A stretch of 64,000 nt of DNA. Source: Spirobacillus cienkowskii (GTDB taxonomy: Bacteria; Bdellovibrionota_B; Oligoflexia; Silvanigrellales; Silvanigrellaceae). The translations under genes and the position numbers were made by a program. The stretch lies in NCBI RefSeq assembly GCF_037081835.1, contig NZ_CP146516.1, positions 1,635,501-1,699,500 of the forward strand, written 5' to 3'. The notes beneath the pieces were generated by a model. The model searched no databases and was not told where the DNA came from. It saw only the letters and a program-made list of their open reading frames with translations. Shown here one piece after another: positions 1-64,000 of the stretch. Positions within the stretch are counted from its first letter, which is position 1; the number at the start of each line of letters is the position of its first letter.

Positions 1-191
1 ATCCATGAGTTTAAATAACCCATTTGAGTTTTAAATTCTGGTCTGATTGGGAAAGGACTCCAAATACCAGATTTTATTGTCATTTGTCCAAATCGTGATT
101 CATCTTGAAAATCTATGTTTATTTTTTTTCCTGGATTTTTTACTTTAATTTCATTAATTTTATTTGGTAAATCTTTAATCCATTCGGCCAT
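1..191 (-). CDS. IS630-type transposase ORFB (DDE), 3' part missing
   Basis: The visible part begins MAEWIKDLPNKINEIK and includes the first catalytic stretch (IDFQDESRFGQ), the DDE_3-type active-site region in which D or E residues bind metal. The reading frame stays open upstream of this ATG to the A-run at 285-293, so the working protein is probably an ORFA-ORFB fusion made by ribosomal frameshifting. The rest of the gene is beyond the left edge; the full copy is at 42853-43434. Confidence 0.8.
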   Translation of the reverse strand, partial: MAEWIKDLPNKINEIKVKNPGKKINIDFQDESRFGQMTIKSGIWSPFPIRPEFKTQMGYLNSW

Positions 192-241
192 TTTTTCTGG
201 GTCATTTTTTATATGCTTTGTTCTTGGAACAACTCTTCTTA

Positions 242-703
242 TTAATGTTCTTTGAAGGAACTTGTATAACCCACTTTTACTAAATTTTTTTTTAATTTCG
301 TTTTGGATTCTATAATACTATTTATTATTTGGGCATGAACAACTTTTTCCTCATTAAATTCAGAATTTAATTGAATGATTTCAGTTTTTAAAATTTCAAC
401 TTCTTCTTTATTTACAAAGGATGGACGACCAGAACGTGGTTTATCAAGTAAAAAATAAATACCATTATTCTTATAGTTTGAAACCCAATAATTTGCCCGT
501 CCTCTTGAAAGGCATAATAAAGTTTCAATCTTTTTTTCAGAAAATCCTACGGAATATAAAAAAATTATAAATAATCGACGTAAAAGATTAAAACTTAATT
601 TATTTTGAGGTATTCTCTTTAAATCATCCATAAGTTGTTGTACATTATTCATTGTGCTGCAGTGTCCTTTTATAAAAGAAAGTACGAATGTTAACTGCAG
701 CAT
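242..703 (-). CDS. IS630-type transposase ORFA (helix-turn-helix)
   Basis: A 153-aa protein with a helix-turn-helix around residues 45-85 (FSEKKIETLLCLSRGRANYW) followed by a basic linker with GRPSF, the usual DNA-binding half of IS630 transposases. The last 15 or so residues are out of frame with the family: reading one frame over from the nine A residues (complement of 285-293) gives FSKSGLYKFLQRT, which continues into ORFB. I infer programmed frameshifting. It is identical to the copy at 43485-43946. Confidence 0.85.
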   Translation of the reverse strand: MLQLTFVLSFIKGHCSTMNNVQQLMDDLKRIPQNKLSFNLLRRLFIIFLYSVGFSEKKIETLLCLSRGRANYWVSNYKNNGIYFLLDKPRSGRPSFVNKEEVEILKTEIIQLNSEFNEEKVVHAQIINSIIESKTKLKKNLVKVGYTSSFKEH

Positions 704-967
704 ATCCTGTTTTCAATATTCATCAATTTCCGTATAAATATTTATTTTTGGTTATCTATGTTGCCAACAAACTTAGTGGACGGCGTATAAGTAATTATTA
801 TACTAAATACAGATCATCTTAAACATTCAAGGCAAAGTGAAGTTTTATTTTTTATAATAAAACTTCTAATGGTTATGGTTTTTTTATGACGTTGACAAAA
901 TATTTTTATTGGAATATCAAAATTTTTGGGTTGATATTTATTTAATTTATAACTTAGGGATAATAAT

Positions 968-1507
968 ATGAAAGAAAAAATAATCGTACCTACTTTAATT
1001 GCTTTTCTCGCAGTATCGTGTGGTAAAAATGAAAGTAGCACGTCACACTCTACTACTGAAAAAGTATTCACTACAGATATAAATCTAATTGAAGAAAGAG
1101 GACAAGTTCAAGAAAATCATATTGGATATAACCTCCTAAAAGGAACTAGATGGGTTTTAAAGAAAGTTGTATCAGATAAAAATAAAGAACAAAAATATAC
1201 AAAAATTACAAAAATTACATTTTCGCAAGCTGACACTAACCGGAATATTACATTAAAAGAAGAGAGATTTACAGTAATGACAGGCGGTAAATGCGACGTC
1301 AACAATTATAATCTTTACAATACTCAAATTAGCAATGTTTACTTAATTGCAAATCCCTGTTCAGATGCAAGCATTAATTTTAATGGAATAACTAACAAAC
1401 GATTTGGCTATATAAAAATTGAGAATAATAATATTACTGAATTTAAAAGAGAGAGTTACGTTGATAATTATACAGAAATATATGAAAAAGACGATACTGT
1501 AAACTAA
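968..1507 (+). CDS. putative lipoprotein, possibly META-like
   Basis: The 179-aa product starts with a short basic n-region, a hydrophobic core and a lipobox (FLAVSC, Cys at residue 18), so it should be lipidated and held in the envelope. After a Ser/Thr-rich linker comes a domain beginning LLKGTRWVLKKV and containing MTGGKCDVNNYN, which is reminiscent of META/HslJ domains (L-x-G-T-x-W opening), but the match is loose. An AGGG ribosome site lies about 9 bases before the ATG. The gene stands alone between the IS630 copy and dispersed repeat copy 1. Function unknown. Confidence 0.6.
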   Translation: MKEKIIVPTLIAFLAVSCGKNESSTSHSTTEKVFTTDINLIEERGQVQENHIGYNLLKGTRWVLKKVVSDKNKEQKYTKITKITFSQADTNRNITLKEERFTVMTGGKCDVNNYNLYNTQISNVYLIANPCSDASINFNGITNKRFGYIKIENNNITEFKRESYVDNYTEIYEKDDTVN

Positions 1508-1526
1508 AAAGAGAGTGCTCTTTAAA

Positions 1527-1727
1527 CTGTGTCAGGGTGAAATTAAGTTAGTTGTGTATTTGTATTAGTTGGTATTTTATCTGAAAATACCAACTAATAC
1601 AGTTGATGAGTTGGCTCTGCCAGTCCATTGGTATTCCTTTGTTAATTTTGTTTGTGCAAAAAATATTTAACAAACTGGAGTTATTTTTTCAAGCCTCACA
1701 ATAACTTTCTCAACTATTAACTGACAT
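1527..1727 (+). repeat. dispersed repeat copy 1, with a perfect 17-bp hairpin
   Basis: About 200 bp that recur at 4850-5112 (same strand) and, degenerate, at 24441-24566 (opposite strand). The most conserved parts are ggctctgccagtccatt and caagcctcacaataactt. A perfect inverted repeat pairs 1562-1578 with 1584-1600 around a 5-base loop. No ORF is visible. It may be a MITE-like element or an IS remnant; the opening aaactgtgtcag looks like an IS terminus, but this is a guess. Confidence 0.6.
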
Positions 1728-2727
1728 TTATTGTAAGTTCTGTAATGTCAGAAATTCTTTTTGTTCCTGGTATCAAAGTTCCTGTAATTTTTATTTTCTT
1801 TTTTGGCAACAAACCCGCTTCATTTGCAATCTTATAAAAGTCATAATTGTTTGTCTGTAAAATAAAATCTTGTTTTGTTTTGGTATTTAAATAATTTCCA
1901 CTTATTTTTATAGTACCTATATTTTCTTTTTCATTCCATCCATTGCTTTTAACAGTTCCAAGTACTTCAACAATTTTTTCTTTTTCATCTGTTGTAATGC
2001 TTTCAAGTAATTCTTTTACATATGAGCAGAATTCTTTATTTACTTGACATTCAAAAACTTCAGTACCACTTGCAAATGAAATTTCAATCCCTTCTCTTTC
2101 AGCGATTTCTGCAATTGGATTAAAAGAATCTAAAAAATTAGAACTAACCCCTTTTTCTGCAAGAATGTTATGTTCAGCAACAGTAGGTATAGAATCAGAA
2201 TCTACGAGCTGAGATGTGGTTTTTAATGCTTGCTGAGTAATATCAAGGATACCTGTTTCTTCAGGAATCAGTATCGTTACAATATAGCTTCCCATTTTTG
2301 CTGGTATCTCTTTACATAACTTTAATTTTTCAATAGCAAGATCTTTTGCTCTAAGGTGTTTTAATTTTTTTTCTAAACTTGAATTTGATGTTGCTGTTAT
2401 CATTTTTTTTGCAGCATTTCTTATGTTTAAAGAAGTGTCAAGGTCTATTTCTCCCGATTCATTTGGGACTCTAATTTGCATAACACCTTGCTTTAAACAA
2501 AATAATTCTAAAAAAGATTCTTTCGGTTTATTTTCTCTTTCTGCTAAAAATGTAATAGCTTCTTCAAAATACCTTTCTGCACCAGGTATAGAATCATCAT
2601 AAATCTCAAGAATTCTTTTTTCATCCTTGTGTACTAAGAATTTGAGTTTATCAGCGTAAGAATCTTTTACATGCCAATCATTTGCTTCAAGATAATTTGA
2701 AAGCCTAGTAAATGTTGAGGCTGTCAT
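1717..2727 (-). CDS. uncharacterised 336-aa protein of a three-gene unit
   Basis: A soluble-looking protein with no signal peptide or membrane segment. The first ~120 residues look alpha/beta (FLELFCLKQGVMQIRVPNE), then comes a helical stretch and a segment containing GSYIVTILIPEETG. The last ~85 residues are beta-rich (GTIKISGNYLN, KKIKITGTLIPGTKRI) and could be an OB-like or barrel domain. I do not recognise the family with certainty. It begins 13 bases after the DUF4365-like gene and is the last gene of the unit; its stop lies at the edge of dispersed repeat copy 1. Co-location with a DUF4365 protein suggests a defence or plasmid-type role, but that is inference. Confidence 0.6.
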   Translation of the reverse strand: MTASTFTRLSNYLEANDWHVKDSYADKLKFLVHKDEKRILEIYDDSIPGAERYFEEAITFLAERENKPKESFLELFCLKQGVMQIRVPNESGEIDLDTSLNIRNAAKKMITATSNSSLEKKLKHLRAKDLAIEKLKLCKEIPAKMGSYIVTILIPEETGILDITQQALKTTSQLVDSDSIPTVAEHNILAEKGVSSNFLDSFNPIAEIAEREGIEISFASGTEVFECQVNKEFCSYVKELLESITTDEKEKIVEVLGTVKSNGWNEKENIGTIKISGNYLNTKTKQDFILQTNNYDFYKIANEAGLLPKKKIKITGTLIPGTKRISDITELTINVS

Positions 2728-2740
2728 GACTATTTCATCC

Positions 2741-3325
2741 TTAATTTAAATTTCTAGTAGTAAGTTTTTCTAATTCCATTAGTCTTTTAATTTTATATTG
2801 GCTATAATTCTGATATGTATTGAATCCAAAAATTAAATTGTCTAAAAAATTAACATCAAATATTGATTTTTTCTCAAACCGAATTGTTTTACTTGAAGTT
2901 AAATTATTATTCTCAGGATTGAATTCATAATAGTAAGCACAATATTTTAAAATTGTCTTATAATCTACAACATCTTTTTCATGCTCAACCCATTTCTTTT
3001 TTTCTTTTGGAACATTAAAGAGTATAAAATAAAATGGATCTGTAAAAGTTTTCTTTTTGATATTTTCAATGTGCCTATCTTTTTTTAAAGTATATGAAAT
3101 AAATGTTTCATTATTTGTTGTCGGACTTTCAGTACATTTTAGTTGTAAGTCAATTTTATAAGGCGACTCTAAGCCATCTTCATGTTTAATACAGGTATCT
3201 ATTGTAGCATCAACAAGACCTTCATCAACACTCCATTTAGCCACTTTCCAGCCTGCTTGTGCAGTAATTGCATAAATGTAGGCTTCACTAAATTTTTCTT
3301 TCCATTTTGAATCATCAAATTCCAT
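2741..3325 (-). CDS. DUF4365-like protein
   Basis: A 194-aa protein with the layout of DUF4365 domains: a helix with conserved aromatic residues (FSEAYIYAITAQAGW), an acidic DATIDTCI strand, YKIDLQLKCTES (the D-x-Q-x-K pattern of a restriction-endonuclease-like fold), then FYFILFNVPKEKKKW. DUF4365 proteins are common in defence and mobile-element neighbourhoods and are thought to be nuclease-like. Asp in DATID and the Q-L-K triad could be catalytic, which is inference. The ATG follows the upstream gene's stop after one base, so the two are translationally coupled. Confidence 0.65.
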   Translation of the reverse strand: MEFDDSKWKEKFSEAYIYAITAQAGWKVAKWSVDEGLVDATIDTCIKHEDGLESPYKIDLQLKCTESPTTNNETFISYTLKKDRHIENIKKKTFTDPFYFILFNVPKEKKKWVEHEKDVVDYKTILKYCAYYYEFNPENNNLTSSKTIRFEKKSIFDVNFLDNLIFGFNTYQNYSQYKIKRLMELEKLTTRNLN

Positions 3326-3326
3326 T

Positions 3327-3890
3327 TTAAAACAATCCTGTATTTGTTGTTACCATTCCAATAAATGTTTCTAAATCCTTTTTATTATTTAAATTAATTG
3401 TGATTTGACTTGCGCCAGAGTCGTGAAAAACGACTCGACAATGAAAGCCAAGGGCATCTTTAATTTTCTTTTCTGCACTCATTGCTTCTAAAATATTCGT
3501 AGAAACACTGACTTTAAGCATATTTGGGAGAATTTCCTTTTTATCTTTTTTTACTGATTTTTTTCTAGGAAACTTAGGTTTACTGCCCATTCCTTCTTTT
3601 TTCATCCGTAAAACTTCAGAGTACAAAAGCTTAAAAGAATTTTTTGCACATAGATTTCTTTTCGCAGCAAATTGATTGATTAAAATTTCGCGAGTAAAAA
3701 TTTCGGGATGTTCCTTAATCACAAGCTTTAATTCGTCTGGAATTTTCGCAAGCCAAATTGCACGACTAATAATTTGTGCATTGGTTTTATATTTGCTAGC
3801 TATATTTTGGATAGAAATTCCTGAGAGAAATTCATTTCTCCAGACAATTCCTTTTTCTAGTATTTTAATTCCAGCACACCCTTTGCTCAT
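3327..3890 (-). CDS. ParB/KorB-like DNA-binding protein without nuclease-like N-domain
   Basis: A 187-aa protein. Residues ~25-80 (IQNIASKYKTNAQIISRAIW, then LAKIPDELKLVI) resemble the ParB helix-turn-helix, in which a recognition helix is followed by L-x-x-I-P-x-E-L. A Lys-rich linker leads to a C-terminal domain (CRVVFHDSGASQITINLNN, then KKDLETFI) like ParB dimerisation domains. The N-terminal ParB/CTPase box is absent, so it is a truncated or specialised relative. It is the first gene of the unit and could be its regulator or DNA-targeting part. It might be a plasmid-partition leftover. Confidence 0.5.
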   Translation of the reverse strand: MSKGCAGIKILEKGIVWRNEFLSGISIQNIASKYKTNAQIISRAIWLAKIPDELKLVIKEHPEIFTREILINQFAAKRNLCAKNSFKLLYSEVLRMKKEGMGSKPKFPRKKSVKKDKKEILPNMLKVSVSTNILEAMSAEKKIKDALGFHCRVVFHDSGASQITINLNNKKDLETFIGMVTTNTGLF

Positions 3891-4041
3891 TATCTTTTCC
3901 TAGCCTAGAGTTTAAGCAATATTAATATATTGTGGCCTAAGTTAAAAATTACCGTCTTTTTAACGTCTTTTAGCCCTCTCATCATATAAAATAATATTTA
4001 AAAAACAAGAAAACTCACACTATCATTTTCAAAACACTTTT

Positions 4042-4191
4042 CTCCAAGAAATTGCCGATGAACTTGCCATTTGTTTCTCAACTCTATGTAAGTGGCGAAG
4101 CCAATATGTACAACATGAAGTTATAAAACCAGAAGCTTACAAAAAGCCTAAGGATCTTGAAATTATAAAACTTAAAAAAACGAAAAGTTAA
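4042..4191 (+). pseudogene. IS3-family ORFA remnant
   Basis: A start-less frame reads LQEIADELAICFSTLCKWRS then QYVQHEVIKPEAYKK and ends at a stop. This is the helix-turn-helix and linker of an IS3-type ORFA. The 5' end of the gene is missing. The ORFB frame opens at its tail at about 4176, as in intact IS3 elements. Confidence 0.6.
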
Positions 4192-4817
4192 AAGAAGTTA
4201 CAACTAAAATCCACCAATCCTCTAGGCAAAACTATGGTAGGCGCAGAGTCTTTCAAACCTGCAAAATACAAGGGATCTCATGCGGTAAAAATAAGGTTGG
4301 AAAGCTTATGAAGCAAATGAAATTGCGGGGCAGAGGAAAGCCTAAATTTGTGAAAACCACCGATTCCAAACACAATCGAAAGGTTTTTCTAAACCTCATT
4401 ACCCAAGATTTCAGAGCTTACTCACCCAATTCTTTATGGACTTCTGACATTACATATATCCCCACAAAAGAAGGTTGGCTTTATTTATGCGTGGTTTTAG
4501 ACTGCTTTTCGATAACAAGAAGAGCTCTAAAAGAATTAGACAAAGCACCATCACAAGTACAAATTAAGTATATCGCTTGGGTCAAGCTTGTAGAAAAAAC
4601 AGGGCTTATGGAAACAAGAAAAATTGGTGTCACAAGACAATTTTTAAATGCTATAGAACTTAATAAAACTCCTGCTAATATTGATCTTGCAATCGATATC
4701 GCTCATGCTTTAGGCTACCCTGAATTTTTATTTCTTGAAGTGTGTATCAATGATTTATTGAGAAGAAAAGGAGTGCTAGGAACTGTAAAAGTACAACTTA
4801 ATGGCACAGCTGCTTAA
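4176..4817 (+). pseudogene. chimera: IS3 transposase ORFB + HigB fragment + HigA fragment
   Basis: One continuous frame (first ATG at 4308) joins three pieces. Up to ~4512 it is IS3 ORFB: IHQSSRQNYGRRRVF, a TDSKHNRK segment, and SLWTSDITYI with the first catalytic Asp, ending at VVLDCFS. From ~4513 to 4617 it matches the N-terminal half of HigB toxins (ITRRALKELDKAPSQVQIK, KTGLMETRKI). From ~4618 it matches the C-terminal half of HigA antitoxins (GVTRQFLNAIELNKTPANID, LAIDIAHALGYPE). The last two catalytic residues of the transposase, the HigB active half and the HigA N-terminus are missing. It is probably dead, though a HigA-like DNA-binding tail could still fold. Confidence 0.7.
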
Positions 4818-4849
4818 AATATTTTTCCCAAAAAAAACAGAGAGTACTG

Positions 4850-5112
4850 GTACTGTTCTAAAAACTATGTCAAACTAAAATTAACTGTATTAGTTAGCAT
4901 TTTATCTGACAATACCACTGTTTTAAAAAAAACTTCAAACAGGGTAATAGATTTTTTTACGGTTGTTAGGTTTTGTCTTAACTAATACAGTAGATGATTT
5001 GGCTCTGCCAGTCCATTAGTAGCTCCTTTGTTAATTTGTTTAAGCAAAAATTATTTAACAAATAGGAGCTACTTATTCAAGCCTCACAATAACTTTATCA
5101 ACTATTAACTAG
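4850..5112 (+). repeat. dispersed repeat copy 2, with an insertion
   Basis: It matches copy 1 at 1527-1727 but carries about 60 extra bases (around 4917-4978) that split the hairpin arms. Shared segments include ggctctgccagtccatta, an A/T-rich block with tttaacaaa, and caagcctcacaataactt. The right end abuts the BrnT remnant, so the repeat may mark the break that cut off the toxin's 5' end. Confidence 0.6.
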
Positions 5113-5113
5113 C

Positions 5114-5209
5114 ATTATTAGAAACAGTAAAATTAGAATTATTAGAGCTAGAGAATTAAATAATAAAGAAAGGGAAAAGTATGAACAAATATGTAAAGAA
5201 TCAAGATGA
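5114..5209 (+). pseudogene. BrnT toxin, C-terminal remnant
   Basis: A start-less frame reads IIRNSKIRIIRARELNNKER then EKYEQICKESR and stops inside the following antitoxin gene. R-I-I-x-A-R followed by a K-E-R-x-x-Y tail is the typical end of BrnT-family RNase toxins. Everything upstream is replaced by dispersed repeat copy 2. The overlap with the next ATG keeps the normal brnT-brnA order. Confidence 0.6.
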
Positions 5210-5423
5210 AAGCGACTACACCAAAATTGACTTTGATGAACAAAAAACCATTGAAGCATATAAAAAACATAAAAAAAGTTCTAAAAACCCAACTAGTGTT
5301 AATTTACCAAATGAAGTGATCGCAGATCTTAAAGCCATTGCTCTCAAAAAGGGTTTGCCTTACCAAGTTTTAATGAGAATGATTATTATTGAAGGTGTTG
5401 ATAAATTAAAAAACAGCGCTTAA
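5181..5423 (+). CDS. BrnA-like (CopG/RHH) antitoxin, orphan
   Basis: An 80-aa protein with an acidic, disordered N-terminal half that would cover a toxin, then a ribbon-helix-helix: SVNLPNEVIADLKAIALKKG and LPYQVLMRMIIIEGV. This is the architecture of BrnA/CopG-type antitoxins, which repress their own operon. Its ATG lies inside the last codons of the broken BrnT frame, out of frame, as expected for a coupled TA pair. An AAAGGGAAAAG ribosome site precedes the start. With the toxin gone it may only repress or act as an anti-addiction gene. Confidence 0.7.
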   Translation: MNKYVKNQDESDYTKIDFDEQKTIEAYKKHKKSSKNPTSVNLPNEVIADLKAIALKKGLPYQVLMRMIIIEGVDKLKNSA

Positions 5424-5444
5424 TAAAAAAATGTTTCTTAATTT

Positions 5445-6602
5445 TTAATGATCATCATACATTTGATAGTAATAAAAATATTGTTTTTCTATTTTAGCTT
5501 TATCAATATAATAATAAATTCGCAGTTCCCTTAAAGGACGCTCGTATTGATCAGTTAAATACTGACGCAATTCTGAAAACAGCATGGTTAAGTTTACAAA
5601 ACTCAGTTCATCAATATCATAAATTTTCATTTTGTCTTCGGCGTCAAACGCATCAAACAAATATTTTGCATTACGGCCAGTAGGTGCAAGAGCACCATTA
5701 AACACAATTTTTATAAAATCATCGGGAGCAGTATTGTATAAAACTTGAGCGATATCCGTTAAAATTTCATGCTCAGTGCGAGTTGAAGGCATATTTTTTA
5801 ACGTTAAGCCTCTAAAAATATACTCTTCGGGGTTTAGCCCTTTTACCACGCATTTGGAGAACTGGGTAAATGCCGGAGTAGAGGCTTCTTGCTTAAATTC
5901 TTTTAGAAAATGCATCTCTTCTTCTCGAAGACTATTATTGATTGTTTGCATTAGGTTTTGGTAGCGTTTTGGGTTGATTTTTTCTAAATAATTTAAAAAA
6001 CTATCTCCTTTTTTATTTTTAATTTCAAAATATTTATTGGTATAATAATTTTTATTCAAATACTCCCCAAACTGCGAATACGGATTTTCTTTAAATAATT
6101 GTTTTTTTTCGTTAGAAACATTTACTTTTACAGTTGATGACGTACCATAAACATCAATTTCAGGTAGCTTTTCTGTTAAAGTGGGTAAAATACATTCAAA
6201 ACTATTGGCAACATAATCTATTTTTTCGATTATTTTTTTATCTTCAATAGCACCTAACTTTACATACACCACAGATGGTTCTGAGTCTCTCAACCCATTT
6301 AAGTAACTGAGACAATTGTAATTACCCTTACGATCTTTTGCAAAAGGAATCAGTTTATTATTAAAAAATACGTCTGAATTATGTTTTATTTCATATTCCA
6401 TGGCATACATATCTTCAACGTGCGGTGTAAAAGTAACTAAATAACCAACATAATCTTCTTTATCATCATTATTTATCACTTCTTGCACATTGGTGGTATA
6501 ATGCACCCGCACTTTTAAATAATGATGTTCCTTTAATAAATTTTTATAATGCACAGGTAGTTTTAAACTGTATTTGTTTTCAAATTCTGTTATGTTTTGC
6601 AT
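5445..6602 (-). CDS. SUKH-fusion protein, putative second immunity gene (cdi locus copy)
   Basis: A 385-aa protein. Residues 1-~150 have the SUKH/SMI1-KNR4 pattern (FENKYSLKLPVHYKNLLKEH, then FTPHVEDMYAMEY and IPFAKDRKGNYNCLSYLNG), a fold used by immunity proteins against nuclease toxins. Residues ~190-385 are a mostly helical domain I cannot name (EYIFRGLTLKNMPSTRTEHE, then LFDAFDAEDKMKIYDIDEL). It is 40 bases downstream of cdiI and has an AAGGT ribosome site. Near-identical copies at 34524 and 41701 also follow a SUKH gene in a WHH module, so the three genes travel together. A two-headed immunity protein is my inference; an immunity-stabilising role is possible. Confidence 0.6.
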   Translation of the reverse strand: MQNITEFENKYSLKLPVHYKNLLKEHHYLKVRVHYTTNVQEVINNDDKEDYVGYLVTFTPHVEDMYAMEYEIKHNSDVFFNNKLIPFAKDRKGNYNCLSYLNGLRDSEPSVVYVKLGAIEDKKIIEKIDYVANSFECILPTLTEKLPEIDVYGTSSTVKVNVSNEKKQLFKENPYSQFGEYLNKNYYTNKYFEIKNKKGDSFLNYLEKINPKRYQNLMQTINNSLREEEMHFLKEFKQEASTPAFTQFSKCVVKGLNPEEYIFRGLTLKNMPSTRTEHEILTDIAQVLYNTAPDDFIKIVFNGALAPTGRNAKYLFDAFDAEDKMKIYDIDELSFVNLTMLFSELRQYLTDQYERPLRELRIYYYIDKAKIEKQYFYYYQMYDDH

Positions 6603-6642
6603 ACTAAATTTACCTTTTTTAACGCTTTTTATTTTTAATTTA

Positions 6643-7206
6643 TTATTGATTTTCTAAAGTTTCTTTGCGACGGTTTTCTCGGTTTTGCCAGAAAAGTTCT
6701 TCATTGTATGTCTTTCTCGCTCCTGAACTGCTGACGTACAACATATCTAAAAACTCAGCAAAACTCGTAGCTACAAAAGATAGTTCGGAACTTGAACCAG
6801 ATTCTGCTTCATGGTGCCACACCACTATTTTAGGGTTATCTGTTTTAGGATCATGACGGTAATCAAAGCAAATTTCTTCTCCTCCTGGATCAACCGCAAA
6901 TGCAATGACATTTTTAGGATATGCAAACTCTTCATCTCTTGATAAATTGGATTCCCAATACCATTCTATTGAACAGTCTGTATTATATCCTAAAAATGAA
7001 CCCAAAGGATAACTTTCGTAACGATCTATAAAATTAGAATAAAAATAAAAAATATTCATATGGTTTTGAATTGTTGCACCATTAAAATCAACAACAATAT
7101 CAACATAAGCCTGGGGAAATTTAAACCCTATTTTATTTTCAAACTCACGCACTACAGAAATATCAACTTTTTCTTCGCGCGTTTCAAATACAATATCTTT
7201 TTTCAC
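6643..7206 (-). CDS. cdiI: CdiI immunity protein, SUKH (SMI1/KNR4) family
   Basis: The 187-aa product carries SUKH features: VVREFENKIGFKFPQAYVDI at residues ~18-37, a conserved FYFYSNFIDRYESYPLGSFL, and FAVDPGGEEICFDYR followed by PKIVVWHHE. SUKH proteins are known immunity partners of polymorphic nuclease toxins, including WHH and other HNH types. Translation starts at GTG (7206), overlapping the cdiA stop as GTGA, so expression is coupled to the toxin. The C-terminal half is nearly identical to the copies at 33908 and 41064 while the N-terminal half varies, as expected for the toxin-contacting face. Confidence 0.85.
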   Translation of the reverse strand: MKKDIVFETREEKVDISVVREFENKIGFKFPQAYVDIVVDFNGATIQNHMNIFYFYSNFIDRYESYPLGSFLGYNTDCSIEWYWESNLSRDEEFAYPKNVIAFAVDPGGEEICFDYRHDPKTDNPKIVVWHHEAESGSSSELSFVATSFAEFLDMLYVSSSGARKTYNEELFWQNRENRRKETLENQ

Positions 7207-7781
7207 TCTTTTTTCTCCTTTTTCTCTTTCTTTTTTCTTTCTTTTAGTTCGGGATTTAAACTTTTAGCACCAACATGGGGAGCATCTTTATGTATTTTTG
7301 TTTCTACTAACTGCATTCTGCCTAAATCTTGATGATGGTGCCAAGTATATTTTCCTATTTTTTGTTTTCCTTGCTCCATATCCAACAACTCTGCTTCAGT
7401 AAACTTTCTTTTTAACACAGGATCTTTTTGCACTTCTGCCCATAAGGCTTTTGTAGACATAGTTAAATGCTCTTCATAATTTGTTTCCAACATTGTCTTT
7501 TGCGAAAAAATGACTTCCGTTTTCATATGCGGCGTAAAACCAGGAAGCCCTTTTTGATCATATACAACCTTTACAACTCTACCATCATTTAATTCAACAT
7601 TTATTGCTCTTCCAGCCATATTAACATTCGGTTTATCCAAATCAGGCACAGTATGCGATATTACATTTTCTTTCCCATACATGGCTTCGAATTCTTTTTT
7701 AGATTTTAACGAATCTATAGGTCCTTTCCCACCTAATGTAGGTTTGTAGTCAGGATCATTAACATCAATTTCTTTTTTACG
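7203..7781 (-). other. CdiA-CT: WHH nuclease toxin domain
   Basis: The last ~190 residues of CdiA open with KKEIDVNDPDYKPTLGGKG, continue with NVNMAGRAINVELNDGRVVK and end with TWHHHQDLGRMQLVE and a Lys/Glu tail. The W-H-H pattern is the metal-binding and catalytic core of the WHH branch of HNH/EndoVII nucleases, which cut DNA or RNA in target cells. The same opening and WHH core recur in the orphan copies at 33346 and 40489, which makes this boundary the likely exchange point. Confidence 0.85.
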
Positions 7782-10700
7782 AGCCTGGCGAATTGCATCC
7801 TCAATCTTTTTCTGCATTTTGCCGAGGTAGTTTTTTCCATTTTCTAGGACTTCATCCACGCCCGGAAGTTTTTTAACGCCTTTCCACGTTGTGGTTCCAA
7901 CTTTTGTAACCACAAGGCTAGAAACGTAATCTATGCCTTTTTCCTGAACCAACTGCTCCCAGGTTTTTTTGCCATTGCAAACATCTTCAATATCTTTATA
8001 AAGCTCGTAGCCAGTGTAAACTTTGTCTAAAATAGCTAACCCAGTAATAGCAATTGGAATAAGAAATAACGCATTATTCTCTGTTTCCAACCTCGCACTG
8101 GTCATCGCAGCATTGGGATCGCCAAGCCCTGCGGCAGCAGACATGCCCGCTACCAACGAGGTCACAATGTTGATGCGATTTTCTCTCTCAGCAGCGCTGA
8201 GGTTTTGTGTGTCTTCAAGGCTTGAAAGGGCGGTATTGATGAGTACCCCTGATGCGGCACCAAACGCTCTGGAACCGCAGCTATCGCCCATGGCTCCTGC
8301 GGCGCAGCCTAAAACAGCGTGCATGGCTGTGTGCCCAGGGCTGCCTTCGCCTCCCAGTAATGGGGCAAGTTCTTTGATTTTTTCGGCACCGATGCTTTGT
8401 AAATAATTGGCCGCAAAACTTTGCACAAGCTCCGTTCCCGTGGCACTGAGCTTGCCTGTAAACGCTGCGGCAAGTGCTGTGGCAACCTGACGGTATTCGC
8501 CCCCTGGTGCCCATTTCGCAGCAGATTCGTATTCTTGTTTTAATTGTTCTATGTATTCGGGTGGGACTGTGTCGCTATTTTTAAGAGCATGTTCTAATTC
8601 TTTCTCTTTTTGCTCTGCTTCTTGCCCTCTATTTGATATAAATGTGCCAAACTCTTTGCCAAAATCGTTAACGATCCCAATTTTTAACCGAATTTGCTCT
8701 TCGTCAAATATCTCATCTGCTTTTTGATGGGCGGTGCGGCTATCGCGATGCAAACTTGTTTGTATTTCTTCTGCCGTTTTTCCGGTAAGTGCCAATTGCT
8801 TTTTGTCATTGCGGATTTCAAGCACGCCTTCGTCTATTACGCTCCGGGTGACGCTTGAAATTTTCTTGCTACCTGGCAAATATTGCGGTGGACTTACTGA
8901 AAGCTTGTCGCCTACGCTAAAGCCCCCACCAATATGCTTGACGTCGTATTCCGCTTCGTTTTTGAGATCGACAAAATCTAGCGTCTCTGTTGAAAACTTA
9001 TTGAGTTTCTTATCTTTAGCCTCTTGGTTGCTCGCTATCATACCCCCTACTAGCTGGGTATGACCCCCTACATCAACTTGATAGCCTCCCGATCCTGCTA
9101 AAAAACCCGATTGCGTGATCACGCTCTTGTAGTTGCTGGCCATGTCGGTCACGCTGCCATTTACGCTCGCTTCCTGAGCCCCTACACACGCTGGAGGAAT
9201 ACACGCGCTTGCCGATACTCCAAACGAATACTCCTCAGAATCGTGGGTTTTGCTATCTTGCAGGCTTTCTATGTGCAAATTACCGGCTATATCTGCCTTA
9301 ATAAACTTGCCTTTAACTTGAGCGCCTTTTAACGTGGTATCCCCTCCTGATACCACTTCTACGCCCTGTTTCCCTTCTACTATTGTATCAACATGCTGAA
9401 TTTCACTGCTTTTGCTCCAACCTTCTCCTCCCGATACTCCTGCTTCAATCGTGAATCCTGTGCTTTTTCCTGCATTCGCACCTATCCCTAACTCCCAACC
9501 CGAATTCCATTGACTGCTCCGTCTCTCTGTGGTTTTTTGTGCCGCCTGCATTAAAATATTGCCTTCGGCCTCCAGACGAATTTTACCTTCCGCTTTGAGA
9601 TCACTGCCCGAAAGATCAATGCTGCTTTCCTTGCCCGCTCCCCGTGCCTGAACAATGAGATTGCCTTGTGTGTAAATCCCTGATTTATGAACTAGCGTGC
9701 TTTCGGTTACTGAGCTTTGCCCTGACTTGCTCTGCCCGATTGTATATTTAACCTTCACGCCACCTAAGTCTTTAGGTGATTTCTGCAACGCATCAACCGC
9801 ATTTTTGGCCGCTAAACTATTAGAAAGTAACGCCAACCCTTTAAAGCGGTCGTCTTCCACTTTGTTCATGTTCTCGGCTGTGCGCACCACGCCCTGTGCT
9901 GCTCCCACTACGGGGTTGGATGCCCCGAACGACAATCCACTGGTTTTTTGTGACGCGGAATTCTCTTCAAGTACTGTCGAAATACCTGCTTCTGTTTTTA
10001 CCTTTTCTGCAAATATCCCTACATCGCCTAGCGCCGAAAGTTTGCTGCCCCCTGTTTGGCTAAAGGTATTGCCTGCATCAATCACAAGCGTGCCAAAACG
10101 ACTCCCTACCTCAGAAGATGCAATTAAATTTTCTTTGGTTTTGTTACCTTTGTCTTTCTCTTGCTTGCCTATTGTAAATCCAAAACGACCTTCACTTGCA
10201 AATATTCCCGTTGTCCGCGTTGATTCATGAAACGATGCGTAGGTTTGTTCCGTTGCGGCTTCAATAGAAACATTGTTACCCGCTTTCAAAACTGTTTTTT
10301 GATCAGAAGCTATTTGACTTCCAGAAACTAAAATATCGCCTTTCTTTTCGCCACCTTTACCAGCTTGCAAAATAACCGAATTACCGCCTATTTTAGAACC
10401 ATAAACCCCGTCTCTTTCGCTTTCCCCCTGTGTTGTTGTGGTTTTGCTGCTAAATATTCCATCATTGGTTGATTTATTATAACTATAAGAGCTGCTTTTT
10501 AAACTCTCTGACAACACATCAATTTTATTATCTGCATAGAATTTTGCATCTCCATGCACGGCTGTAATTGCAGAACCTTGTAATAATATATTTCCTGATT
10601 TTGAATTCGAATCTGTGTTATTTTCACGTTCAAAAGCATTAATGATAATTGAATTTCCAGCTGTAACCTTACCACCAACTATTGTTTCTGAATATTTTTT

Positions 10701-13700
10701 ATCTACCCCTTCTCCTTTTGAAAAATGGTATTCATCATGAGTGCGTTTGGTATCTTTAACACCAGTTATTGTGACATTAGCGCCTTGAATAATAACATTT
10801 TGATTAGGATTAAATTTTCTTTCTTTTTCAGGAACATTAGCTTGGTCATCATTAATTTCTACGCCTTTGTAATTTACATTATTTTTTGCTACAATTATAG
10901 AATTGCCGTCGCTAATTTCTTTGCCAACGTGATGCGTAACGCTATTTTCTTCAATTCTTTGACTAGACGAATGAAAAATCATACCTAAAAAATTAGATGT
11001 TTTATTATTAGTAATTAACAATTCTTTTTCTGTAACCGCAGCTTTGGCGTTAATATCTCTGCCTGCTTCTTGCCGTGTTTCATTTTTAGAATAAATATTT
11101 GCACCAATTTTATTGATATCTCTGCCGGCAATAAGCTTTACAGTATCGCCAGAAACAGTAGCAACTCTATCTACCCGTGTGTTTTTTTGTTTTTGGCCAT
11201 TCACAATAAAATATTCATCCATTGCTTTTGTTTCAATATGAATATCGCGTTTGGCATTGAGAATTATGCTACTATTATCACCAGAACCTTTAATATCTCC
11301 AGAAATATTTTTAATATCATTGAGTGCTTGTAAGGTTAAACTATTTGCAAAAATTGAGGCATAAGGATTGTTAACAATGTTTTCGGCTTCAATTTTACCA
11401 CTACCAATATACATGCTGCTTGTGTTATTAAAGTCACCCGAAATTTTTAAATCGACTTTACCAAATATCATGAGCGAGCCATTGGATTTTAAATCTGTTT
11501 TTAACAAATTTTTTACATTCACAACAACCTGATCAACATCTTTATTAACATCAATTATTAAATCAGACGTTAAAGTTGCCATTTGCTCGTCACTCAGTTG
11601 TGTACCTGGAGTGATTTGAAAGTTTTGGGCAACCATTTTTCCTGAGTTTAAAAGATTTTGAAATTTATACTCGTTTTCTTGATAGTTTGTTAAAAATTGC
11701 TGGCCTGTTAATACCACAGCCTGATCACCCAATTCTCTTTTAGAATCAAACTGATCACCATAAATCTTTAATTGCCGCTCAGGATTGAGCTGTAATTTTT
11801 CTGTGTATTTATCGTGAGATAAAAATTTATTATATTCTACATAGGTTGGATTATTTTCTATTAAGTAACGATATCCTGGCGATTTTCTAAAATCAAAATA
11901 CCTGCTACCAGGCATTGATAAACTTAAATTAACATCCATAGGATTTAGCGCGTTTCGAGAATAAAAATCTATTGATGAAGAGTTATGATTGTTAAAATTA
12001 ATAGTTGTAAAATCTATTCCTTTTGCAATAGGAACATCAACTTTATCTAAAGTTACTGATGGATTTAAAGAATCATGTTGAATAGAATATTTTGTATTTA
12101 AAGCTTCAAAATTATTTTTTGATTGTGGGATAACAACTGGGTCAACATTAACTTTTTCATTATCAGGCAGCTTTGTATCGCTAAGTTTTACTCCATCCAT
12201 AGGATGAAGCAGTGAATTGTTTTTGTCTCTTAGACTCGAAAGCGCAACACCATTTACAGAGCTAGATTCTGGATTATCAATATCAAAATTTGGCTTTTCC
12301 GTCGTTGGTATTGCAAGTTGATGAATACCTTTCTGTTCTTGAGAAAGTGTTTCTTGATGTGTTGCAATTTGCAAATTTTTTAATACAGGTAATGAAACAG
12401 AATCAATCGAACGTTTTTCAACAAAAGATGCGCCATCCCGCGATACATCTTTTTTATAATTTTCTTGAGTGGTTTCAACACTACCTAAACTTGGTCTGTG
12501 CGCAGAATCGGTTAATGGATTTACTGCAATTTTATTTTGATTATCAAAATAACTTGATGTATTAACCACCGCTCCAGAAATATTGGTTGCTTCGGCCAAT
12601 GGTTTGATTTCGCCTATTTTGTGTTGGTCGTAGTGGTTCGTTTTTGTTTCAAGATCAGAACCGTCTGTAAAAAGATTGCCAAAAAGATCCCAAATACTCT
12701 TTGGCCACTCATATATATCATCTATTTGCACGCGATCTGTTATTTTGTCTACAGAAATCAATTTTTTTGCATGGTATTTTTTACCAAAATAATATTCGTC
12801 TTCAGTTTTTAAAATATTGTCAATTTTAATTTCAGTATCTTTATTGTACTCATTAAAATTATGCGCAAGATTTTGATTTTCGTTTAAGTTAACATCAGGT
12901 CTCTTTTTTAAATTATCGTGTTTTGCACCTTCATCCATATCCATTGAATACCTTGAAGTGCCTGCTGCAGCTATTGTACTATAAAAATTACCAATATAAT
13001 TTTTAAAATTAATATCTCCACCAGATAAAATTTCTGATGGATTGCTATGTTGTTTTAAGGAATATGTATCGGTTTTTCTAGATAAAGTTCCTTTTTTTCT
13101 TTCTGTTAAGCCATCACGCCTTCCGGTTGTAAAAACCGTTTCCATTCCTGAGTTAGGTAAATTTTCAGGTTTACCTTCAATTTTTACTTTTTCAGGATCC
13201 ACCGCAGGCTTATTGTAAACTCTATCCACATCAAAATTAATAAATTTTTTTGCCACAATTTTTGTAGAAATATTTTCTAGTATGCTTGCAGTAAAGGTAA
13301 GGCCGCCTATGCTTAAAATTTGGCTGTTATTAACATTTCTAATTTCTTTGGCATCTAATTTCACTTCGCCCGATTCAGATGTTCCAACTATTTTTCCGCC
13401 CGCATCATTTTCAATTTCACCCGATCCTCTTTGTGCTGTTAAATTTAAATTATCACCAGAAATTCTTGAGGTATTTAAAATACGACTACCTGTTAAATTT
13501 ACAGATTTTCCATCTATTTTACTATAATTTTCAATACCTATAACAGCGTCTATATTTACAGAATCTGCAATAACTTTTGCTTGCGCATGGTTTGTAAAAT
13601 TATTGCTTGAAGTAATTTCTAATTTTTTTCCTACAATAATTTTATTATTACTTACGCCATTAGCACTAATTGTTAAAGTATTTTTTGCAGAAATTTGTGC

Positions 13701-16700
13701 ATTATTTATAAAATCATTTTTAAATTCTAACTCAGAATCACCTTGGCTAATAATTTTTCCTGCTACATTGCTTGAACTGGTTTTAAGAATTAAATCTTGA
13801 TCTGCAATAACAGTTCCAAAATCATTGCTAAAATTTTGTGATTCTATATTTATTGTATTTTGAGCATAAAGATTACCAGAATTATTATCTAAACTAGATG
13901 ATTTTATATTTAAATTACTTCCGCTATTAATTTTGCCACTATTGTTAGAAAAATTATTGTTACTCTCAATCTCAATATTGTTAAGTGCTAATATATTTCC
14001 ACTGTTGTTGTATAAATTATTTGCATTTAATGTTATAAAACCCAACGCTTTGATGTTTGCAGAGGTATTTTGTACTTCTCCTGTTGCATCAATTTTTATA
14101 TTATTACCAGAAAATAACGTACCAGAGTTATTATTAAATGACTGCGTTTGTAATGTTGCATCACCTAAAACATTAAATGAACCACTATTGTTATGAACAT
14201 TTGAAGAATTTAAGCTTAAAGAACTTGCAAAAACCTTGCCGTTATTTGCATTATCAAAATTGCCAGATCTTATTTCTGCATTAACCTTAGAAATAATTGT
14301 ACCTTGAGTGTTATCAAATTGATTATTATTTGTGTTGATATCGAGTTTATTTTGTGAGTTGCCATTTTCAACAACAATAACTCCTTCTTTGTTAATAATT
14401 TGGTAACTGTCTGATTTTAAATAACTCCCACTATAAATAATTCCGTTATTATTATAAACATCTCCAGATGTTATATCGAGGCTTGTACCAGCATGAATTC
14501 TGCCCATACTTGTATTAGTTAAAGATTCTCTCTTTAAATTTATGGTTACATAGCTTTTCCCAGCAATAACACCAGCACTATTGTTAAGCTCTCCACTATG
14601 AATTTCTAATTTGTTATCAGCAATAATTTTTCCAGAAGTGTTGTTTAGGGTGCTTGCAAAATTTAAATTTTGCGTATCACCAGATAAATTGCCATTATTA
14701 TTATTTAATGAATTTCCTGTTATACCCAATGCAGCGCTTGCATAAATAAGGCCACCTGTATTATTTATGTCTCCATTTTGAGCAATAATATTTACAGAAT
14801 CATTATGATTAAAAATTTTACCACTGATATTTTCTATATTACCACTATTAATTTTAATTTCATTGCGTGCTGCAAAACTACCAGAATTATTTTTTAAATC
14901 TCCCGTTGTAACTTTTAATTTTCCATGCGATTCTAAAGTTCCAGAATTATTATTTAATAAACCTTGCGACACAATTTCAGCATCACCTAATGATGCAATT
15001 GTTCCTTTAATGTTATCTGCAATTGTACCTGTAAATTTTAAAGTTTGTTTACTAAAAATTTCGCCGTTATTATTTAAAAATTTACTTGCAGTAAATGTAA
15101 CATTTTCGCCTTGAATTTGCCCTTTTGAAGAATTGTCTACACTTTTTGCAGTTATTGTTAAATCGCCTGAAGTTTTAATTTTACCGCCTACATTTAAAAT
15201 ATCTTGTGATGCGGTATTAATATTTAAACTTCTTGGAGTTGAAGCATTCGCATTGTGAGCAACAATTTCTCCTGCAGTGTTATCAATTTGTAAACTTTTT
15301 ACCTCAAACACTCCACCACTAAATAACAATCCTGTTTTGTTATAAAGGTAAGAAGAATTAATATCAGAATTTCCTTCCGCAAAAATTTTCCCTGTTTGAT
15401 TATTAAAAATATTATTTGCTGTAATATTAAGATTTTTTCGCGATAAAATTGTTCCATTATCATTATTAATGTTTTGCCCTTGAGTTTTAATTTTCATATC
15501 TTGCTGTGAGGCAATCAAACCCAATTTATTGTTTTCAACGCCAGCAAACAATTCTAGTTTTTCGTCTGCAACAATTTTTCCTTCTTTGTTGTTCACTAAA
15601 GAGCCAGATTGCAAATGCAGTTGTGTTGTAAATCCTAAAATTTCGCCTTCTGTGTTATCAATACTGCCGCTCTTAATTATTTGGTTGCCACTAGCAAGAA
15701 TTTTACCTTTATTGTTATTAATTTGTTGATTATTTGAATTGATTTCTAAATTAGCGCCAGGGTTGCTTGTAAATATTTTTCCACCTTGTGAATTATCAAT
15801 CTCGTGGCTTATAATTTTTGCGCTCAGTCCGCTTGCAATTTTACCAGATTGATTAATTAATTTTTGTCTTTGAGTATTAATATTAAGGGTTCCCAATGCC
15901 ATAATTTCGCCATTGTTATTACCCTTAACACCACCATCTAATTTTAAATTTTTACTCGCAACAACTTTACCATCGTTATTATTTAAATTGCTACCTTCCG
16001 ATAAATTTAAAGTAACAGATCCACCTTCGCTACTAGAATTATTTACATTTGCTGCCGTAATTGTGCCATTTGAGTTATTTACATTTGCTGCCGTTACAAC
16101 AATACTACCTTCTTTACTTGATATTTTTCCTTTATTGTCATTTATAATATCATGGTTTTTTGTATCAATTGTAATATCATTTTTAGCGGCAATAACTCCT
16201 TGTGTGCTATTTATTGCATGACTTGTGATTGTTAAATAATTATTAATACTGCCAATAGTGCCTTCGCTGTTTTTCAGCGCATGGCTTTCTAGTATCAAAT
16301 TGCCGTTGGCAATTATTTGCCCTAAATTATTATTAACAATTTCTTGTTGTGAATTTATTGTTAACGCACCTTGCGCTGATACAATTCCTTTTTCATTACC
16401 CGACACACCACCTTGTAATGTTAAATTATTACGAGCTAAAGCCTTACCAGAATTGTTAGTTAAATAACTGCCTTTTAATAAATTTAACACAATATCACTG
16501 CCAACAATTTCGCCTTGCGTGCTATCAATATTCTTTGCTGTGACGGTAACATTGCCTTCTTCGCTTAGTATTTTACCTTCGATATTGATAATATTTTGTG
16601 CGTTTGTGCTAACAGAAATATCTTTTTTCGCTACAATTTTACCTTGTGTGCTATCAATTTCATGACTTGTTATAGTTATTTCACTTTCAATGCTTCCAAT

Positions 16701-19700
16701 CGTTCCTGCGTTATTTTGTAGCGCATGGCTTTCTAGTTGCAGAGTGCTTTTAGCAACAATTTTTCCTGAGTTATTGTTAACCGCTTCTTCTTGAGAATTT
16801 AACGTTAACGTACCTTGCGCTGATACAATTCCTTTTTCATTATCAGCAACACCACCTTGTAATGTTAAATTATTACGAGCTAAAGCCTTACCAGAATTGT
16901 TAGTTAAATAACTGCCTTTTAATAAATTTAACACAACATCACTGCCAACAATTTCGCCTTGCGTGCTATCAATATTTGCCGCTGTGACGGTAACATTGCC
17001 TTCTTCGCTTAGTATTTTACCTTCGATATTGATAATATTTTGTGCGTTTGTATTAACAGAAATATCTTTTTTCGCTACAATTTTACCTTTTGTGCTATCT
17101 ATCAAATGGCTTGTAATTATAATATCGCTGTCAACACTACCAATTGTTCCTGAATTATTTTTCAGTGCATGACTTTTTAAATCTAACTTACTGTTAGCAA
17201 TAATTTCGCCAGAATTATTGTTTACTGCCTCTCCTTGAGAATTTAACGTTAACCCACCTTCGGCAATAATTTTTCCTTTTTCGTTACCTGCAACACCACC
17301 ATATAATTTTAAATCCTTACTTGCAGAAACTTTACCTTCATTATTATTTAAATTGCTACCTTCTGTTAAATTTAACGTAACAAATCCGCCAACAATTTCG
17401 CCTTGGGTGCTATCAATATTTGCCGCTTTAACGGTAGCATTGCCTTCTTCGCTTAATATTTTACCTGTATTATTATTGATATTTTGCGCATTGGTATTAA
17501 GAATCAAGTCTTGTTTCGCAACTATTTTGCCTGCAACACTGTTATCCACTTCGAGACTTGAAATTGTTACACCGGCGGCACTGCTGCCAATTGCGCCCGC
17601 TGTGTTGTGCAACGCTTGAGCTTCTATTTGCACGGCACTTTGTGCCACAATGCTACCCAAATTATTCACTAATTCTTGCCCTTGAGTATTGAGACTGAGC
17701 GTACCTTTAGCTACAATTTTACCCTCATTATTACCCGCAACTCCACCTTGCAATATTAAATTATTACGGGCTACAACCTGACCAGAATTGTTACTTAAAT
17801 AACTGCCCTTTAATAAATTTAATGCAACATCACTGCCAACAATTTCGCCTTGGGTGCTATCAATATTTGCCGCTTTAACGGTAACATTGCCTTCTTCGCT
17901 TAATATTTTACCTTCGATATTGATAATATTTTGTGCGTTTGTATTAACAGAAATATCTTTTTTTGCTACAATTTTACCTTTTGTACTATCAACAGCATGG
18001 CTTGTAATTATGATGTCACTGCCACCGCTACCAATTGTTCCTGCATTATTTTGCAGTGCATGGCTTTTTAAATCTAACTTACCGTTAGCAATAATTTCGC
18101 CAGAATTATTGTTTACTGCCTCTCCTTGAGAATTTAACGTTAACCCACCTTCGGCAACAATTTTTCCTTTTTCGTTACCTAAAAGACCGCCTTGTAGCAT
18201 TAAATCTTTACTTGCAACAACTTTACCTTCATTATTATTTAAATTGCTACCTTCTGTTAAATTTAACGTAACAATTTTGCCCGCAATTTCACCGCTGCTG
18301 TTATTGAAATTTGCCGCCTTAACAACAATATCTCCTTCTTTACTTCCTATTTTTCCTTTATCATTATTTGTAATATCATGATTTTTTGTATCAATTGTAA
18401 TATCATTTTTAGCAACTATTTTTCCATTTGTGCTATCTATCGCATGGCTTCTAATTATAATTTCACTGCCACCGCTACCAATTGTTCCTGCATTATTTTG
18501 CAGTGCATGGCTTTTTAAATCTAACTTACTGTTAGCAATAATTTCGCCAGAAATATTGTTTACTGCCTCTCCTTGAGAGTTTAACGTTAACGCACCTTCA
18601 GCAACTATTTTTCCTTTTTCGTTACCTGCAACACCACCTAGTAATGTTAAATTATTACGGGCTACAACCTCGCCAGAATTGTTACTTAAATTACTACCCT
18701 TTAATAAATTTAATGTAACATCACTGCCAACAATTTCACCTTGGGTGCTATCAATATTTGCCGCATTGACGGTAACATTGCCTTCTTCGCTTAATATTTT
18801 GCCTGTATTATTATTGATATTTTGCTCATTGGTATTAAGAATGAAATCTTTTTTCGCAACTATTTTGCCTGTAACACTGTTATCCACTTCGAGACTTGAA
18901 ATTGTTACACCGGCGGCACTGCTGCCAATTGCGCCCGCTGTGTTGTGCAACGCTTGCGCTTCTATTTGCACGGCACCTTGTGCCACAATACTACCCAAAT
19001 TATTCACTAATACTTGCCCTTGAGTATTGAGACTGAGAGCGCCTTCGGCAACAATTTTTCCTTTTTCGTTACCCGCAACACCGCCTTGTAGCGTTAAATC
19101 TTTACTTGCAATAACTTTACCTTCGTTATTATTTAAATTGCTACCTTCTGTTAACTTTAAAGTAACGAATCCGCCTCCAATTTCGCCTTGGGTGCTATCA
19201 ATATTTGCCGTTGTGACGGTAACATTGCCTTCTTCGCTTAATATTTTTCCTGTATTATTATTGATATTTTGCTCATTGGTATTAAGAATGAAATCTTTTT
19301 TTGCAACTATTTTGCCTGCAACACTGTTATCCACTTCGAGACTTGAAATTGTTACACCGGCAGCAGTGCTGCCAATTGCGCCCGCTGTGTTGTGCAACGC
19401 TTGCGCTTCTATTTGCACAGCACCTTGTGCCACAATACTACCCAAATTATTCACTAAGTTTTGCCCTTGGGTATTGAGACTGAACGCACCTTTGGCAACA
19501 ATTTCACCCTTGTTATTACTAGTCACACCTCCTTGTAATATTAAATTGTTGCTTGCAAAAACTTTTCCATCTTTGTTACTTAAATTACTACCTTTTGTTA
19601 AATTTAACTCAATATCAACTCCAGAAATTTGCCCAGAATTATTTTCAAGATTACTTGCATTTAATACTAAATCACCTTCAGCAATTATTTTTCCTTTTAC

Positions 19701-22427
19701 ATTTAAAATTTCTTTGTTTCCAACATCAATTTGCAAGTCTTCTTTTGCAAATACTGTACCGTCTGTGTTAGTTAAACCAGAAGAACTGGTAAATTCTAAA
19801 TTACTTTTACCGCTACCAAAAACGCCTTTTTCATTTTTAAAATCACCAGAACGAACCGTCACAACTCCTTGAGCAACCAATAGTCCTTCAGTATTATTTA
19901 TATTTTGATCATGAGCCTCTAGTAATAATTTCCCATGCGATGAAATAAGTCCTTTTTGGTTATTGATATTGCCACCAGAATAAGTAAGATCTTCATTTGA
20001 AATTAACTTTCCTGCCGCATTTTTTAAATTTCCATTTTTATCTAAATTTAAAGTAACATTTTTACCTTCAATTTCACCATTATCATTTAAAATGCTTGTT
20101 GTATTTAATTTTAAATCATTAGAAGCTATGATTTTTCCTTTTTCATTATTTATTAAACTCGAACTAATATCGATTTTTCCAGAGGTAATAATTTCGCCAA
20201 AATTATTTTGAAATTCACCGCTTGTAAGATCAAAATTTCCTTTTGTATGAATAGAGCCTAAAGCGTTATCAAAAACTTGATTTTTTGTATCAATTTTTAA
20301 ATTTTTATCGCTTAAAAGAATTCCTTCTTTATTTGAAAATTCACCAATGTCTAAATTTAAATCGGACTTTCCTTCTATTTTACCCTTAGCATTATTTAAT
20401 TTTCCTTCATCCAATAAAATTGACGTTTTTTCTCCAAAAATTTCACCATAATTATTATCTAAATATCTTGCTTTAATTATATTATCGGATTGCGAAATAA
20501 TACTTCCAGATGTATTATAAATAGAGTTAGAATTTATATTTAGTTCATTTTCAGCTTTAATTAACCCTCGGTTATTTACTAAATTACTATTTTTGGTGTC
20601 TAAATTTAAGTTTGACTTAGTTATTATTTTTCCATCTTCATTATTAATAAAACCTTGTTCTATATATAAAAGGTTATCCCCTATTATATTTCCTTTTACG
20701 TTAATCAAATCACCAGATTTAAAATCTAGATTTGAGTAATTTGCGCTTAAAACACCTTCAGTATTATCAATTCCTAATCCTTTAACTGTGAGTTGCTCTT
20801 CTGCAATTATTTTACTCGCAACATTATGTATCTTATTATCGGATTCTATTTTTATATGTTCTTTGGCAGAAATAATTACATTATCATTTTTGATATTACT
20901 TGAATTTATATCAATACTATTATTGGCAAAAAAATTGCTTGAATTATTAATAAAATCAACGTTACTATCAAGTTTTAAATTTTTATTTGTTGTTATATCT
21001 GATTTTTTTGATATAAATTCAGAAGAACTGATATTAATATTTGCTTCAGATTCAAACACAGAATCAACTAAATCAATTTTGTTACTTTTAACAAAAATAT
21101 CATTTTCTGAATAAATTAACCCTTTGTTACTATTTAAATTATTTGCAGATAATTTTAATAATCCAGCACTATAAATATCCCCTGAGTTAAGAAAATCTTG
21201 TCTTGATTCAATTTGTAAATATTCTTTTCCGCGCTGTACAATTGTACCTGTATTAATAAAATTAGTTGCTGTAATTTCTATAATACCTTTAGAATCAAAA
21301 TAGCCTTTTTGCTCAAAATTTTTACCAATTTCTATTATTGAACGATTTTCTGCTAAAATTTTTCCTAAAAAATCAGCATTTCCTGTTACTTTAATTAATA
21401 AATCATCTTTAGAAAGAACCCTATCAACTTTTAAATCTCCATTTGCAAAAAGCTGCAGCGATCCTTCAAGAGTTTCTAGGCGACCCATGCTATTCACGCC
21501 AATGCCATACTCTGTTGCAATTAAATAAATTTGTTTTGCAAACATACCGCCAACAGATTTAACATCCAAAGCAAACTGTGGCGTCCCACCACCAATATCA
21601 ATAGGTTTTGTTTGTAACGTTTTAAAAAATACTCGGTTTGTACCTAAAATTGTATTTAATTTATTAGCCCATACTTCGCCGCCTACTTGCATTGTGCGAG
21701 CAATCAAATCGAGCTCTGCAACTTGCAAAGCATTGAGCCCTTTTTCACCAATTTTAAGTAACGCGCTATCAACACGAAATGAGTCTAATAATCCTGTGGT
21801 ACTCCATTCGGGTTTTCCAACCACCAAACTCGCTCTTGAGGTATTGATAAATCCGCAACCATCACAGGTAATGCCATTGGGATTTGCAATAATGATATCT
21901 GCTATTCTTCCTGCAACCTCCATTGGTCCAAACAGCAACGAAGGGTCTGAACCCATCACCTCCGATAAAATCACTTTTGCAGGCTCATGCCCTAACTGCG
22001 GATTGCCAGCAATCCATCCTGCAAGCTGCGACTGAATATCTTTGTTGCTGTTATTAAAAACCAATCCACTTTTATCGACATTGAACTGTTCAAATTGATT
22101 ATGCGAAATACCGCTCGAACTTGGTGGCGCAATGTGCACAACAGGCACGCCATTATGTGCCGCATCCATGATTGGATGCCGTTCATTTGGCGCGTTACGA
22201 TACGCAACAGCTTGTGCAAATGCCTGCTGGTGTTCTAAAAATGCGGTATTACAAGAATATGCAATGATAAAAACCGTTGAAATTGCTTTTAATTTAGTTG
22301 TTATCTTACGACTACATTTGGCGCACTTGTGATTAAAATTCAAGATCAGCTGATTGCAAGTATTTTTTGAATTAAATCTATTATCTTTTGTAAAAAAATT
22401 ATTGTTATTTTTATTAAAATTTTTCAT
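7203..22427 (-). CDS. cdiA: CdiA contact-dependent inhibition effector, filamentous haemagglutinin type
   Basis: A 5074-aa exoprotein. An extended signal peptide (~residues 1-72, ending QQAFAQA) precedes the TPS export domain (~75-330, with NPNGI near 181) recognised by CdiB. Long beta-helical FHA repeats follow, including about eight copies of a 149-aa repeat (~940-2190). Residues ~3060-3600 break the repeat pattern and could hold the receptor-binding region. FHA-2 type repeats follow (TVKLIAGRDI), then a pretoxin region ending at ETENN (~4781), equivalent to the VENN motif. The tip (~4882-5074) is a WHH nuclease (WHHHQDLGRMQL near 5029) of the HNH/EndoVII superfamily. An AAGGA site 8 bases before the ATG supports the start; the gene lies 47 bases after cdiB. 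Confidence 0.93.
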   Translation of the reverse strand: MKNFNKNNNNFFTKDNRFNSKNTCNQLILNFNHKCAKCSRKITTKLKAISTVFIIAYSCNTAFLEHQQAFAQAVAYRNAPNERHPIMDAAHNGVPVVHIAPPSSSGISHNQFEQFNVDKSGLVFNNSNKDIQSQLAGWIAGNPQLGHEPAKVILSEVMGSDPSLLFGPMEVAGRIADIIIANPNGITCDGCGFINTSRASLVVGKPEWSTTGLLDSFRVDSALLKIGEKGLNALQVAELDLIARTMQVGGEVWANKLNTILGTNRVFFKTLQTKPIDIGGGTPQFALDVKSVGGMFAKQIYLIATEYGIGVNSMGRLETLEGSLQLFANGDLKVDRVLSKDDLLIKVTGNADFLGKILAENRSIIEIGKNFEQKGYFDSKGIIEITATNFINTGTIVQRGKEYLQIESRQDFLNSGDIYSAGLLKLSANNLNSNKGLIYSENDIFVKSNKIDLVDSVFESEANINISSSEFISKKSDITTNKNLKLDSNVDFINNSSNFFANNSIDINSSNIKNDNVIISAKEHIKIESDNKIHNVASKIIAEEQLTVKGLGIDNTEGVLSANYSNLDFKSGDLINVKGNIIGDNLLYIEQGFINNEDGKIITKSNLNLDTKNSNLVNNRGLIKAENELNINSNSIYNTSGSIISQSDNIIKARYLDNNYGEIFGEKTSILLDEGKLNNAKGKIEGKSDLNLDIGEFSNKEGILLSDKNLKIDTKNQVFDNALGSIHTKGNFDLTSGEFQNNFGEIITSGKIDISSSLINNEKGKIIASNDLKLNTTSILNDNGEIEGKNVTLNLDKNGNLKNAAGKLISNEDLTYSGGNINNQKGLISSHGKLLLEAHDQNINNTEGLLVAQGVVTVRSGDFKNEKGVFGSGKSNLEFTSSSGLTNTDGTVFAKEDLQIDVGNKEILNVKGKIIAEGDLVLNASNLENNSGQISGVDIELNLTKGSNLSNKDGKVFASNNLILQGGVTSNNKGEIVAKGAFSLNTQGQNLVNNLGSIVAQGAVQIEAQALHNTAGAIGSTAAGVTISSLEVDNSVAGKIVAKKDFILNTNEQNINNNTGKILSEEGNVTVTTANIDSTQGEIGGGFVTLKLTEGSNLNNNEGKVIASKDLTLQGGVAGNEKGKIVAEGALSLNTQGQVLVNNLGSIVAQGAVQIEAQALHNTAGAIGSSAAGVTISSLEVDNSVTGKIVAKKDFILNTNEQNINNNTGKILSEEGNVTVNAANIDSTQGEIVGSDVTLNLLKGSNLSNNSGEVVARNNLTLLGGVAGNEKGKIVAEGALTLNSQGEAVNNISGEIIANSKLDLKSHALQNNAGTIGSGGSEIIIRSHAIDSTNGKIVAKNDITIDTKNHDITNNDKGKIGSKEGDIVVKAANFNNSSGEIAGKIVTLNLTEGSNLNNNEGKVVASKDLMLQGGLLGNEKGKIVAEGGLTLNSQGEAVNNNSGEIIANGKLDLKSHALQNNAGTIGSGGSDIIITSHAVDSTKGKIVAKKDISVNTNAQNIINIEGKILSEEGNVTVKAANIDSTQGEIVGSDVALNLLKGSYLSNNSGQVVARNNLILQGGVAGNNEGKIVAKGTLSLNTQGQELVNNLGSIVAQSAVQIEAQALHNTAGAIGSSAAGVTISSLEVDNSVAGKIVAKQDLILNTNAQNINNNTGKILSEEGNATVKAANIDSTQGEIVGGFVTLNLTEGSNLNNNEGKVSASKDLKLYGGVAGNEKGKIIAEGGLTLNSQGEAVNNNSGEIIANSKLDLKSHALKNNSGTIGSVDSDIIITSHLIDSTKGKIVAKKDISVNTNAQNIINIEGKILSEEGNVTVTAANIDSTQGEIVGSDVVLNLLKGSYLTNNSGKALARNNLTLQGGVADNEKGIVSAQGTLTLNSQEEAVNNNSGKIVAKSTLQLESHALQNNAGTIGSIESEITITSHEIDSTQGKIVAKKDISVSTNAQNIINIEGKILSEEGNVTVTAKNIDSTQGEIVGSDIVLNLLKGSYLTNNSGKALARNNLTLQGGVSGNEKGIVSAQGALTINSQQEIVNNNLGQIIANGNLILESHALKNSEGTIGSINNYLTITSHAINSTQGVIAAKNDITIDTKNHDIINDNKGKISSKEGSIVVTAANVNNSNGTITAANVNNSSSEGGSVTLNLSEGSNLNNNDGKVVASKNLKLDGGVKGNNNGEIMALGTLNINTQRQKLINQSGKIASGLSAKIISHEIDNSQGGKIFTSNPGANLEINSNNQQINNNKGKILASGNQIIKSGSIDNTEGEILGFTTQLHLQSGSLVNNKEGKIVADEKLELFAGVENNKLGLIASQQDMKIKTQGQNINNDNGTILSRKNLNITANNIFNNQTGKIFAEGNSDINSSYLYNKTGLLFSGGVFEVKSLQIDNTAGEIVAHNANASTPRSLNINTASQDILNVGGKIKTSGDLTITAKSVDNSSKGQIQGENVTFTASKFLNNNGEIFSKQTLKFTGTIADNIKGTIASLGDAEIVSQGLLNNNSGTLESHGKLKVTTGDLKNNSGSFAARNEIKINSGNIENISGKIFNHNDSVNIIAQNGDINNTGGLIYASAALGITGNSLNNNNGNLSGDTQNLNFASTLNNTSGKIIADNKLEIHSGELNNSAGVIAGKSYVTINLKRESLTNTSMGRIHAGTSLDITSGDVYNNNGIIYSGSYLKSDSYQIINKEGVIVVENGNSQNKLDINTNNNQFDNTQGTIISKVNAEIRSGNFDNANNGKVFASSLSLNSSNVHNNSGSFNVLGDATLQTQSFNNNSGTLFSGNNIKIDATGEVQNTSANIKALGFITLNANNLYNNSGNILALNNIEIESNNNFSNNSGKINSGSNLNIKSSSLDNNSGNLYAQNTINIESQNFSNDFGTVIADQDLILKTSSSNVAGKIISQGDSELEFKNDFINNAQISAKNTLTISANGVSNNKIIVGKKLEITSSNNFTNHAQAKVIADSVNIDAVIGIENYSKIDGKSVNLTGSRILNTSRISGDNLNLTAQRGSGEIENDAGGKIVGTSESGEVKLDAKEIRNVNNSQILSIGGLTFTASILENISTKIVAKKFINFDVDRVYNKPAVDPEKVKIEGKPENLPNSGMETVFTTGRRDGLTERKKGTLSRKTDTYSLKQHSNPSEILSGGDINFKNYIGNFYSTIAAAGTSRYSMDMDEGAKHDNLKKRPDVNLNENQNLAHNFNEYNKDTEIKIDNILKTEDEYYFGKKYHAKKLISVDKITDRVQIDDIYEWPKSIWDLFGNLFTDGSDLETKTNHYDQHKIGEIKPLAEATNISGAVVNTSSYFDNQNKIAVNPLTDSAHRPSLGSVETTQENYKKDVSRDGASFVEKRSIDSVSLPVLKNLQIATHQETLSQEQKGIHQLAIPTTEKPNFDIDNPESSSVNGVALSSLRDKNNSLLHPMDGVKLSDTKLPDNEKVNVDPVVIPQSKNNFEALNTKYSIQHDSLNPSVTLDKVDVPIAKGIDFTTINFNNHNSSSIDFYSRNALNPMDVNLSLSMPGSRYFDFRKSPGYRYLIENNPTYVEYNKFLSHDKYTEKLQLNPERQLKIYGDQFDSKRELGDQAVVLTGQQFLTNYQENEYKFQNLLNSGKMVAQNFQITPGTQLSDEQMATLTSDLIIDVNKDVDQVVVNVKNLLKTDLKSNGSLMIFGKVDLKISGDFNNTSSMYIGSGKIEAENIVNNPYASIFANSLTLQALNDIKNISGDIKGSGDNSSIILNAKRDIHIETKAMDEYFIVNGQKQKNTRVDRVATVSGDTVKLIAGRDINKIGANIYSKNETRQEAGRDINAKAAVTEKELLITNNKTSNFLGMIFHSSSQRIEENSVTHHVGKEISDGNSIIVAKNNVNYKGVEINDDQANVPEKERKFNPNQNVIIQGANVTITGVKDTKRTHDEYHFSKGEGVDKKYSETIVGGKVTAGNSIIINAFERENNTDSNSKSGNILLQGSAITAVHGDAKFYADNKIDVLSESLKSSSYSYNKSTNDGIFSSKTTTTQGESERDGVYGSKIGGNSVILQAGKGGEKKGDILVSGSQIASDQKTVLKAGNNVSIEAATEQTYASFHESTRTTGIFASEGRFGFTIGKQEKDKGNKTKENLIASSEVGSRFGTLVIDAGNTFSQTGGSKLSALGDVGIFAEKVKTEAGISTVLEENSASQKTSGLSFGASNPVVGAAQGVVRTAENMNKVEDDRFKGLALLSNSLAAKNAVDALQKSPKDLGGVKVKYTIGQSKSGQSSVTESTLVHKSGIYTQGNLIVQARGAGKESSIDLSGSDLKAEGKIRLEAEGNILMQAAQKTTERRSSQWNSGWELGIGANAGKSTGFTIEAGVSGGEGWSKSSEIQHVDTIVEGKQGVEVVSGGDTTLKGAQVKGKFIKADIAGNLHIESLQDSKTHDSEEYSFGVSASACIPPACVGAQEASVNGSVTDMASNYKSVITQSGFLAGSGGYQVDVGGHTQLVGGMIASNQEAKDKKLNKFSTETLDFVDLKNEAEYDVKHIGGGFSVGDKLSVSPPQYLPGSKKISSVTRSVIDEGVLEIRNDKKQLALTGKTAEEIQTSLHRDSRTAHQKADEIFDEEQIRLKIGIVNDFGKEFGTFISNRGQEAEQKEKELEHALKNSDTVPPEYIEQLKQEYESAAKWAPGGEYRQVATALAAAFTGKLSATGTELVQSFAANYLQSIGAEKIKELAPLLGGEGSPGHTAMHAVLGCAAGAMGDSCGSRAFGAASGVLINTALSSLEDTQNLSAAERENRINIVTSLVAGMSAAAGLGDPNAAMTSARLETENNALFLIPIAITGLAILDKVYTGYELYKDIEDVCNGKKTWEQLVQEKGIDYVSSLVVTKVGTTTWKGVKKLPGVDEVLENGKNYLGKMQKKIEDAIRQARKKEIDVNDPDYKPTLGGKGPIDSLKSKKEFEAMYGKENVISHTVPDLDKPNVNMAGRAINVELNDGRVVKVVYDQKGLPGFTPHMKTEVIFSQKTMLETNYEEHLTMSTKALWAEVQKDPVLKRKFTEAELLDMEQGKQKIGKYTWHHHQDLGRMQLVETKIHKDAPHVGAKSLNPELKERKKKEKKEKKE
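15850..19620 (-). repeat. about eight tandem ~447-bp (149-aa) repeats inside cdiA
   Basis: Recurring landmarks, such as the complement of LNTQGQ/LNSQGE plus GEIIA or GSIVAQ, fall near 16345, 16790, 17236, 17688, 18127, 18574, 19023 and 19470, a spacing of about 447 bp. Units share phrases such as GKIVAKKDI, GKILSEEGNVTV and ANIDSTQGEI. Identity between units is much higher than for ordinary FHA repeats, suggesting recent expansion or homogenisation. Confidence 0.85.
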
Positions 22428-22474
22428 CTGAAATCCTTTTCAGAAAATGAGGAAGTTAAAATAAATTTTATTTT

Positions 22475-24214
22475 TTAAATATTTCCTGATAACGATAAAT
22501 ACAAATTCCATGTATTAGATTTAAAATCTTTTGGCTTTAAAATAGGGGTCGCTAAAGCAATATCAAATTGAAATATTGAAAACTGGCCTTGCAAACCCAA
22601 AGCAGTGCCCCCTAAATTTCTGCCAACTAATTCGTTAGAATTGGGTCCCCAAACATAGCCGTAATCTAATGCTAAGTAAGTATTGTAATTTCCTAAATGA
22701 CTTAAAAAACCAAGAGGCATTGTAAAATCATTGCGCACCAAATAACCATTTTCTGATAACAAAATAACATCCCCATCAAAGCCACGAACTGTATTTCTTC
22801 CTCCAATTGAAAACTGATCTGTTGCTGTTGTTTTATCTTTTGTGTACTGCAAACGATGATTAGAAGAAAATTGAACCTTTTTTTCCCATGGTGTAAACAA
22901 ATAATTAAAATTAAATTGCGCGGTAAAAATTTTGGGTCTAATAGTCATTTGATTGGATTCTGTTTTTTGAAAATCAGACTCTGCACCAAACCATCCCGTT
23001 CCTTCACGATATGCAACTTGCGTTGTAAAATTAGAACGCGAATACATTTTTTTAACGCTTGCTCCAACTTCAATATTGGTTGTTTTTCTCCTTTGCGTGA
23101 TAATTTCTCTATTATTGATGAAACTTTCCGCACGTCTAATAGATAGTAACGAATAAATTCCAATTTTTGCTGAAGCCGAGCGAAATGGAGTGTAATCCCA
23201 ACGATAATCTGTTTTGTTACTATTTCCTCTTGATAATTCGTTTGCAGTGGTGAGTTTTAAAGTTTGTCCAAAGCGATTATAAGAGTTTGAAACACTAAAA
23301 AGATGATAATAAAACGGAATAGAATAGCTTAGCGTTAAACTTTGCGACATATTATATTGCGTTAAATTTTCGACATTAGACATTGAACTAGCGCTTAGTA
23401 AATCGCTAATCCCTAAAAGATTATCAAATGCTAAAAATGAAGAAAGTTGCGTTCGGCCTAAGCTCTTGCTACCAGAATTATCAACCGTTGTTCCAAATCG
23501 AATGCGTGATGTGAATTTTATTTTTTCGCGCTCTATAATAACAATACTAAAATTTGGATTTTCTCCTGGCTCAATTTTAGTTGTCACTTTTTGACTTGGC
23601 AGACGTTTCATCTGCTCAACGCCCTGCTCAATATCACGAATATTCAATACATCTCCAGATTTAATTGGAAATGCATTTTGCCAAATTCCCCAATTAGTAT
23701 CTTCGCTGCGCGTTAAATCACCCTGCTCAACCATTCTAATTGCAGCAATCTTTCCAACCATCACTTTAAAATCAAGAACACCATCTGTTAAATTTTGTTC
23801 AGGAACCGCAACGCGAGAAGTGATGTAACCTTTCTCAATTAAAGAATTATTCAGCACATTTACAATTTGCTGAATCCCTTCTACCCCAATGCATGTGCTT
23901 AAGTACGGTTTGACATAACTCTCAAACCAAAAAAACAAGTCATTTTGGTTATCTATAAAATTAATTTTATTTATTTTGTAACATTGATCTTCTTTTGGCA
24001 GTTCTAAAGGAACTGGTTTTATTTCTTGTGGTTTTAATATATCCACCTGAGGTTCAATTTTCTTTTGAAACTCTTTTGCTCTGTCTTCTTGTTCATGGAT
24101 TCCGAATTCAATTGCTTCGAGCGATGTGGTTGGAACTTGAGAGTAAGAATTTTTGCAAGCTAATAGACTTGCAATTAAAATAGGAGCATTTCTTGCATAC
24201 ATTTTACAATTCAT
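22475..24214 (-). CDS. cdiB: CdiB outer-membrane transporter, two-partner secretion (TpsB)
   Basis: A 579-aa protein of FhaC/ShlB size that exports CdiA across the outer membrane. A signal peptide (residues ~1-26) is followed by a linker helix, then POTRA domains (~75-210: CYKINKINFIDNQ, GVEGIQQIVNVLNNSLIEKG, YITSRVAVPEQNL). The rest is a 16-strand-type barrel with the conserved loop-6 motif TVRGFDGD near residue 475. It is first in the cdiBA-cdiI operon. Only a weak GGA ribosome site precedes the ATG. Downstream order and spacing are typical of class I (E. coli-type) CDI loci. Confidence 0.93.
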   Translation of the reverse strand: MNCKMYARNAPILIASLLACKNSYSQVPTTSLEAIEFGIHEQEDRAKEFQKKIEPQVDILKPQEIKPVPLELPKEDQCYKINKINFIDNQNDLFFWFESYVKPYLSTCIGVEGIQQIVNVLNNSLIEKGYITSRVAVPEQNLTDGVLDFKVMVGKIAAIRMVEQGDLTRSEDTNWGIWQNAFPIKSGDVLNIRDIEQGVEQMKRLPSQKVTTKIEPGENPNFSIVIIEREKIKFTSRIRFGTTVDNSGSKSLGRTQLSSFLAFDNLLGISDLLSASSMSNVENLTQYNMSQSLTLSYSIPFYYHLFSVSNSYNRFGQTLKLTTANELSRGNSNKTDYRWDYTPFRSASAKIGIYSLLSIRRAESFINNREIITQRRKTTNIEVGASVKKMYSRSNFTTQVAYREGTGWFGAESDFQKTESNQMTIRPKIFTAQFNFNYLFTPWEKKVQFSSNHRLQYTKDKTTATDQFSIGGRNTVRGFDGDVILLSENGYLVRNDFTMPLGFLSHLGNYNTYLALDYGYVWGPNSNELVGRNLGGTALGLQGQFSIFQFDIALATPILKPKDFKSNTWNLYLSLSGNI

Positions 24215-24377
24215 AAAAAATTTCCAAAAAATTAATTACATAGCAGACTTCATGTCTACTAGAATCAAAAAAAATTAGTTAAACTTGTTAAATTAAATTT
24301 AAAAAAAAATCAAATAATTTTAGCTAATTATTTTTTTTACTAAATTTTAAGAAAAAAAAGGGGGATTACATTTTTTC
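24215..24377. promoter_or_regulatory. upstream region of the cdiBA operon
   Basis: This very A/T-rich stretch must hold the operon's promoter. The only structure I see is an imperfect inverted repeat, tagcagac-ttcat-gtctacta (about 24242-24262), about 30 bases before cdiB, a possible operator or leader hairpin. No confident -35/-10 pair could be chosen. Confidence 0.3.
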
Positions 24378-24436
24378 TAGATAGGTAAGCAATATGCGAT
24401 GTTTTTTATTTTAAGATATTTGGTAATTTTTTATTT
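24378..24436 (+). repeat. direct repeat DR-L at the left edge of the orphan-module island
   Basis: A ~57-bp sequence beginning tagataggtaagcaatatg. It matches 46693-46750 with about two mismatches and the same orientation. The two copies bracket ~22 kb that contains all orphan toxin/immunity modules. Confidence 0.7.
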
Positions 24437-24440
24437 ATGC

Positions 24441-24566
24441 CAGTTAATAGTTGAGAAAATTACTATGAAGCTTAAAGAAATGGATCCAATTTGTTAAATG
24501 ATTTTTTCAAAAATAGCTTAAAAAAGGAGCTAAAATGGGGTGGCAGCGCTAACTCATCACTGTATA
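24441..24566 (-). repeat. dispersed repeat copy 3, inverted and degenerate
   Basis: Read on the minus strand it follows copies 1 and 2: it opens like agccaactcatcaactgta and ends like ttctcaactattaactg. The middle is eroded. It lies immediately inside DR-L. Confidence 0.5.
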
Positions 24567-24945
24567 CCTTACTACCTGCGATTTATTTTCTCAACTACAT
24601 TTATCCTCTTTTTTAAAAATTAGTCTATACACAAATCCTTCGTTAATAAACCAAGAAGTCGTCACTATTTTCATCTTTGTAGTTTTAATGAAATAAAAAA
24701 ATTCTTTCAAGTGATGAAAAAAGTTTATTCAAAATTTGACCGCTCTATTAGGCAGTTTATTGAAATCCTATTTAACAGGTTAATTGAAACTAACGGAATT
24801 CAAATCGCATCAAAAGTGCTTTCTATTAAAGGACTTATCATCTATGTTTTCAGACATTTTTCTACCTGTCTGTTTAAGTACTAATTATTTTCCTAGTTGA
24901 TTTTTTTAAACTATTAAATAGCATAACAAAATTAAAAAACGAAAC
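24567..24945. other. non-coding stretch, nothing recognised
   Basis: A/T-rich, with only short open frames (for example a 58-codon plus-strand frame ending at about 24883) that resemble nothing I know. It is probably decayed DNA at the island edge. Confidence 0.4.
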
Positions 24946-25188
24946 TTGCGCGAATATTTTTTTAAAAACAATCGAAATTACAAGAAAACAAGCAATCCAA
25001 GTTCTTATTGGTTGATTGCCAAAGTCGAAAGCAATTTTTGTCCACGCGTGATTCACATCAATAGCATCAAAAAAGTACTCTACGGCGAAAAAGCTGTGTA
25101 CTATTTAAAAACAACACAAATTAAAAATGATGAAAATTTAGACATCGGTATTTTTCAAATCAATTGGAAATACCATGGAAGTCAATAA
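24946..25188 (+). pseudogene. VirB1-like lytic transglycosylase remnant
   Basis: The frame contains LIAKVESNFCPRVIHIN and NLDIGIFQINWKYHG, matching the SLT-type catalytic core (the Glu of V-E-S is the expected active-site residue, and G-I-x-Q-I-N the second motif) as in type IV secretion VirB1 proteins. There is no signal peptide and the protein stops at GSQ right after the second motif, so both ends are lost. Confidence 0.55.
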
Positions 25189-25431
25189 AAATATAGACCA
25201 AAGATTTTTTTGATCTAAGTTATAGTTTAGTGTATGTGACGAATTGGGTTATACCTATGGTATATCAAAAATGTAAAATTAATTGGATTAGTTGTTACCA
25301 TTCATTTAACAAAGACAGAGGAGATGTCTACAAAATGAAAATCAACAAAGCTAATTTAGAGCTAAGATTAATTTTAAATTCTTTGATAAAGCAGAGCACA
25401 AAATAAATATTATTTTTTAAGGATGATACTA

Positions 25432-26238
25432 ATGTTTAATACTAAGTCAATTTTTGCTGTTGTTGCTTTTTCAGCGTTAACAATTTCATGTAGCAACAGT
25501 GGTGGTGGTGGAGATAAAAATAATTCAGAAAAATTTCATAACAGAAATAATTTTGATTCAACTTCTCATTCTCCAATGACTGCATGTAACAAAGATGCAC
25601 CATTTGCTAAGTGTTTTGAAGGACAAAACCCATCACAATTAGAACCCAATAAATTAATTAAATCTTGTCCAGCAGGGACGATTCAAATTAATGATATATG
25701 CGATACTTTAAAAGTAGAATTTAATTATTCAAAAAATTCTGCAGAGAAAGAATCGAAAATAGTTAAATTAAAAGGTAAAAAAACAGATGAGTTGATTGTT
25801 CAAAAAGAAGAATCAAATGGTGAGAAAAAATATGATTATGGAAAATACTTTTCTCATGACAATAATGATGATTTAATATATAATTATAATAATAAATTCT
25901 GGGAGTATGAAAGTTTCAAAAGTCACAATAAGCCTGTAGAACTGTATTCTAAATTAAATATACGTCGAGTATCCTTTTCTGCTAATTTAAGTACCAGTGA
26001 TAATAAGTTAAATATTGATTTTGATTTTGACGGCTACCAATTTAATTCTCAAAACGTTGACCTAGAAAAAGTGTGCAAAGAACTATCTGAAAAATATCAA
26101 ACACAACATCAATATATAGATATACTGATGTATGGTTCTGATTCTGTTGATTGTATTATTCAATCACTAGACCTTTCAATACAGGGATATAAAAATCAAT
26201 CAGGAACAGGATCAATTATAAAAAAAGTAGATTTTTAA
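25432..26238 (+). CDS. putative lipoprotein of unknown function
   Basis: A 268-aa protein if started at the ATG at 25432, which lies 8 bases after AAGGA; an in-frame ATG at 25423 is too close to that site. The lipobox is LTISC, followed by SNSGGGGDKN, a flexible tether typical of exported lipoproteins. A short Cys-containing segment (ACNKDAPFAKCFEGQ, then SCPAGTIQINDICD) resembles repeats of Bdellovibrio-type lipoproteins, and the rest is polar with no known domain. The gene has its own non-coding leader and no operon partner. Confidence 0.6.
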   Translation: MFNTKSIFAVVAFSALTISCSNSGGGGDKNNSEKFHNRNNFDSTSHSPMTACNKDAPFAKCFEGQNPSQLEPNKLIKSCPAGTIQINDICDTLKVEFNYSKNSAEKESKIVKLKGKKTDELIVQKEESNGEKKYDYGKYFSHDNNDDLIYNYNNKFWEYESFKSHNKPVELYSKLNIRRVSFSANLSTSDNKLNIDFDFDGYQFNSQNVDLEKVCKELSEKYQTQHQYIDILMYGSDSVDCIIQSLDLSIQGYKNQSGTGSIIKKVDF

Positions 26239-26245
26239 AACGTCT

Positions 26246-27199
26246 TCACAAATTTTCCTCAGTAGCATCTGATTCTTCATCATCTGCACCTTGATTTTGA
26301 CTCACAATCATAAATGGCGAAATATTTTCAGAATATTGACTTACTGATTTATTATTTAGATAATTTGAATTACTTAATTCAGAGTTAGTTATATCTAAAA
26401 TATTATTATAATTTTTCACAATCAAACCATTTATAATCACAAAAGATTCGCCAAAACCCAAGTCTTTAATATTTTTAATCATGGTTTTAACTTCAAACAT
26501 CGTGTTTTGTGAATGATAACAATCATTGAATTTTTTAGCACTAATTTCTAGTTTTTTAGTGTAGTTATATTTTTTATTAGGAAGCTCGTCATTATAAAAA
26601 TCCTTTAAAAATCTAAGCCCAAATTGTTTTCCTTGTTGATATGCACAAAAATATGCTCTTTCTTTGCTATAATTATCCAATCCATCAAATAAATATGACT
26701 CAAATTTTATGTCGTTCGCATGATTTTCATGTAAAGTCATAACTTTATCAAAAAATGCTTTACCCTTATTCCTGTCTGTTAAACTATGAATATAAACAAT
26801 TTTAATCTTTGGATTATCAGAACCATATAAAAATGTATCTTTAATATTAAAAGATACTCGCGGAGGTTTTGGTTCAGAAAAATTTATGACAAGATTTTTA
26901 CTGCTCTTAAAGTTAAATTTTGTTACAAAATTACTCATATCATCATAATATTTTTTTTCAATTTCATAAAGTTCTTGTATTTCATTTATTTTTAAGTCCT
27001 TAATTTTGATTTCTTGGCCATTTCCTGAAGCAATAATTGAATCTTGATTTTCAAGAGGAAAAACATTGACAATATTTTTATTGTCACAAGTATTTCCAGA
27101 AATATCAATTTTAACTTTAATAGGCTCCATTTTTGAAGCAAAACAGGTCTCTGAAAAAGTTAAAAATACAAAAGAAGTTAAAAAAATTCTATTTTTCAT
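26246..27199 (-). CDS. exported thioredoxin-fold (DsbA-like) protein lacking CXXC
   Basis: I start at the ATG at 27199 because GAGGTG precedes it and it gives a clean signal peptide (MKNRIFLTSFVFLTF, cleaved near CFA-SK); the open frame extends 51 codons further up through unrelated DNA. The body has DsbA-like order: a strand PKIKIVYIHSL where the CXXC would sit, a helical insert with AYFCAYQQGKQFG, and FGESFVIINGLIV in place of the cis-Pro region. The catalytic cysteines are missing, so oxidoreductase activity is unlikely. The assignment rests on pattern only. Confidence 0.45.
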   Translation of the reverse strand: MKNRIFLTSFVFLTFSETCFASKMEPIKVKIDISGNTCDNKNIVNVFPLENQDSIIASGNGQEIKIKDLKINEIQELYEIEKKYYDDMSNFVTKFNFKSSKNLVINFSEPKPPRVSFNIKDTFLYGSDNPKIKIVYIHSLTDRNKGKAFFDKVMTLHENHANDIKFESYLFDGLDNYSKERAYFCAYQQGKQFGLRFLKDFYNDELPNKKYNYTKKLEISAKKFNDCYHSQNTMFEVKTMIKNIKDLGFGESFVIINGLIVKNYNNILDITNSELSNSNYLNNKSVSQYSENISPFMIVSQNQGADDEESDATEENL

Positions 27200-27352
27200 T
27201 CTACACCTCGAATTGGAGACCTCTTCCATTAGGGAGAAGAGGAAAATGTTAAAAGAGCCAGGTTTCCGTATGGAAGCGCAAGCATAAATTGTAAATTTGC
27301 ACGCAGGCAAAGAAGTCTCTTGCATGCGAGAATATTTGGCTACATTAGGCAA

Positions 27353-27412
27353 ATCATTTTTTAATAGATTGATTGTGCTTCGCGGAACCCAAATTTGTGT
27401 TTTTCCTATTTT
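27353..27412 (-). pseudogene. 3' fragment of the toxin gene at 27854
   Basis: The complement reads GKTQIWVPRSTINLLKNDL, nearly the same as GKTQIWVPQSTINPLKNDL in the toxin at 27854-28417. Only this tail survives, showing that a second copy of the module once lay here. Confidence 0.6.
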
Positions 27413-27424
27413 TCTAGAGTAAAT

Positions 27425-27850
27425 TTAATTATTCACTTCTATTTTATTGTATGCTAAAAGTCCTTCCTCAAACTCTTTTTTATGTGTACCAATTTTTTCA
27501 TGTTGTAGTAGTATAATAATTTTATCTAATATACTATAATATAAAGCAGCCTCATTCCATAAAGCAGACCATGATAGGTCTTCATCACTAAAGTAACGAA
27601 ATGTCCCTTGAATAGAACAAAGTGAGTAAAAAATATCTTCAGGTTGTTTTTGAGTAATTGCCTCTGAAAGCCCATCTTTTTCAGCTTGCATGTTTCTTTT
27701 TGCAACAGAAATAAACCCTGTACACATAACTTCAAAGCCTTCTTGTTCTCTTTGTGCACCTTCGCTTTCCATAGCACCTAAAAGTTGCACTAGGTTTTCA
27801 AGATCGTTTTCTATTTCATGACATTGCATAACCCATTCTATTGCATTCAT
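27425..27850 (-). CDS. putative immunity protein for the toxin at 27854
   Basis: A 141-aa acidic, helical, cytosolic protein (EIENDLENLVQLLGAMESEG, then SALWNEAALYYSILDKIIIL). I do not recognise the family. It starts 3 bases after the toxin-domain gene on the same strand, the usual arrangement of a toxin and its antidote. The role is inferred from position and from the surrounding island of toxin/immunity pairs. Confidence 0.5.
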   Translation of the reverse strand: MNAIEWVMQCHEIENDLENLVQLLGAMESEGAQREQEGFEVMCTGFISVAKRNMQAEKDGLSEAITQKQPEDIFYSLCSIQGTFRYFSDEDLSWSALWNEAALYYSILDKIIILLQHEKIGTHKKEFEEGLLAYNKIEVNN

Positions 27851-27853
27851 AAT

Positions 27854-28417
27854 TTAATTTTCCTTTTCTTTGTTCCAAGGGAAACGTTGTGTAATGTCTT
27901 TTTTAGACAAATCATTTTTTAATGGATTGATTGTACTTTGCGGAACCCAAATTTGTGTTTTTCCTCCTCGTAATACTTTTTTATACTTAGGTAAAGTCTG
28001 TGGAGCTGTAGTTCCTTGCCACGCATTTAAACCTTCTTTACCTACTGTGTATTCAATATAACCACCATCACCATTCCAATGATCCCAAACTGCATACCCA
28101 GAACGCCACAATGCTTCGGTGGCAGGAGGAGGTTCTAATGCCCACCATTCGCCGCAGTAATCATTGGTTTTATATTCATTATTGAGTGCTCCAACCACAC
28201 GATATAGTTTTGTTACTGGCTCTAAAATAACTGGCTCTGGAGCATCATTAAAACAAGTTAACAAATAATCTGTATGTTTCTCATTATTACCAAATTTCGG
28301 CCAACCCTCTTTAAATGGAATTATATTTTTAATTTTTTCTTTTAATTCCTCAAATTCTTTACTTTTAGGCTCTGCTCCAACGCAATTTGGGTTTGCTGTT
28401 TCTGCTGCAAAAATCAA
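27854..28417 (-). CDS. orphan polymorphic-toxin C-terminal domain, unknown class
   Basis: The fragment contains LYRVVGALNNEY, GEWWALEPPPATEALWRSG, WNGDGGYIEYTVGKEGLNAW and LRGGKTQIWVPQ. The order R-V-V, W-x-x-x-x-P-P, W-N-x-x-G-x-Y, G-G-x-x-Q-I looks like a toxin domain seen at the ends of CdiA/RHS proteins, but I cannot name its activity. The only start is a TTG (28417) and the frame stays open upstream (YNDVPVFLIF), so it is probably a promoterless C-terminal cassette. It runs opposite to the other orphan modules. Confidence 0.5.
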   Translation of the reverse strand: MIFAAETANPNCVGAEPKSKEFEELKEKIKNIIPFKEGWPKFGNNEKHTDYLLTCFNDAPEPVILEPVTKLYRVVGALNNEYKTNDYCGEWWALEPPPATEALWRSGYAVWDHWNGDGGYIEYTVGKEGLNAWQGTTAPQTLPKYKKVLRGGKTQIWVPQSTINPLKNDLSKKDITQRFPWNKEKEN

Positions 28418-28539
28418 AAAAACTGGAACATCATTATATTCAATTTTTTTACTTAACTCGATTAGATAAAAAAATAAACTTTGAAAGAATTAATACAACT
28501 AAAGAAAAAATATCGAATCTTTCCACAAATCATTCGCAG

Positions 28540-29322
28540 CGGTATCACATAAATGCCCAACCTGCATTAAAACTAGCAGCGCGTGATAAAAGAGAGCTTG
28601 CAGCGTTTAATAAGAAAGCAGATGAAGTTCTAATTAAACAGGGTTATAGCCAAGAGAGCATAGATAAACTTCGAGTGTTATACGAAGTAAAAGTAGGAGC
28701 CAAAAACCTAGATGATGTTTTAAAAGAAAAAGGCAAAGATTTTTTTAAGCATGATGAGTTTAAAAATCTTGCAGCAAAAGAAGGTTTGGGGATAGGGAAG
28801 AATGCGAGTGGTCAGGATGTTTTAAAAATTAATGTTCGTTCAGGGAATACCGGAAATTGGAATAAAGAATTAAATTATCCTAAGCCCAATAGAATTTATA
28901 AGGTTAATGAGCATGTCGATTATCATACCGATGAATTTGGACGTGTATTTTTTGTAAAAGGAGATTTTGATAAAGAAACATTAGAAATATTAGGAAGAAA
29001 TGATTATCGAACAGGACAAGTGGGTAAATTAGGTAAAAGCGACAATCATGGAGGCCATATAATAGCAAGAATTTTAGGAGGCGCAGGAGAAAAGTTAAAT
29101 TTAGTTCCAATGAATGGAGAATTTAATAGACGTGAATGGTTCGAGATGGAAAAGTTATGGGCAGATGCAATTAAGGATGGTAAAAAAGTTGAGTTAAAAA
29201 TAGAGCCTGTGTATTTGGAAAAAGGTGTTAGGCCGGATAAGTTTAAGATTGAATATAAAATTGGTGATGGTAAGAGTATTGAACGAACATTTGATAATGT
29301 ACCTGGAGGTAAGAAAAAATGA
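28540..29322 (+). CDS. orphan CdiA-CT, endonuclease NS_2-type toxin A (no start codon)
   Basis: From RYHINAQPALKLAA onward the 261 codons match toxins B and C. An N-terminal helical part (DKRELAAFNKKADEVLIKQG) leads to the nuclease: DNHGGHIIARILGG, then LNLVPMNGEFNRREWFEME. The D-x-G-H segment followed by N-L-V-P-M-N and N-x-x-x-W-x-x-x-E is the signature of DNA/RNA non-specific endonuclease toxins (PF13930 type), where His is the general base and the Asn binds metal. The frame runs upstream to a TTG at 28387 through unrelated sequence, so I treat this as a promoterless cassette. Its stop overlaps the immunity start (ATGA). Confidence 0.72.
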   Translation, partial: RYHINAQPALKLAARDKRELAAFNKKADEVLIKQGYSQESIDKLRVLYEVKVGAKNLDDVLKEKGKDFFKHDEFKNLAAKEGLGIGKNASGQDVLKINVRSGNTGNWNKELNYPKPNRIYKVNEHVDYHTDEFGRVFFVKGDFDKETLEILGRNDYRTGQVGKLGKSDNHGGHIIARILGGAGEKLNLVPMNGEFNRREWFEMEKLWADAIKDGKKVELKIEPVYLEKGVRPDKFKIEYKIGDGKSIERTFDNVPGGKKK

Positions 29323-29639
29323 CAAGAGATCAAGAAATTTATATCGATATTATTAAATTATTGTATCAAAATAGTTTAGAAGATACAAAAAAAATATCAA
29401 TGCAGGCTGAGTTAATAACTCCAGAAGGTGATGTTTGTGAGTTTGAACTTTATTGTTATAATCAAGCCGATCAAAAAGAAAGGGTTAGTATTCAAGGAGT
29501 AATTGCTGCAAAAATACATAATCTTCTTAAGGATCTCCGAGAATTTTTCTTAAAAAACAATCAGCCTTACTGGAAGGGGTGTAATTTTGAAGTAAACTTA
29601 GAGGCCGGTAGTTATGAAGTTAATTTTGTTTACGAATAA
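29319..29639 (+). CDS. YezG/DUF600-like immunity protein, subtype a, for toxin A
   Basis: A 106-aa acidic protein. It has the small alpha/beta shape of YezG-type antidotes: N-terminal helix (MTRDQEIYIDIIKLL), central strands, the helix LKDLREFFLKNNQPYWKG, and the closing strands FEVNLEAGSYEVNFVYE. YezG-family proteins neutralise the nuclease domains of LXG and related toxins. Its ATG overlaps the toxin stop. A strong hairpin terminator follows at 29676. Confidence 0.7.
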   Translation: MTRDQEIYIDIIKLLYQNSLEDTKKISMQAELITPEGDVCEFELYCYNQADQKERVSIQGVIAAKIHNLLKDLREFFLKNNQPYWKGCNFEVNLEAGSYEVNFVYE

Positions 29640-29675
29640 AAAATAATTTAAATTTAATTAATTTTTAAAAATAAA

Positions 29676-29712
29676 AAAGAGTGTATTTAAAAATAAATAA
29701 GCTCTTTTTTTA
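29676..29712 (+). terminator. rho-independent terminator after module A
   Basis: Stem gagtgtattta / taaataagctc (29679-29689 with 29694-29704) followed by seven or more T. The same hairpin recurs at 30917, 33299 and 40448. Confidence 0.8.
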
Positions 29713-29761
29713 TTTTAATTTTTAATTTAAAGCGGAAGTTAAAATTTTTTAATCGCAATCG
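29713..29761 (+). repeat. inter-module spacer repeat, copy 1
   Basis: A conserved A/T-rich spacer with core aaagcggaagttaaaattt ending in aatcgca, lying between the terminator and the start-less toxin B. The same block occurs before toxin C (30955) and before the pseudogene at 46062. Confidence 0.65.
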
Positions 29762-30538
29762 CATCACATAAACACCCAACCTGCAGTAAAATTAGCCCCC
29801 CGTGATAAAAGAGAGCTTGCAGCGTTTAATAAGAAAGCAGATGAAGTTCTAATTAAGCAAGGTTATAGCAAAGAAAATATAGATAAACTTCGTGTGTTAT
29901 ACGAAGTCAAAGTAGGGGCTAAAAATCTTGATGATGTGCTAAAAGAAAAAGGGAATGATTTTTTTAAGCATGATGAGTTTAAAAATCTTGCAGCAAAAGA
30001 AGGATTGGGGATAGGGAAGAATGCGAGTGGTCAGGATGTTTTAAAAATTAATGTTCGTTCAGGGAATACCGGAAATTGGAATAAAGAATTAAATTATCCT
30101 AAGCCCAATAGAATTTATAAGGTTAATGAGCATGTCGATTATCATACTGATGAATTTGGACGTGTATTTTTTGTAAAAGGAGATTTTGATAAAGAAACAT
30201 TAGAAATATTAGGAAGAAATGATTATCGAACAAAACAAGCTGGGAATTTAGGTAAAAGCGATGATCATGGCGGGCATATAATAGCAAGAATGTTAGGAGG
30301 CGCAGGAGAAAAGTTAAATTTAGTTCCAATGAATGGAGAATTTAATCAAAAAGAATGGTTCAAGATGGAAAAGTTATGGGCAGATGCTATTAAGGATGGT
30401 AAAAAAGTTGAGTTAAAAATAGAGCCTGTGTATTTAGGGAATGGTGTTAGGCCAGATGGTTTTAATATTGATTATAAAATAGATGGTGAAGGGTTTAAGG
30501 AAGTATTTGATAACGTGCCGGGAGGTAAGTTTAAATGA
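29762..30538 (+). CDS. orphan CdiA-CT, endonuclease NS_2-type toxin B (no start codon)
   Basis: The 259-codon frame HHINTQPAVKLAPRDKRE onward is about 90% identical to toxin A over most of its length, with DDHGGHIIARMLGG and LNLVPMNGEFNQKEWFKME keeping the full catalytic signature. It differs from A mainly in the last ~25 residues (FNIDYKIDGEGFKEVFDN), which may tune immunity specificity. A stop codon shortly upstream shows it cannot be expressed from the spacer as a full CdiA fusion. The stop overlaps the downstream ATG. Confidence 0.72.
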   Translation, partial: HHINTQPAVKLAPRDKRELAAFNKKADEVLIKQGYSKENIDKLRVLYEVKVGAKNLDDVLKEKGNDFFKHDEFKNLAAKEGLGIGKNASGQDVLKINVRSGNTGNWNKELNYPKPNRIYKVNEHVDYHTDEFGRVFFVKGDFDKETLEILGRNDYRTKQAGNLGKSDDHGGHIIARMLGGAGEKLNLVPMNGEFNQKEWFKMEKLWADAIKDGKKVELKIEPVYLGNGVRPDGFNIDYKIDGEGFKEVFDNVPGGKFK

Positions 30539-30870
30539 CATTTGATCAAGAAATATACTTGGAAATATCAAGAAATTTATTAAATATAAATAATTATCGT
30601 ATCGAAAGTGGAAATTGTATTTGTTATGTTAAAATGAAAGCTGAATTAGTTTCTAGTAACGACGTATGTAAATTTAAATTTGAAATATTAGATAAAAATA
30701 AAAATCGAATTGATGCAACTTTAGATGGAGTTACTAGTTTAAAAATATTACGTATGTTATCAACACTCCGAGAATTTTTCTTAAAAAACAATCAACCTTA
30801 CTGGAAGGGGTGTAATTTTGAAGTAAACTTAGAGGCAGGTAGTTATGAAGTGAATTTTGTTTACGAATAA
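30535..30870 (+). CDS. YezG/DUF600-like immunity protein, subtype a, for toxin B
   Basis: A 111-aa protein. The last ~45 residues are nearly the same as in the toxin A immunity protein (LREFFLKNNQPYWKG, SYEVNFVYE), but the first ~65 are strongly diverged (ISRNLLNINNYRIESGNCIC). The variable half probably sets which toxin is bound, which is inference. The start overlaps the toxin B stop as ATGA; a terminator follows at 30917. Confidence 0.7.
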   Translation: MTFDQEIYLEISRNLLNINNYRIESGNCICYVKMKAELVSSNDVCKFKFEILDKNKNRIDATLDGVTSLKILRMLSTLREFFLKNNQPYWKGCNFEVNLEAGSYEVNFVYE

Positions 30871-30916
30871 AAAATAATTTAAAGTTAATTAATTTTAATT
30901 AATTTTAAAAAATAAA

Positions 30917-30953
30917 AAAGAGTGTATTTAAAAATAAATACGCTCTTTTTTTT
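30917..30953 (+). terminator. rho-independent terminator after module B
   Basis: Stem gagtgtattta / taaatacgctc (30920-30930 with 30935-30945), then eight T. Confidence 0.8.
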
Positions 30954-30954
30954 G

Positions 30955-31005
30955 TTTCATTTTTAATTTTTAATTTAAAGCGGAAGTTAAAATTTTTAAT
31001 CGCAA
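30955..31005 (+). repeat. inter-module spacer repeat, copy 2
   Basis: Same block as 29713-29761, including aaagcggaagttaaaattt, directly before toxin C. Confidence 0.65.
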
Positions 31006-31785
31006 TTGCTTCACATAAACACCCAGCCAGAAGCAGTAAAATTAGCCCCCCGCGATAAAAGAGAGCTTGCAGCGTTTAATAAGAAAGCAGATGAAGTTCT
31101 AATTAAGCAAGGTTATAGCAAAGAAAATATAGATAAACTTCGTGTGTTGTACGAAGTGAAAGTGGGCGCAAAAAACCTTGATGATGTTTTAAAAGAAAAA
31201 GGCAACGATTTTTTTAAGCATGGTGAGTTTAAAAATCTTGCAGCAAAAGAAGGTTTGGGGATAGCAAGAAATGCTAAAGGACAGCAGGTTTTAGAGATTA
31301 CTATTAATTCGGGCACGACATGGAATTGGAGTAAAGAGCTGAGTTATCCTAAGCCTAATAGAGTTTATATGGTTAATGGTCAAGTTCATTATCAAACGGA
31401 TGAGTTGGGACGTGTGTTTGATAAAAAATCAGAATTAACGTATGAAAATTGGCAAAAACGAGGAAGAAATGGGCACCAGCAAAGGAATGCGGGTAAATTA
31501 GGCGAAAAGGATGATCACGGTAGCCATTTATTGGCACATATGCTAGGCGGCCCAGGAGAAAAAATCAATTTAGTTCCAATGAATAAGGAACTCAATGGCC
31601 GCGAATGGCTTAAAATGGAAATGGAGTTAAACAACGCATTAAAAGATAATAAAAAGATAAATTTTCACGTTAAAATAGAGTATGAAGGAAACAGTAAAAG
31701 GCCGAAGCGGTTTGAGGTTGAATATAAAATTGATGGTGGTAAGGCTATTGAGCATAGTTGGAATAATACGCCAGGAGGAAAATAA
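31006..31785 (+). CDS. orphan CdiA-CT, endonuclease NS_2-type toxin C
   Basis: A 259-codon frame beginning at TTG (LHINTQPEAVKLAPRDK). The N-terminal ~80 residues match toxins A and B, but the nuclease part has diverged: DDHGSHLLAHMLGGPGEK and INLVPMNKELNGREWLKMEM. The D-H-G-x-H and N-L-V-P-M-N signature remains. It marks the left end of tandem duplication unit 1; only its last 71 codons survive in unit 2 (38662). Four YezG-like immunity genes of different subtypes follow. Confidence 0.72.
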   Translation: MLHINTQPEAVKLAPRDKRELAAFNKKADEVLIKQGYSKENIDKLRVLYEVKVGAKNLDDVLKEKGNDFFKHGEFKNLAAKEGLGIARNAKGQQVLEITINSGTTWNWSKELSYPKPNRVYMVNGQVHYQTDELGRVFDKKSELTYENWQKRGRNGHQQRNAGKLGEKDDHGSHLLAHMLGGPGEKINLVPMNKELNGREWLKMEMELNNALKDNKKINFHVKIEYEGNSKRPKRFEVEYKIDGGKAIEHSWNNTPGGK

Positions 31786-32120
31786 TGTTACTAAAAAATG
31801 AAAAAGATATAGCAAAAGAAATTGCAGAAAAATTATTGACTATCATGACTGATGGCATGATAAATATTTTTGTCAGGTTTATGCCATATGAATCTAATTA
31901 TGGTTATTCAATTATTTTAAATTATACTAAAACCGATGGTTATATTGCTTATTATAATGAAGAAGATGCTACTTTAATTAAAAGCGATTTTCGTGAAGTT
32001 AGAACATACATTGGAAAATTATTGTTACAATTTCGCGAAAAAACACAGGGAAAATGGGAGAGATGTATTGCTTGGGTCAATAAAGACGGTGATTGTGATA
32101 TAGATTTTTTGTATTTGTAA
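31785..32120 (+). CDS. YezG/DUF600-like immunity protein, subtype b
   Basis: A 111-aa protein with EKLLTIMTDGMINIFVRF, a central NYTKTDGYI hairpin, and the family ending WERCIAWVNKDGDCDIDFLY, the best match in this window to YezG/DUF600 proteins. It shares one base with the toxin C stop (TAATG), so it is the likely cognate antidote of toxin C. Its counterpart in unit 2 is at 38877. Confidence 0.72.
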   Translation: MLLKNEKDIAKEIAEKLLTIMTDGMINIFVRFMPYESNYGYSIILNYTKTDGYIAYYNEEDATLIKSDFREVRTYIGKLLLQFREKTQGKWERCIAWVNKDGDCDIDFLYL

Positions 32121-32166
32121 AACAATAAAAATAAATTATTTTAACTATAAAAATTTTTAATGAAAA

Positions 32167-32490
32167 ATGGCAAAAGAGCAAGAAATAATTTCTAAAATAA
32201 TAGATTTAATGACGGAGATTAAAATATATAAAGATAATCCGCAAAAGGTTATTTTAAAATATCAAGTAAATGATGAAAAAAATACTGCGGATCTCAATTT
32301 TAGTTTTATTGCAAGCGATCAAGAATATAACTCTTATGTTGAGTTGAGCGAGGTAGAAAAATTTCATTATTTATTAATGGAGTTAAGAGAGCTTTTTGCA
32401 AAAAGAAAACCTTTTCATTATTGGAAATCTTGTGTTTTAGAAATTGATTTTGAATTAAAAAATTATATTTTTAATTGTATTTATGATTAA
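32167..32490 (+). CDS. YezG-like immunity protein, subtype c (orphan)
   Basis: A 107-aa protein. It starts AKEQEIISKIIDLMTEI and has the helix LLMELRELFAKRKPFHYWKS and end strand ELKNYIFNCIYD, aligning with subtypes a and b but clearly separate. No toxin precedes it. It is probably kept as protection against a toxin no longer encoded here. The unit 2 counterpart is at 39237. Confidence 0.65.
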   Translation: MAKEQEIISKIIDLMTEIKIYKDNPQKVILKYQVNDEKNTADLNFSFIASDQEYNSYVELSEVEKFHYLLMELRELFAKRKPFHYWKSCVLEIDFELKNYIFNCIYD

Positions 32491-32544
32491 AAATACACAT
32501 TTGATAATCTAAAAAAAATTAGGAAACAAGTTTGAGGAAAAATT

Positions 32545-32883
32545 ATGCTAACTAAGCAAGAAAAAGAAAGCAATGCTGCAAAATTAGCTTCAGAAAAAAT
32601 GTTGAGTATTATGCCTGAAGGGATGATGAATATGATTTTAAGATTTAAAGTCATCAATCCAAAGTCAGAATGTAAAGTTGTTTTAAATTATACCAAACCC
32701 AATGGGTCTATTTCTCGTTTTACAGAAAATGACTGTGCTTTAATAGGAGATAAATTTTATGAAGCCGAAAATTATCTTGGTAATTTGCTTTTAAAATTAT
32801 TAAAAGACACAAAAGGAGAATGGGAAACGTGTTTTATTTGGGTAAATAAAGATGGGGTTCATGACCTGGATCTTTTTAGATAA
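32545..32883 (+). CDS. YezG-like immunity protein, subtype d (orphan)
   Basis: A 112-aa protein with ASEKMLSIMPEGMMNMILRF, NYTKPNGSISRFTENDCA and the ending CFIWVNKDGVHDLDLFR. It resembles subtype b but the tail differs. A GAGGAAAAAT ribosome site precedes the ATG, so each gene of this array can be translated separately. No toxin partner is adjacent; the counterpart is at 39673. Confidence 0.65.
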   Translation: MLTKQEKESNAAKLASEKMLSIMPEGMMNMILRFKVINPKSECKVVLNYTKPNGSISRFTENDCALIGDKFYEAENYLGNLLLKLLKDTKGEWETCFIWVNKDGVHDLDLFR

Positions 32884-32932
32884 AATATTTTAATTTTAGT
32901 TTTAATGTTTAAAAATAATTGAAAGGTTAACA

Positions 32933-33253
32933 ATGAAAAGGGATCAGGAAATTTATAATTCTATTGGAAAAATATTAAATAAAAATAAATTAAAAGATTC
33001 AGATAAAATATTATTTTATATAAAATATCTCAATTCACAAAGAAACGTTTGTGAAACAGGCGTGTTTGCAAAAAATGAAGACGATAAAGAATCGCAAATC
33101 ACTTTATCCGAAGACGATTCAACAGAAATTCATACTTGTGCAGATGAACTGTATGAATATTTTAAAAATAATAACTTGCCCGATTGGAATGGTTTGTCTT
33201 TTATTTTAGATTTAAAAACAGATCAATATGATATAGATTTTATTGATGAGTGA
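32933..33253 (+). CDS. YezG-like immunity protein, subtype e (orphan)
   Basis: A 106-aa protein beginning KRDQEIYNSIGKILNKNK, with LYEYFKNNNLPDWNGLSF and the ending LKTDQYDIDFIDE. It shares the overall plan of subtype a. It is last in the b-c-d-e array and is followed by the conserved terminator at 33299. The unit 2 counterpart is at 40082. Confidence 0.65.
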   Translation: MKRDQEIYNSIGKILNKNKLKDSDKILFYIKYLNSQRNVCETGVFAKNEDDKESQITLSEDDSTEIHTCADELYEYFKNNNLPDWNGLSFILDLKTDQYDIDFIDE

Positions 33254-33298
33254 TTGAATAAAGTAAAATAAATTTTTTTAATAAAATACTTAAATAAA

Positions 33299-33335
33299 AA
33301 AAGAGTGTATTTAAAAATAAATGCACTCTTTTTTT
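33299..33335 (+). terminator. rho-independent terminator after immunity array 1
   Basis: Stem aagagtgtattta / taaatgcactctt (about 33301-33330) followed by T residues. It sits directly before the start-less WHH cassette. Confidence 0.8.
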
Positions 33336-33345
33336 GTAAAAAAAA

Positions 33346-33891
33346 TTAGCAAAAAAAATCGATATTAATGATCCTGACTATAAACCTACATTAGTTGGGA
33401 AAGGCTACATAGATTCGTTAAAATCTAGAAAAGAAGTAGAAGACATGTATGGGAAAGAAAATGTAATATCCCGTTCGGTGCCTGATTTAAGTAAACCTAA
33501 TGTTAATATGGCTGGAAGAGCGATAAATGTTGAATTAGATGACGGTAGAGTTGTAAAAGTGGTGTTTGATCAAAAGGGTCTTATCGATCTGACACCGTAT
33601 ATGAAAGTAGAAGTAAGAATGCCTGCAGGGGAAATGTTTGATAATAAATATGGTAAGCATTTTAAAATGGCAACTGAAGAGTTAAAAAGACAAATAGAAG
33701 CAGATCCGATTTTAAAAAGTAAATTTACTAAACAAGAATTAATAGATATTGAAAATGGGAATCGAAATATTGGAGCGTATACTTGGCATCACCATCAAGA
33801 TTTAGGCAGAATGCAGTTAGTAGAAAGCGATGTGCATGAAAAAGTTGCACATGTGGGTGCAAAAAGCTTAAATCCTGAGTTAAAAGATTAA
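33346..33891 (+). CDS. orphan WHH nuclease CdiA-CT, copy 2 (no start codon at the junction)
   Basis: The frame opens LAKKIDINDPDYKPTLVGKG and runs 181 codons in parallel with the tip of the live CdiA (7203-7781). NVNMAGRAINVELDDGRVVK and AYTWHHHQDLGRMQLVE keep the nuclease core. The middle (MKVEVRMPAGEMFDNKYGKH) differs from the live tip, and the Lys/Glu tail is missing. The first possible start is the internal ATG at 33445, which would remove the opening part. A terminator lies immediately upstream, so it looks silent. Confidence 0.75.
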   Translation, partial: LAKKIDINDPDYKPTLVGKGYIDSLKSRKEVEDMYGKENVISRSVPDLSKPNVNMAGRAINVELDDGRVVKVVFDQKGLIDLTPYMKVEVRMPAGEMFDNKYGKHFKMATEELKRQIEADPILKSKFTKQELIDIENGNRNIGAYTWHHHQDLGRMQLVESDVHEKVAHVGAKSLNPELKD

Positions 33892-33907
33892 TCAAAAAGG
33901 AGATAAA

Positions 33908-34483
33908 ATGAAAAAAGAAATTATATTTGAATCAAAGTATGGTAAAGGTAATATTTATTTAATTCAACAGCAAGAAGAGAAAATAGGATTTAAATTTCCT
34001 CAATCTTATATTAATTTAATTTTAGAATATAATGGTTGTAAGATTAAGAACAATTTTGATTCTTTTGATTTTAATTCAAACTCTATAGGTAGAATTGATT
34101 CATATTACTTAGAACATTTTTTTTCATTTAATAAAAATGCAGATTCATGGTTACGTTTTGATTGGCATTGGGAGAATACTTTAGAATTTGATGAAGATGA
34201 GCCCTTTCCTAAAAATATTGTACCATTTGCGTCAGATCCTGGTAGAGAAAAAATTTGTTTTGATTACCGCCATGATCCTAAAACGGATAATCCTAAAATA
34301 GTGGTGTGGCATGCAGAAGAAGAACGTGGCTCACGCTCTGAATTATCTTTTGTGGCAACGAGGTTTGATGAATTTTTAGATATGTTATATGATGATAGAA
34401 CAGAAAAAGAAAAAATACAGTATCAAGAAAATTCTTGGAAAAACCGAGAAAACCGTCGCAAAGAAGCGTTAGAAAATCAATAA
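33908..34483 (+). CDS. SUKH immunity protein, copy 2
   Basis: A 191-aa SUKH protein. The C-terminal part (ICFDYRHDPKTDNPKIVVWH, RSELSFVATRFDEFLDMLY) is almost the same as cdiI, but residues 1-110 are strongly diverged (IQQQEEKIGFKFPQSYINL, FDFNSNSIGRIDSYYLEH). Unlike the other copies it starts with ATG 16 bases after the toxin stop, with AGGAG just upstream, so it can be expressed independently. It is the probable antidote of the WHH copy at 33346. Confidence 0.75.
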   Translation: MKKEIIFESKYGKGNIYLIQQQEEKIGFKFPQSYINLILEYNGCKIKNNFDSFDFNSNSIGRIDSYYLEHFFSFNKNADSWLRFDWHWENTLEFDEDEPFPKNIVPFASDPGREKICFDYRHDPKTDNPKIVVWHAEEERGSRSELSFVATRFDEFLDMLYDDRTEKEKIQYQENSWKNRENRRKEALENQ

Positions 34484-34523
34484 TAAATTAAAAATAAAAA
34501 GCGTTAAAAAAGGTAAATTTAGT

Positions 34524-35681
34524 ATGCAAAACATAACAGAATTTGAAAACAAATACGGTTTAAAACTACCTGTGCATTATAAAAATTTATTAAAGAAACA
34601 TCATTATTTAAAAGTGCGGGTACATTATACCACCAATGTGCAAGAAGTGATAAATAATGATGATAAAGAAGATTATGTTGGTTATTTAGTTACTTTTACA
34701 CCGCACGTTGAAGATATGTATGCCATGGAATATGAAATAAAACATAATTCAGACGTATTTTTTAATAATAAACTAATTCCTTTTGCAAAAGATCGTAAGG
34801 GTAATTACAATTGTCTCAGTTACTTAAATGGGTTGGGAGACTCAGAACCATCTGTGGTGTATGTAAGGTTAGGTAACATTGAAGGTAAAAAAATAATCGA
34901 AAAAATAGATTATGTTGCCAATTGTTTTGAATGTATTTTGCCAACCTTAACAGAAAAGTTACCTGAAATTGCTGTTTATGGTACGTCATCAACTTTAAAA
35001 GTAAATGTTTCTAAAGAAAAAAAACTATTATTTAAAGAAAATCCGTATTCGCAGTTTGGGGAGTATTTGGATAAAAATTATTATACCAATAAATATTTTG
35101 AAATTAAAAATAAAAAAGGAGATAGTTTTTTAAATTACTTAGAAAAAACCAACCCCAAACGTTATCAAAATCTAATGCAAACTATCAATAATAGTCTTCG
35201 AGAAGAAGAGATGCATTTTCTAAAAGAATTTAAGCAAGAAGCCTCTACTCCGGCATTTACCCAATATGCCAAATGCGTGGTAAAAGGGTTAAGCCCCGAA
35301 GAGTATATTTTTAGAGGCTTAACGTTAAAAAATATGCCATCAACCCGCACTGAGCATGAAATTCTTACAGACATTGCTCAAGTTTTATACAACACTGCCC
35401 CCGATGATTTTATAAAAATTGTATTTAATGGTGCTCTTGCAACTACTGGCCGTAATGCAAAATATTTGTTTGATGCGTTTGACGCCGAAGACAAAATGAA
35501 AATTTATGATATTGATGAACTGAGTTTTGTAAACTTAACCCTGCTGTTTTCAGAATTGCGTCAGTATTTAACTGATCAATACGAGCGTCCTTTAAGGGAA
35601 CTGCGAATTTATTATTATATTGATAAAGCTAAAATAGAAAAACAATATTTTTATTACTATCAAATGTATGATGATCATTAA
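34524..35681 (+). CDS. SUKH-fusion putative immunity protein, copy 2
   Basis: A 385-aa protein differing from the 5445 copy at only about a dozen positions. It keeps the SUKH part (FENKYGLKLPVHYKNLLKKH) and the helical C-terminal domain. It is the third gene of WHH module 2, 40 bases after the SUKH gene. High conservation in all three modules, while the SUKH partner varies, suggests a function not tied to one toxin variant. A bidirectional terminator follows. Confidence 0.6.
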   Translation: MQNITEFENKYGLKLPVHYKNLLKKHHYLKVRVHYTTNVQEVINNDDKEDYVGYLVTFTPHVEDMYAMEYEIKHNSDVFFNNKLIPFAKDRKGNYNCLSYLNGLGDSEPSVVYVRLGNIEGKKIIEKIDYVANCFECILPTLTEKLPEIAVYGTSSTLKVNVSKEKKLLFKENPYSQFGEYLDKNYYTNKYFEIKNKKGDSFLNYLEKTNPKRYQNLMQTINNSLREEEMHFLKEFKQEASTPAFTQYAKCVVKGLSPEEYIFRGLTLKNMPSTRTEHEILTDIAQVLYNTAPDDFIKIVFNGALATTGRNAKYLFDAFDAEDKMKIYDIDELSFVNLTLLFSELRQYLTDQYERPLRELRIYYYIDKAKIEKQYFYYYQMYDDH

Positions 35682-35710
35682 AAATTAAGTAACATTTTTT
35701 TTATTTATTT

Positions 35711-35748
35711 TAAGGGGGTGTGGAGTGAGTTTTACGCAACCCCCTTTG
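35711..35748 (+). terminator. convergent terminator between SUKH-fusion gene and higA
   Basis: Stem aagggggt / acccccttt around a ~20-base loop, with T-rich flanks on both sides, so it can serve both strands. Copy at 44089-44124. Confidence 0.6.
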
Positions 35749-35778
35749 TTTATTTATTTTAGTTTTTTAAAAATTTGT

Positions 35779-36093
35779 TTACGCTGCTTCGATTGTTATT
35801 TTAAATTTAAGTTTGTCTTTCTCAAGAATTTCTTCGAGAGCAAGCTTAACAAATATCAATTGATCATAGCCTAATTTTTTTGCAAACAGGGCGGCTCTGC
35901 CAGGACTAATGCCTTTTCTTCCATTTTCGATATCGGATAAATTTTGTTTTGAAATACCAAGTTTTTTTGCAAATTCTAGTTGAGTCAACTCATCACATAA
36001 ACGTAACGAGCGCAATAGTTGCGATAAAGCAAGAGGTTTTCCGCCTCGCAATTTTTTTAAAACTTCAGTCGCATCCATTGATTTAGTACTCAT
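35779..36093 (-). CDS. higA: HigA-like XRE antitoxin, copy 1
   Basis: A 104-aa protein with a helix-turn-helix at residues ~32-75 (LTQLEFAKKLGISKQNLSDI, ENGRKGISPGRAALFAKKLG), the XRE/HigA fold that binds the toxin and represses the operon. It overlaps the toxin frame by 11 bases, toxin first, as in higBA loci. The toxin is split, so it may act only as an antidote or repressor. The copy at 44154 differs at one residue. Confidence 0.8.
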   Translation of the reverse strand: MSTKSMDATEVLKKLRGGKPLALSQLLRSLRLCDELTQLEFAKKLGISKQNLSDIENGRKGISPGRAALFAKKLGYDQLIFVKLALEEILEKDKLKFKITIEAA

Positions 36094-36354
36094 GTTTGTT
36101 TACCTCCTCTATGCTGACAAATTCGATTTGTTTATCTTTTTTTTCTATATATATTGCATGGTATGCTTTATTTAATCTTATTGATCTTTCGCCTTTTCGT
36201 TTACCTTGAAGAGGTTCATCATGGAAGCTTTTTATTTTTCTTATTTCTCTTAAACCATCATAACCCATAATTCTAATTTATCGCGACAATGTGATGGTAT
36301 AAGTGTAAGATCTTTAGCTGCTTTTTTTGTAATTTCTACCTTGAAAATATCCAC
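36083..36354 (-). pseudogene. higB: HigB/RelE-like toxin, split by a frameshift (copy 1)
   Basis: From a GTG at 36354 (GGAGG upstream) the frame reads VDIFKVEITKKAAKDLTLIP, SHCRDKLELWV and stops after MMV. The other half begins one frame over at the ATG at 36268: YDGLREIRKIKSFHDEPLQG, KRKGERSIRLNKAYHAIYIE and VSIEEVNKHEY. Together they make a normal HigB-type RNase, but about 4-5 residues between LELWV and YDGL are missing, which fits a short deletion. The second half alone holds the R-S-I-R-L core. The same break is present in copy 2 (44458-44729). Confidence 0.75.
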
Positions 36355-36422
36355 AAGACCTCCATCTAAATAAAAGTACTCCTTGCAGTAGTATTTGTCA
36401 ACAAAAAATCCTCAAGCGTCAC

Positions 36423-38024
36423 CCCATCCAAGCAACCCTGCATCGCGATAGCAGCACCGCCCATCAAAAACTAGATGAGATATTTGACGAAGAGCAAATT
36501 CGGTTAAAAATAGGGATCGTTAACGATTTTGGCAAAGAGTTTGGCACATTTATATCAAATAGAGGGCAAGAAGCAGAGCAAAAAGAGAAAGAATTAGAAC
36601 ATGCTCTTAAAAATAGCGACACACTTCCACCCGAATACATAGAACAATTAAAACAAGAATACGAATCTGCTGCGAAATGGGCACCAGGGGGCGAATACCG
36701 TCAGGTTGCCACAGCACTTGCTGCAGCGTTTACAGGCAAGCTCAGTGCCACGGGAACGGAGCTTGTGCAAAGTTTTGCGGCCAATTATTTGCAAAGCATC
36801 GGTGCCGAAAAAATCAAAGAACTTGCCCCATTACTGGGGGGCGAAGGCAGCCCTGGGCACATTGCTCTGCACTCTGTTTTAGGCTGTGCCGCAGGAGCTA
36901 TGGCCGATAGCTGCGGTTCTAGAGCGTTTGGAGCAGCATCAGGGGTGCTGATCAATACTGCCCTTTCAAGCCTTGAAGACACACAAAACCTCAGCGCTGC
37001 TGAGAGAGAAAATCGCATCAACATTGTGACCTCGTTGGTAGCGGGCATGTCTGCTGCTGCAGGGCTTGGCGATCCCAATGCTGCGATGACCAGTGCGAGG
37101 TTGGAAACAGAGAATAATAATTTGAAATTTGTGACAGAGAAAGGTTCGTATTTGCTAGATAAATTGGCAGATAAACGTACATGGCAACTTTTGCTGTTAG
37201 GCGGTGCAACGCTGACGTCGGGTTCTACTGCGTCAGTGGCAGTGAACGGTTTGATAATTTTAGGCAGAGCCTACACAGCTTATGAGATTGGCCAAGATAT
37301 TTATGATGTTATAAATGGCGAAAAAACTTTGCAGCAGTTGGCGCTAGAAAAGAGTGAAGATTATGTTGTAGGTCTTATCACAACAAAAGCATTTGGAGAG
37401 ATCGTCAAATCGGTAAAATCTGGTGCTTCGATAGTGATGCAAATGGGTGATGATGTCGTCGTCCAACAAGTAAAAAGCAGTGTTATCAATGTAACAGAAG
37501 CTAATAAAGACAAAATACAAAATTTAGCGAACTCTGGTGAAGAGTTTTTGCAAAAGGTAAAAGCCAAGGGTAAAGATTCAAAACAAATTGCAGAAAATCT
37601 TCCTGATGCCAAAGGCAAAGTCCCAGATGCGGATGGCAAGCTTCCTGGCACAAAAGAAAAACTTCCCGAGGCGGATGGTAAGAGTAGAAATCGTAATGAA
37701 AATGTGTTAATATCTAGAGATGATAATCAAATTAATCAACAAATAAGCAAGCCTTACAAACGTCCTTCTAATGCAACAACTCAAAAACAAAGAAAAACAG
37801 TACAAAATCAGCCTTGTGTAGATTGTGGTGTAAAATCAGATAAAATGTTTGCAGATCATAAAGTGCCTTTGGTAAAAGAATATTATGAGTCTGGAGGGAA
37901 AATTAATTTACAAAAGATGCGAGAAATTGATGCTGTACAGCCTCAATGTTCGTCTTGTTCTTCTAAGCAAGGAGCTGAAATGAGTAGATATTCTAAACAA
38001 AAGAAAAATGAATTAGGATTATAA
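36423..38024 (+). CDS. orphan CdiA C-terminal region with HNH-type toxin (no start codon)
   Basis: A 534-codon frame, open from PIQATLHRDSS. The first ~230 codons copy the live CdiA pretoxin region (AAKWAPGGEYRQVATALAAA, NYLQSIGAEKIKELAPLLGG) up to ETENN, where similarity stops. A new entry region follows, then a D/G/K-rich linker (DAKGKVPDADGKLPGTK) and an HNH-like zinc domain: CVDCG, FADHKVPLVKEYYESG, VQPQCSSCSSKQG. Two C-x-x-C pairs and D-H fit a zinc-bound HNH nuclease. The junction with higB DNA is abrupt (near aagcgtcaccc), and the first usable start is an internal GTG at 36765. Confidence 0.75.
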   Translation, partial: PIQATLHRDSSTAHQKLDEIFDEEQIRLKIGIVNDFGKEFGTFISNRGQEAEQKEKELEHALKNSDTLPPEYIEQLKQEYESAAKWAPGGEYRQVATALAAAFTGKLSATGTELVQSFAANYLQSIGAEKIKELAPLLGGEGSPGHIALHSVLGCAAGAMADSCGSRAFGAASGVLINTALSSLEDTQNLSAAERENRINIVTSLVAGMSAAAGLGDPNAAMTSARLETENNNLKFVTEKGSYLLDKLADKRTWQLLLLGGATLTSGSTASVAVNGLIILGRAYTAYEIGQDIYDVINGEKTLQQLALEKSEDYVVGLITTKAFGEIVKSVKSGASIVMQMGDDVVVQQVKSSVINVTEANKDKIQNLANSGEEFLQKVKAKGKDSKQIAENLPDAKGKVPDADGKLPGTKEKLPEADGKSRNRNENVLISRDDNQINQQISKPYKRPSNATTQKQRKTVQNQPCVDCGVKSDKMFADHKVPLVKEYYESGGKINLQKMREIDAVQPQCSSCSSKQGAEMSRYSKQKKNELGL

Positions 38025-38025
38025 A

Positions 38026-38379
38026 ATGAATAAAGTTGAAGAGCAAAAAGCGATAAGCTTAAAGTATGGCACATTGTACATAGAGTGCCCGCTAAACTTA
38101 AAAGTTGGAATAAGTAAAAATATTTTAAATAAAGAATTAACAATGCCAATAAACGCTATGCGTTACCTCCCTTCAAAGGATACAACAGGTTGGTATATTT
38201 GGGCAGGTGAAGAGTTTTCTGAAAGTAATGATTTTTTTGTTGCATTGCATGCAGAACATTTAGAAAAATATTGTCCTTTAATAATAAAATATTTGGGATT
38301 ACCACCTGGTTGGAGAGTTTTAATTGATGATTCTGCATATGAAGATGTTTGGTACGATTCTTCTTTATTAGTTGAATAA
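38026..38379 (+). CDS. Imm33-like immunity protein for the HNH toxin, copy 1
   Basis: A 117-aa protein starting one base after the toxin stop. The pattern MRYLPSKDTTGWYIWAGE, HLEKYCPLIIKYLGLPPGW, YEDVWYDSSLL resembles Imm33-type immunity proteins (the G-W-x-x-L-I-D and E-D-V-W-x-D ending). It should bind and block the HNH tip in the cytosol. The copy at 45128 differs at one residue, although its toxin is gone. Confidence 0.65.
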   Translation: MNKVEEQKAISLKYGTLYIECPLNLKVGISKNILNKELTMPINAMRYLPSKDTTGWYIWAGEEFSESNDFFVALHAEHLEKYCPLIIKYLGLPPGWRVLIDDSAYEDVWYDSSLLVE

Positions 38380-38404
38380 AATTTTATTTATACACGATTA
38401 TTTA

Positions 38405-38661
38405 TTTATTATTTTAGGGAGTGTACTCAAATAACGAAGAATACTTGAATTTTGGCATGTTTCCCCTAAGGGTTGGATTACCAAGTCTAACAAAAGAGGG
38501 AAACATGTTGAGGTTGATGATAACAGATCCAATGTGGTCGAGGCTAGCACCATTGCTTAAGGAATTTAAAATTCATTTTTCGAATAGAATTAGGATCTTT
38601 ATGGGAGCTGTTTTTTGGAAGTTACGAACAGGAGCGCCATGGAGAGATCTTCCAACAGAAT
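38405..38661 (+). mobile_element. IS5-family fragment
   Basis: One end and the first part of an IS5-type element. The frame from ATG 38505 reads LRLMITDPMWSRLAPLLKEF, then FMGAVFWKLRTGAPWRDLPT, the DUF4096-like N-terminus of IS5 transposases. It breaks off at EFG, where the sequence passes into the NS_2 toxin at ttggttccaatgaa. An inverted repeat (catgtttccc / gggaaacatg, 38457-38505) lies in the leader. Confidence 0.75.
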
Positions 38662-38877
38662 TTGGTTCCAATGAATAAAGTTTTAAATACAGGAAAATGG
38701 CTTGAAATGGAACAGGCGATTAATAACGCCATAAAAGCTAAGAAAAAAGTAACGTATGATTATGATGTAAAATATGAAGGAAATAGTAACAGACCAAGTA
38801 GTTTTAAGGTTAAGTATAGTGTTGATGGTGCTAAGCCTATTGAACATAATTGGGAAAATTTATTAGGAGGAAAATAA
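38662..38877 (+). pseudogene. NS_2-type toxin, C-terminal third only
   Basis: The 71 codons read LVPMNKVLNTGKWLEMEQAI and end IEHNWENLLGGK. They match the end of toxin C (LVPMNKELNGREWLKMEMEL, HSWNNTPGGK). The D-H-G-x-H half is missing, so it is inactive. It shares TAATG with the following immunity gene, preserving the original pairing. Confidence 0.75.
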
Positions 38878-39209
38878 TGTTATTAAAAAGCGAAAAAGAA
38901 ATAAAAAAAGGTATTGCAGAAAAATTGTTGACAATTATCCCTAATGGGATGGTAAATATGATTATACGTTTTGAGCCATTTGAATTTAATGATGGGTATA
39001 CAGTTATTTTAAATTATACCAAACCCAATGGTGAGATTTCTTATTATTCAGAAGATGATATTTTTAATAATGAAAATATAGATAATGCCAAAAATTACGT
39101 GGTCAATTTGCTTTTAAATTTTCGCAGATCGACTCAAGGAACATGGGAACGATGTTTGGTTTGGGTTAATAAAGATGGTGAATGTGATATAGATTTTGTG
39201 TACTGGTAA
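38877..39209 (+). CDS. YezG/DUF600-like immunity protein, subtype b, copy 2
   Basis: A 110-aa protein. I start at the ATG at 38877 (one base shared with the toxin stop, GGAGG 6 bases upstream) rather than at an in-frame codon inside the toxin. It has EKLLTIIPNGMVNMIIRF, NYTKPNGEISYYSEDD and the end CLVWVNKDGECDIDFVYW. It is clearly related to 31785 but diverged throughout, so the two units have been evolving separately or were mixed by recombination. Confidence 0.72.
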   Translation: MLLKSEKEIKKGIAEKLLTIIPNGMVNMIIRFEPFEFNDGYTVILNYTKPNGEISYYSEDDIFNNENIDNAKNYVVNLLLNFRRSTQGTWERCLVWVNKDGECDIDFVYW

Positions 39210-39236
39210 AAAATAAAATTAATTTAAGGAAAAAAA

Positions 39237-39560
39237 ATGATAGAAGAACAAAAAATAATTGATGAAGTTGTGGAGTTAATGTTAGATGTCCAAGTAAACG
39301 AAGACAATCCACAAAAATTTATTTTAAAATTTAATGTAAATGATGAAAAAAAATCGGCAAAATTAAATTTTAGCTTTATTGCAAACGATGAAGAGCATAG
39401 CGCTTTGGTTGGGTTAGATGCAATAGAAAAATTTCATTGTTTATTAATGGAATTGAGAGAGCTTTTTGCAAAAAGAAAACCTTTTCATTATTGGAAATCG
39501 TGTGTTTTTGAAATTAATTTTGAATTAAAAAATTATGAATTTAATTTTGTTTATGATTAA
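39237..39560 (+). CDS. YezG-like immunity protein, subtype c, copy 2
   Basis: A 107-aa protein aligned end to end with 32167: LLMELRELFAKRKPFHYWKS is identical, and NYEFNFVYD closes it. Differences concentrate in the first 70 residues. An AAGGAAAA site precedes the ATG. No adjacent toxin. Confidence 0.65.
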   Translation: MIEEQKIIDEVVELMLDVQVNEDNPQKFILKFNVNDEKKSAKLNFSFIANDEEHSALVGLDAIEKFHCLLMELRELFAKRKPFHYWKSCVFEINFELKNYEFNFVYD

Positions 39561-39672
39561 TTTATAATTGTAAAGTTTATAAATTAATCATATTTTTTTA
39601 AGTAAAAACATAGTTTAATTTTAGTAAATATATATTTTATAAAACGCTTTATAAAAAATCAAGAGGGATGTA

Positions 39673-40032
39673 ATGCTGTCAGAGGAAGAAGAAATAAATA
39701 TTAATATAGAAAAAGAAAACAATACTGCAAAATTGGCTTCAGAAAAAATGCTGAGCATCATGCCTGAAGGCATGATGAATATGATTTTAAGATTTAAAGT
39801 GAACAATCCAAAATCAGAATGTAAAGTTATTTTAAGTTACACTAAACCTAATGGATCCATTTCTCGTTTTACAGAAAATGATATTATTCTTATGGGAGAT
39901 AAATTTAACGAAGCTGAAAAATATCTTGGTAACTTAATTTTAAAATTATTAAAAGACACAAAAGGAGAATGGAAAACCTGCTTTATTTGGGTAAATAAAG
40001 ATGGGGTTCATGACCTGGATCTTTTTAGATAA
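39673..40032 (+). CDS. YezG-like immunity protein, subtype d, copy 2
   Basis: A 119-aa protein with an N-terminal extension (LSEEEEININIEKENN) relative to 32545, after which the two are about 90% identical (ASEKMLSIMPEGMMNMILRF, WVNKDGVHDLDLFR). GAGGG lies 7 bases before the ATG. Orphan antidote. Confidence 0.65.
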   Translation: MLSEEEEININIEKENNTAKLASEKMLSIMPEGMMNMILRFKVNNPKSECKVILSYTKPNGSISRFTENDIILMGDKFNEAEKYLGNLILKLLKDTKGEWKTCFIWVNKDGVHDLDLFR

Positions 40033-40081
40033 AATATTTTAATTTTAGTTTTAATGTTTAAAAATAATTGAAAGGTTAACA

Positions 40082-40402
40082 ATGACAAGAGATCAAGAAA
40101 TTTATAATTCTATTGGAAAAATATTAAATAAAAATAAATTAAAAGATTCCGATAAAATATTATTTTATATAAAGTATCTCAATTCGCAAAGAAATGTTTG
40201 TGAAACTGGAGTGTTTTCTAAAAACAAACAAGATAAAGAGTCACAAATCACTTTGCCAGAAGACGACAAAACAGAAATGCATACATATGTTGATGAACTT
40301 TACGAATATTTTACCAATAATAATTTGCCCGATTGGAATGGTTTGTCTTTTATTTTGGATTTAAAAACAGATCAATATGATATAGATTTTATTGATGAGT
40401 GA
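40082..40402 (+). CDS. YezG-like immunity protein, subtype e, copy 2
   Basis: A 106-aa protein about 88% identical to 32933 (TRDQEIYNSIGKILNKNK, DWNGLSFILDLKTDQYDIDF). It closes the second b-c-d-e array and is followed by the same terminator as in unit 1. Confidence 0.65.
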   Translation: MTRDQEIYNSIGKILNKNKLKDSDKILFYIKYLNSQRNVCETGVFSKNKQDKESQITLPEDDKTEMHTYVDELYEYFTNNNLPDWNGLSFILDLKTDQYDIDFIDE

Positions 40403-40447
40403 TTGAATAAAGTAAAATAAATTTTTTTAATAAAATACTTAAATAAA

Positions 40448-40485
40448 AAAAGAGTGTATTTAAAAATAAATGCGCTCTTTTTTTT
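40448..40485 (+). terminator. rho-independent terminator after immunity array 2
   Basis: Stem agagtgtattta / taaatgcgctct followed by eight T, immediately upstream of the start-less WHH cassette. Confidence 0.8.
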
Positions 40486-40488
40486 AAT

Positions 40489-41067
40489 GAATTAGCAAAA
40501 AAAATCAATATTAAGGATCCAGACTACAAACCTACATTAGGTGGGAAAGGACCTATAGATTCGTTAAAATCTAAAAAAGAATTCGAAGCCATGTATGGAA
40601 AAGAGAATGTAATATCGCATACTGTGCCTGATTTGGATAAGCCTAATGTTAATATGGCTGGAAGAGCGATAAATGTTGAATTAAATGATGGTAGAGTTGT
40701 AAAGGTTGTATATGAGCAAAAGGGGCTTCCTATTTTCACGTCGCATATGAAAACGGAAGTAATTTTTCCGCAAAAGACAATGTTGGAAACAAATTATAGA
40801 GAGCATTTTAAGATGGCAACAAAAGAGCTAAAAAGACAAATAGCTGAAGATCCTGCTTTAAGAAAAAAATTTACTAAACAAGAGCTACTCGATATAGAAA
40901 ATGAAAAAATTAATATAGGAGAAAGTACGTGGCATCATCATCAAGATTTAGGTAGAATGCAGCTAGTGCCATCAAAAATTCACGAGGTAAGGCATGTTGG
41001 CGCTAAAAGTTTAAATCCTGAATTAAAAGAAAGAAAAACAAAAGTTAAAGTGGAGGCTACTGAGTGA
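40489..41067 (+). CDS. orphan WHH nuclease CdiA-CT, copy 3 (no start codon at the junction)
   Basis: The 192-codon frame ELAKKINIKDPDYKPTLGGK is closer to the live CdiA tip than copy 2 is: SHTVPDLDKPNVNMAGRAIN, PHMKTEVIF-type middle, STWHHHQDLGRMQLVPSKI and a Lys/Glu-rich tail. The first internal ATG is at 40591. Its TGA overlaps the SUKH GTG (GTGA), the same joint as in cdiA-cdiI. Confidence 0.75.
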   Translation, partial: ELAKKINIKDPDYKPTLGGKGPIDSLKSKKEFEAMYGKENVISHTVPDLDKPNVNMAGRAINVELNDGRVVKVVYEQKGLPIFTSHMKTEVIFPQKTMLETNYREHFKMATKELKRQIAEDPALRKKFTKQELLDIENEKINIGESTWHHHQDLGRMQLVPSKIHEVRHVGAKSLNPELKERKTKVKVEATE

Positions 41068-41660
41068 AAAAAAATATAGTATTTAGATCATATGATGGAA
41101 AAATTGATGTTTCTATGGTACATGAATTTGAAAAGAAAACAGGGTTTAAATTTCCTAAGTCTTATATTAATATTATTACCAAGTATAATGAGGCGAGAAT
41201 TGCAAACCATATGAATGTTTTTTATTTTTATTCAAATTTAATAGATCGTTACGAAAGCTATTCTATAGGCTGTTTTTTAGGATACAATACAGATTGTTCA
41301 ATAGAATCATATTGGGAAAATATATTAGTTGACGAAGAATATGATGATGACGATGGAGAGGATTATGTAGCTCAAGCACCATTTCCTAAAAATGTTATTC
41401 GATTTGCAGTTGATCCTGCAGGAGAAGGGATCTGTTTTGATTACCGTCATGATCCTAAAACAGATAATCCTAAAATAGTGGTGTGGCACCATGAAGCAGA
41501 ATCTGGCTCAAGTTCTGAATTATCGTTTGTAGCAACAAGTTTTGATGAGTTTTTAGATATGTTGTATGACAGAAATTCAGCAGCAGGAAAGATATACAAT
41601 GAAGAGCTTTTTTGGAAAAACCGAGAAAACCGTCGCAAAGAAGCGTTAGAAAATCAATAA
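41064..41660 (+). CDS. SUKH immunity protein, copy 3
   Basis: A 198-aa SUKH protein with VHEFEKKTGFKFPKSYINII, FYFYSNLIDRYESYSIGCFL and FDYRHDPKTDNPKIVVWHHE. It is close to cdiI but carries an acidic insert (VDEEYDDDDGEDYVAQ) near residue 92. It starts at GTG overlapping the toxin stop, so it is coupled to the WHH copy 3 frame. Confidence 0.78.
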   Translation: MKKNIVFRSYDGKIDVSMVHEFEKKTGFKFPKSYINIITKYNEARIANHMNVFYFYSNLIDRYESYSIGCFLGYNTDCSIESYWENILVDEEYDDDDGEDYVAQAPFPKNVIRFAVDPAGEGICFDYRHDPKTDNPKIVVWHHEAESGSSSELSFVATSFDEFLDMLYDRNSAAGKIYNEELFWKNRENRRKEALENQ

Positions 41661-41700
41661 TAAATTAAAAATAAAAAGCGTTAAAAAAGGTAAATTTAGT

Positions 41701-42861
41701 ATGCAAAAAATAACAGAATTTGAAAACAAATACAGTTTAAAACTCCCCGTGCATTATAAAAATTTATTAAAGGAACATCATTATTTAAAAGTGCGGGTGC
41801 ATTATACCACCAATGTGCAAGAAGTGATAAATAACGATGATAAAGAAGATTACGTTGGTTATTTAGTTACTTTTACAGAGTATGTAGAAGATATGTATGC
41901 CATGGAATATGAAATAAAACATAATTCAGATGTATTTTTTAATAATAAACTGATTCCTTTTGCAAAAGATCGTAAGGGTAATTACAATTGCCTCAGTTAC
42001 TTAAACGGATTGCCAGACTCAGAACCATCTGTGGTATATGTAAAGTTAGGTAACATTGAAGGTAAAAAAATAATCGAAAAAATAGATTATGTTGCCAATA
42101 GTTTTGAATGTATTTTACCCACTTTAACAGAAAAGTTACCTGAAATTGATGTTTATGGTACGTCATCAGCTTTAAAAGTAAATGTTTCTAACGAAAAAAA
42201 ACTATTATTTAAAGAAAATCCGTATTCGCAGTTTGGGGAGTATTTGGATAAAAATTATTATACCAATAAATATTTTGAAATTAAAAATAAAAAAGGAGAT
42301 AGTTTTTTAAATTATTTAGAAAAAATCAACCCAAAACGCTACCAAAACCTAATGCAAACTATCAATAATAGTCTTCGCGACGAAGAGATGCATTTTCTAA
42401 AAGAATTTAAGCAAGAAGCCTCTACTCCTGCATTTACCCAATACGCCAAATGCGTGGTAAAAGGGCTAAACCCCGAAGAGTATATTTTTAGAGGCTTAAC
42501 GTTAAAAAATATGCCTTCAACTCGCACTGAGCATGAAATTTTAACGGATATCGCTCAAGTTTTATACAATACTGTTCCCGATGATTTTATAAAAATTGTA
42601 TTTAATGGTGCTCTTGCACCTACTGGCCGTAATGCAAAATATTTGTTTGATGCGTTTGACGCCGAAGACAAAATGAAAATTTATGACATTGATGAATTGA
42701 GTTTTGTAAACTTAACCATGTTGTTTTCAGAATTGCGTCAGTATTTAACTGATCAATACGAGCGTCCTTTAAGGGAACTGAGAATTTATTATTATATTGA
42801 TAAAGCTAAAATAGAAAAACAATATTTTTATTATACGCCGTCCACTAAGTTTTTAACATAA
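41701..42861 (+). CDS. SUKH-fusion putative immunity protein, copy 3, tail replaced by IS630
   Basis: A 386-aa frame that matches the other two copies up to KIEKQYFYY, where IS630 enters (42834). The normal ending YQMYDDH is replaced by TPSTKFLT encoded by the IS end. The displaced original tail and stop lie at 44031-44058. Only ~7 residues are lost, so the protein could still work. Confidence 0.65.
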   Translation: MQKITEFENKYSLKLPVHYKNLLKEHHYLKVRVHYTTNVQEVINNDDKEDYVGYLVTFTEYVEDMYAMEYEIKHNSDVFFNNKLIPFAKDRKGNYNCLSYLNGLPDSEPSVVYVKLGNIEGKKIIEKIDYVANSFECILPTLTEKLPEIDVYGTSSALKVNVSNEKKLLFKENPYSQFGEYLDKNYYTNKYFEIKNKKGDSFLNYLEKINPKRYQNLMQTINNSLRDEEMHFLKEFKQEASTPAFTQYAKCVVKGLNPEEYIFRGLTLKNMPSTRTEHEILTDIAQVLYNTVPDDFIKIVFNGALAPTGRNAKYLFDAFDAEDKMKIYDIDELSFVNLTMLFSELRQYLTDQYERPLRELRIYYYIDKAKIEKQYFYYTPSTKFLT

Positions 42862-43434
42862 GCTTGCCTTAGGTTTTGAATTCATAATTGACTTGACAAT
42901 TTTTTGTGTTAATTGATTCCAACCACTAGAGCATTTTTGAACGAGATCTTCATAATCTTTATAAATTTTAAATGATAAGTGATTCCTTTTAAAATAACTC
43001 CATAACCTTTCAATTGGATTTAACTCTGGAGAAAATGAAGGTAAAAAAATAAATGATATATTTTGGGGTAAAATTAATTTTTTGCTTTTATGTGCACTAG
43101 CTCCATCTAGTATCATAATAATATGCTCATTCTTAGGTACGGTCTTGGAGTACTCATTGATAAAAATTTGCATGTTTTCAACATTTAAATTTGGTAATAT
43201 CATTCCAAAATATTTGCCCGTATCTTTGTTAGCAGTAGCATAAATCCATGAGTTTAAATAACCCATTTGAGTTTTAAATTCTGGTCTGATTGGGAAAGGA
43301 CTCCAAATACCAGATTTTATTGTCATTTGTCCAAATCGTGATTCATCTTGAAAATCTATGTTTATTTTTTTTCCTGGATTTTTTACTTTAATTTCATTAA
43401 TTTTATTTGGTAAATCTTTAATCCATTCGGCCAT
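42853..43434 (-). CDS. IS630-type transposase ORFB (DDE_3)
   Basis: A 193-aa ATG-started frame containing the catalytic stretches IDFQDESRFGQ, HIIMILDGASAHKSKKLILP and IFLPSFSPELNPIERLWSYF (the N-P-I-E block with the last acidic residue). The frame is open upstream to the A9 run at 43528-43536, so ORFA-ORFB fusion by frameshifting should give the full transposase (~340 aa). Confidence 0.88.
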   Translation of the reverse strand: MAEWIKDLPNKINEIKVKNPGKKINIDFQDESRFGQMTIKSGIWSPFPIRPEFKTQMGYLNSWIYATANKDTGKYFGMILPNLNVENMQIFINEYSKTVPKNEHIIMILDGASAHKSKKLILPQNISFIFLPSFSPELNPIERLWSYFKRNHLSFKIYKDYEDLVQKCSSGWNQLTQKIVKSIMNSKPKASLC

Positions 43435-43484
43435 TTTTTCTGGGTCATTTTTTATATGCTTTGTTCTTGGAACAACTCTTCTTA

Positions 43485-43946
43485 TTAATGTTCTTTGAAG
43501 GAACTTGTATAACCCACTTTTACTAAATTTTTTTTTAATTTCGTTTTGGATTCTATAATACTATTTATTATTTGGGCATGAACAACTTTTTCCTCATTAA
43601 ATTCAGAATTTAATTGAATGATTTCAGTTTTTAAAATTTCAACTTCTTCTTTATTTACAAAGGATGGACGACCAGAACGTGGTTTATCAAGTAAAAAATA
43701 AATACCATTATTCTTATAGTTTGAAACCCAATAATTTGCCCGTCCTCTTGAAAGGCATAATAAAGTTTCAATCTTTTTTTCAGAAAATCCTACGGAATAT
43801 AAAAAAATTATAAATAATCGACGTAAAAGATTAAAACTTAATTTATTTTGAGGTATTCTCTTTAAATCATCCATAAGTTGTTGTACATTATTCATTGTGC
43901 TGCAGTGTCCTTTTATAAAAGAAAGTACGAATGTTAACTGCAGCAT
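43485..43946 (-). CDS. IS630-type transposase ORFA
   Basis: 153 aa, identical to the copy at 242-703. The helix-turn-helix lies in the first half. After the A9 slippery run the alternative frame reads KFSKSGLYKFLQRTLIRRVV and leads directly into ORFB. Confidence 0.87.
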   Translation of the reverse strand: MLQLTFVLSFIKGHCSTMNNVQQLMDDLKRIPQNKLSFNLLRRLFIIFLYSVGFSEKKIETLLCLSRGRANYWVSNYKNNGIYFLLDKPRSGRPSFVNKEEVEILKTEIIQLNSEFNEEKVVHAQIINSIIESKTKLKKNLVKVGYTSSFKEH

Positions 43947-44030
43947 ATCCTGTTTTCAATATTCATCAATTTCCGTATAAATATTTATTTTTGGTTATCT
44001 ATGTTGCCAACAAACTTAGTGGACGGCGTA

Positions 44031-44058
44031 TTACTATCAAATGTATGATGATCATTAA
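44031..44058 (+). pseudogene. displaced 3' end of the SUKH-fusion gene
   Basis: Encodes the original tail YQMYDDH and stop, cut off from its gene by the IS630 insertion. Confidence 0.85.
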
Positions 44059-44088
44059 AAATCAAGTCATATTTTTTTGAACTATTTT

Positions 44089-44124
44089 TAAGGGGGTGAG
44101 TGAATTTTACGCAACCCCCTTTGT
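44089..44124 (+). terminator. convergent terminator, copy 2
   Basis: Stem aagggggt / accccctt with a slightly shorter loop than at 35711; same position between the SUKH-fusion tail and higA. Confidence 0.6.
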
Positions 44125-44153
44125 TTATTTATTTTAGTTTTTTAAAAATTTGT

Positions 44154-44468
44154 TTACGCTGCTTCGATTGTTATTTTAAATTTAAGTTTGTCTTTCTCAA
44201 GAATTTCTTCGAGAGCAAGCTTAACAAATATCAATTGATCATAGCCTAATTTTTTTGCAAACAGGGCGACTCTGCCAGGACTAATGCCTTTTCTTCCATT
44301 TTCGATATCGGATAAATTTTGTTTTGAAATACCAAGTTTTTTTGCAAATTCTAGTTGAGTCAACTCATCACATAAACGTAACGAGCGCAATAGTTGCGAT
44401 AAAGCAAGAGGTTTTCCGCCTCGCAATTTTTTTAAAACTTCAGTCGCATCCATTGATTTAGTACTCAT
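44154..44468 (-). CDS. higA: HigA-like XRE antitoxin, copy 2
   Basis: 104 aa, one residue different from the copy at 35779 (V for A in GRVALFAKKLG). Same XRE helix-turn-helix and same overlap with the split toxin. Part of duplication unit 2. Confidence 0.8.
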   Translation of the reverse strand: MSTKSMDATEVLKKLRGGKPLALSQLLRSLRLCDELTQLEFAKKLGISKQNLSDIENGRKGISPGRVALFAKKLGYDQLIFVKLALEEILEKDKLKFKITIEAA

Positions 44469-44729
44469 GTTTGTTTACCTCCTCTATGCTGACAAATTCG
44501 ATTTGTTTATCTTTTTTTTCTATATATATTGCACGGTATGCTTTATTTAATCTTATTGATCTTTCGCCTTTTCGTTTACCTTGAAGAGGTTCATCATGGA
44601 AGCTTTTTATTTTTCTTATTTCTCTTAAACCATCATAACCCATAATTCTAATTTATCGCGACAATGTGATGGTATAAGTGTAAGATCTTTAGCTGCTTTT
44701 TTTGTAATTTCTACCTTGAAAATATCCAC
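44458..44729 (-). pseudogene. higB: HigB/RelE-like toxin, split by the same frameshift (copy 2)
   Basis: Carries the same GTG start, the same KLELWV break and the same downstream half as copy 1, with a single residue change (AYRAIYIE). The shared lesion shows that it predates the duplication. Confidence 0.75.
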
Positions 44730-44789
44730 AAGACCTCCATCTAAATAAAAGTACTCCTTGCAGTAGTATTTGTCAACAAAAAATCCTCA

Positions 44790-45117
44790 AGCGTCACCCG
44801 GAGCGTGATAGACGAAGGCGTACTTGAAATCCGCAATGACAAAAAGCAATTGGCGCTCACAGGCAAAACAATACGAATCTGCCGCCAAATGGGCGCCTGG
44901 GGGCGAATACCGTCAGGTTGCCACAGCACTTGCCGCAGCGTTTACAGGCAACCTCAGCGCCATAGGAAGTGAGTTGCCACAAAGTTTTGCGGCCAATTAT
45001 TTGCAAAGCATCGGTGCCAAAAAGATTAAATAATTTGAGAATTTAGATTAGTTTTTCAACTTAATCTTCTAAGCAAGGCGCGAAAGTAGATATTCTAAAC
45101 AAAAGAAAAATGAATTA
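44790..45117 (+). pseudogene. collapsed CdiA tip (HNH toxin cassette) of unit 2
   Basis: Begins with CdiA pretoxin DNA (VTRSVIDEGVLEIRNDKKQL), jumps by internal deletion to YESAAKWAPGGEYRQVATAL, and stops after LQSIGAKKIK. Then come out-of-frame remains of the toxin's last codons (SSKQGA, YSKQKKNELGL), ending before the immunity gene. The toxin is destroyed while the antidote downstream is intact. Confidence 0.8.
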
Positions 45118-45127
45118 GGATTATAAA

Positions 45128-45481
45128 ATGAATAAAGTTGAAGAGCAAAAAGCGATAAGCTTAAAGTCTGGCACATTGTACATAGAGTGCCCGCTAAACT
45201 TAAAAGTTGGAATAAGTAAAAATATTTTAAATAAAGAATTAACAATGCCAATAAACGCTATGCGTTACCTCCCTTCAAAGGATACAACAGGTTGGTATAT
45301 TTGGGCAGGTGAAGAGTTTTCTGAAAGTAATGATTTTTTTGTTGCATTGCATGCAGAACATTTAGAAAAATATTGTCCTTTAATAATAAAATATTTGGGA
45401 TTACCACCTGGTTGGAGAGTTTTAATTGATGATTCTGCATATGAAGATGTTTGGTACGATTCTTCTTTATTAGTTGAATAA
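45128..45481 (+). CDS. Imm33-like immunity protein, copy 2 (orphan)
   Basis: 117 aa, one residue different from 38026 (S for Y in LKSGTLYIE). It keeps its start and spacing although the HNH toxin in front has collapsed, so selection may favour immunity alone, or the deletion is recent. Confidence 0.65.
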   Translation: MNKVEEQKAISLKSGTLYIECPLNLKVGISKNILNKELTMPINAMRYLPSKDTTGWYIWAGEEFSESNDFFVALHAEHLEKYCPLIIKYLGLPPGWRVLIDDSAYEDVWYDSSLLVE

Positions 45482-45569
45482 AATTTTATTTATACACGAT
45501 TATTTATTTATTATTTTAATAAATTTGGAGATATTTTTATTGTTATGCTAGAAATTTGTTGCTACTTAT

Positions 45570-45635
45570 AAAATTGATAATTCAGCTTTTGAATCTAAAT
45601 CATTTGATAATGTTCCTGGAGGTAAGAAAAAATGA
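45570..45635 (+). pseudogene. NS_2-type toxin, last ~20 codons
   Basis: The frame reads YKIDNSAFESKSFDNVPGGK and stops at TGA overlapping the next ATG, like the end of toxin A. Nothing of the nuclease domain remains. Confidence 0.65.
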
Positions 45636-45952
45636 CAAGAGATCAAGAAATTTATATCGATATTATTAAACTATTGTATCAAAACAGTTTAGAGGATACA
45701 AAAAAAATATCAATGCAGGCTGAGTTGCGAACACCAGAAGGTGATGTTTGTGAGTTTGAACTTTTTTGTTATAATCAAGCCGATCAAAAAGAAAGGGTTA
45801 GCATGCAAGGAGTAATTAGTTTAAAAATACTTAGACTTCTAGCAGAACTCCGAGAATTTTTCTTAAAAAACAATCAACCTTACTGGAAGGGTTGTAATTT
45901 TGAAGTAAATTTAGAGGCAGGCGGTTATGAAGTGAATTTTATTTATGAATAA
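45632..45952 (+). CDS. YezG-like immunity protein, subtype a, copy 3
   Basis: A 106-aa protein about 87% identical to 29319 (MTRDQEIYIDIIKLLYQNS, LREFFLKNNQPYWKG, YEVNFIYE). The toxin before it is reduced to its tail. A damaged copy of the module terminator (taaatacgctcttttttt without the left arm) follows at ~45983-46004. Confidence 0.68.
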   Translation: MTRDQEIYIDIIKLLYQNSLEDTKKISMQAELRTPEGDVCEFELFCYNQADQKERVSMQGVISLKILRLLAELREFFLKNNQPYWKGCNFEVNLEAGGYEVNFIYE

Positions 45953-46005
45953 TAAATATTTTAGATTCAATTAATTTTTAAAAATAAATACGCTCTTTTT
46001 TTTTG

Positions 46006-46061
46006 TTTCATTTTTATTTTTTAAATTAAAGCGGAAGTTAAAATTTAATAATCGCAGGTAG
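46006..46061 (+). repeat. inter-module spacer repeat, copy 3
   Basis: Contains the core aaagcggaagttaaaattt seen before toxins B and C, here before a pseudogene. Confidence 0.6.
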
Positions 46062-46366
46062 TTCAGATAAATTATCAACCAGAATCATTAAAAATATCAG
46101 AAAATTTGTTATCATTTATACCAGATGTAATGATTAATGCAATTGTAAATTTTAGAGTGCAAGATAATTATACACCAATTGTTGTCAATTTTACTTATTC
46201 AAAATGGGTTTTAAAAACTCATACATATAAAAAGGAGCAATTAAATAAACAAAAAATCAATGAATCTAAAAATTTTATAGAAAAAAACTTTTATTAATAA
46301 GAAAAAATACAGACGATTATTACGATTCATTCATGTTTTGGTAAATAGAAAAGGTGAATTTTAGAT
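46062..46366 (+). pseudogene. toxin junction fused to a broken YezG-like immunity gene
   Basis: Opens with the toxin-type junction SQVVQINYQPESLK, then continues as an immunity protein (ENLLSFIPDVMINAIVNF, NFTYSKWVLKTHTY) and is broken by stops near 46295. The family ending appears in two frames (DDYYDSFMFW, then VNRKGEF). The toxin body has been deleted out. Confidence 0.6.
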
Positions 46367-46399
46367 TAGTTTTTATTGATAAAAAATTAAAAATAAGGA

Positions 46400-46500
46400 A
46401 CCAAAAATTCGCGGTCGTGATCAAAAGAAACTTGTTAATTTGGCATTGCATATGAAGGTTGAAGCAATATTATCTGTATCCAATTTAATGTAGCGGAGTT
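46400..46500 (+). pseudogene. WHH toxin remnant (copy 4)
   Basis: A short frame reads RDQKKLVNLALHMKVEAIL, matching the YDQKGLPGFTPHMKTEVIF segment of the live WHH tip. No WHH core remains. Confidence 0.5.
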
Positions 46501-46509
46501 ATTACAAAT

Positions 46510-46695
46510 GTAAAAAAAAGAGCGAAATAAGATATTGGATTTGAAACTCGAGAAGGAAAAGTTGATATTTTTTTAGTACGTGAATTTAGAAATAAAAGTG
46601 CGTTTAAATTTCCACAATATTATATAGATATTACTACATATTATAATGAAGCTATAATTAAAAATCACATCGATAATTTTTATTTTTATTCTTAG
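46510..46695 (+). pseudogene. SUKH immunity remnant (copy 4)
   Basis: From ~46531 the frame reads DIGFETREGKVDIFLVREFR, then FKFPQYYIDITTYYNEA and FYFYS before a stop. This follows cdiI (FETREEKVDISVVREFENK) residue by residue over its first third. The rest is cut off exactly at the direct repeat DR-R. Confidence 0.7.
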
Positions 46696-46750
46696 ATAGG
46701 TAAGCTATATGCGATGTTTTTTATTTTAAGATAATTGGTAATTTTTTTAT
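46693..46750 (+). repeat. direct repeat DR-R at the right edge of the island
   Basis: Matches DR-L (24378-24436) with about two mismatches over 57 bp. It begins at the stop of the truncated SUKH remnant and runs into the stop codon of the 903-aa gene. Confidence 0.7.
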
Positions 46751-49458
46751 TTTTTATTTATATATTCTTCATTAATACCAGAATATTTAGCAAAATTTAG
46801 AACAGAAAATATTTCTTTATTTTGAGACGTTAGTAAAACTAAATTAGTTTTTAAAAAATTATCAATCTCAATATTAACTTTGTCTAAAAACAATAAATAA
46901 GACTCATAAGATTCAATCTGCTTTGCTTGAAAAAATATTGCAAAAATTGCTTTAATGTAATCGGTTATAATTTCATCTTCCATTTTTTCTGTTGAAGAGA
47001 ATATTCGAGAAAAACTAAAACATGAACTTTTTTGAACATCAACTTTTTCTTTATTAAATTTTTTAACTTTATTTAAAAAGCTATTACATAACTCATTAAG
47101 AGCATACTGGGATTCAGCAATACCTTTAAGTTTTTCTTTATTAATACGCGAAATATGATACATAGACTCAAGGGGGTCTGACTTTCTTTTTAAAATAAAA
47201 TAATCATAAACCAATGAATAAGGTTTATTACGGTAATTTTTTTCGAATTCTTCGAAATCATTACAAATATCTTTCCAAATATTTTGATAATTGCCAGAAA
47301 TAGACTTTTCAAAATTGTAAGAAAATATTTTACTAAATAATTGAAATGGATTTAAATAAAAATTATCAATAATAGAGCTTGTAAAAATATTATTCCACAG
47401 TTTATTAATTACAAATACCACACCTAAACCATAACAAGCCACATTAAAATAAGACGATATTTTAGATATTAAGTTCATAATTTTTTTGTATTTATCTTTT
47501 GCAGAAACTGAAGTTGTTAAAAATAAAATTCCATCTATTGCGCTTAAAAACAAATAAAGACCAATATCAAGCTCAGTTGATTTTTGATTTAAATTTTTAA
47601 AAAAATTATCGATTATAGGAGAATGAGCGGCTATATTTCTAATTTGAGAAGAAAATGAAAAAGTACTGCCTAATGCAAGCATATTTTCTGTAATATCATC
47701 TTTTATACTTTTACTACCTTCAGAAATACCTTCAAGCTTTGACAAATCATCTACTCTTTCTTTTTCTGAGTATAGTGAGAGTTTAATTAAATTAAAGTAA
47801 ACATCTGAGTAGTTATTTTTACATATCTCATATAAAATTTTTTGAATTTTTTTATCAACATAATTTTCATTATATTTTTGTTTATAATACCGTAAAAAAA
47901 TCTTAAACTCAGAGCTTCCTCTAACAAGCGTTGCCATTTCAACAGTCAAAACTTTAAAAGAATTTAACTGAACCCGTAAAGTATTTTCTAAAATATTTCT
48001 CCTATTAAAGTAGCTTAAACATTTATAGTAATTTAACTTAATATGGTTCAATTTATTATCAACAATCTCATTTTTTTCATTCGTTTTAAAACTAGAAAAA
48101 ATTCCTTTATTTGATATATAATCATTTTCTAAAATATTAATTTCTTGTTTTATTTTTGCATAATACTTAAAAGAATTACACAAATAAAAATTAAAATCTT
48201 CTATTTTACTATTAACTTTTCTTAATTGAAGTAAAATATCTTTTAGTTTTTTATAATCATATTTATCAACCAATAATTTTTCTTGGTTGAACTTATAGTA
48301 ACTCGTATTTTTTAAAAAAACTTTATACAAATTTTTAAATAATAAAACACTTTGATCTAAAATAATAAAATTTTTATATGATTCTAAAGATACGACTTCT
48401 GGTAATACCGTTGCAGCACTTAAACCAGAAGTTACACCCATAAGCATAAAAGAAAAAATTATATTATGCAACCTAATAACATGAGACGCATAATAATTAA
48501 AAATCTCATCATCAGTTAAAGTTAAGTAAAAATCACTTCTATCAGCCACACTTCTATTATTACACTGCTTAACAATTTGAGAATTTAAATTTTCAAAAAT
48601 TTCATCTAATTTATATTTATCAAAAATATTTTCTAAATCTTTTTTTATTTCTAACATTTCTGGATAATAAAATTTAAAACTTGCTTTTGGTAAATTTTTA
48701 TTTTTATCATAAATGTTTTCCAAAATATTTTTTAAATAAATTAATTCTTCATACTCAATTGTAACTTTAGGAGTATCCTGCAAAGGCTTAAAGCCTAAAC
48801 CATTTATTATGTTATCAAAATCTTTTCTTTTAACAAGATTAATATGGTTTTCAATAACTCTGTAATTAAGAGAGTTTTTTTGTTTAGTATTTGCTATGTT
48901 ACCAAATTTTTTGTGTAACTCACTTAAGATATTATCTAAACTAAATTTTAATTGCAAAAAATCATCAATTTTTATACTTATTTCATAAGAGTCATTTTTA
49001 GGTTTGTAACCTAATTTGGCAAATTTTTGCAATTCTTCAGGTAAAATAATTACCCTTGATTTCTCCATTGTATTTGGTTTATAACCATCTAATACTTCTC
49101 TTACCTTAGCAAACGAGAATTCAAATTTTTCAAGAAAATTTATTGTTGACTGATTTGTTCCAATGATTGTTAAAATTTTTTTTGTATTTTTTTTATTATA
49201 CCAGATATTAACTAAAATATTATGTTTTTTTAAATTATTTAATATCAGGTTATTTTGATTTCGATGAAACTCTGCACGCTCAAAATACCAAAGGCTCTCT
49301 AAATAGTTAATACAAATTTTAACTAAAATTTTATAATACTCATTGATATCTGGGTAATTAATTTTTGCTTCATCAATAAGGTCTTGCTTGTTATACTTTT
49401 TTATAAGCTTTGCTGTCGTATTTTCACCCAAATCTAAACAACCATTATTTGTATTCAT
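46747..49458 (-). CDS. uncharacterised 903-aa membrane-associated protein
   Basis: I do not recognise this protein. It is Lys/Asn/Ile-rich and largely helical with no N-terminal signal peptide. Hydrophobic segments near residues 330-355 (IIFSFMLMGVTSGLSAATVL), 630-650 (LYLFLSAIDGILFLTTSVSA) and 665-690 (FNVACYGLGVVFVINKLW) suggest internal membrane spans. Two internal segments around residues 110-150 and 180-240 share a pattern (GYKP/GFKP plus an acidic helix) and may be degenerate repeats. It lies after mnmE with a 120-base gap. Its base composition is even more AT-rich than the neighbouring housekeeping genes, so it may be acquired. A secreted effector or cell-surface role is speculation. 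Confidence 0.6.
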   Translation of the reverse strand: MNTNNGCLDLGENTTAKLIKKYNKQDLIDEAKINYPDINEYYKILVKICINYLESLWYFERAEFHRNQNNLILNNLKKHNILVNIWYNKKNTKKILTIIGTNQSTINFLEKFEFSFAKVREVLDGYKPNTMEKSRVIILPEELQKFAKLGYKPKNDSYEISIKIDDFLQLKFSLDNILSELHKKFGNIANTKQKNSLNYRVIENHINLVKRKDFDNIINGLGFKPLQDTPKVTIEYEELIYLKNILENIYDKNKNLPKASFKFYYPEMLEIKKDLENIFDKYKLDEIFENLNSQIVKQCNNRSVADRSDFYLTLTDDEIFNYYASHVIRLHNIIFSFMLMGVTSGLSAATVLPEVVSLESYKNFIILDQSVLLFKNLYKVFLKNTSYYKFNQEKLLVDKYDYKKLKDILLQLRKVNSKIEDFNFYLCNSFKYYAKIKQEINILENDYISNKGIFSSFKTNEKNEIVDNKLNHIKLNYYKCLSYFNRRNILENTLRVQLNSFKVLTVEMATLVRGSSEFKIFLRYYKQKYNENYVDKKIQKILYEICKNNYSDVYFNLIKLSLYSEKERVDDLSKLEGISEGSKSIKDDITENMLALGSTFSFSSQIRNIAAHSPIIDNFFKNLNQKSTELDIGLYLFLSAIDGILFLTTSVSAKDKYKKIMNLISKISSYFNVACYGLGVVFVINKLWNNIFTSSIIDNFYLNPFQLFSKIFSYNFEKSISGNYQNIWKDICNDFEEFEKNYRNKPYSLVYDYFILKRKSDPLESMYHISRINKEKLKGIAESQYALNELCNSFLNKVKKFNKEKVDVQKSSCFSFSRIFSSTEKMEDEIITDYIKAIFAIFFQAKQIESYESYLLFLDKVNIEIDNFLKTNLVLLTSQNKEIFSVLNFAKYSGINEEYINKK

Positions 49459-49580
49459 TTGACAACACCATATTTATATAAATTTATTAATTTTAAATAA
49501 ATTATCAAAATAAAGAAAGAAAAAAGACTACCAAAAACAGAATAGTTGATTACCAAAAATTTTTCAAATGAAATTTTTAA

Positions 49581-51068
49581 TTACTTACCAATACAAAATG
49601 TCGAAAAGATTTTTTCATATACTTGGTCTATATTAATTTCTCCCACAATTTCCTGAATGGATTGTCTTGCAAAATTAATAACAGACGAAATTTTTTCGGG
49701 AAAATCATGTTTATTTATGAGATTTTCGGCTTCTTGCAAATATTGGATAGCATGCAAAACTTTATCTCTTTGTCTGGCTGAAATCAGGGTAGGATTCTCT
49801 CCTTTGGCAAGAAATCCGGTCAAACTTTGATGCAAGTCAACAAGATAACGCGATAAGTTTTCTGTTTCTATTTCAGAAATTATCACAAATTTTTTAGTAA
49901 TGGCTTTACTATCTAAGGTAGGAATATTGAGTTGATTAAACAACTGCGCTTCATCTTGTAGGATTTTTTGTATGATATCATTCGAAAATAAATCTTTTTT
50001 ACTTAAAATAACAAGAACTTTTTGCTGCGATGCTATAGTTAAATTTTGTAATAATTCGTTAATTTGATCAAAAATAAATTTTGTGACGGTTTCACTTGAG
50101 CATTGATGCACATCAATAACTAAACAAATAATATCTGACTGCCCTAAAGTTTGAATACTTCGTTGCACACCAATTTTTTCGACAACATCTACCGTATCAC
50201 GTATTCCTGCAGTATCAATCAATACAAAATCTTTGCCATCAATAATCAACCTATCTTCTAAAACATCTCGAGTCGTGCCAGGTATATGAGTGACAATAGC
50301 ACGTTCGGAGCGTAACAACGCATTATACAAACTTGACTTACCCGCATTTGGCTTGCCAATTAATGCCACTTTAACACCTTCACGCAACTTTATACCGCTC
50401 GAGTAAGTATTGAGTAAAAGCAACAGTCTTTCCATCGATTGTTGCATCTGAGGTCGCAAAGAACTGGGCTCGTAATCGCCAACTTCATCGGGCGCAAAAT
50501 CAATGTGTGCTTCTAAGTAAGAAAGTATTCCAATAAGTTGTTCACGAATGAGCTCTGTTTCCTGTGTTAACACCCCAGCAACAGCTTGCCGTGCTAACGT
50601 TACACCACCAAAGGTTTCGGCATGAATCAGTTGATTTATCCCCTCGGCTTGCACCAAATCGAGTTTGCCATTTAAAACAGCTCGTTGCGTAAATTCTCCA
50701 GGTTGCGCATCGCGCATACCGAGCTGTCGTAAAAAACTATGTAGCTTTGCAGAAATCAATGGGTTTCCGTGCACAGACACTTCGAGTACATCTTCTCCCG
50801 TATAGCTTTTAGGGGCGGGGAAAAAAGTTACCACAACATCATCAATCACTTCCCCTTGCTGATTTTTAAAATAAACATAACGAGTTATTGGAACACCATT
50901 TGTTTTTAATAACAAATCTGCAAACGGAACTGCTCTCGAACTGTTTGGCACGCATAAGTAGGGAGATAAGACACTCAAAAGATTTTGGCCAGAAATACGG
51001 TGCACATGAATTGCGCTGCGCACCGGAGGTGAAGCAAGAGCAAAAATACTATCAAATTGTGAATTCAA
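49581..51068 (-). CDS. mnmE: tRNA modification GTPase MnmE (TrmE)
   Basis: A 495-aa protein of standard length. With MnmG it installs the (carboxymethyl)aminomethyl group at wobble uridine 34 of certain tRNAs. It has the TrmE N-domain (residues 1-120, folate binding: YTGEDVLEVSVHGNP), a helical domain, the GTPase domain (G1 GKPNAGKSS near 238, IPGTTRDVLED, DTAGIRD) and the C-terminal FCIGK with the catalytic Cys. It is last of the rnpA-yidD-yidC-jag-mnmE block, 30 bases after jag. Its partner mnmG is at 62946. Confidence 0.97.
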   Translation of the reverse strand: MNSQFDSIFALASPPVRSAIHVHRISGQNLLSVLSPYLCVPNSSRAVPFADLLLKTNGVPITRYVYFKNQQGEVIDDVVVTFFPAPKSYTGEDVLEVSVHGNPLISAKLHSFLRQLGMRDAQPGEFTQRAVLNGKLDLVQAEGINQLIHAETFGGVTLARQAVAGVLTQETELIREQLIGILSYLEAHIDFAPDEVGDYEPSSLRPQMQQSMERLLLLLNTYSSGIKLREGVKVALIGKPNAGKSSLYNALLRSERAIVTHIPGTTRDVLEDRLIIDGKDFVLIDTAGIRDTVDVVEKIGVQRSIQTLGQSDIICLVIDVHQCSSETVTKFIFDQINELLQNLTIASQQKVLVILSKKDLFSNDIIQKILQDEAQLFNQLNIPTLDSKAITKKFVIISEIETENLSRYLVDLHQSLTGFLAKGENPTLISARQRDKVLHAIQYLQEAENLINKHDFPEKISSVINFARQSIQEIVGEINIDQVYEKIFSTFCIGK

Positions 51069-51098
51069 AAACTTAATCCTTTTTAATGACCTATTGCA

Positions 51099-52181
51099 TC
51101 ACTCTTCTTTATCTAAAGCAGAACGATCACTGCCAGAAATTGTATGTGAATGAATATCTTTTTCATACCCACTTTTGCTCTTTGAAAATGCACCAACTCT
51201 TTTGGGGTCGGCATTCTTTTCATGCGACATTTCGTGAGGACGTTTTTTATAATTTTTTTTGTGAAACTTTGCGGGAGCCGCATTTGGCTCCGCAACATTG
51301 TCTTGATTAAACTTTTTTGGCGCCGCTCTGTGCACAGAAGAATTTTTTTTATGACCTGAAGACGCATAACGCTTTTCTGTCGCATAAATTACCAAACGTC
51401 GTTTATCACCACTTCCAACGCTGCGGGTTGCAACACCCATCACTCCATCTAAAGCAAGATGAATCACTCTACGCTCTTGACTGCTCTTTGAAGACAAAAT
51501 CACACTTTTTCCAGTTTTCTTAACTTTTTCTGCAAGTGATTTGGCCATCAATATCAGACGCTCTTCACGTTTTTCAGCAGAAATTCCTGCATCCAATTCA
51601 ATGCGCGACGACACATCGCCAAGCTTTTTTTGTGCAATACGTTTAAAAACATGTTCAAATGCCAAAGAAAGCTTATCGCTTTTGCTTAAATATTTTTCAA
51701 TTCGAGCATCCGAAACACAAACACGCACTTCATTTTCTTTTTGTTGATAAACAATATCAACCGTTTCTTGAGAAATGTCATAAGCAGAAAAAAAGAGTTG
51801 TTGATATGTTGTAAACAACGCTTCAACGTCTTTATCGGCATACGTTAAAATCAAACGATTTGTTGCATTGCTAGACTCTGCATGTTCGCTACCTAAAAAG
51901 GTTTTAGAATTGCCGCCAAAAGGAGACAAATTGGGTTTTGAAGGAGTCACTTTGCCTAATGTTTGACGGACAACTTCTCGCGCAGCTGCTTGAAGATCAG
52001 TTTTTGCGGTTTCAACCCAAGCTTCAATGCGAATTGAACGATTAAAAATTCGAGATAATAAACCTCCAGAAGGTTGTTGCAGAACATTATAGCAAACTAA
52101 ATCTTTCTCAATTGCAAAATCTCTAGCAGCCTTATCAAGCGCTTCTTCTAGAGTTTTTCCTGTGTATTGCTTTTTGTTCAT
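51099..52181 (-). CDS. jag: Jag/KhpB-type RNA-binding protein
   Basis: A 360-aa cytosolic protein linked to YidC. The N-terminal Jag_N domain (residues 1-55: YTGKTLEEALDKAARDF, GGLLSRIFNRSIRIEAWVE) is followed by a KH-like domain (~130-210) and an R3H domain (~215-285: ERRVIHLALDGVMGVATRSV, GDKRRLVIYATEKR). A long, basic, His/Lys-rich tail (~290-360) extends beyond the usual family length and may bind RNA nonspecifically. Position between yidC and mnmE is the conserved one. Confidence 0.92.
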   Translation of the reverse strand: MNKKQYTGKTLEEALDKAARDFAIEKDLVCYNVLQQPSGGLLSRIFNRSIRIEAWVETAKTDLQAAAREVVRQTLGKVTPSKPNLSPFGGNSKTFLGSEHAESSNATNRLILTYADKDVEALFTTYQQLFFSAYDISQETVDIVYQQKENEVRVCVSDARIEKYLSKSDKLSLAFEHVFKRIAQKKLGDVSSRIELDAGISAEKREERLILMAKSLAEKVKKTGKSVILSSKSSQERRVIHLALDGVMGVATRSVGSGDKRRLVIYATEKRYASSGHKKNSSVHRAAPKKFNQDNVAEPNAAPAKFHKKNYKKRPHEMSHEKNADPKRVGAFSKSKSGYEKDIHSHTISGSDRSALDKEE

Positions 52182-52207
52182 GAATACTCCATGAGTCGGA
52201 TTATTTT

Positions 52208-52275
52208 AACACCTAAAACAATATATTTTAGGTACATATACAAAATTGAGATCGACTTTGCCAATCTCAATTTTA
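52208..52275 (-). terminator. two hairpins between yidC and jag
   Basis: acctaaaa/ttttaggt (52211-52233) and aaaattgagat/atctcaatttt (52242-52274). T-tracts are short, so these may be attenuators or mRNA-stability structures instead of full terminators. Confidence 0.45.
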
Positions 52276-52292
52276 AGTTTACTTTATTTTAA

Positions 52293-53987
52293 TCATGCTT
52301 TCTTATAATAACGTGTCAGGAAAACCTGCCTAATGATAGAAAGTAATGTATTGGTAATAATGTATAATGCCAATCCTGATGGATAAAAAATCATCAACAC
52401 AGAAAACACAATAGGAATTATTTTCATCATTTTAGCCTGAGTGGGATCCATCGATGGCATTGGCATCATTTTTTGTGAAGCAATCATAAGAGCAGCCATA
52501 AGAACTGGCAATAAAAAATAAGGATCGTGTTGTGTTAAATCTTTAATCCAGAAATAAAATGGGGCTTGGCGCAATTCAAACGTGTGTCTAAAGCAAGAAT
52601 CTAATGCAAAAAACACAGGAATTTGCGGCAACAATGGCAAACAACCACCTAAAGGATTGGCACCGCCTTTTGCCATTAATGCCATCATTTCTCGGCTTGC
52701 CATCTGTTTGTCGTCTTTATACTTTTCTTGAATTGCTTTCATTTCGGGTTGCAACTTTTGCATTTTTTGCCCCGAAGCAAACGCTTTGATATTTAGTGGC
52801 AAGAAAAGAATATTTAACATGATAGTTAAAATAATAATCGCAGTACCCCAATTTGCAACAATACTATGAATAAAAGACATCAAATGATACATTGGACGCG
52901 CAATAATTTTAAGAAATCCGTAATCAATTGTTTCGCTCAAATGATATTGGTCGTAATTTTTTAAAATGGTTTCGTTTTTAGGGCCAATATAAATTTTATA
53001 ATTAAATTCTGTTGCTTGACCAGGGCTTAAATTTACGGGTTGTTTGACCCATGCCTCATACATTGTTTGATCAATCGCAGAATGCAGATCTTTGCGTAAA
53101 TTATAGTCTGTACGAAGCGCTTCAAAACCAATTGGAGTTTGCGTTAATGGTATTACAGTATTCATCCAGTACAAAGAATCGGCTGTCATCCAACTAAAAA
53201 AGCTGCTTGATTCGCTTAATAACAATTCGTAGCTTGCTTTTTCTTCGAAAGGAGTTGTCTTACGGTTTACAGTGCCATCGGGTAACCGCACTGCAACAGA
53301 GTGGTATTGAGGCGGCACAGCCGAAAACATCCCAGAACCATGGTTGCGGTTGTCAGATGTTGCGCCAATTTCAAAATCAACACTTGTATTTTGAAATTGT
53401 TGCGAAATATTTTTAACAATGATTTGCAAATCACCGTCGTAACGATCGGGAGAAAATTTAAAAATTCTTGTAATTTCTAGTCCATTAGACCGCTGCACAA
53501 TTTTAATAGCACCATCTGTGGTTTTCATGATTCCGGCAGGTTGATTGCGCAGATCAATCACATTTTTTGCACGCAAACGAAAGCCATAAGCCTTACAAAT
53601 ATTGTGATTTTCAATCACAGAAACTGGTGTAGAATCATTGTAAGCAATTTTCTCTCCAAGCATAAGATTATCACTGATACAGCCTCCAGTTGGCGTGAAT
53701 GCCAAATCAATGCGATCGCTTTTTATAAAAAGATCATCAAGGTTTGCAACTTTTAATGGTTGTGGTGGCTGTTCTGCTGCACTTGCACCAAGCTCCAATG
53801 GTTTTTGCTTTGGAATGCCTGACGCTGCATCATTGTTGGCTAGATTTTGCGTACTAGAGCCCACAACACCCTGATCTGCCGTAGTAGTCGCATTCATTTG
53901 TTGTTGAATATAATAATTTTGTACCGCGACATACCCACCAAACAATACAAAAAGGCCTAACATAAAACCAATTGTTTCTTTTTTCAC
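52293..53987 (-). CDS. yidC: membrane protein insertase YidC
   Basis: A 564-aa protein of proteobacterial length. It inserts proteins into the inner membrane, alone or with SecYEG. An N-terminal span (ETIGFMLGLFVLFGGYVAV) leads to a large periplasmic beta domain (~60-345) and then the conserved five-helix core from ~360: NWGTAIIILTIMLNILFLPL, QEKYKDDKQMASREMMALM, GGCLPLLPQIPVFFAL and YPSGLALYIITNTLLSIIRQ. It follows yidD by 30 bases. Confidence 0.97.
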   Translation of the reverse strand: MKKETIGFMLGLFVLFGGYVAVQNYYIQQQMNATTTADQGVVGSSTQNLANNDAASGIPKQKPLELGASAAEQPPQPLKVANLDDLFIKSDRIDLAFTPTGGCISDNLMLGEKIAYNDSTPVSVIENHNICKAYGFRLRAKNVIDLRNQPAGIMKTTDGAIKIVQRSNGLEITRIFKFSPDRYDGDLQIIVKNISQQFQNTSVDFEIGATSDNRNHGSGMFSAVPPQYHSVAVRLPDGTVNRKTTPFEEKASYELLLSESSSFFSWMTADSLYWMNTVIPLTQTPIGFEALRTDYNLRKDLHSAIDQTMYEAWVKQPVNLSPGQATEFNYKIYIGPKNETILKNYDQYHLSETIDYGFLKIIARPMYHLMSFIHSIVANWGTAIIILTIMLNILFLPLNIKAFASGQKMQKLQPEMKAIQEKYKDDKQMASREMMALMAKGGANPLGGCLPLLPQIPVFFALDSCFRHTFELRQAPFYFWIKDLTQHDPYFLLPVLMAALMIASQKMMPMPSMDPTQAKMMKIIPIVFSVLMIFYPSGLALYIITNTLLSIIRQVFLTRYYKKA

Positions 53988-54017
53988 ATTAATTCCCGTT
54001 CTTAATTTAGTTTAACG

Positions 54018-54260
54018 TCAAGGGAGATCAACCCCGCCTTGATGAAATGGATGGCACTTGCAAATTCTAATCGCTGTTTTACTGAGTCCTTTAGCTGCTC
54101 CATATTTTTGAAACACCTCTAGGCTATATTGAGAACAACTGGGATAGAATCGACAGCGTGCACCGAGTGCTGGAGAAATACACCTCTTATAGATCTTGAT
54201 CAAGAATACAGCCACAAGAACAATTGCATTATCCAACTTTCTATGCATCTTCACGCTCAT
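54018..54260 (-). CDS. yidD: membrane protein insertion efficiency factor YidD
   Basis: An 80-aa protein with the DUF37/YidD signature: IKIYKRCISPALGARCRFYP, SCSQYSLEVFQKYG and CHPFHQGGVDL. Its N-terminal amphipathic helix should bind the inner membrane near YidC. It overlaps the end of rnpA by 20 bases, the usual coupling. Confidence 0.95.
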   Translation of the reverse strand: MSVKMHRKLDNAIVLVAVFLIKIYKRCISPALGARCRFYPSCSQYSLEVFQKYGAAKGLSKTAIRICKCHPFHQGGVDLP

Positions 54261-54642
54261 TTTGTAAAACTGTACAATTTGCTAGCACTTTTTGAATTGC
54301 GGTTTGCACAATTTCATAGAGATCCTCCCACTTTGCATCTAGCACATTTCTATTTGCCATAAATAACACTTGTATTTCAATACCTAATGGCAAAACTGCG
54401 TTTTTTAAATAGCAATGCAGTGCTGCCTTCAAACGACGGCGTGCACGATTTCGCTGAACTGCTCTTTTATGCACACCTTTTTTTGAAGCCACAATGGCAA
54501 ACTGAAACAACGCGCGCGGATTGTGAGTTTTTTTTATAGACATATAGGTTAAAAAATAACGGGTTTTAAACTTTGTCGCAGAAGCATAAAATTCTGCAAA
54601 ATTTTTGATTTTAGTTACAGAAAAAAAAGTTGAAGTTATCAT
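54241..54642 (-). CDS. rnpA: ribonuclease P protein component
   Basis: 133 aa. It binds the RNase P RNA to trim tRNA 5' ends. The diagnostic basic helix is RAVQRNRARRRLKAALH (R-N-R motif near residue 62), preceded by FQFAIVASKKGVHKR. The N-terminal ~20 residues (ITSTFFSVTKIKNFAEFYAS) fit the family opening. Ribosomal protein L34 (rpmH), normally directly upstream, is not there; a FecR-domain gene diverges from this point. Confidence 0.94.
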   Translation of the reverse strand: MITSTFFSVTKIKNFAEFYASATKFKTRYFLTYMSIKKTHNPRALFQFAIVASKKGVHKRAVQRNRARRRLKAALHCYLKNAVLPLGIEIQVLFMANRNVLDAKWEDLYEIVQTAIQKVLANCTVLQNEREDA

Positions 54643-54739
54643 TTATAAGTGTTGTCCTTTTTGGCACTAAAGTCACAATCTACGCACAATTCTCGGTATG
54701 CTATAAAAATAAACCATCTTTGAAAACCCCGAGGGAAAT

Positions 54740-55843
54740 ATGGTTGCGAGGGTCATCAGAGCATCTCTCAAGCACGTTGCCTACAGTCAAGTCAGGCTTA
54801 ACTTAGTTAGACTTGGGATAGCAACCTATGTTTTGTTCTTTGTTATTTTGGCACGTGGGATCGAAGGGATAGGCAAACTCTCCAATATAATTGGAAAAGT
54901 CAGCGTTATCCGTTCTGGCCAAATGTTTCCTGCTGATAAAGATTTTATTCTTTACGAAACAGATGAGTTGGTGACTTACGAAAAAACTGCTGCAAAAATA
55001 TTATTTCACGATGGCAGTAGTGTCATGGCATTTCAAAACGCTCATTTAAAATTGATTGAATATAAAATAAAACCTCGCTCACAAACAACTCAGGATGTAG
55101 AATCTGCCATTGATGTTATCAAAGGTAAAGTTAGATTTTTTGTTAAACCTCAAGAAGAAACAGAAAATAATGTTGGCAAAACAGATGCAAAATTTAAAAC
55201 ATCAAACTCTGTAATGGGAATTCGAGGCACCAGTGGTTTTATTGATGCTACCTTTGAAGGAAGTACACAAGTAATTGTCTTAACAGGAGTTGTTGAGGTT
55301 ACAAGCTTGTCAGATCCCAGTAAATCCGTTTTTGTCCCAGCCAACCGATTTTCTGAAATTGTTGGAAACAAAGCGCCTAGCTTTCCCAAAGCGATTCCTC
55401 CAATGATTTTAAACCGATTAAACACTGATGCAACGACTTTAGATCCAAATGTTAAACGCGAAGAAGAAAAATATAAAAAAGGCAATAATAATGAAAACAA
55501 GCCTAGTAACGAATCGGGTTCCAATAATAATTCTTCTAAATATAAAGAATCTGCTGCAACAAATAGCGATATTAACGAACAAAAAAAACAAGTTTTTAAT
55601 CCCGATGGGTCGAGTGCTGTTGTAAGTACAAATAATAGCTTAAATGAATTGCTTGTAAAACAAGGCAACCCTTCATTGCGACCAACAAGTTATGGCAACT
55701 ACGAACCAATTAAAAAATCTCTAGAACAAACTACAAATTTATCAGACAAAATTAATAAACAAGTTGAAAATGTTGTGCAAACTGTAACAACGCCACAAAT
55801 TCGATCGGTTAATATCATTGTCAATACACCAACTTTACCATGA
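54740..55843 (+). CDS. FecR-domain protein
   Basis: A 367-aa protein with one N-terminal membrane span (residues ~24-42, LGIATYVLFFVILARGIEGI). A FecR-type beta domain follows at ~45-185: IGKVSVIRSGQMFPADKDFI, AKILFHDGSSVMAFQNAHL, VIKGKVRFFVKP and NSVMGIRGTSGFIDATFEG. The G-x-V-R and R-G-T-x-G landmarks match the family; in Bdellovibrio-like bacteria such proteins occur without a sigma factor. The last ~150 residues are Asn/Ser/Lys-rich and disordered. CGAGGG precedes the ATG. It probably forms an operon with the next gene (10-base gap). Confidence 0.75.
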   Translation: MVARVIRASLKHVAYSQVRLNLVRLGIATYVLFFVILARGIEGIGKLSNIIGKVSVIRSGQMFPADKDFILYETDELVTYEKTAAKILFHDGSSVMAFQNAHLKLIEYKIKPRSQTTQDVESAIDVIKGKVRFFVKPQEETENNVGKTDAKFKTSNSVMGIRGTSGFIDATFEGSTQVIVLTGVVEVTSLSDPSKSVFVPANRFSEIVGNKAPSFPKAIPPMILNRLNTDATTLDPNVKREEEKYKKGNNNENKPSNESGSNNNSSKYKESAATNSDINEQKKQVFNPDGSSAVVSTNNSLNELLVKQGNPSLRPTSYGNYEPIKKSLEQTTNLSDKINKQVENVVQTVTTPQIRSVNIIVNTPTLP

Positions 55844-55853
55844 CAGGGTGACT

Positions 55854-56939
55854 ATGAATGCAAGTAAAATTTTTAAAGATATCTATGCTCATTTAAAAAT
55901 CATAGATAAAAGTCATAAAACAATTGAATTGTTAAATGCATCGATCAATTTAACTTCCCAAGAAGAAATCATTGCCCCTTTACAAAAAGAATTTTTAGTC
56001 ATCGAACTTACCTACACGTATCTTCACTTTGGATTTAGTATTTTTTCAAACTCAAGTATTGAACTTTTAATAAAAGAAATGCATAGAGTATCTGGAACAA
56101 ACCAAAAATTTATTAAAAACTGGTTAAATATCAGTAGTGATTTAATTTTACAAGAAATTTCTATTAACGAAAAAGAAACATTAATTGAGAGTAATATTCT
56201 TGAAGAAGTTTTTTCTCAAGAATTTGTTAAAAGAATTTTTTGTTCCGAGCAAGACGAGGATTATTTAACAGGAATGGGAATTTATCCATTTGATCTTATA
56301 GAAAAAATTAGAACAATTTCAAGAAATAAAATTGCAAAAATAACTTCTAAAGAAAATCAAATTTATGATGATACTATTTTAGAAAGTGAAGAATACTTTT
56401 TAGATGATTATCCTTTTATAAAAAAATCAATTTTTGAACATCTCAACCAACTCAACTCCGATCCTTTGTCTTTATTATCTTGGCGATTAGAATCATTTAT
56501 TAATTTTATTCAACAAGATAATGGCATGATTTTTTTACTAAGAGAAATTAACAATAAAAAGAAAATAGACTCTAAAAAATTTATGGCAATTGTTTCTTTA
56601 CTGGTTCCACATAGCGATGAACATGGAAATTTATTGCTACCCCATACTCCTATCTCGCCTTTACAAATTGCAAAACTTTTTTATCCTGAATTTAAATCTG
56701 ATAAATTTCAAATTGATATTTTAAAAAACTGGATCCCCCTGCATAATGAACAAGAGATCAAATATGAAATAGAAAATATTTTAGAACTTGGAGTGAATTA
56801 TGGTCTCTTTTTTAAGGTTCCCAACGGAAATAAAAAATTTTCTTATGGCTTAAGCGATAAAGGTTTAAAAATAATAAAACCATTTCATAATGTTCTTACA
56901 GATACTATTTTAAAAAACTCTATTGACCTTTCTCAGTAA
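55854..56939 (+). CDS. uncharacterised 361-aa cytosolic protein
   Basis: I start at the ATG at 55854, with AGGGTG upstream; an in-frame codon at 55818 lies inside the previous gene. The protein is helical, Ile/Lys/Glu-rich, without signal or membrane segments. The last ~110 residues (ISPLQIAKLFYPEFKSDKFQ, YGLFFKVPNGNKKFSYGLSD, KGLKIIKPF) look like a winged-helix-type end, a loose impression. It is probably co-transcribed with the FecR-domain gene. Function unknown. Confidence 0.55.
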   Translation: MNASKIFKDIYAHLKIIDKSHKTIELLNASINLTSQEEIIAPLQKEFLVIELTYTYLHFGFSIFSNSSIELLIKEMHRVSGTNQKFIKNWLNISSDLILQEISINEKETLIESNILEEVFSQEFVKRIFCSEQDEDYLTGMGIYPFDLIEKIRTISRNKIAKITSKENQIYDDTILESEEYFLDDYPFIKKSIFEHLNQLNSDPLSLLSWRLESFINFIQQDNGMIFLLREINNKKKIDSKKFMAIVSLLVPHSDEHGNLLLPHTPISPLQIAKLFYPEFKSDKFQIDILKNWIPLHNEQEIKYEIENILELGVNYGLFFKVPNGNKKFSYGLSDKGLKIIKPFHNVLTDTILKNSIDLSQ

Positions 56940-56995
56940 GCAAACTAGCTTAAATAACCATATTTTTTCTTTGCCTTTTTGAAAGGTAGTTTTTC

Positions 56996-57637
56996 ATGCC
57001 CCGTCCCGTTATTGATCATCATGAAACAAACGATTGTTATACAATTCGAGTAACAAAACCTAGCCTAAAATATATTGATTTCTTTTTAAAATTAAAATGT
57101 TCCGCAGAATTGGTTGCAACTGGTTTTTACCCAAACGGAAAAGAAATTTCTGAAACACAAGGTGCGTTTGAAGCAATACGCCATAAATTAAAACTTAATT
57201 ACTTAGATAACTCTGTCGCAATAGTTGTTGTCGGCGATGGTTACAATCCCAGAACAGGCTATTATATCGCTTGCATGACCAATTGGCAGATCTTCTCAGT
57301 AGACCCTGCTATGACACGTGATTACAAAGACATTGTCGAAAAAATTAAAAAAAGAAATAATATTAAAATTTTTCCTCAACCCATCGAAGAGTGTGAGTTT
57401 GATATTTCACAATTTAAAACAGTTGTTTTATTGTTTGTGCATTCACACGCCAGTTTAAAAGCAAGTGTCAATTCACTTAAAAATAGTGAATCTGTTGCCA
57501 TACATGCTGTTTCTATGCCTTGTTGTTTTGATGATGACCTTGGAATACCGTATAATTTAAAATTTGATGATCCCTTTGTGGTTTCTGTACATCGAACTCT
57601 ATTTATTTACAAAAATATTTTACAGCATTTTTCTTAA
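56996..57637 (+). CDS. uncharacterised 213-aa protein, Rossmann-like
   Basis: A soluble protein with alternating strands and helices: SVAIVVVGDGYNPRTGYYIA, then NWQIFSVDPAM, then KTVVLLFVHSHASLKASV. G-D-G followed by a strand ending in S-V-D-P recalls the cofactor-binding half of class I methyltransferases, but no full motif set is visible. AAAGG lies 10 bases before the ATG. It converges with the small gene at 57640 with only a two-base gap. Confidence 0.5.
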   Translation: MPRPVIDHHETNDCYTIRVTKPSLKYIDFFLKLKCSAELVATGFYPNGKEISETQGAFEAIRHKLKLNYLDNSVAIVVVGDGYNPRTGYYIACMTNWQIFSVDPAMTRDYKDIVEKIKKRNNIKIFPQPIEECEFDISQFKTVVLLFVHSHASLKASVNSLKNSESVAIHAVSMPCCFDDDLGIPYNLKFDDPFVVSVHRTLFIYKNILQHFS

Positions 57638-57639
57638 CA

Positions 57640-57852
57640 CTATTCATCAAACGCTTTAGAAATTGCATCAATCACTCTATCTCTATCAATTTCTTTCTTG
57701 TTTGCACTATCTCCTCTGCTAGGCTCAGTATTTAATTCTCTTTGAAGCACTAAAAAAATTGTTGCATTCTTAGAAACTTTGATCGAAAAAATCATAAACC
57801 AAATCAAACCAAAAACAAAAAATAAAAAAACGTATTTTAATAATGTCGCCAT
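57640..57852 (-). CDS. small single-span membrane protein
   Basis: 70 aa with one membrane segment (LLKYVFLFFVFGLIWFMIFS, residues 4-23) and a charged cytoplasmic tail (KKEIDRDRVIDAISKAF). No family recognised. It starts just after the strong terminator of the dksA-like gene, so it needs its own promoter or readthrough. Confidence 0.45.
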   Translation of the reverse strand: MATLLKYVFLFFVFGLIWFMIFSIKVSKNATIFLVLQRELNTEPSRGDSANKKEIDRDRVIDAISKAFDE

Positions 57853-57857
57853 AAATA

Positions 57858-57901
57858 AAAAATCTCCTCACTTATCATAGCGATATAAGTAGGAGATTTG
57901 G
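57858..57901 (-). terminator. rho-independent terminator of the dksA-like gene
   Basis: A strong hairpin on the minus strand (complement of aaatctcct...aggagattt, 57860-57876 with 57884-57899) followed by a T-run toward 57850. Confidence 0.75.
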
Positions 57902-57957
57902 AGTCAAAATTTTGAACGAAACTAAGAAAAATAAAGTATTTGTTGAACTGAAAAAAC

Positions 57958-58359
57958 TCAGTTTGCTCTACGACCTCTTTCTAAATCTTCTTGATGTCGC
58001 AGCGAATAAAGCGCCCAAGGTTGAATTTGTAAACGTTTAAAGCCAATAGGATCCCCGGTTCCTTCGCATAAACCATAGGTTCCATCATTTGCATCAATTT
58101 TTCTAATAGCTTTTTCAATTAAAGAAATTTTAGCTCTATTGGCCTCAGCGAGCTTTATGTTCACTTCTTGATCGGTTTCCACTGATGCAAGATCGGTTTC
58201 ATCGGAGATATCATCACGACTAATTTCAAATGCTCCTTCATTCTTTCGTGCAATTTCCTTTGCATACAATTCATCCCGCAATTTAGAAAGAATTGCTTTT
58301 AGTTCAATAATCTCTGCACGAGTTAATTCTTGTGGTTGAGAAGGTGTTTTAGGCGGCAT
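57958..58359 (-). CDS. TraR/DksA-family protein with reduced zinc finger
   Basis: 133 aa. A long coiled-coil hairpin (residues ~13-90: RAEIIELKAILSKLRDELYA, ISDETDLASVETDQEVNIKL) ends in the usual DksA globular part (AIRKIDANDGTYGLCEGTGD, then PIGFKRLQIQPWAL). DksA proteins enter the RNA polymerase secondary channel and act with ppGpp. Only one of the four zinc-binding Cys residues is present; the C-x-x-T-G-x-P-I variant is known in the family. Tip residues D-x-x-D are kept. Confidence 0.85.
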   Translation of the reverse strand: MPPKTPSQPQELTRAEIIELKAILSKLRDELYAKEIARKNEGAFEISRDDISDETDLASVETDQEVNIKLAEANRAKISLIEKAIRKIDANDGTYGLCEGTGDPIGFKRLQIQPWALYSLRHQEDLERGRRAN

Positions 58360-58463
58360 CGTATTTTGTTCTCCTACACAGCACTAATACCAAAATAACA
58401 ATGGTATGACTTTATGGGATACAAATTAAAACCTCAAAGGATACATGAGATTTTTTAATTTGT

Positions 58464-58494
58464 GGGTATGATTTACCATACCGGGAAATTGACA
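58464..58494. promoter_or_regulatory. possible operator and -35 box before the urc operon
   Basis: A perfect inverted repeat ggtatg-atttac-catacc is followed by ttgaca (58489-58494). A matching -10 at 17 bases is not obvious (tagtct at 19, gataat at 28). A dimeric repressor could bind the repeat; tentative. Confidence 0.35.
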
Positions 58495-58578
58495 TACACT
58501 ATATACTTACCAATAGTCTAGGGATAATACGCATACTCTCTTTCAAGAACAAAGCCAAGACTAAAAGGATTATAGTTT

Positions 58579-60057
58579 ATGCCCGGCAATAACTTAGTAC
58601 AAGGTATTCAAGAATGCTTAAATTTTATTGAAGGACAGTGGACACAACCTGCCGAGACATTAGGAGCTGTTATAAGCCCATTAACCGGCAAACCACTTGC
58701 AAAAACTTTTAGAAGTTCTAGTGCTTGTGTCAATAAAGCTGTTCTTGCCGCAAAATCAGCGCAGATGTCCTGGGCACAATGGAGCCTGCGCGAACGATCC
58801 ACTATTTTTTATAAATTTAACATTTGGATAACTGAAAATTTACAAGAACTCATACAAACAATTAGCATGGAGTGTGGCAAACTTCCCGAAGAAGCGCGAG
58901 ATGGATTGTATAAAGGAATGGAAATTATAGAGTTTGCCGCAAGTCTACAAAACCATGATATTATGGCAAAAATGCAAGTTTCTCGAGGTGTTTTTTGTGA
59001 GTTCCGGCGTGAGCCTCTCGGAGTTGTTGCTGGCATCACTCCATGCAACTTTCCAGCAATGGTTCCACTTTGGATGATTCCTATTGCAATTATGACTGGT
59101 AATAGTTTTATTTGGAAACCCTCAGAAAAAACTCCTATGACCTCTATTTTACTTTGTGAAGGCCTAAAATCTTGCGGATTACCCAACGGAATTTTAAGTG
59201 TTGTTCAAGGAGATAAAACCACTGTTGACGCACTGTGCGATCACAATGACATTCAAGCTATTGGGTTTGTTGGGTCTTCACCCGTTGCAAAATATGTTTA
59301 TAGCCGCGCAACTCAAAATGGAAAAAGAGCCCTGACCCTTGGTGGTGCCAAAAACCATATCATTCTTATGCCCGATGCCCAGCCAGAAATTGCTGTCGAT
59401 GGAATTATTGCCTCTTTTTCTGGCTGTGCCGGACAACGGTGTATGGCTGCAAGCGTCTTGCTGGCAGTTGGAGACACCAATAAAATTATTCACGAAATCG
59501 CAAAAAAAGCCGCAAATTTTAAAGCAAGGCAAAATATTGGAGCGATTATCACCAAACAATCACTCGAAAAGCTTGTTAACGCAATCGAAAAAGCCGTTGC
59601 AGAAGGGGCTCGGTTGCTGGTAGACGGGCGCAATCCAACAGTTGCCAAAGAATATTCTAACGGCAATTGGCTCTGCCCTACAATTCTAGATGAAATTTCA
59701 CCAAATAGTTTTTGCGCTCAAGAAGAATTATTTGGCCCTATACTTTCTATAGTGCGCTGTCATGATATAGAGCATGCAATTAAAATTGAAAATCACAATC
59801 GTTATGGCAACGCAGCCTCTGTTTTTACATCACGAGGCGACATTGCTGAATATGTGACGAATCATGCCAAATCAGGAATGATTGGCATCAATATCGGAAT
59901 CCCTGTTCCACGCGAACCCTTTTCTTTTGGAGGAATCAATGACTCTAAATTTGGGCATGGAGATATGACAGGACATTCTGGTGTCGATTTTTGGAGTTTA
60001 AAAAAGAAAGTTACAACAAAATGGTTTCAAACCCAAACAAAAAACTGGATGTCGTAA
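58579..60057 (+). CDS. mmsA: CoA-acylating (methyl)malonate-semialdehyde dehydrogenase type
   Basis: A 492-aa aldehyde dehydrogenase of the MmsA branch. Domains: NAD-binding with TPCNFPAMVPLWMIPIAI and GFVGSSPVAKYVYSRA; catalytic FSGCAGQRCMA with the nucleophile Cys near residue 288; and EELFGPILSIVR near the end. G-Q-R-C-M is diagnostic for CoA-dependent semialdehyde dehydrogenases. Next to urc1/urc4 it most likely converts malonate semialdehyde from uracil breakdown to acetyl-CoA and CO2, an inference; valine or inositol catabolism is the alternative. The next gene follows after 21 bases. Confidence 0.88.
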   Translation: MPGNNLVQGIQECLNFIEGQWTQPAETLGAVISPLTGKPLAKTFRSSSACVNKAVLAAKSAQMSWAQWSLRERSTIFYKFNIWITENLQELIQTISMECGKLPEEARDGLYKGMEIIEFAASLQNHDIMAKMQVSRGVFCEFRREPLGVVAGITPCNFPAMVPLWMIPIAIMTGNSFIWKPSEKTPMTSILLCEGLKSCGLPNGILSVVQGDKTTVDALCDHNDIQAIGFVGSSPVAKYVYSRATQNGKRALTLGGAKNHIILMPDAQPEIAVDGIIASFSGCAGQRCMAASVLLAVGDTNKIIHEIAKKAANFKARQNIGAIITKQSLEKLVNAIEKAVAEGARLLVDGRNPTVAKEYSNGNWLCPTILDEISPNSFCAQEELFGPILSIVRCHDIEHAIKIENHNRYGNAASVFTSRGDIAEYVTNHAKSGMIGINIGIPVPREPFSFGGINDSKFGHGDMTGHSGVDFWSLKKKVTTKWFQTQTKNWMS

Positions 60058-60078
60058 TGCAAAAGGGAGGTGCGCAAT

Positions 60079-61326
60079 ATGGCACATTCAAGTCATGTTT
60101 TATTAACTTCGCATCCTGCTCGTATTTTTAAACTTGCAGCACCTTTAAACTGGGGAGATCCCGATCCTTTAATCCGTGGCCCCGTAGTGGCTTCTTTAAC
60201 AAAAAGAGAACACAGAAATGCAATTGGAACCCATAGCGGCAGTTACTCTGTGTATCGTGCCTTGGCAAACGCTTCGGGCGCCCTAACCATGGAACATCGC
60301 CCTGATTTCACCAATACAGCACCTGTTGTCAATATTGGTTCCTATGCGGCATGGGGTGATCCCGAAAAAATTGTCAGTATTGATCCTTGGGGAGCAAAGG
60401 TTGGCGAAGTTTTTAAAAGCTTTTACGACAAAGGCTATGATATCCGCCCAAGCATTGCAATTACCAAAGCACACATTCATATGCCTGAAGTTTCGCAAGC
60501 CATAGAGCTTGGCAGACTTCCCATTGATGGTAAAATTGTTTTAAAAAACAAAGATGTTATTGTTACCAAAGTCGCTATTGAACCTGTTTGGTATTTGCCA
60601 GGCATTGCAAAACGTTTCAATATTTCTGAAGGCGACTTGCGCAGTGTGTTATTCGATCAAACTGGCGGCATGTTTCCAGAGCTCATTACCCGTAAAGATT
60701 TAAAATTACTTTTACCACCAATAGGAAGCACGTCTGTTTATATTTTTGGAGACGTTTCTTATATTGCCGATCCTACAAAACAACTTACAGTGCGTATTCA
60801 TGACGAATGCAACGGTTCCGACGTATTTAGTTCTGATATTTGTACATGCAGACCTTATTTAACCCATGGTGTCGAAGAATCCATTCGTACCGCACAACAA
60901 GGAGGGTCTGGACTTGTGATTTATTTTCGCAAAGAAGGCCGTGCGCTTGGCGAAGTGACAAAATTTCTTGTGTATAATGCCCGCAAAAGACAAGAAGGTG
61001 GCGACAATGCGGCCACTTATTTTCATCGCACAGAATGTGTTGCAGGCGTGCAAGACATGCGTTTTCAACAGCTCATGCCCGATGTCTTGCATTGGCTTGG
61101 CATTCAACGCATCGATAACCTTGTTTCAATGAGTGACATGAAATACAACGCAATAGTCGAAAGCGGCATTAACGTTGTCCGTCGCATCTCTATTCCAGAA
61201 GAGTTGATTCCACCCGATGCACAAGTCGAAATGGAAGCCAAAAAAGCGGCCGGTTACTTTACAGAAGGCAAAACTAAAAATGTGTCTGAACTGAAAAAAG
61301 TGAAAGGACGCAAACTTGATGAGTAA
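60079..61326 (+). CDS. urc1: Urc1-type GTP cyclohydrolase II homologue (uracil catabolism)
   Basis: 415 aa. I start at the ATG at 60079, about 8 bases after AAGGGAGG; an in-frame GTG at 60070 falls inside that site. An N-terminal ~190-residue extension (THSGSYSVYRALANASGALT) is typical of Urc1 and absent from RibA. The RibA-like domain has HDECNGSDVFSSDICTCRPY (zinc ligands) and YFRKEGRALGEVTKF. In place of riboflavin synthesis, Urc1 proteins act in the URC pathway for uracil degradation. It overlaps urc4 by 8 bases. Confidence 0.88.
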   Translation: MAHSSHVLLTSHPARIFKLAAPLNWGDPDPLIRGPVVASLTKREHRNAIGTHSGSYSVYRALANASGALTMEHRPDFTNTAPVVNIGSYAAWGDPEKIVSIDPWGAKVGEVFKSFYDKGYDIRPSIAITKAHIHMPEVSQAIELGRLPIDGKIVLKNKDVIVTKVAIEPVWYLPGIAKRFNISEGDLRSVLFDQTGGMFPELITRKDLKLLLPPIGSTSVYIFGDVSYIADPTKQLTVRIHDECNGSDVFSSDICTCRPYLTHGVEESIRTAQQGGSGLVIYFRKEGRALGEVTKFLVYNARKRQEGGDNAATYFHRTECVAGVQDMRFQQLMPDVLHWLGIQRIDNLVSMSDMKYNAIVESGINVVRRISIPEELIPPDAQVEMEAKKAAGYFTEGKTKNVSELKKVKGRKLDE

Positions 61327-62563
61327 TTCAATACATAGTTTTAGTGGAGACATTCATGATATTGAATATGTTTTTTCTCCTCTCACAGTTCGTAAAAAAG
61401 CACAAGAAATTTTAAATTTGGCTTTGTCTGGAGACACTGACTTTTTGGTTCACACAGAAAAGTTAGAGGAGGTTTCTAAGTTTGTAACTTCTGTGACATT
61501 AGAAAATTATCCTACTTTAAATATTCCTTTTCATTCACGCTGGAATCATTTTAATGCAGGAAACATTAACAGACTCGATGAATTAAAATCTATGTTATCA
61601 ACTTTAACAATAGTGCAAAGAGTTAAAGCAAAACTCGACCTCGTTATTTTAAGTGTTCTTATGGATGCAGGAGCTGGATCTCGCTGGCGCTATTTTGATA
61701 AAAATTCCCAAAAAGAATATTCTCGTTCTGAAGGTCTTGCAGTAGCCAGTTTACAAATGTTTTTATCGGGGGTATTTTCTTTACAAAAAGAAAACCCTTA
61801 CCAGGTTCATGCCGAAAAACTCAAAACCTTAAAACTTGACGAATTGTCTACTGGTTTTCAAGTCACAGAAAAAAACATGTTGATAGGCTTAGAGGGGCGC
61901 CTAAAGTTATTGCATAACCTTGGTGAAGCCCTAGCAAAGGACCCTGAAATTTTTGGGTTAGAGCAGCCCCGTATTGGCAATATGCTCGATTTTTTTCAAG
62001 AAAAATTTCCGACAGCACATATTTCTGCAAGCCAAATTCTTCGCACAATTCAACAAGGACTTGGCGCAATTTGGCCAGGCCGCGCAACAATCAATATGGT
62101 GAATTTAGGGGATGTTTGGCCTTATGCGCCAATGGGAGACAGCATTCAAAGCTTAATTCCATTTCATAAACTCTCTCAATGGCTCTCGTGCTCGTTGTTT
62201 GAACCTCTTACAGAGGCAGGATTTACAATTTCACACATTGACGCCCTAACCGGACTCGCAGAATATCGCAATGGTGGCTTGATACTGGATTCGGGACTTG
62301 TTTCTTTAAAAAATACACAAAATTTTGAAACCATCCATCACCCTGGCTCTCCTCTGGTTATAGAATGGCGAGCGTTAACAATTGCATTACTCGATGAAAT
62401 TGGCAAAAAAGTCACAGAGAAATTGGGAAAAACTCCTTCTGACTTTCCGCTCGCACGGGTTCTCGAAGGAGGCACATGGTGGGCCGGACGCCACATCGCC
62501 GCTAAATTGCGTAAGGATGGAAGTCCTCCATTAAAAATCGAAAGCGATGGAACAGTATTTTAA
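61319..62563 (+). CDS. urc4: Urc4 / DUF1688 protein (uracil catabolism)
   Basis: A 414-aa protein of the DUF1688/URC4 family. Landmarks are DAGAGSRWRYFD, SRSEGLAVASLQMFLSGVFS, GLEGRLKLLHNLGEAL, GAIWPGRATINMVNLGDVWP and the C-terminal RVLEGGTWWAGRHIAAKLR. URC4 is needed for uracil use in yeasts with the URC pathway, and bacterial homologues sit beside urc1; the precise reaction is unsettled. The ATG lies in the urc1 stop region (ATGAGTAA). Confidence 0.9.
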   Translation: MSNSIHSFSGDIHDIEYVFSPLTVRKKAQEILNLALSGDTDFLVHTEKLEEVSKFVTSVTLENYPTLNIPFHSRWNHFNAGNINRLDELKSMLSTLTIVQRVKAKLDLVILSVLMDAGAGSRWRYFDKNSQKEYSRSEGLAVASLQMFLSGVFSLQKENPYQVHAEKLKTLKLDELSTGFQVTEKNMLIGLEGRLKLLHNLGEALAKDPEIFGLEQPRIGNMLDFFQEKFPTAHISASQILRTIQQGLGAIWPGRATINMVNLGDVWPYAPMGDSIQSLIPFHKLSQWLSCSLFEPLTEAGFTISHIDALTGLAEYRNGGLILDSGLVSLKNTQNFETIHHPGSPLVIEWRALTIALLDEIGKKVTEKLGKTPSDFPLARVLEGGTWWAGRHIAAKLRKDGSPPLKIESDGTVF

Positions 62564-62586
62564 ATTTTTAAGAGGAATGAAACTGT

Positions 62587-62922
62587 ATGTTAAAAAAAAT
62601 ATCTTTTTTGTTTTTTATAGGTGTTTCTTTATTAGGGACAACATCATGCTTAAATGTTGGCGCACCGTTTTCGAGTGATGTCACCTGGATTAAAGCAGGA
62701 TCCACATCAAAGCAAGATATTGAACGTGTGTTTGGACCCCCATTTCGAGTGGGTTATGACTCTGGCTTTAAAACATTTACTTATGGATACTATAAATATT
62801 CACTCTTTGCTGAAAGCCAGACCAAAGATTTGGTGATTCGCTTTAATGATAATAATATTGTGAGCAATTTCACATTTAGTAGCTCATTTATAGAAGATAA
62901 AAGCAAGCTAAAAAATCTATAA
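62587..62922 (+). CDS. BamE/SmpA-like lipoprotein
   Basis: A 111-aa lipoprotein: signal MLKKISFLFFIGVSLLGTTS, lipobox Cys at residue 21, then a small alpha/beta domain: STSKQDIERVFGPPFRVGYD and FKTFTYGYYKYSL. G-x-T-x-x-x-I-x-x-x-x-G-x-P is the BamE/SmpA/OmlA signature. It sits 23 bases after urc4 with AGAGGAATG upstream, so it may be read from the same transcript, but its function is more likely in the envelope. Confidence 0.7.
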   Translation: MLKKISFLFFIGVSLLGTTSCLNVGAPFSSDVTWIKAGSTSKQDIERVFGPPFRVGYDSGFKTFTYGYYKYSLFAESQTKDLVIRFNDNNIVSNFTFSSSFIEDKSKLKNL

Positions 62923-62945
62923 GCTTCTGCTAAAAAGAACGTAAC

Positions 62946-64000
62946 TTAACCTGAAGTGCGGCTTGCACTGATTCTTTGCTTATCGATCATGGTGTGTAAC
63001 AACGTCACTGCGGCAGGTGTAATACCACTGATACGCGATGCTTGCCCTAATGTACTTGGATTGTGACGTTTTAGTTTTTCGACGACCTCTCGGGATAAGC
63101 CACTTACCAAGCTGTAATTAAAATGATTTGGAATCCAAACATGATCATAGGTTTTGAGTTTATCGCTCAAACCTTCTTCACGTCTAATATAACCTTCATA
63201 CTTTACTTCTATTTCTAAGCAACGCAAAATTGAAAGTTCATAATCTGAAACAAGTCCTGCTTCTTTTAAATTGCGCACGTTGGTTTCGGGGCGTTTTAAG
63301 TACGCTTCCAATGTGACGTTGTTGGAAACTAAGGGTAAGTTATGCTTTTGCAAATGCTCATTGAGGTCGGGAGTGGGATTGAGCCAAACTTCTTTTAAAC
63401 GACTTTTTTCTTTTTGCATTTTTTCTTGGCGATCTTTATATTTCACATAAATATCATCTGAAACTAAACCAAAATTTCTACCGTATTCTGTAAGGCGTTG
63501 ATCGGCGTTGTCTTCTCGTAATTTTAAACGATTTTCTGCACGACTTGTAAACATACGGTAAGGTTCGTTGGTGCCAAGTGTTGTGAGATCGTCAATGAGC
63601 ACCCCAATGTAACTTTCAGAACGACTCAAAATAAAAGGAGGTTTGCTATCTGCTTTCAACGCGGCATTAATGCCTGCAATCAAACCTTGCGCTGCCGCTT
63701 CTTCGTATCCTGTTGTGCCATTGAGTTGTCCAGCAAAATATAAGTTTGCAATTTTTTTAGTTTCTAAGGTTGGGTGAAGCTCTGTCGGTTGAACAAAATC
63801 ATACTCAATGGCATAACCTGGCTTCATAATTACCACATTTTCAAAACCAGCAATCGTTTTCAAAAATGCTTCTTGCACATGAAGTGGCAAGCTTGTGCTA
63901 ATGCCATTTGGGTAAATTTCGTGTGTTTGATACCCTTCTGGTTCAATAAAAATTTGATGGCTCAGGCGATCGGGAAACTTGACCACCTTGTCTTCGATAC
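62946..64000 (-). CDS. mnmG: tRNA uridine 5-carboxymethylaminomethyl synthesis enzyme MnmG, C-terminal part
   Basis: The gene runs off the right edge; about 351 codons are visible. They include HQIFIEPEGYQTHEIYPNG, PGYAIEYDFVQPTEL, NLYFAGQLNGTTGYEEAAAQ, MFTSRAENRLKLREDNADQR and the GidA-associated C-terminal domain (GYIRREEG, ISGITPAAVTLL) that binds MnmE and tRNA. MnmG uses FAD/NADH with MnmE (49581) on wobble U34. The reading frame continues upstream to the last base of the window. Confidence 0.96.
   Translation of the reverse strand, partial: IEDKVVKFPDRLSHQIFIEPEGYQTHEIYPNGISTSLPLHVQEAFLKTIAGFENVVIMKPGYAIEYDFVQPTELHPTLETKKIANLYFAGQLNGTTGYEEAAAQGLIAGINAALKADSKPPFILSRSESYIGVLIDDLTTLGTNEPYRMFTSRAENRLKLREDNADQRLTEYGRNFGLVSDDIYVKYKDRQEKMQKEKSRLKEVWLNPTPDLNEHLQKHNLPLVSNNVTLEAYLKRPETNVRNLKEAGLVSDYELSILRCLEIEVKYEGYIRREEGLSDKLKTYDHVWIPNHFNYSLVSGLSREVVEKLKRHNPSTLGQASRISGITPAAVTLLHTMIDKQRISASRTSG

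Follow-up and report, generated by a model that had tools for sequence, protein, structure and literature searches.

A probable ParB-type regulator ahead of a PDC-M02 candidate defence pair on the Spirobacillus cienkowskii chromosome

Several described systems resemble parts of the locus reported here. The plasmid repressor KorB and the regulator VirB possess an N-terminal CTPase domain as well as a DNA-binding domain. The WYL regulators BrxR/CapW, and CapK/CapS, head unrelated defence modules (PMC9122601, PMC9122588, PMC13373217). DUF4365 nucleases belong to short-Argonaute systems (TmuRE; SPARDA), and in the DUF4365-APAZ protein TmuRE, which cuts DNA non-specifically once its Argonaute partner recognises a target, Q62 and K64 are putative active-site residues (PMC10810196). 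Acinetobacter pdif modules are exchangeable plasmid cargo adjoining Xer/dif-type sites (PMC6449649, PMC13141974). The published complete genome of S. cienkowskii measures 2.81 Mb, lacks a plasmid and encodes eight antiviral systems (CRISPR types I-F and II-C, four restriction-modification systems, SoFic and Gabija); the three genes described below are not named in that list (PMC12321486).

We analysed a 64,000-nucleotide stretch of DNA, referred to as the window, from an S. cienkowskii-type host (Silvanigrellaceae) whose genome is a single contig of 2,806,830 bases (G000), the window covering positions 1635501-1699500 of G000:C1; S. cienkowskii is a pathogen of water fleas. A preliminary description made from the window alone had singled out three tightly packed genes at 1717-3890, and they are indeed intact, uninterrupted minus-strand open reading frames, with gaps of 1 base between P and A and 13 bases between A and B.

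3890-3327, minus strand: P, 187 aa, first gene of the operon
3325-2741, minus strand: A, 194 aa, DUF4365 protein matching PDC-M02A
2727-1717, minus strand: B, 336 aa, divergent match to PDC-M02B

Profile matches place A and B together as PDC-M02, a pair already catalogued in PADLOC-DB as a phage-defence candidate and not named in the papers searched. A matches the PDC-M02A family (PDLC04297, 2.5e-31), and B, which lies directly downstream after the 13-base gap, aligns over its full length with PDC-M02B (PDLC04307, 9.8e-18). The 336-aa protein that had been called unknown therefore has relatives, and the statement that the genes match no named system fails for A and B; it stands for the ParB-like gene as an unusual partner. 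Gene order and spacing are those usual for PDC-M02, and the window differs in having a ParB-like leader ahead of the pair and a B that is shorter and divergent.

The DUF4365 assignment of A holds (Pfam PF14280, 3.6e-13), and the nuclease fold suggested for it takes the form of a predicted PD-(D/E)XK-like domain that retains the putative catalytic Asp (D39) and Gln-x-Lys (Q61-L62-K63); all four residues are invariant among 10 A homologs. A shares its Pfam domain and the Q-x-K active-site residues with the short-Argonaute DUF4365 nucleases, but its partner here is M02B. Neither an APAZ domain nor an Argonaute partner was found, as A contains DUF4365 only and B matches no Ago family. B is shorter than the other aligned M02B members and lacks the QTE-GSF motif common to them, and its AlphaFold model, built from three distant sequences, has a pLDDT of 36. 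Profiles of A and B returned no matches among PDB sequences.

A search of genome contigs and plasmids with the B sequence alone found no relatives; these emerged through profile libraries and through tblastn with the B homolog of a related species' plasmid (G006) as query. The latter returned 13 plasmids, from Phaeobacter, Gluconobacter, Caballeronia, Streptomyces, Entomospira, Methylobacterium, Tistrella, Pusillibacter, Pigmentibacter, Ornithinimicrobium and Rhizobium, together with two Mycobacterium prophages. Most of the annotated loci have a DUF4365 gene immediately upstream, and they have nothing else in common. An M02AB pair is also present on a viral contig, adjoining phage structural genes. 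The range of the pair thus takes in alpha- and betaproteobacteria, a spirochaete, a clostridium, actinobacteria and prophages, nearly always without a ParB-like gene, and the fact that plasmids and prophages from many phyla carry it unaccompanied fits a self-sufficient cargo system. The window's own genome holds two further PDC-M02 pairs, at about 100 kb (L023:14742-16393) and 701 kb (L024:7880-9506), neither with P adjacent.

This distribution bears on what P contributes. The 1-base gap between P and A, and a gene order that is repeated on the G006 plasmid, would be expected of a functional third defence component, for example one that recruits the A-B nuclease to invader DNA. Such a role is very improbable, as a pair closely related to that of G006 has been kept without P at 701 kb in the window's genome, P is common to unrelated modules (see below), and the other M02 loci checked have no convincing P-like gene nearby: one has a 27-residue match about 5 kb away, and the match at L023 is a separate core P, 7 kb away. 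It is also improbable that the operon is a toxin-antitoxin-like plasmid addiction module, not primarily anti-phage, with A as toxic nuclease, B as antitoxin and P as repressor. The plasmid-borne relatives, the compact three-gene order and the toxin-antitoxin neighbours agree with it, as do the DarTG and AbiE cargoes of other P genes, which are toxin-antitoxin systems also known in defence; against it, A and B are full-sized and conserved, a small labile antitoxin is absent, and M02 pairs occur in prophages as well.

Searches with P against Pfam, PADLOC and NCBIfam gave no significant match. The protein is homologous to the full-length, ParA-linked ParB of a relative (2.5e-11), and a profile of nine P members matches the Spo0J C-terminal domain (0.0018) and, weakly, the KorB and P1 ParB DNA-binding domains (0.16-0.41). 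In the structural model (mean pLDDT 79), a disordered linker joins a helical DNA-binding domain to a C-terminal domain of helix-strand-strand-helix order; the best PDB folds for the model are SopB-DNA, P1 ParB-DNA, VirB, KorB and the Spo0J C-terminal domain, with weak E-values (0.01-0.5) and probabilities mostly of 0.8-1.0. The central helix-turn-helix (HTH) and the C-terminal dimerisation domain of ParB are both present. The N-terminal CTPase domain is absent: the HTH region begins about 10-20 residues from the N-terminus, and the full ParB L032.3 has well over 100 extra N-terminal residues. The DNA-binding domain of P is similar to those of KorB and VirB, and P differs from both in lacking the CTPase domain. 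Of the P loci inspected, the window included, none has a ParA adjoining P; the one on contig G057:C62 is encoded about 7 kb from P and has its own partner. From its sequence and predicted structure, we assign P to the ParB-type DNA-binding proteins (HTH plus ParB C-terminal domain) and not to the partition ParBs. The relationship to ParB proposed in the preliminary description thus holds for the DNA-binding and C-terminal domains only, and the missing CTPase domain had been recognised correctly.

Homologs of P fall into two groups that are about 25% identical and, among 58 genomes of the phylum, are restricted to the Silvanigrellaceae-type family, apart from one marginal match in G030. Scans of viral contigs and phages with the P family were empty, and P appears to be confined to Silvanigrellales in the collections searched.

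Upstream of P lies a promoter-like block that also precedes the P genes of G006 and G057:C62 in conserved form.

4003..4008, minus strand: -35-like TTGTTT, within the conserved block
3981..3986, minus strand: -10-like TATGAT after a 16-bp spacer (TATACT in G057:C62)
3953..3970, minus strand: candidate P operator AAAGACG...AAAGACG, a direct repeat 11 bp apart just past the expected transcription start

Compared with the window, the promoter and repeat block scores z = 13 in G057:C62, where both AAAGACG repeats are kept, and z = 5.8 in G006, where they are kept imperfectly; none of 500 shuffles reaches these values. The distance from the block to the start codon is 96 bases in the window, 61 in G057:C62 and 152 in G006, and this variation argues for a selected cis element. 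A position directly beyond the expected transcription start points to an operator function for the repeat. The 18-base element has a single perfect match in the 2.8-Mb genome, at the P promoter itself, and matches with two mismatches occur at control level. From the HTH domain and the gene order, we infer that P is the ligand of the AAAGACG repeats.

P genes of both groups were found beside different defence modules.

Window, chromosomal: P with M02AB
G006, 44-kb conjugative plasmid: P with M02AB, gene order as in the window
G000 at 894 kb: 5'-truncated P with a PD-T4-5 homolog (L026:9526-10239; 2.9e-13)
G000 at 814 kb: degraded second copy, a P remnant with a PD-T4-5-like gene (L025:9070-9450)
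G000 at 1632 kb, 3 kb before the window: group II P with DUF3800
Pigmentibacter ruber plasmid AP029160: group II P with DarT/DarG (6.5e-62, 1.8e-133)
G008: AbiEi-AbiEii followed by group II P, which trails here instead of leading
G057:C62: P beside VapBC-like genes and a type I-F Cas3, those on the opposite strand

The trio itself recurs once elsewhere, on the G006 plasmid, whose 127-base terminal overlap indicates that it is circular; it is neither unconserved nor composed entirely of partition or housekeeping genes. The loci at 894 and 814 kb are a decaying duplicated P cassette. On the P. ruber plasmid, Cas9-Cas1-Cas2 lies on the far side of the recombinase described below. G057:C62, a 62.9-kb contig of an S. 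cienkowskii metagenome-assembled genome (MAG), looks like a phage-plasmid; besides P it encodes contractile-tail-like genes, a terminase-like protein, ParA, SSB and a recombinase that is absent from the complete genome G000, and it carries a dif-like site. A defence role for the unit, as suggested at the outset, is supported; A and B are a PADLOC candidate, and P homologs precede or accompany other defence modules. The recurrent tie of P to defence is argued from the diversity of its partners in mobile, plasmid-rich regions, and we count against a regulatory reading the opposite-strand neighbours in G057:C62 and the position of P after AbiE in G008. Stand-alone chromosomal P genes also occur: four species of the genus have one at a shared syntenic position where no defence gene is present, so defence control would not be the only role of P. 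In heading unrelated defence modules P is positioned like BrxR/CapW and CapK/CapS, but it is of ParB type, belongs to an unrelated family without a WYL domain or kinase and, unlike BrxR/CapW-type leaders, is so far found only in Silvanigrellales.

Leader and cargo have been exchanged. Between the window and G006, P is 64% identical, whereas A and B are only 27% and 26% identical, which indicates that leader and cargo are shuffled; a closer match to the G006 A and B (58% and 66% identity) is the P-less pair at 701 kb in the window's genome. The group II locus of G000 and that of P. ruber share DNA homology from -153 to +588 around P, covering promoter and gene, and this homology ends where DUF3800 or DarT begins, the cargo being unrelated. 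Likewise, the plasmids of G006 and P. ruber have a backbone in common (about 72% identity) until about 40 bp past a dif-like site, and beyond that point they carry different P types and cargo.

The dif-like site (CGCATAA-N6-TTATG) occurs once per replicon on the G006 plasmid, the P. ruber plasmid and G057:C62, in all three between P and a divergently transcribed tyrosine recombinase, and the extended pattern had no match in the other genomes of the genus searched. No dif-like pair flanking a cassette was found, with one site per plasmid and none in the window. The arrangement thus differs from Acinetobacter pdif modules, which it resembles as exchangeable plasmid cargo beside a Xer/dif-type site, in having a single site per plasmid and not a flanking, oppositely oriented pair; the P plasmids also bring their own recombinase, and the window copy is siteless. 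The plasmid recombinase is absent from the window's genome, where just two homologs pass the search threshold, with 35-40% identity; these are probably the chromosomal XerC and XerD. On both plasmids (L004:5007-6625, L028:13731-15052) the recombinase is followed by genes for a small membrane-type protein and a coiled-coil protein, possibly an unrecognised plasmid resolution or maintenance operon.

The main rival to a regulatory model draws on this arrangement, and holds that P is a plasmid-maintenance protein, an accessory to multimer resolution or segregation, that marks a cargo site at which defence genes hitch-hike without being controlled by it. P belongs to the ParB family, in every one of the three recombinase-bearing replicons it is transcribed divergently from a plasmid-specific tyrosine recombinase, a single dif-like site separating the two, and this recombinase is not among the two Xer homologs of the window's genome. 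We nevertheless regard plasmid maintenance as rather unlikely: the switch of both P type and cargo past the dif-like site implies that P travels with the cargo and not with the recombinase, chromosomal P genes sit beside defence genes without recombinase or site (in the window, at the group II locus of G000 and at 894 kb), and linkage to ParA is absent.

Instead, we think it probable that a plasmid-type defence cassette is present here as a chromosomal copy, with the ParB-type leader P regulating the PDC-M02 cargo. As a dimeric DNA-binding autoregulator, P would occupy the direct repeat with 11-bp spacing at its own promoter and limit the expression of A and B, transcribed together with it, until the cell is infected or the cassette enters a new host. 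In a possible A-B complex, B would be the sensing or licensing partner and A the one that cuts DNA, and the outcome would be phage or plasmid restriction, or abortive infection. More tentatively, truncated ParBs may be lineage-specific leaders of Silvanigrellales defence cassettes, with their own promoter and operator, that are recombined at the plasmid dif-like/recombinase site and control the modules on entry into a new host. As far as our searches show, a ParB-type leader common to unrelated defence modules has not been described. If these proposals are true, P would represent a new kind of defence regulator, positioned like BrxR/CapW, and plasmid ParB-like proteins would be linked to the control of immunity. 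The shared leader would also provide a handle for defence-gene discovery, with the gene behind P in other Silvanigrellales as a candidate, and what was an unknown trio is now a testable pair of claims.

The surroundings of the operon in the window contain repeats and insertion-sequence (IS) remnants, as the preliminary description had noted.

1592-1728, plus strand: dispersed repeat, first copy, including the last codons of B
4308-4817, plus strand: IS3-type integrase-core fragment fused to an HTH_3 antitoxin-like remnant (Pfam rve 4.3e-8, HTH_3 2.6e-5)
4980-5116, plus strand: dispersed repeat, second copy, hairpin z-score -3.4

The reading frame at 4308-4817 is a deletion chimera. IS debris has replaced the sequence upstream of the window's P promoter, so that any dif-like site there is gone. 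With IS fragments and repeats on both sides, it could be asked whether the unit is itself decaying debris within an IS-rich region; two other P loci of the genome are truncated or stop-bearing, B is divergent and without the motif common in M02B, and a second S. cienkowskii MAG lacks the trio. We consider such decay unlikely, given that the three reading frames are intact and that the catalytic residues of A and the promoter block are kept.

The two flanking repeat copies are 84% identical to each other and belong to a hairpin-forming element of about 136 bp that is present genus-wide, with 21 copies in the window's genome, and may be MITE- or terminator-like. We rejected the repeat as an attC- or pdif-like cassette boundary, since its 21 copies lie at unrelated places and the element occurs throughout the genus. 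An Rfam match to mir-7371 at 1558-1606 scored below the gathering threshold and is spurious. Beyond the second repeat, the window encodes a 5074-aa filamentous-haemagglutinin-like protein (5445-22427) with two SUKH-family (SMI1/KNR4) genes downstream, a contact-dependent-inhibition-type arrangement with immunity genes.

What the first reader, a model, noticed from the sequence alone, without database searches (positions are those of the whole stretch)
24378..46750. A silent library of CdiA tips and antidotes, opposed to the live cdiBA operon
Seen: start-less fragments continuous with CdiA coding frames (WHH at 33346 and 40489; a CdiA pretoxin plus HNH at 36423; NS_2 toxins at 28540, 29762 and 31006), each followed by immunity genes. 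Known: orphan cdiA-CT/cdiI modules exist in enterobacteria, normally downstream of cdiA on the same strand. Here most of the array lies beyond cdiB and in the opposite orientation, so exchange with the live tip would need inverted-repeat recombination, which could flip the region, or gene conversion.
Basis: partly seen in the sequence, partly recalled or inferred. Interest (0 to 1): 0.85.

Follow-up and report, generated by a model that had tools for sequence, protein, structure and literature searches.

The report
Opposed array of spare CdiA tips
Next to its contact-killing gene cdiA, a water-flea pathogen carries a 22-kb block of start-less spare toxin tips with intact antidote genes, facing the other way; a sister strain lacks the block but wears one of those spare tips on its live CdiA, so the tips are truly exchanged.

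Summary
The window lies in a 2,806,830-bp genome that matches the long-read Spirobacillus cienkowskii genome (Silvanigrellales). Start-less CdiA tips (three NS_2, two WHH, one pretoxin+HNH) and at least 17 intact immunity genes lie on the + strand beyond cdiB, opposed to cdiBA. A 99.07%-ANI draft genome of the same species settles much. There, CdiA has the same backbone (94.6%) but ends in the very HNH tip that is an orphan here (97.9%, with its Imm33-like immunity gene). The whole 22-kb array is missing, leaving one copy of the ~60-bp repeat that brackets it here. That strain's cdiBA has the same orientation, so tips do exchange between strains, but inversion is not how these two differ. Recombination traces link the opposed copies: a mosaic pretoxin arm, homogenised SUKH2 flanks, and one truncated HNH allele on both strands. 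Where array modules are broken, the toxin is usually lost and the immunity gene kept. Best reading: an inverted, secondarily acquired orphan cdiA-CT/cdiI array, kept mainly as an immunity bank and also a tip reservoir. The 693-bp inverted pretoxin arms would permit an immunity-conserving, reversible flip; that is not excluded and not shown. Silence is inferred, not measured.

The parts
7203..22427 (-). live cdiA (5074 aa), TPS domain, haemagglutinin repeats, WHH/colicin-DNase tip
22475..24214 (-). cdiB transporter (POTRA + ShlB)
6643..7206 (-). live SUKH immunity gene
5445..6602 (-). SUKH2, second SUKH-type gene; downstream homology arm shared with the array
8073..8765 (-). pretoxin arm in live cdiA, ends at VENN-like ETENN; inverted partner of 36426-37118
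   Evidence: 95.8% over 693 bp, no gaps
24371..24436 (+). left copy of the ~60-bp direct repeat that brackets the array; one copy in the sister strain
46685..46752 (+). right copy of the bracketing repeat
28545..29322 (+). start-less NS_2 tip A
29319..29639 (+). YezG-like immunity gene (weak Pfam match, below cut-off)
29753..30538 (+). start-less NS_2 tip B, followed by immunity gene 30535-30870
31000..31785 (+). start-less NS_2 tip C, followed by immunity gene 31785-32120
32167..33253 (+). three immunity-type genes (32167-32490, 32545-32883, 32933-33253) without a toxin frame
33340..33891 (+). start-less WHH tip A
33908..35681 (+). SUKH (33908-34483) and SUKH2 (34524-35681) copies
35779..36093 (-). 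HTH (antitoxin-like) gene between modules; 98%-identical segment at 44029-44799
36426..38024 (+). start-less pretoxin + HNH tip; the live tip of the sister strain
   Evidence: 97.9% over 2248 bp to L026
38026..38379 (+). Imm33-like immunity gene of the HNH tip
   Evidence: PF24719 E 3.7e-39
38418..38672 (+). 5' part of an IS5-type element, joined to an NS_2 remnant
38659..38877 (+). NS_2 tip remnant, followed by four intact immunity-type genes to 40402
40447..41067 (+). start-less WHH tip B, followed by SUKH 41064-41660 and SUKH2 41701-42833
42834..44031 (-). IS630-type element inserted at the 3' end of SUKH2 copy B
44787..45518 (+). truncated pretoxin/HNH remnant with intact Imm33-like gene (45128-45481); same deletion as the - strand copy in L028
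45601..45952 (+). last codons of an NS_2 tip and its intact immunity gene 45632-45952
46052..46692 (+). broken immunity and SUKH fragments at the right edge
29670..29715 (+). inter-module hairpin with T run (others at 30908-30958, 33293-33338, 40440-40488)
   Evidence: z-scores -4.8 to -9.3; 5 genome-wide matches, all in this locus

Best explanation
This is an orphan cdiA-CT/cdiI array of the known CDI kind, but present as a 22-kb block that sits on the cdiB side and faces cdiBA. SHOWN: the block is present in this strain and absent at the same site in a sister strain; one of its tips (HNH) is the live tip of that sister strain; the toxin frames lack starts while the immunity genes have their own; toxin frames have dN/dS of 0.15-0.34; opposed copies have exchanged or copied sequence. 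INFERRED: the block was gained, or rearranged into place, in inverted orientation in this lineage. Displaced tips are kept because their immunity genes protect against relatives that still deploy them. They can return to cdiA by homologous exchange (gene conversion, crossover or incoming DNA) using the pretoxin region upstream and SUKH2 downstream as arms. For the NS_2 tips no arm to the live gene exists, so they depend on incoming DNA or are kept for immunity only. Toxin frames are presumed not translated, and hairpins between modules presumably limit read-through.
For: Sister-strain contig L026: cdiA backbone 94.6% to the live gene, then HNH tip + Imm33-like + IS5 start = window 36425-38672 at 97.9%. 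Empty site: draft contig C40 joins the cdiB side to the right flank through one repeat copy; no WHH or NS_2 in the draft at DNA or protein level. Truncated HNH + Imm33-like + IS5 with the sister strain's flank lies downstream of cdiA on the - strand. Immunity ORFs nearly all have Shine-Dalgarno sites, toxin frames none. Broken toxins beside intact immunity genes at 38659, 44787, 45601 and in L028. Exchange traces: pretoxin mosaic, runs test P=0.0003; dS 0.45-0.67 in WHH against 0.11-0.12 in SUKH2; shared truncated allele on both strands, 6 differences in 571 bp. Precedent for expressed orphan immunity and immunity collection: PMC3150448, PMC3848433, PMC6336857.
Against: No expression, toxicity or immunity data. 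Only two strains, so gain here cannot be told from loss there by recombination between the ~60-bp repeats. Low dN/dS may reflect selection while the tips were live rather than retention as orphans. Immunity-only genes may never have had a toxin beside them.
Confidence: 0.68

Rival explanations
1. Invertible tip switch: homologous recombination between the inverted pretoxin arms (8073-8765 / 36426-37118) flips the promoter-cdiB-cdiA backbone, so that it reads into WHH on one side or HNH on the other, without losing either antidote.
For: Ungapped 693-bp inverted arms at 95.8% that end at the VENN-like boundary and read in the CdiA frame on both sides; intact HNH tip and antidote, proven usable as a live tip in the sister strain; cdiB and its upstream region lie inside the segment that would flip; mosaic arms show recombination.
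Against: Both strains have cdiBA in the same orientation and the sister strain lacks the array; no recombinase gene recognised in the window; no read-level evidence; the mosaic can come from incoming DNA.
Confidence: 0.12
2. Neutral debris: a graveyard of displaced modules accumulated by insertion sequences and duplications, with no function.
For: Many IS remnants, truncated modules and a degraded second unit.
Against: At least 17 immunity ORFs intact; broken modules mostly keep the immunity gene; HNH frame 7 synonymous against 4 non-synonymous changes between strains (P=0.003), NS_2 pair dN/dS 0.21.
Confidence: 0.13
3. Free-standing toxins expressed from internal starts inside the orphan frames.
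For: Internal ATG/GTG/TTG codons exist in the frames.
Against: No Shine-Dalgarno at these codons; such starts would cut the entry region or the nuclease domain; no secretion signal seen.
Confidence: 0.03
4. Assembly artefact: the opposed block is a misjoin in the complete genome, or the cdiA-HNH fusion is a misjoin in the short-read draft.
For: Long repeats are present; the draft comes from short metagenomic contigs (PMC12321486 says large-scale comparison with it is difficult).
Against: The genome is a single circle from nanopore duplex reads at 1,745x (PMC12321486). Draft contigs C103, C40 and C124 agree with one another, and no array gene occurs elsewhere in the draft.
Confidence: 0.04

Closest known systems
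Orphan cdiA-CT/cdiI modules of enterobacteria (PMC3150448, PMC4927057)
   Same: Start-less tips with immunity genes, varying stretch of cdiA homology ahead of the VENN boundary, IS elements, an orphan tip that is live in another strain.
   Different: There they follow cdiBAI in the same transcriptional orientation (stated in PMC4927057); here the main array is on the cdiB side, opposed, and present or absent as a block.
Meningococcal tpsC cassettes and IORFs (PMC3848433)
   Same: Tip cassettes interspersed with immunity genes; rare exchange; immunity collection proposed as the main benefit; truncated cassettes keep their immunity genes.
   Different: Located downstream of tpsA; no opposed array is mentioned in that paper's main text (term search).
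Acinetobacter type-II cdi orphan regions (PMC6336857)
   Same: Stepwise displacement of old tips by new ones and excess of immunity genes; the - strand HNH remnant + Imm33-like + IS5 here is exactly this.
   Different: No opposed block is described there in the passages read.
Salmonella orphan rhs switching (PMC3967940, as described in PMC4927057)
   Same: Orphan toxin loaded onto the main gene by homologous recombination.
   Different: Works through direct repeats in Rhs; here the arms are inverted, so a simple crossover would flip rather than delete.

Membership tests
CDI system (cdiBAI) | CdiB-type two-partner transporter next to a TPS-domain haemagglutinin-repeat CdiA | tested here: met
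   ShlB 1.2e-75, POTRA, TPS 1.1e-42, Fil_haemagg
CDI system (cdiBAI) | C-terminal toxin that varies between strains after a VENN-like boundary, with an immunity gene directly downstream | tested here: met
   WHH/SUKH in the window against HNH/Imm33-like in L026, diverging after ETENN. The PT-VENN HMM itself gave no match, nor did it in the controls
CDI system (cdiBAI) | Contact-dependent growth inhibition neutralised by the cognate immunity protein | not testable with these tools
   needs bench work
Orphan cdiA-CT/cdiI module | CdiA-tip fragment without translation start | tested here: met
Orphan cdiA-CT/cdiI module | Followed by an immunity gene | tested here: met
Orphan cdiA-CT/cdiI module | Fragment includes the VENN-like boundary (usual, not universal) | tested here: inconclusive
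   present in the HNH module; the WHH modules start at the nuclease domain and the NS_2 modules share no DNA with the live pretoxin region
Orphan cdiA-CT/cdiI module | Downstream of cdiBAI in the same orientation (customary position, not a definition) | tested here: not met
   array opposed and on the cdiB side; only the L028 remnant is canonical
Invertible (phase-variable) gene switch | Inverted repeats whose crossover exchanges expressed ends in frame | tested here: met
   693-bp arms, ungapped, both read in the CdiA frame
Invertible (phase-variable) gene switch | Both orientations observed | tested here: not met
   two strains, both in the same cdiBA orientation; raw reads not available here

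The most novel reading that the evidence does not exclude
The opposed arrangement is a conservative tip switch: crossover between the inverted pretoxin arms flips the promoter-cdiB-cdiA backbone between two tips without deleting either antidote. That would solve the recognised problem that same-strand orphan recombination costs the cell its immunity to its siblings.
Probability: 0.12. Interest if true: 0.82.

Novelty: new variant of a known kind. Interest (0 to 1): 0.55.

Why it matters
CDI systems carry orphan tips, but direct-repeat recombination would delete the resident immunity gene, and the use of orphans is debated (PMC3150448, PMC3848433, PMC4927057). A case outside the usual hosts (phylum Bdellovibrionota), with an opposed array, an empty site and an orphan tip that is live in a 99%-identical relative, gives a tractable natural experiment. 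The deposited deep nanopore reads could show directly whether tips flip. It also shows that the cdi locus is a hot spot of change in this Daphnia pathogen: cdiA backbone 94.6% against 99.5% for the adjacent flank and an OrthoANI of 99.07% (PMC12321486).

Tried and rejected
PT-VENN HMM search rang nowhere, controls included, so uninformative. Promoter scan of the array: 92 hits against 94 expected by chance, no information. HNH tip and the unknown - strand protein against PDB sequences: no hits; AlphaFold without an alignment gave pLDDT 35-41 and was not used for a fold search. Relatives: same-genus genomes G003 and G004 hold cdiA with same-strand tips only in the stretches read. HNH tip in 56 relatives: no full-length relative outside this species. 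Considered: the sister strain's HNH tip as an inversion product of this arrangement; rejected because its cdiBA keeps the same orientation, lacks the array and reads into the same downstream flank. Considered: plain tandem duplication of WHH-SUKH-SUKH2 without exchange; rejected because synonymous divergence differs about fourfold along the block. Literature: the searches found no opposed orphan array or invertible CDI tip (papers read); the library lacks most subscription papers.
Full report
What and where. The window is G000:C1:1635501-1699500 of a single-contig genome of 2,806,830 bp. It matches in size the complete Spirobacillus cienkowskii genome (PMC12321486: 2.81 Mbp, nanopore duplex, 1,745x), and its nearest public match is the S. 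cienkowskii draft genome. A term search of that paper's main text finds no mention of CDI or toxins. The live operon is on the - strand: cdiB 22475-24214, cdiA 7203-22427 (5074 aa; TPS domain, haemagglutinin repeats, Colicin-DNase/WHH tip), SUKH 6643-7206 and SUKH2 5445-6602.

The array. On the + strand, from 28.5 to 46.7 kb, lie start-less tip frames each followed by immunity genes: NS_2 x3, WHH x2, pretoxin+HNH x1, plus remnants, with at least 17 intact immunity-type ORFs. The unit 32.2-38.4 kb recurs at 39.2-45.5 kb. Immunity ORFs nearly all have Shine-Dalgarno sites; toxin frames do not. Four module boundaries carry a terminator-like hairpin (z -4.8 to -9.3). With up to three mismatches it occurs five times in the genome, four in the array and one on the - strand in the canonical orphan position, with none for the reversed-pattern control. 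The degraded array end near 45970 holds only half of it.

Homology to the live gene. The HNH module keeps 693 bp of pretoxin at 95.8% in inverted orientation, ending at the VENN-like ETENN where tips diverge. WHH-SUKH-SUKH2 modules match the live end at 85-89% but begin at the nuclease domain. NS_2 modules share no DNA with the live cdiA; they are recognised as CdiA tips through G004, where relatives are fused to CdiA frames on one strand.

The sister strain. L026 (QOVW01000107.1, draft of the same species, OrthoANI 99.07%, PMC12321486) aligns to the live cdiA at 94.6% for 8 kb and then, at the VENN-like point, continues as window 36425-38672 at 97.9%: HNH tip, Imm33-like gene, start of IS5. 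Contig C124 begins in the end of an IS5 copy and runs into the flank that in the window strain follows a truncated HNH + Imm33-like + IS5 on the - strand (L028); the link between the two draft contigs through IS5 is inferred. So the downstream flank is shared, and the HNH module was displaced here or reloaded there. Contig C40 joins the cdiB side directly to the right flank (99.5%) through one copy of the ~60-bp repeat that brackets the 22-kb block here. WHH and NS_2 are absent from the draft at protein level and the rest of the array (other than the HNH/Imm33-like module and IS copies) at DNA level, while the same protein queries ring in G000. Orientation of cdiBA is the same in both strains.

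Traces of exchange. In the pretoxin arm, positions where the sister strain agrees with the array copy lie at the 5' side, those where it agrees with the live copy at the 3' side (runs test P=0.0003). dS between live and array copies is 0.45-0.67 in WHH and 0.46-0.77 in SUKH but 0.11-0.12 in SUKH2 (Fisher P<1e-6), so the shared downstream flank has been homogenised or used as an exchange arm. A truncated HNH + Imm33-like allele with the same deletion junction sits on both strands (6 differences in 571 bp). These traces show exchange or copying between opposed copies, not its mechanism; incoming DNA could also produce them.

Selection. dN/dS is 0.21-0.30 among NS_2 tips, 0.24-0.34 among WHH, 0.15 for HNH between strains (7 synonymous against 4 non-synonymous changes, binomial P=0.003), 0.12-0.18 for SUKH2 and 0.09-0.64 for the other immunity genes. 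Frames are not decaying freely, although this may reflect selection while they were live. Within the array, three toxin breakages (NS_2 at 38659, HNH at 44787, NS_2 at 45601) and the L028 twin all leave an intact neighbouring immunity gene; broken immunity fragments occur only at the right edge and in the outer flank.

Mechanism. Shown: between-strain exchange of the CdiA tip, presence or absence of the opposed array, recombination traces. Inferred: retention for immunity, occasional reloading through pretoxin/SUKH2 homology. Open: flipping. The arrangement would make a flip conservative, because the promoter region and backbone move and both tips with antidotes stay; same-strand recombination instead deletes immunity (PMC3150448, PMC3848433, PMC4927057). 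Nothing here shows a flip.

Known or new. The parts are ordinary orphan cdiA-CT/cdiI modules; the opposed, cdiB-side, strain-variable block is a variant that I did not find described, with the caveat that the paper library is partial.

Noticed in passing
1717-3325: Gene pair on the - strand matching PADLOC candidate defence models PDC-M02A (2.5e-31) and PDC-M02B (9.8e-18), lying between SUKH2 and the displaced HNH remnant.
   Followed up: no
1-788 and 42834-44031: Identical IS630-type copies in the same orientation bracket cdiBA and most of the array; at least a dozen further copies at about 100% identity in the genome, so deletion of the whole 42 kb by recombination is possible.
   Followed up: partly
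27425-28489: Minus-strand gene pair of unknown kind (possibly another tip and its antidote); no Pfam, NCBIfam, PADLOC or PDB match, poor structure model. A 63-bp piece recurs at 27345-27407.
   Followed up: partly
9500-22400: The cdiA backbone differs between strains very unevenly (0 to 23% per 250 bp over the aligned 8 kb), suggesting recombination within the repeat region as well as at the tip.
   Followed up: no
L026:6323-6402: The sister strain's cdiA is split by a frameshift between two overlapping frames; a real lesion or a draft error.
   Followed up: no
24437-24925: Interspersed mobile-element remnant just inside the left bracketing repeat, with many relatives in the draft genome; a related 130-140-bp repeat lies at 1592-1728 and 4980-5116.
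   Followed up: no
32933-33253: Immunity-type ORF with a weak PADLOC match to Cas4 models (5.4e-6); likely chance given its context.
   Followed up: no
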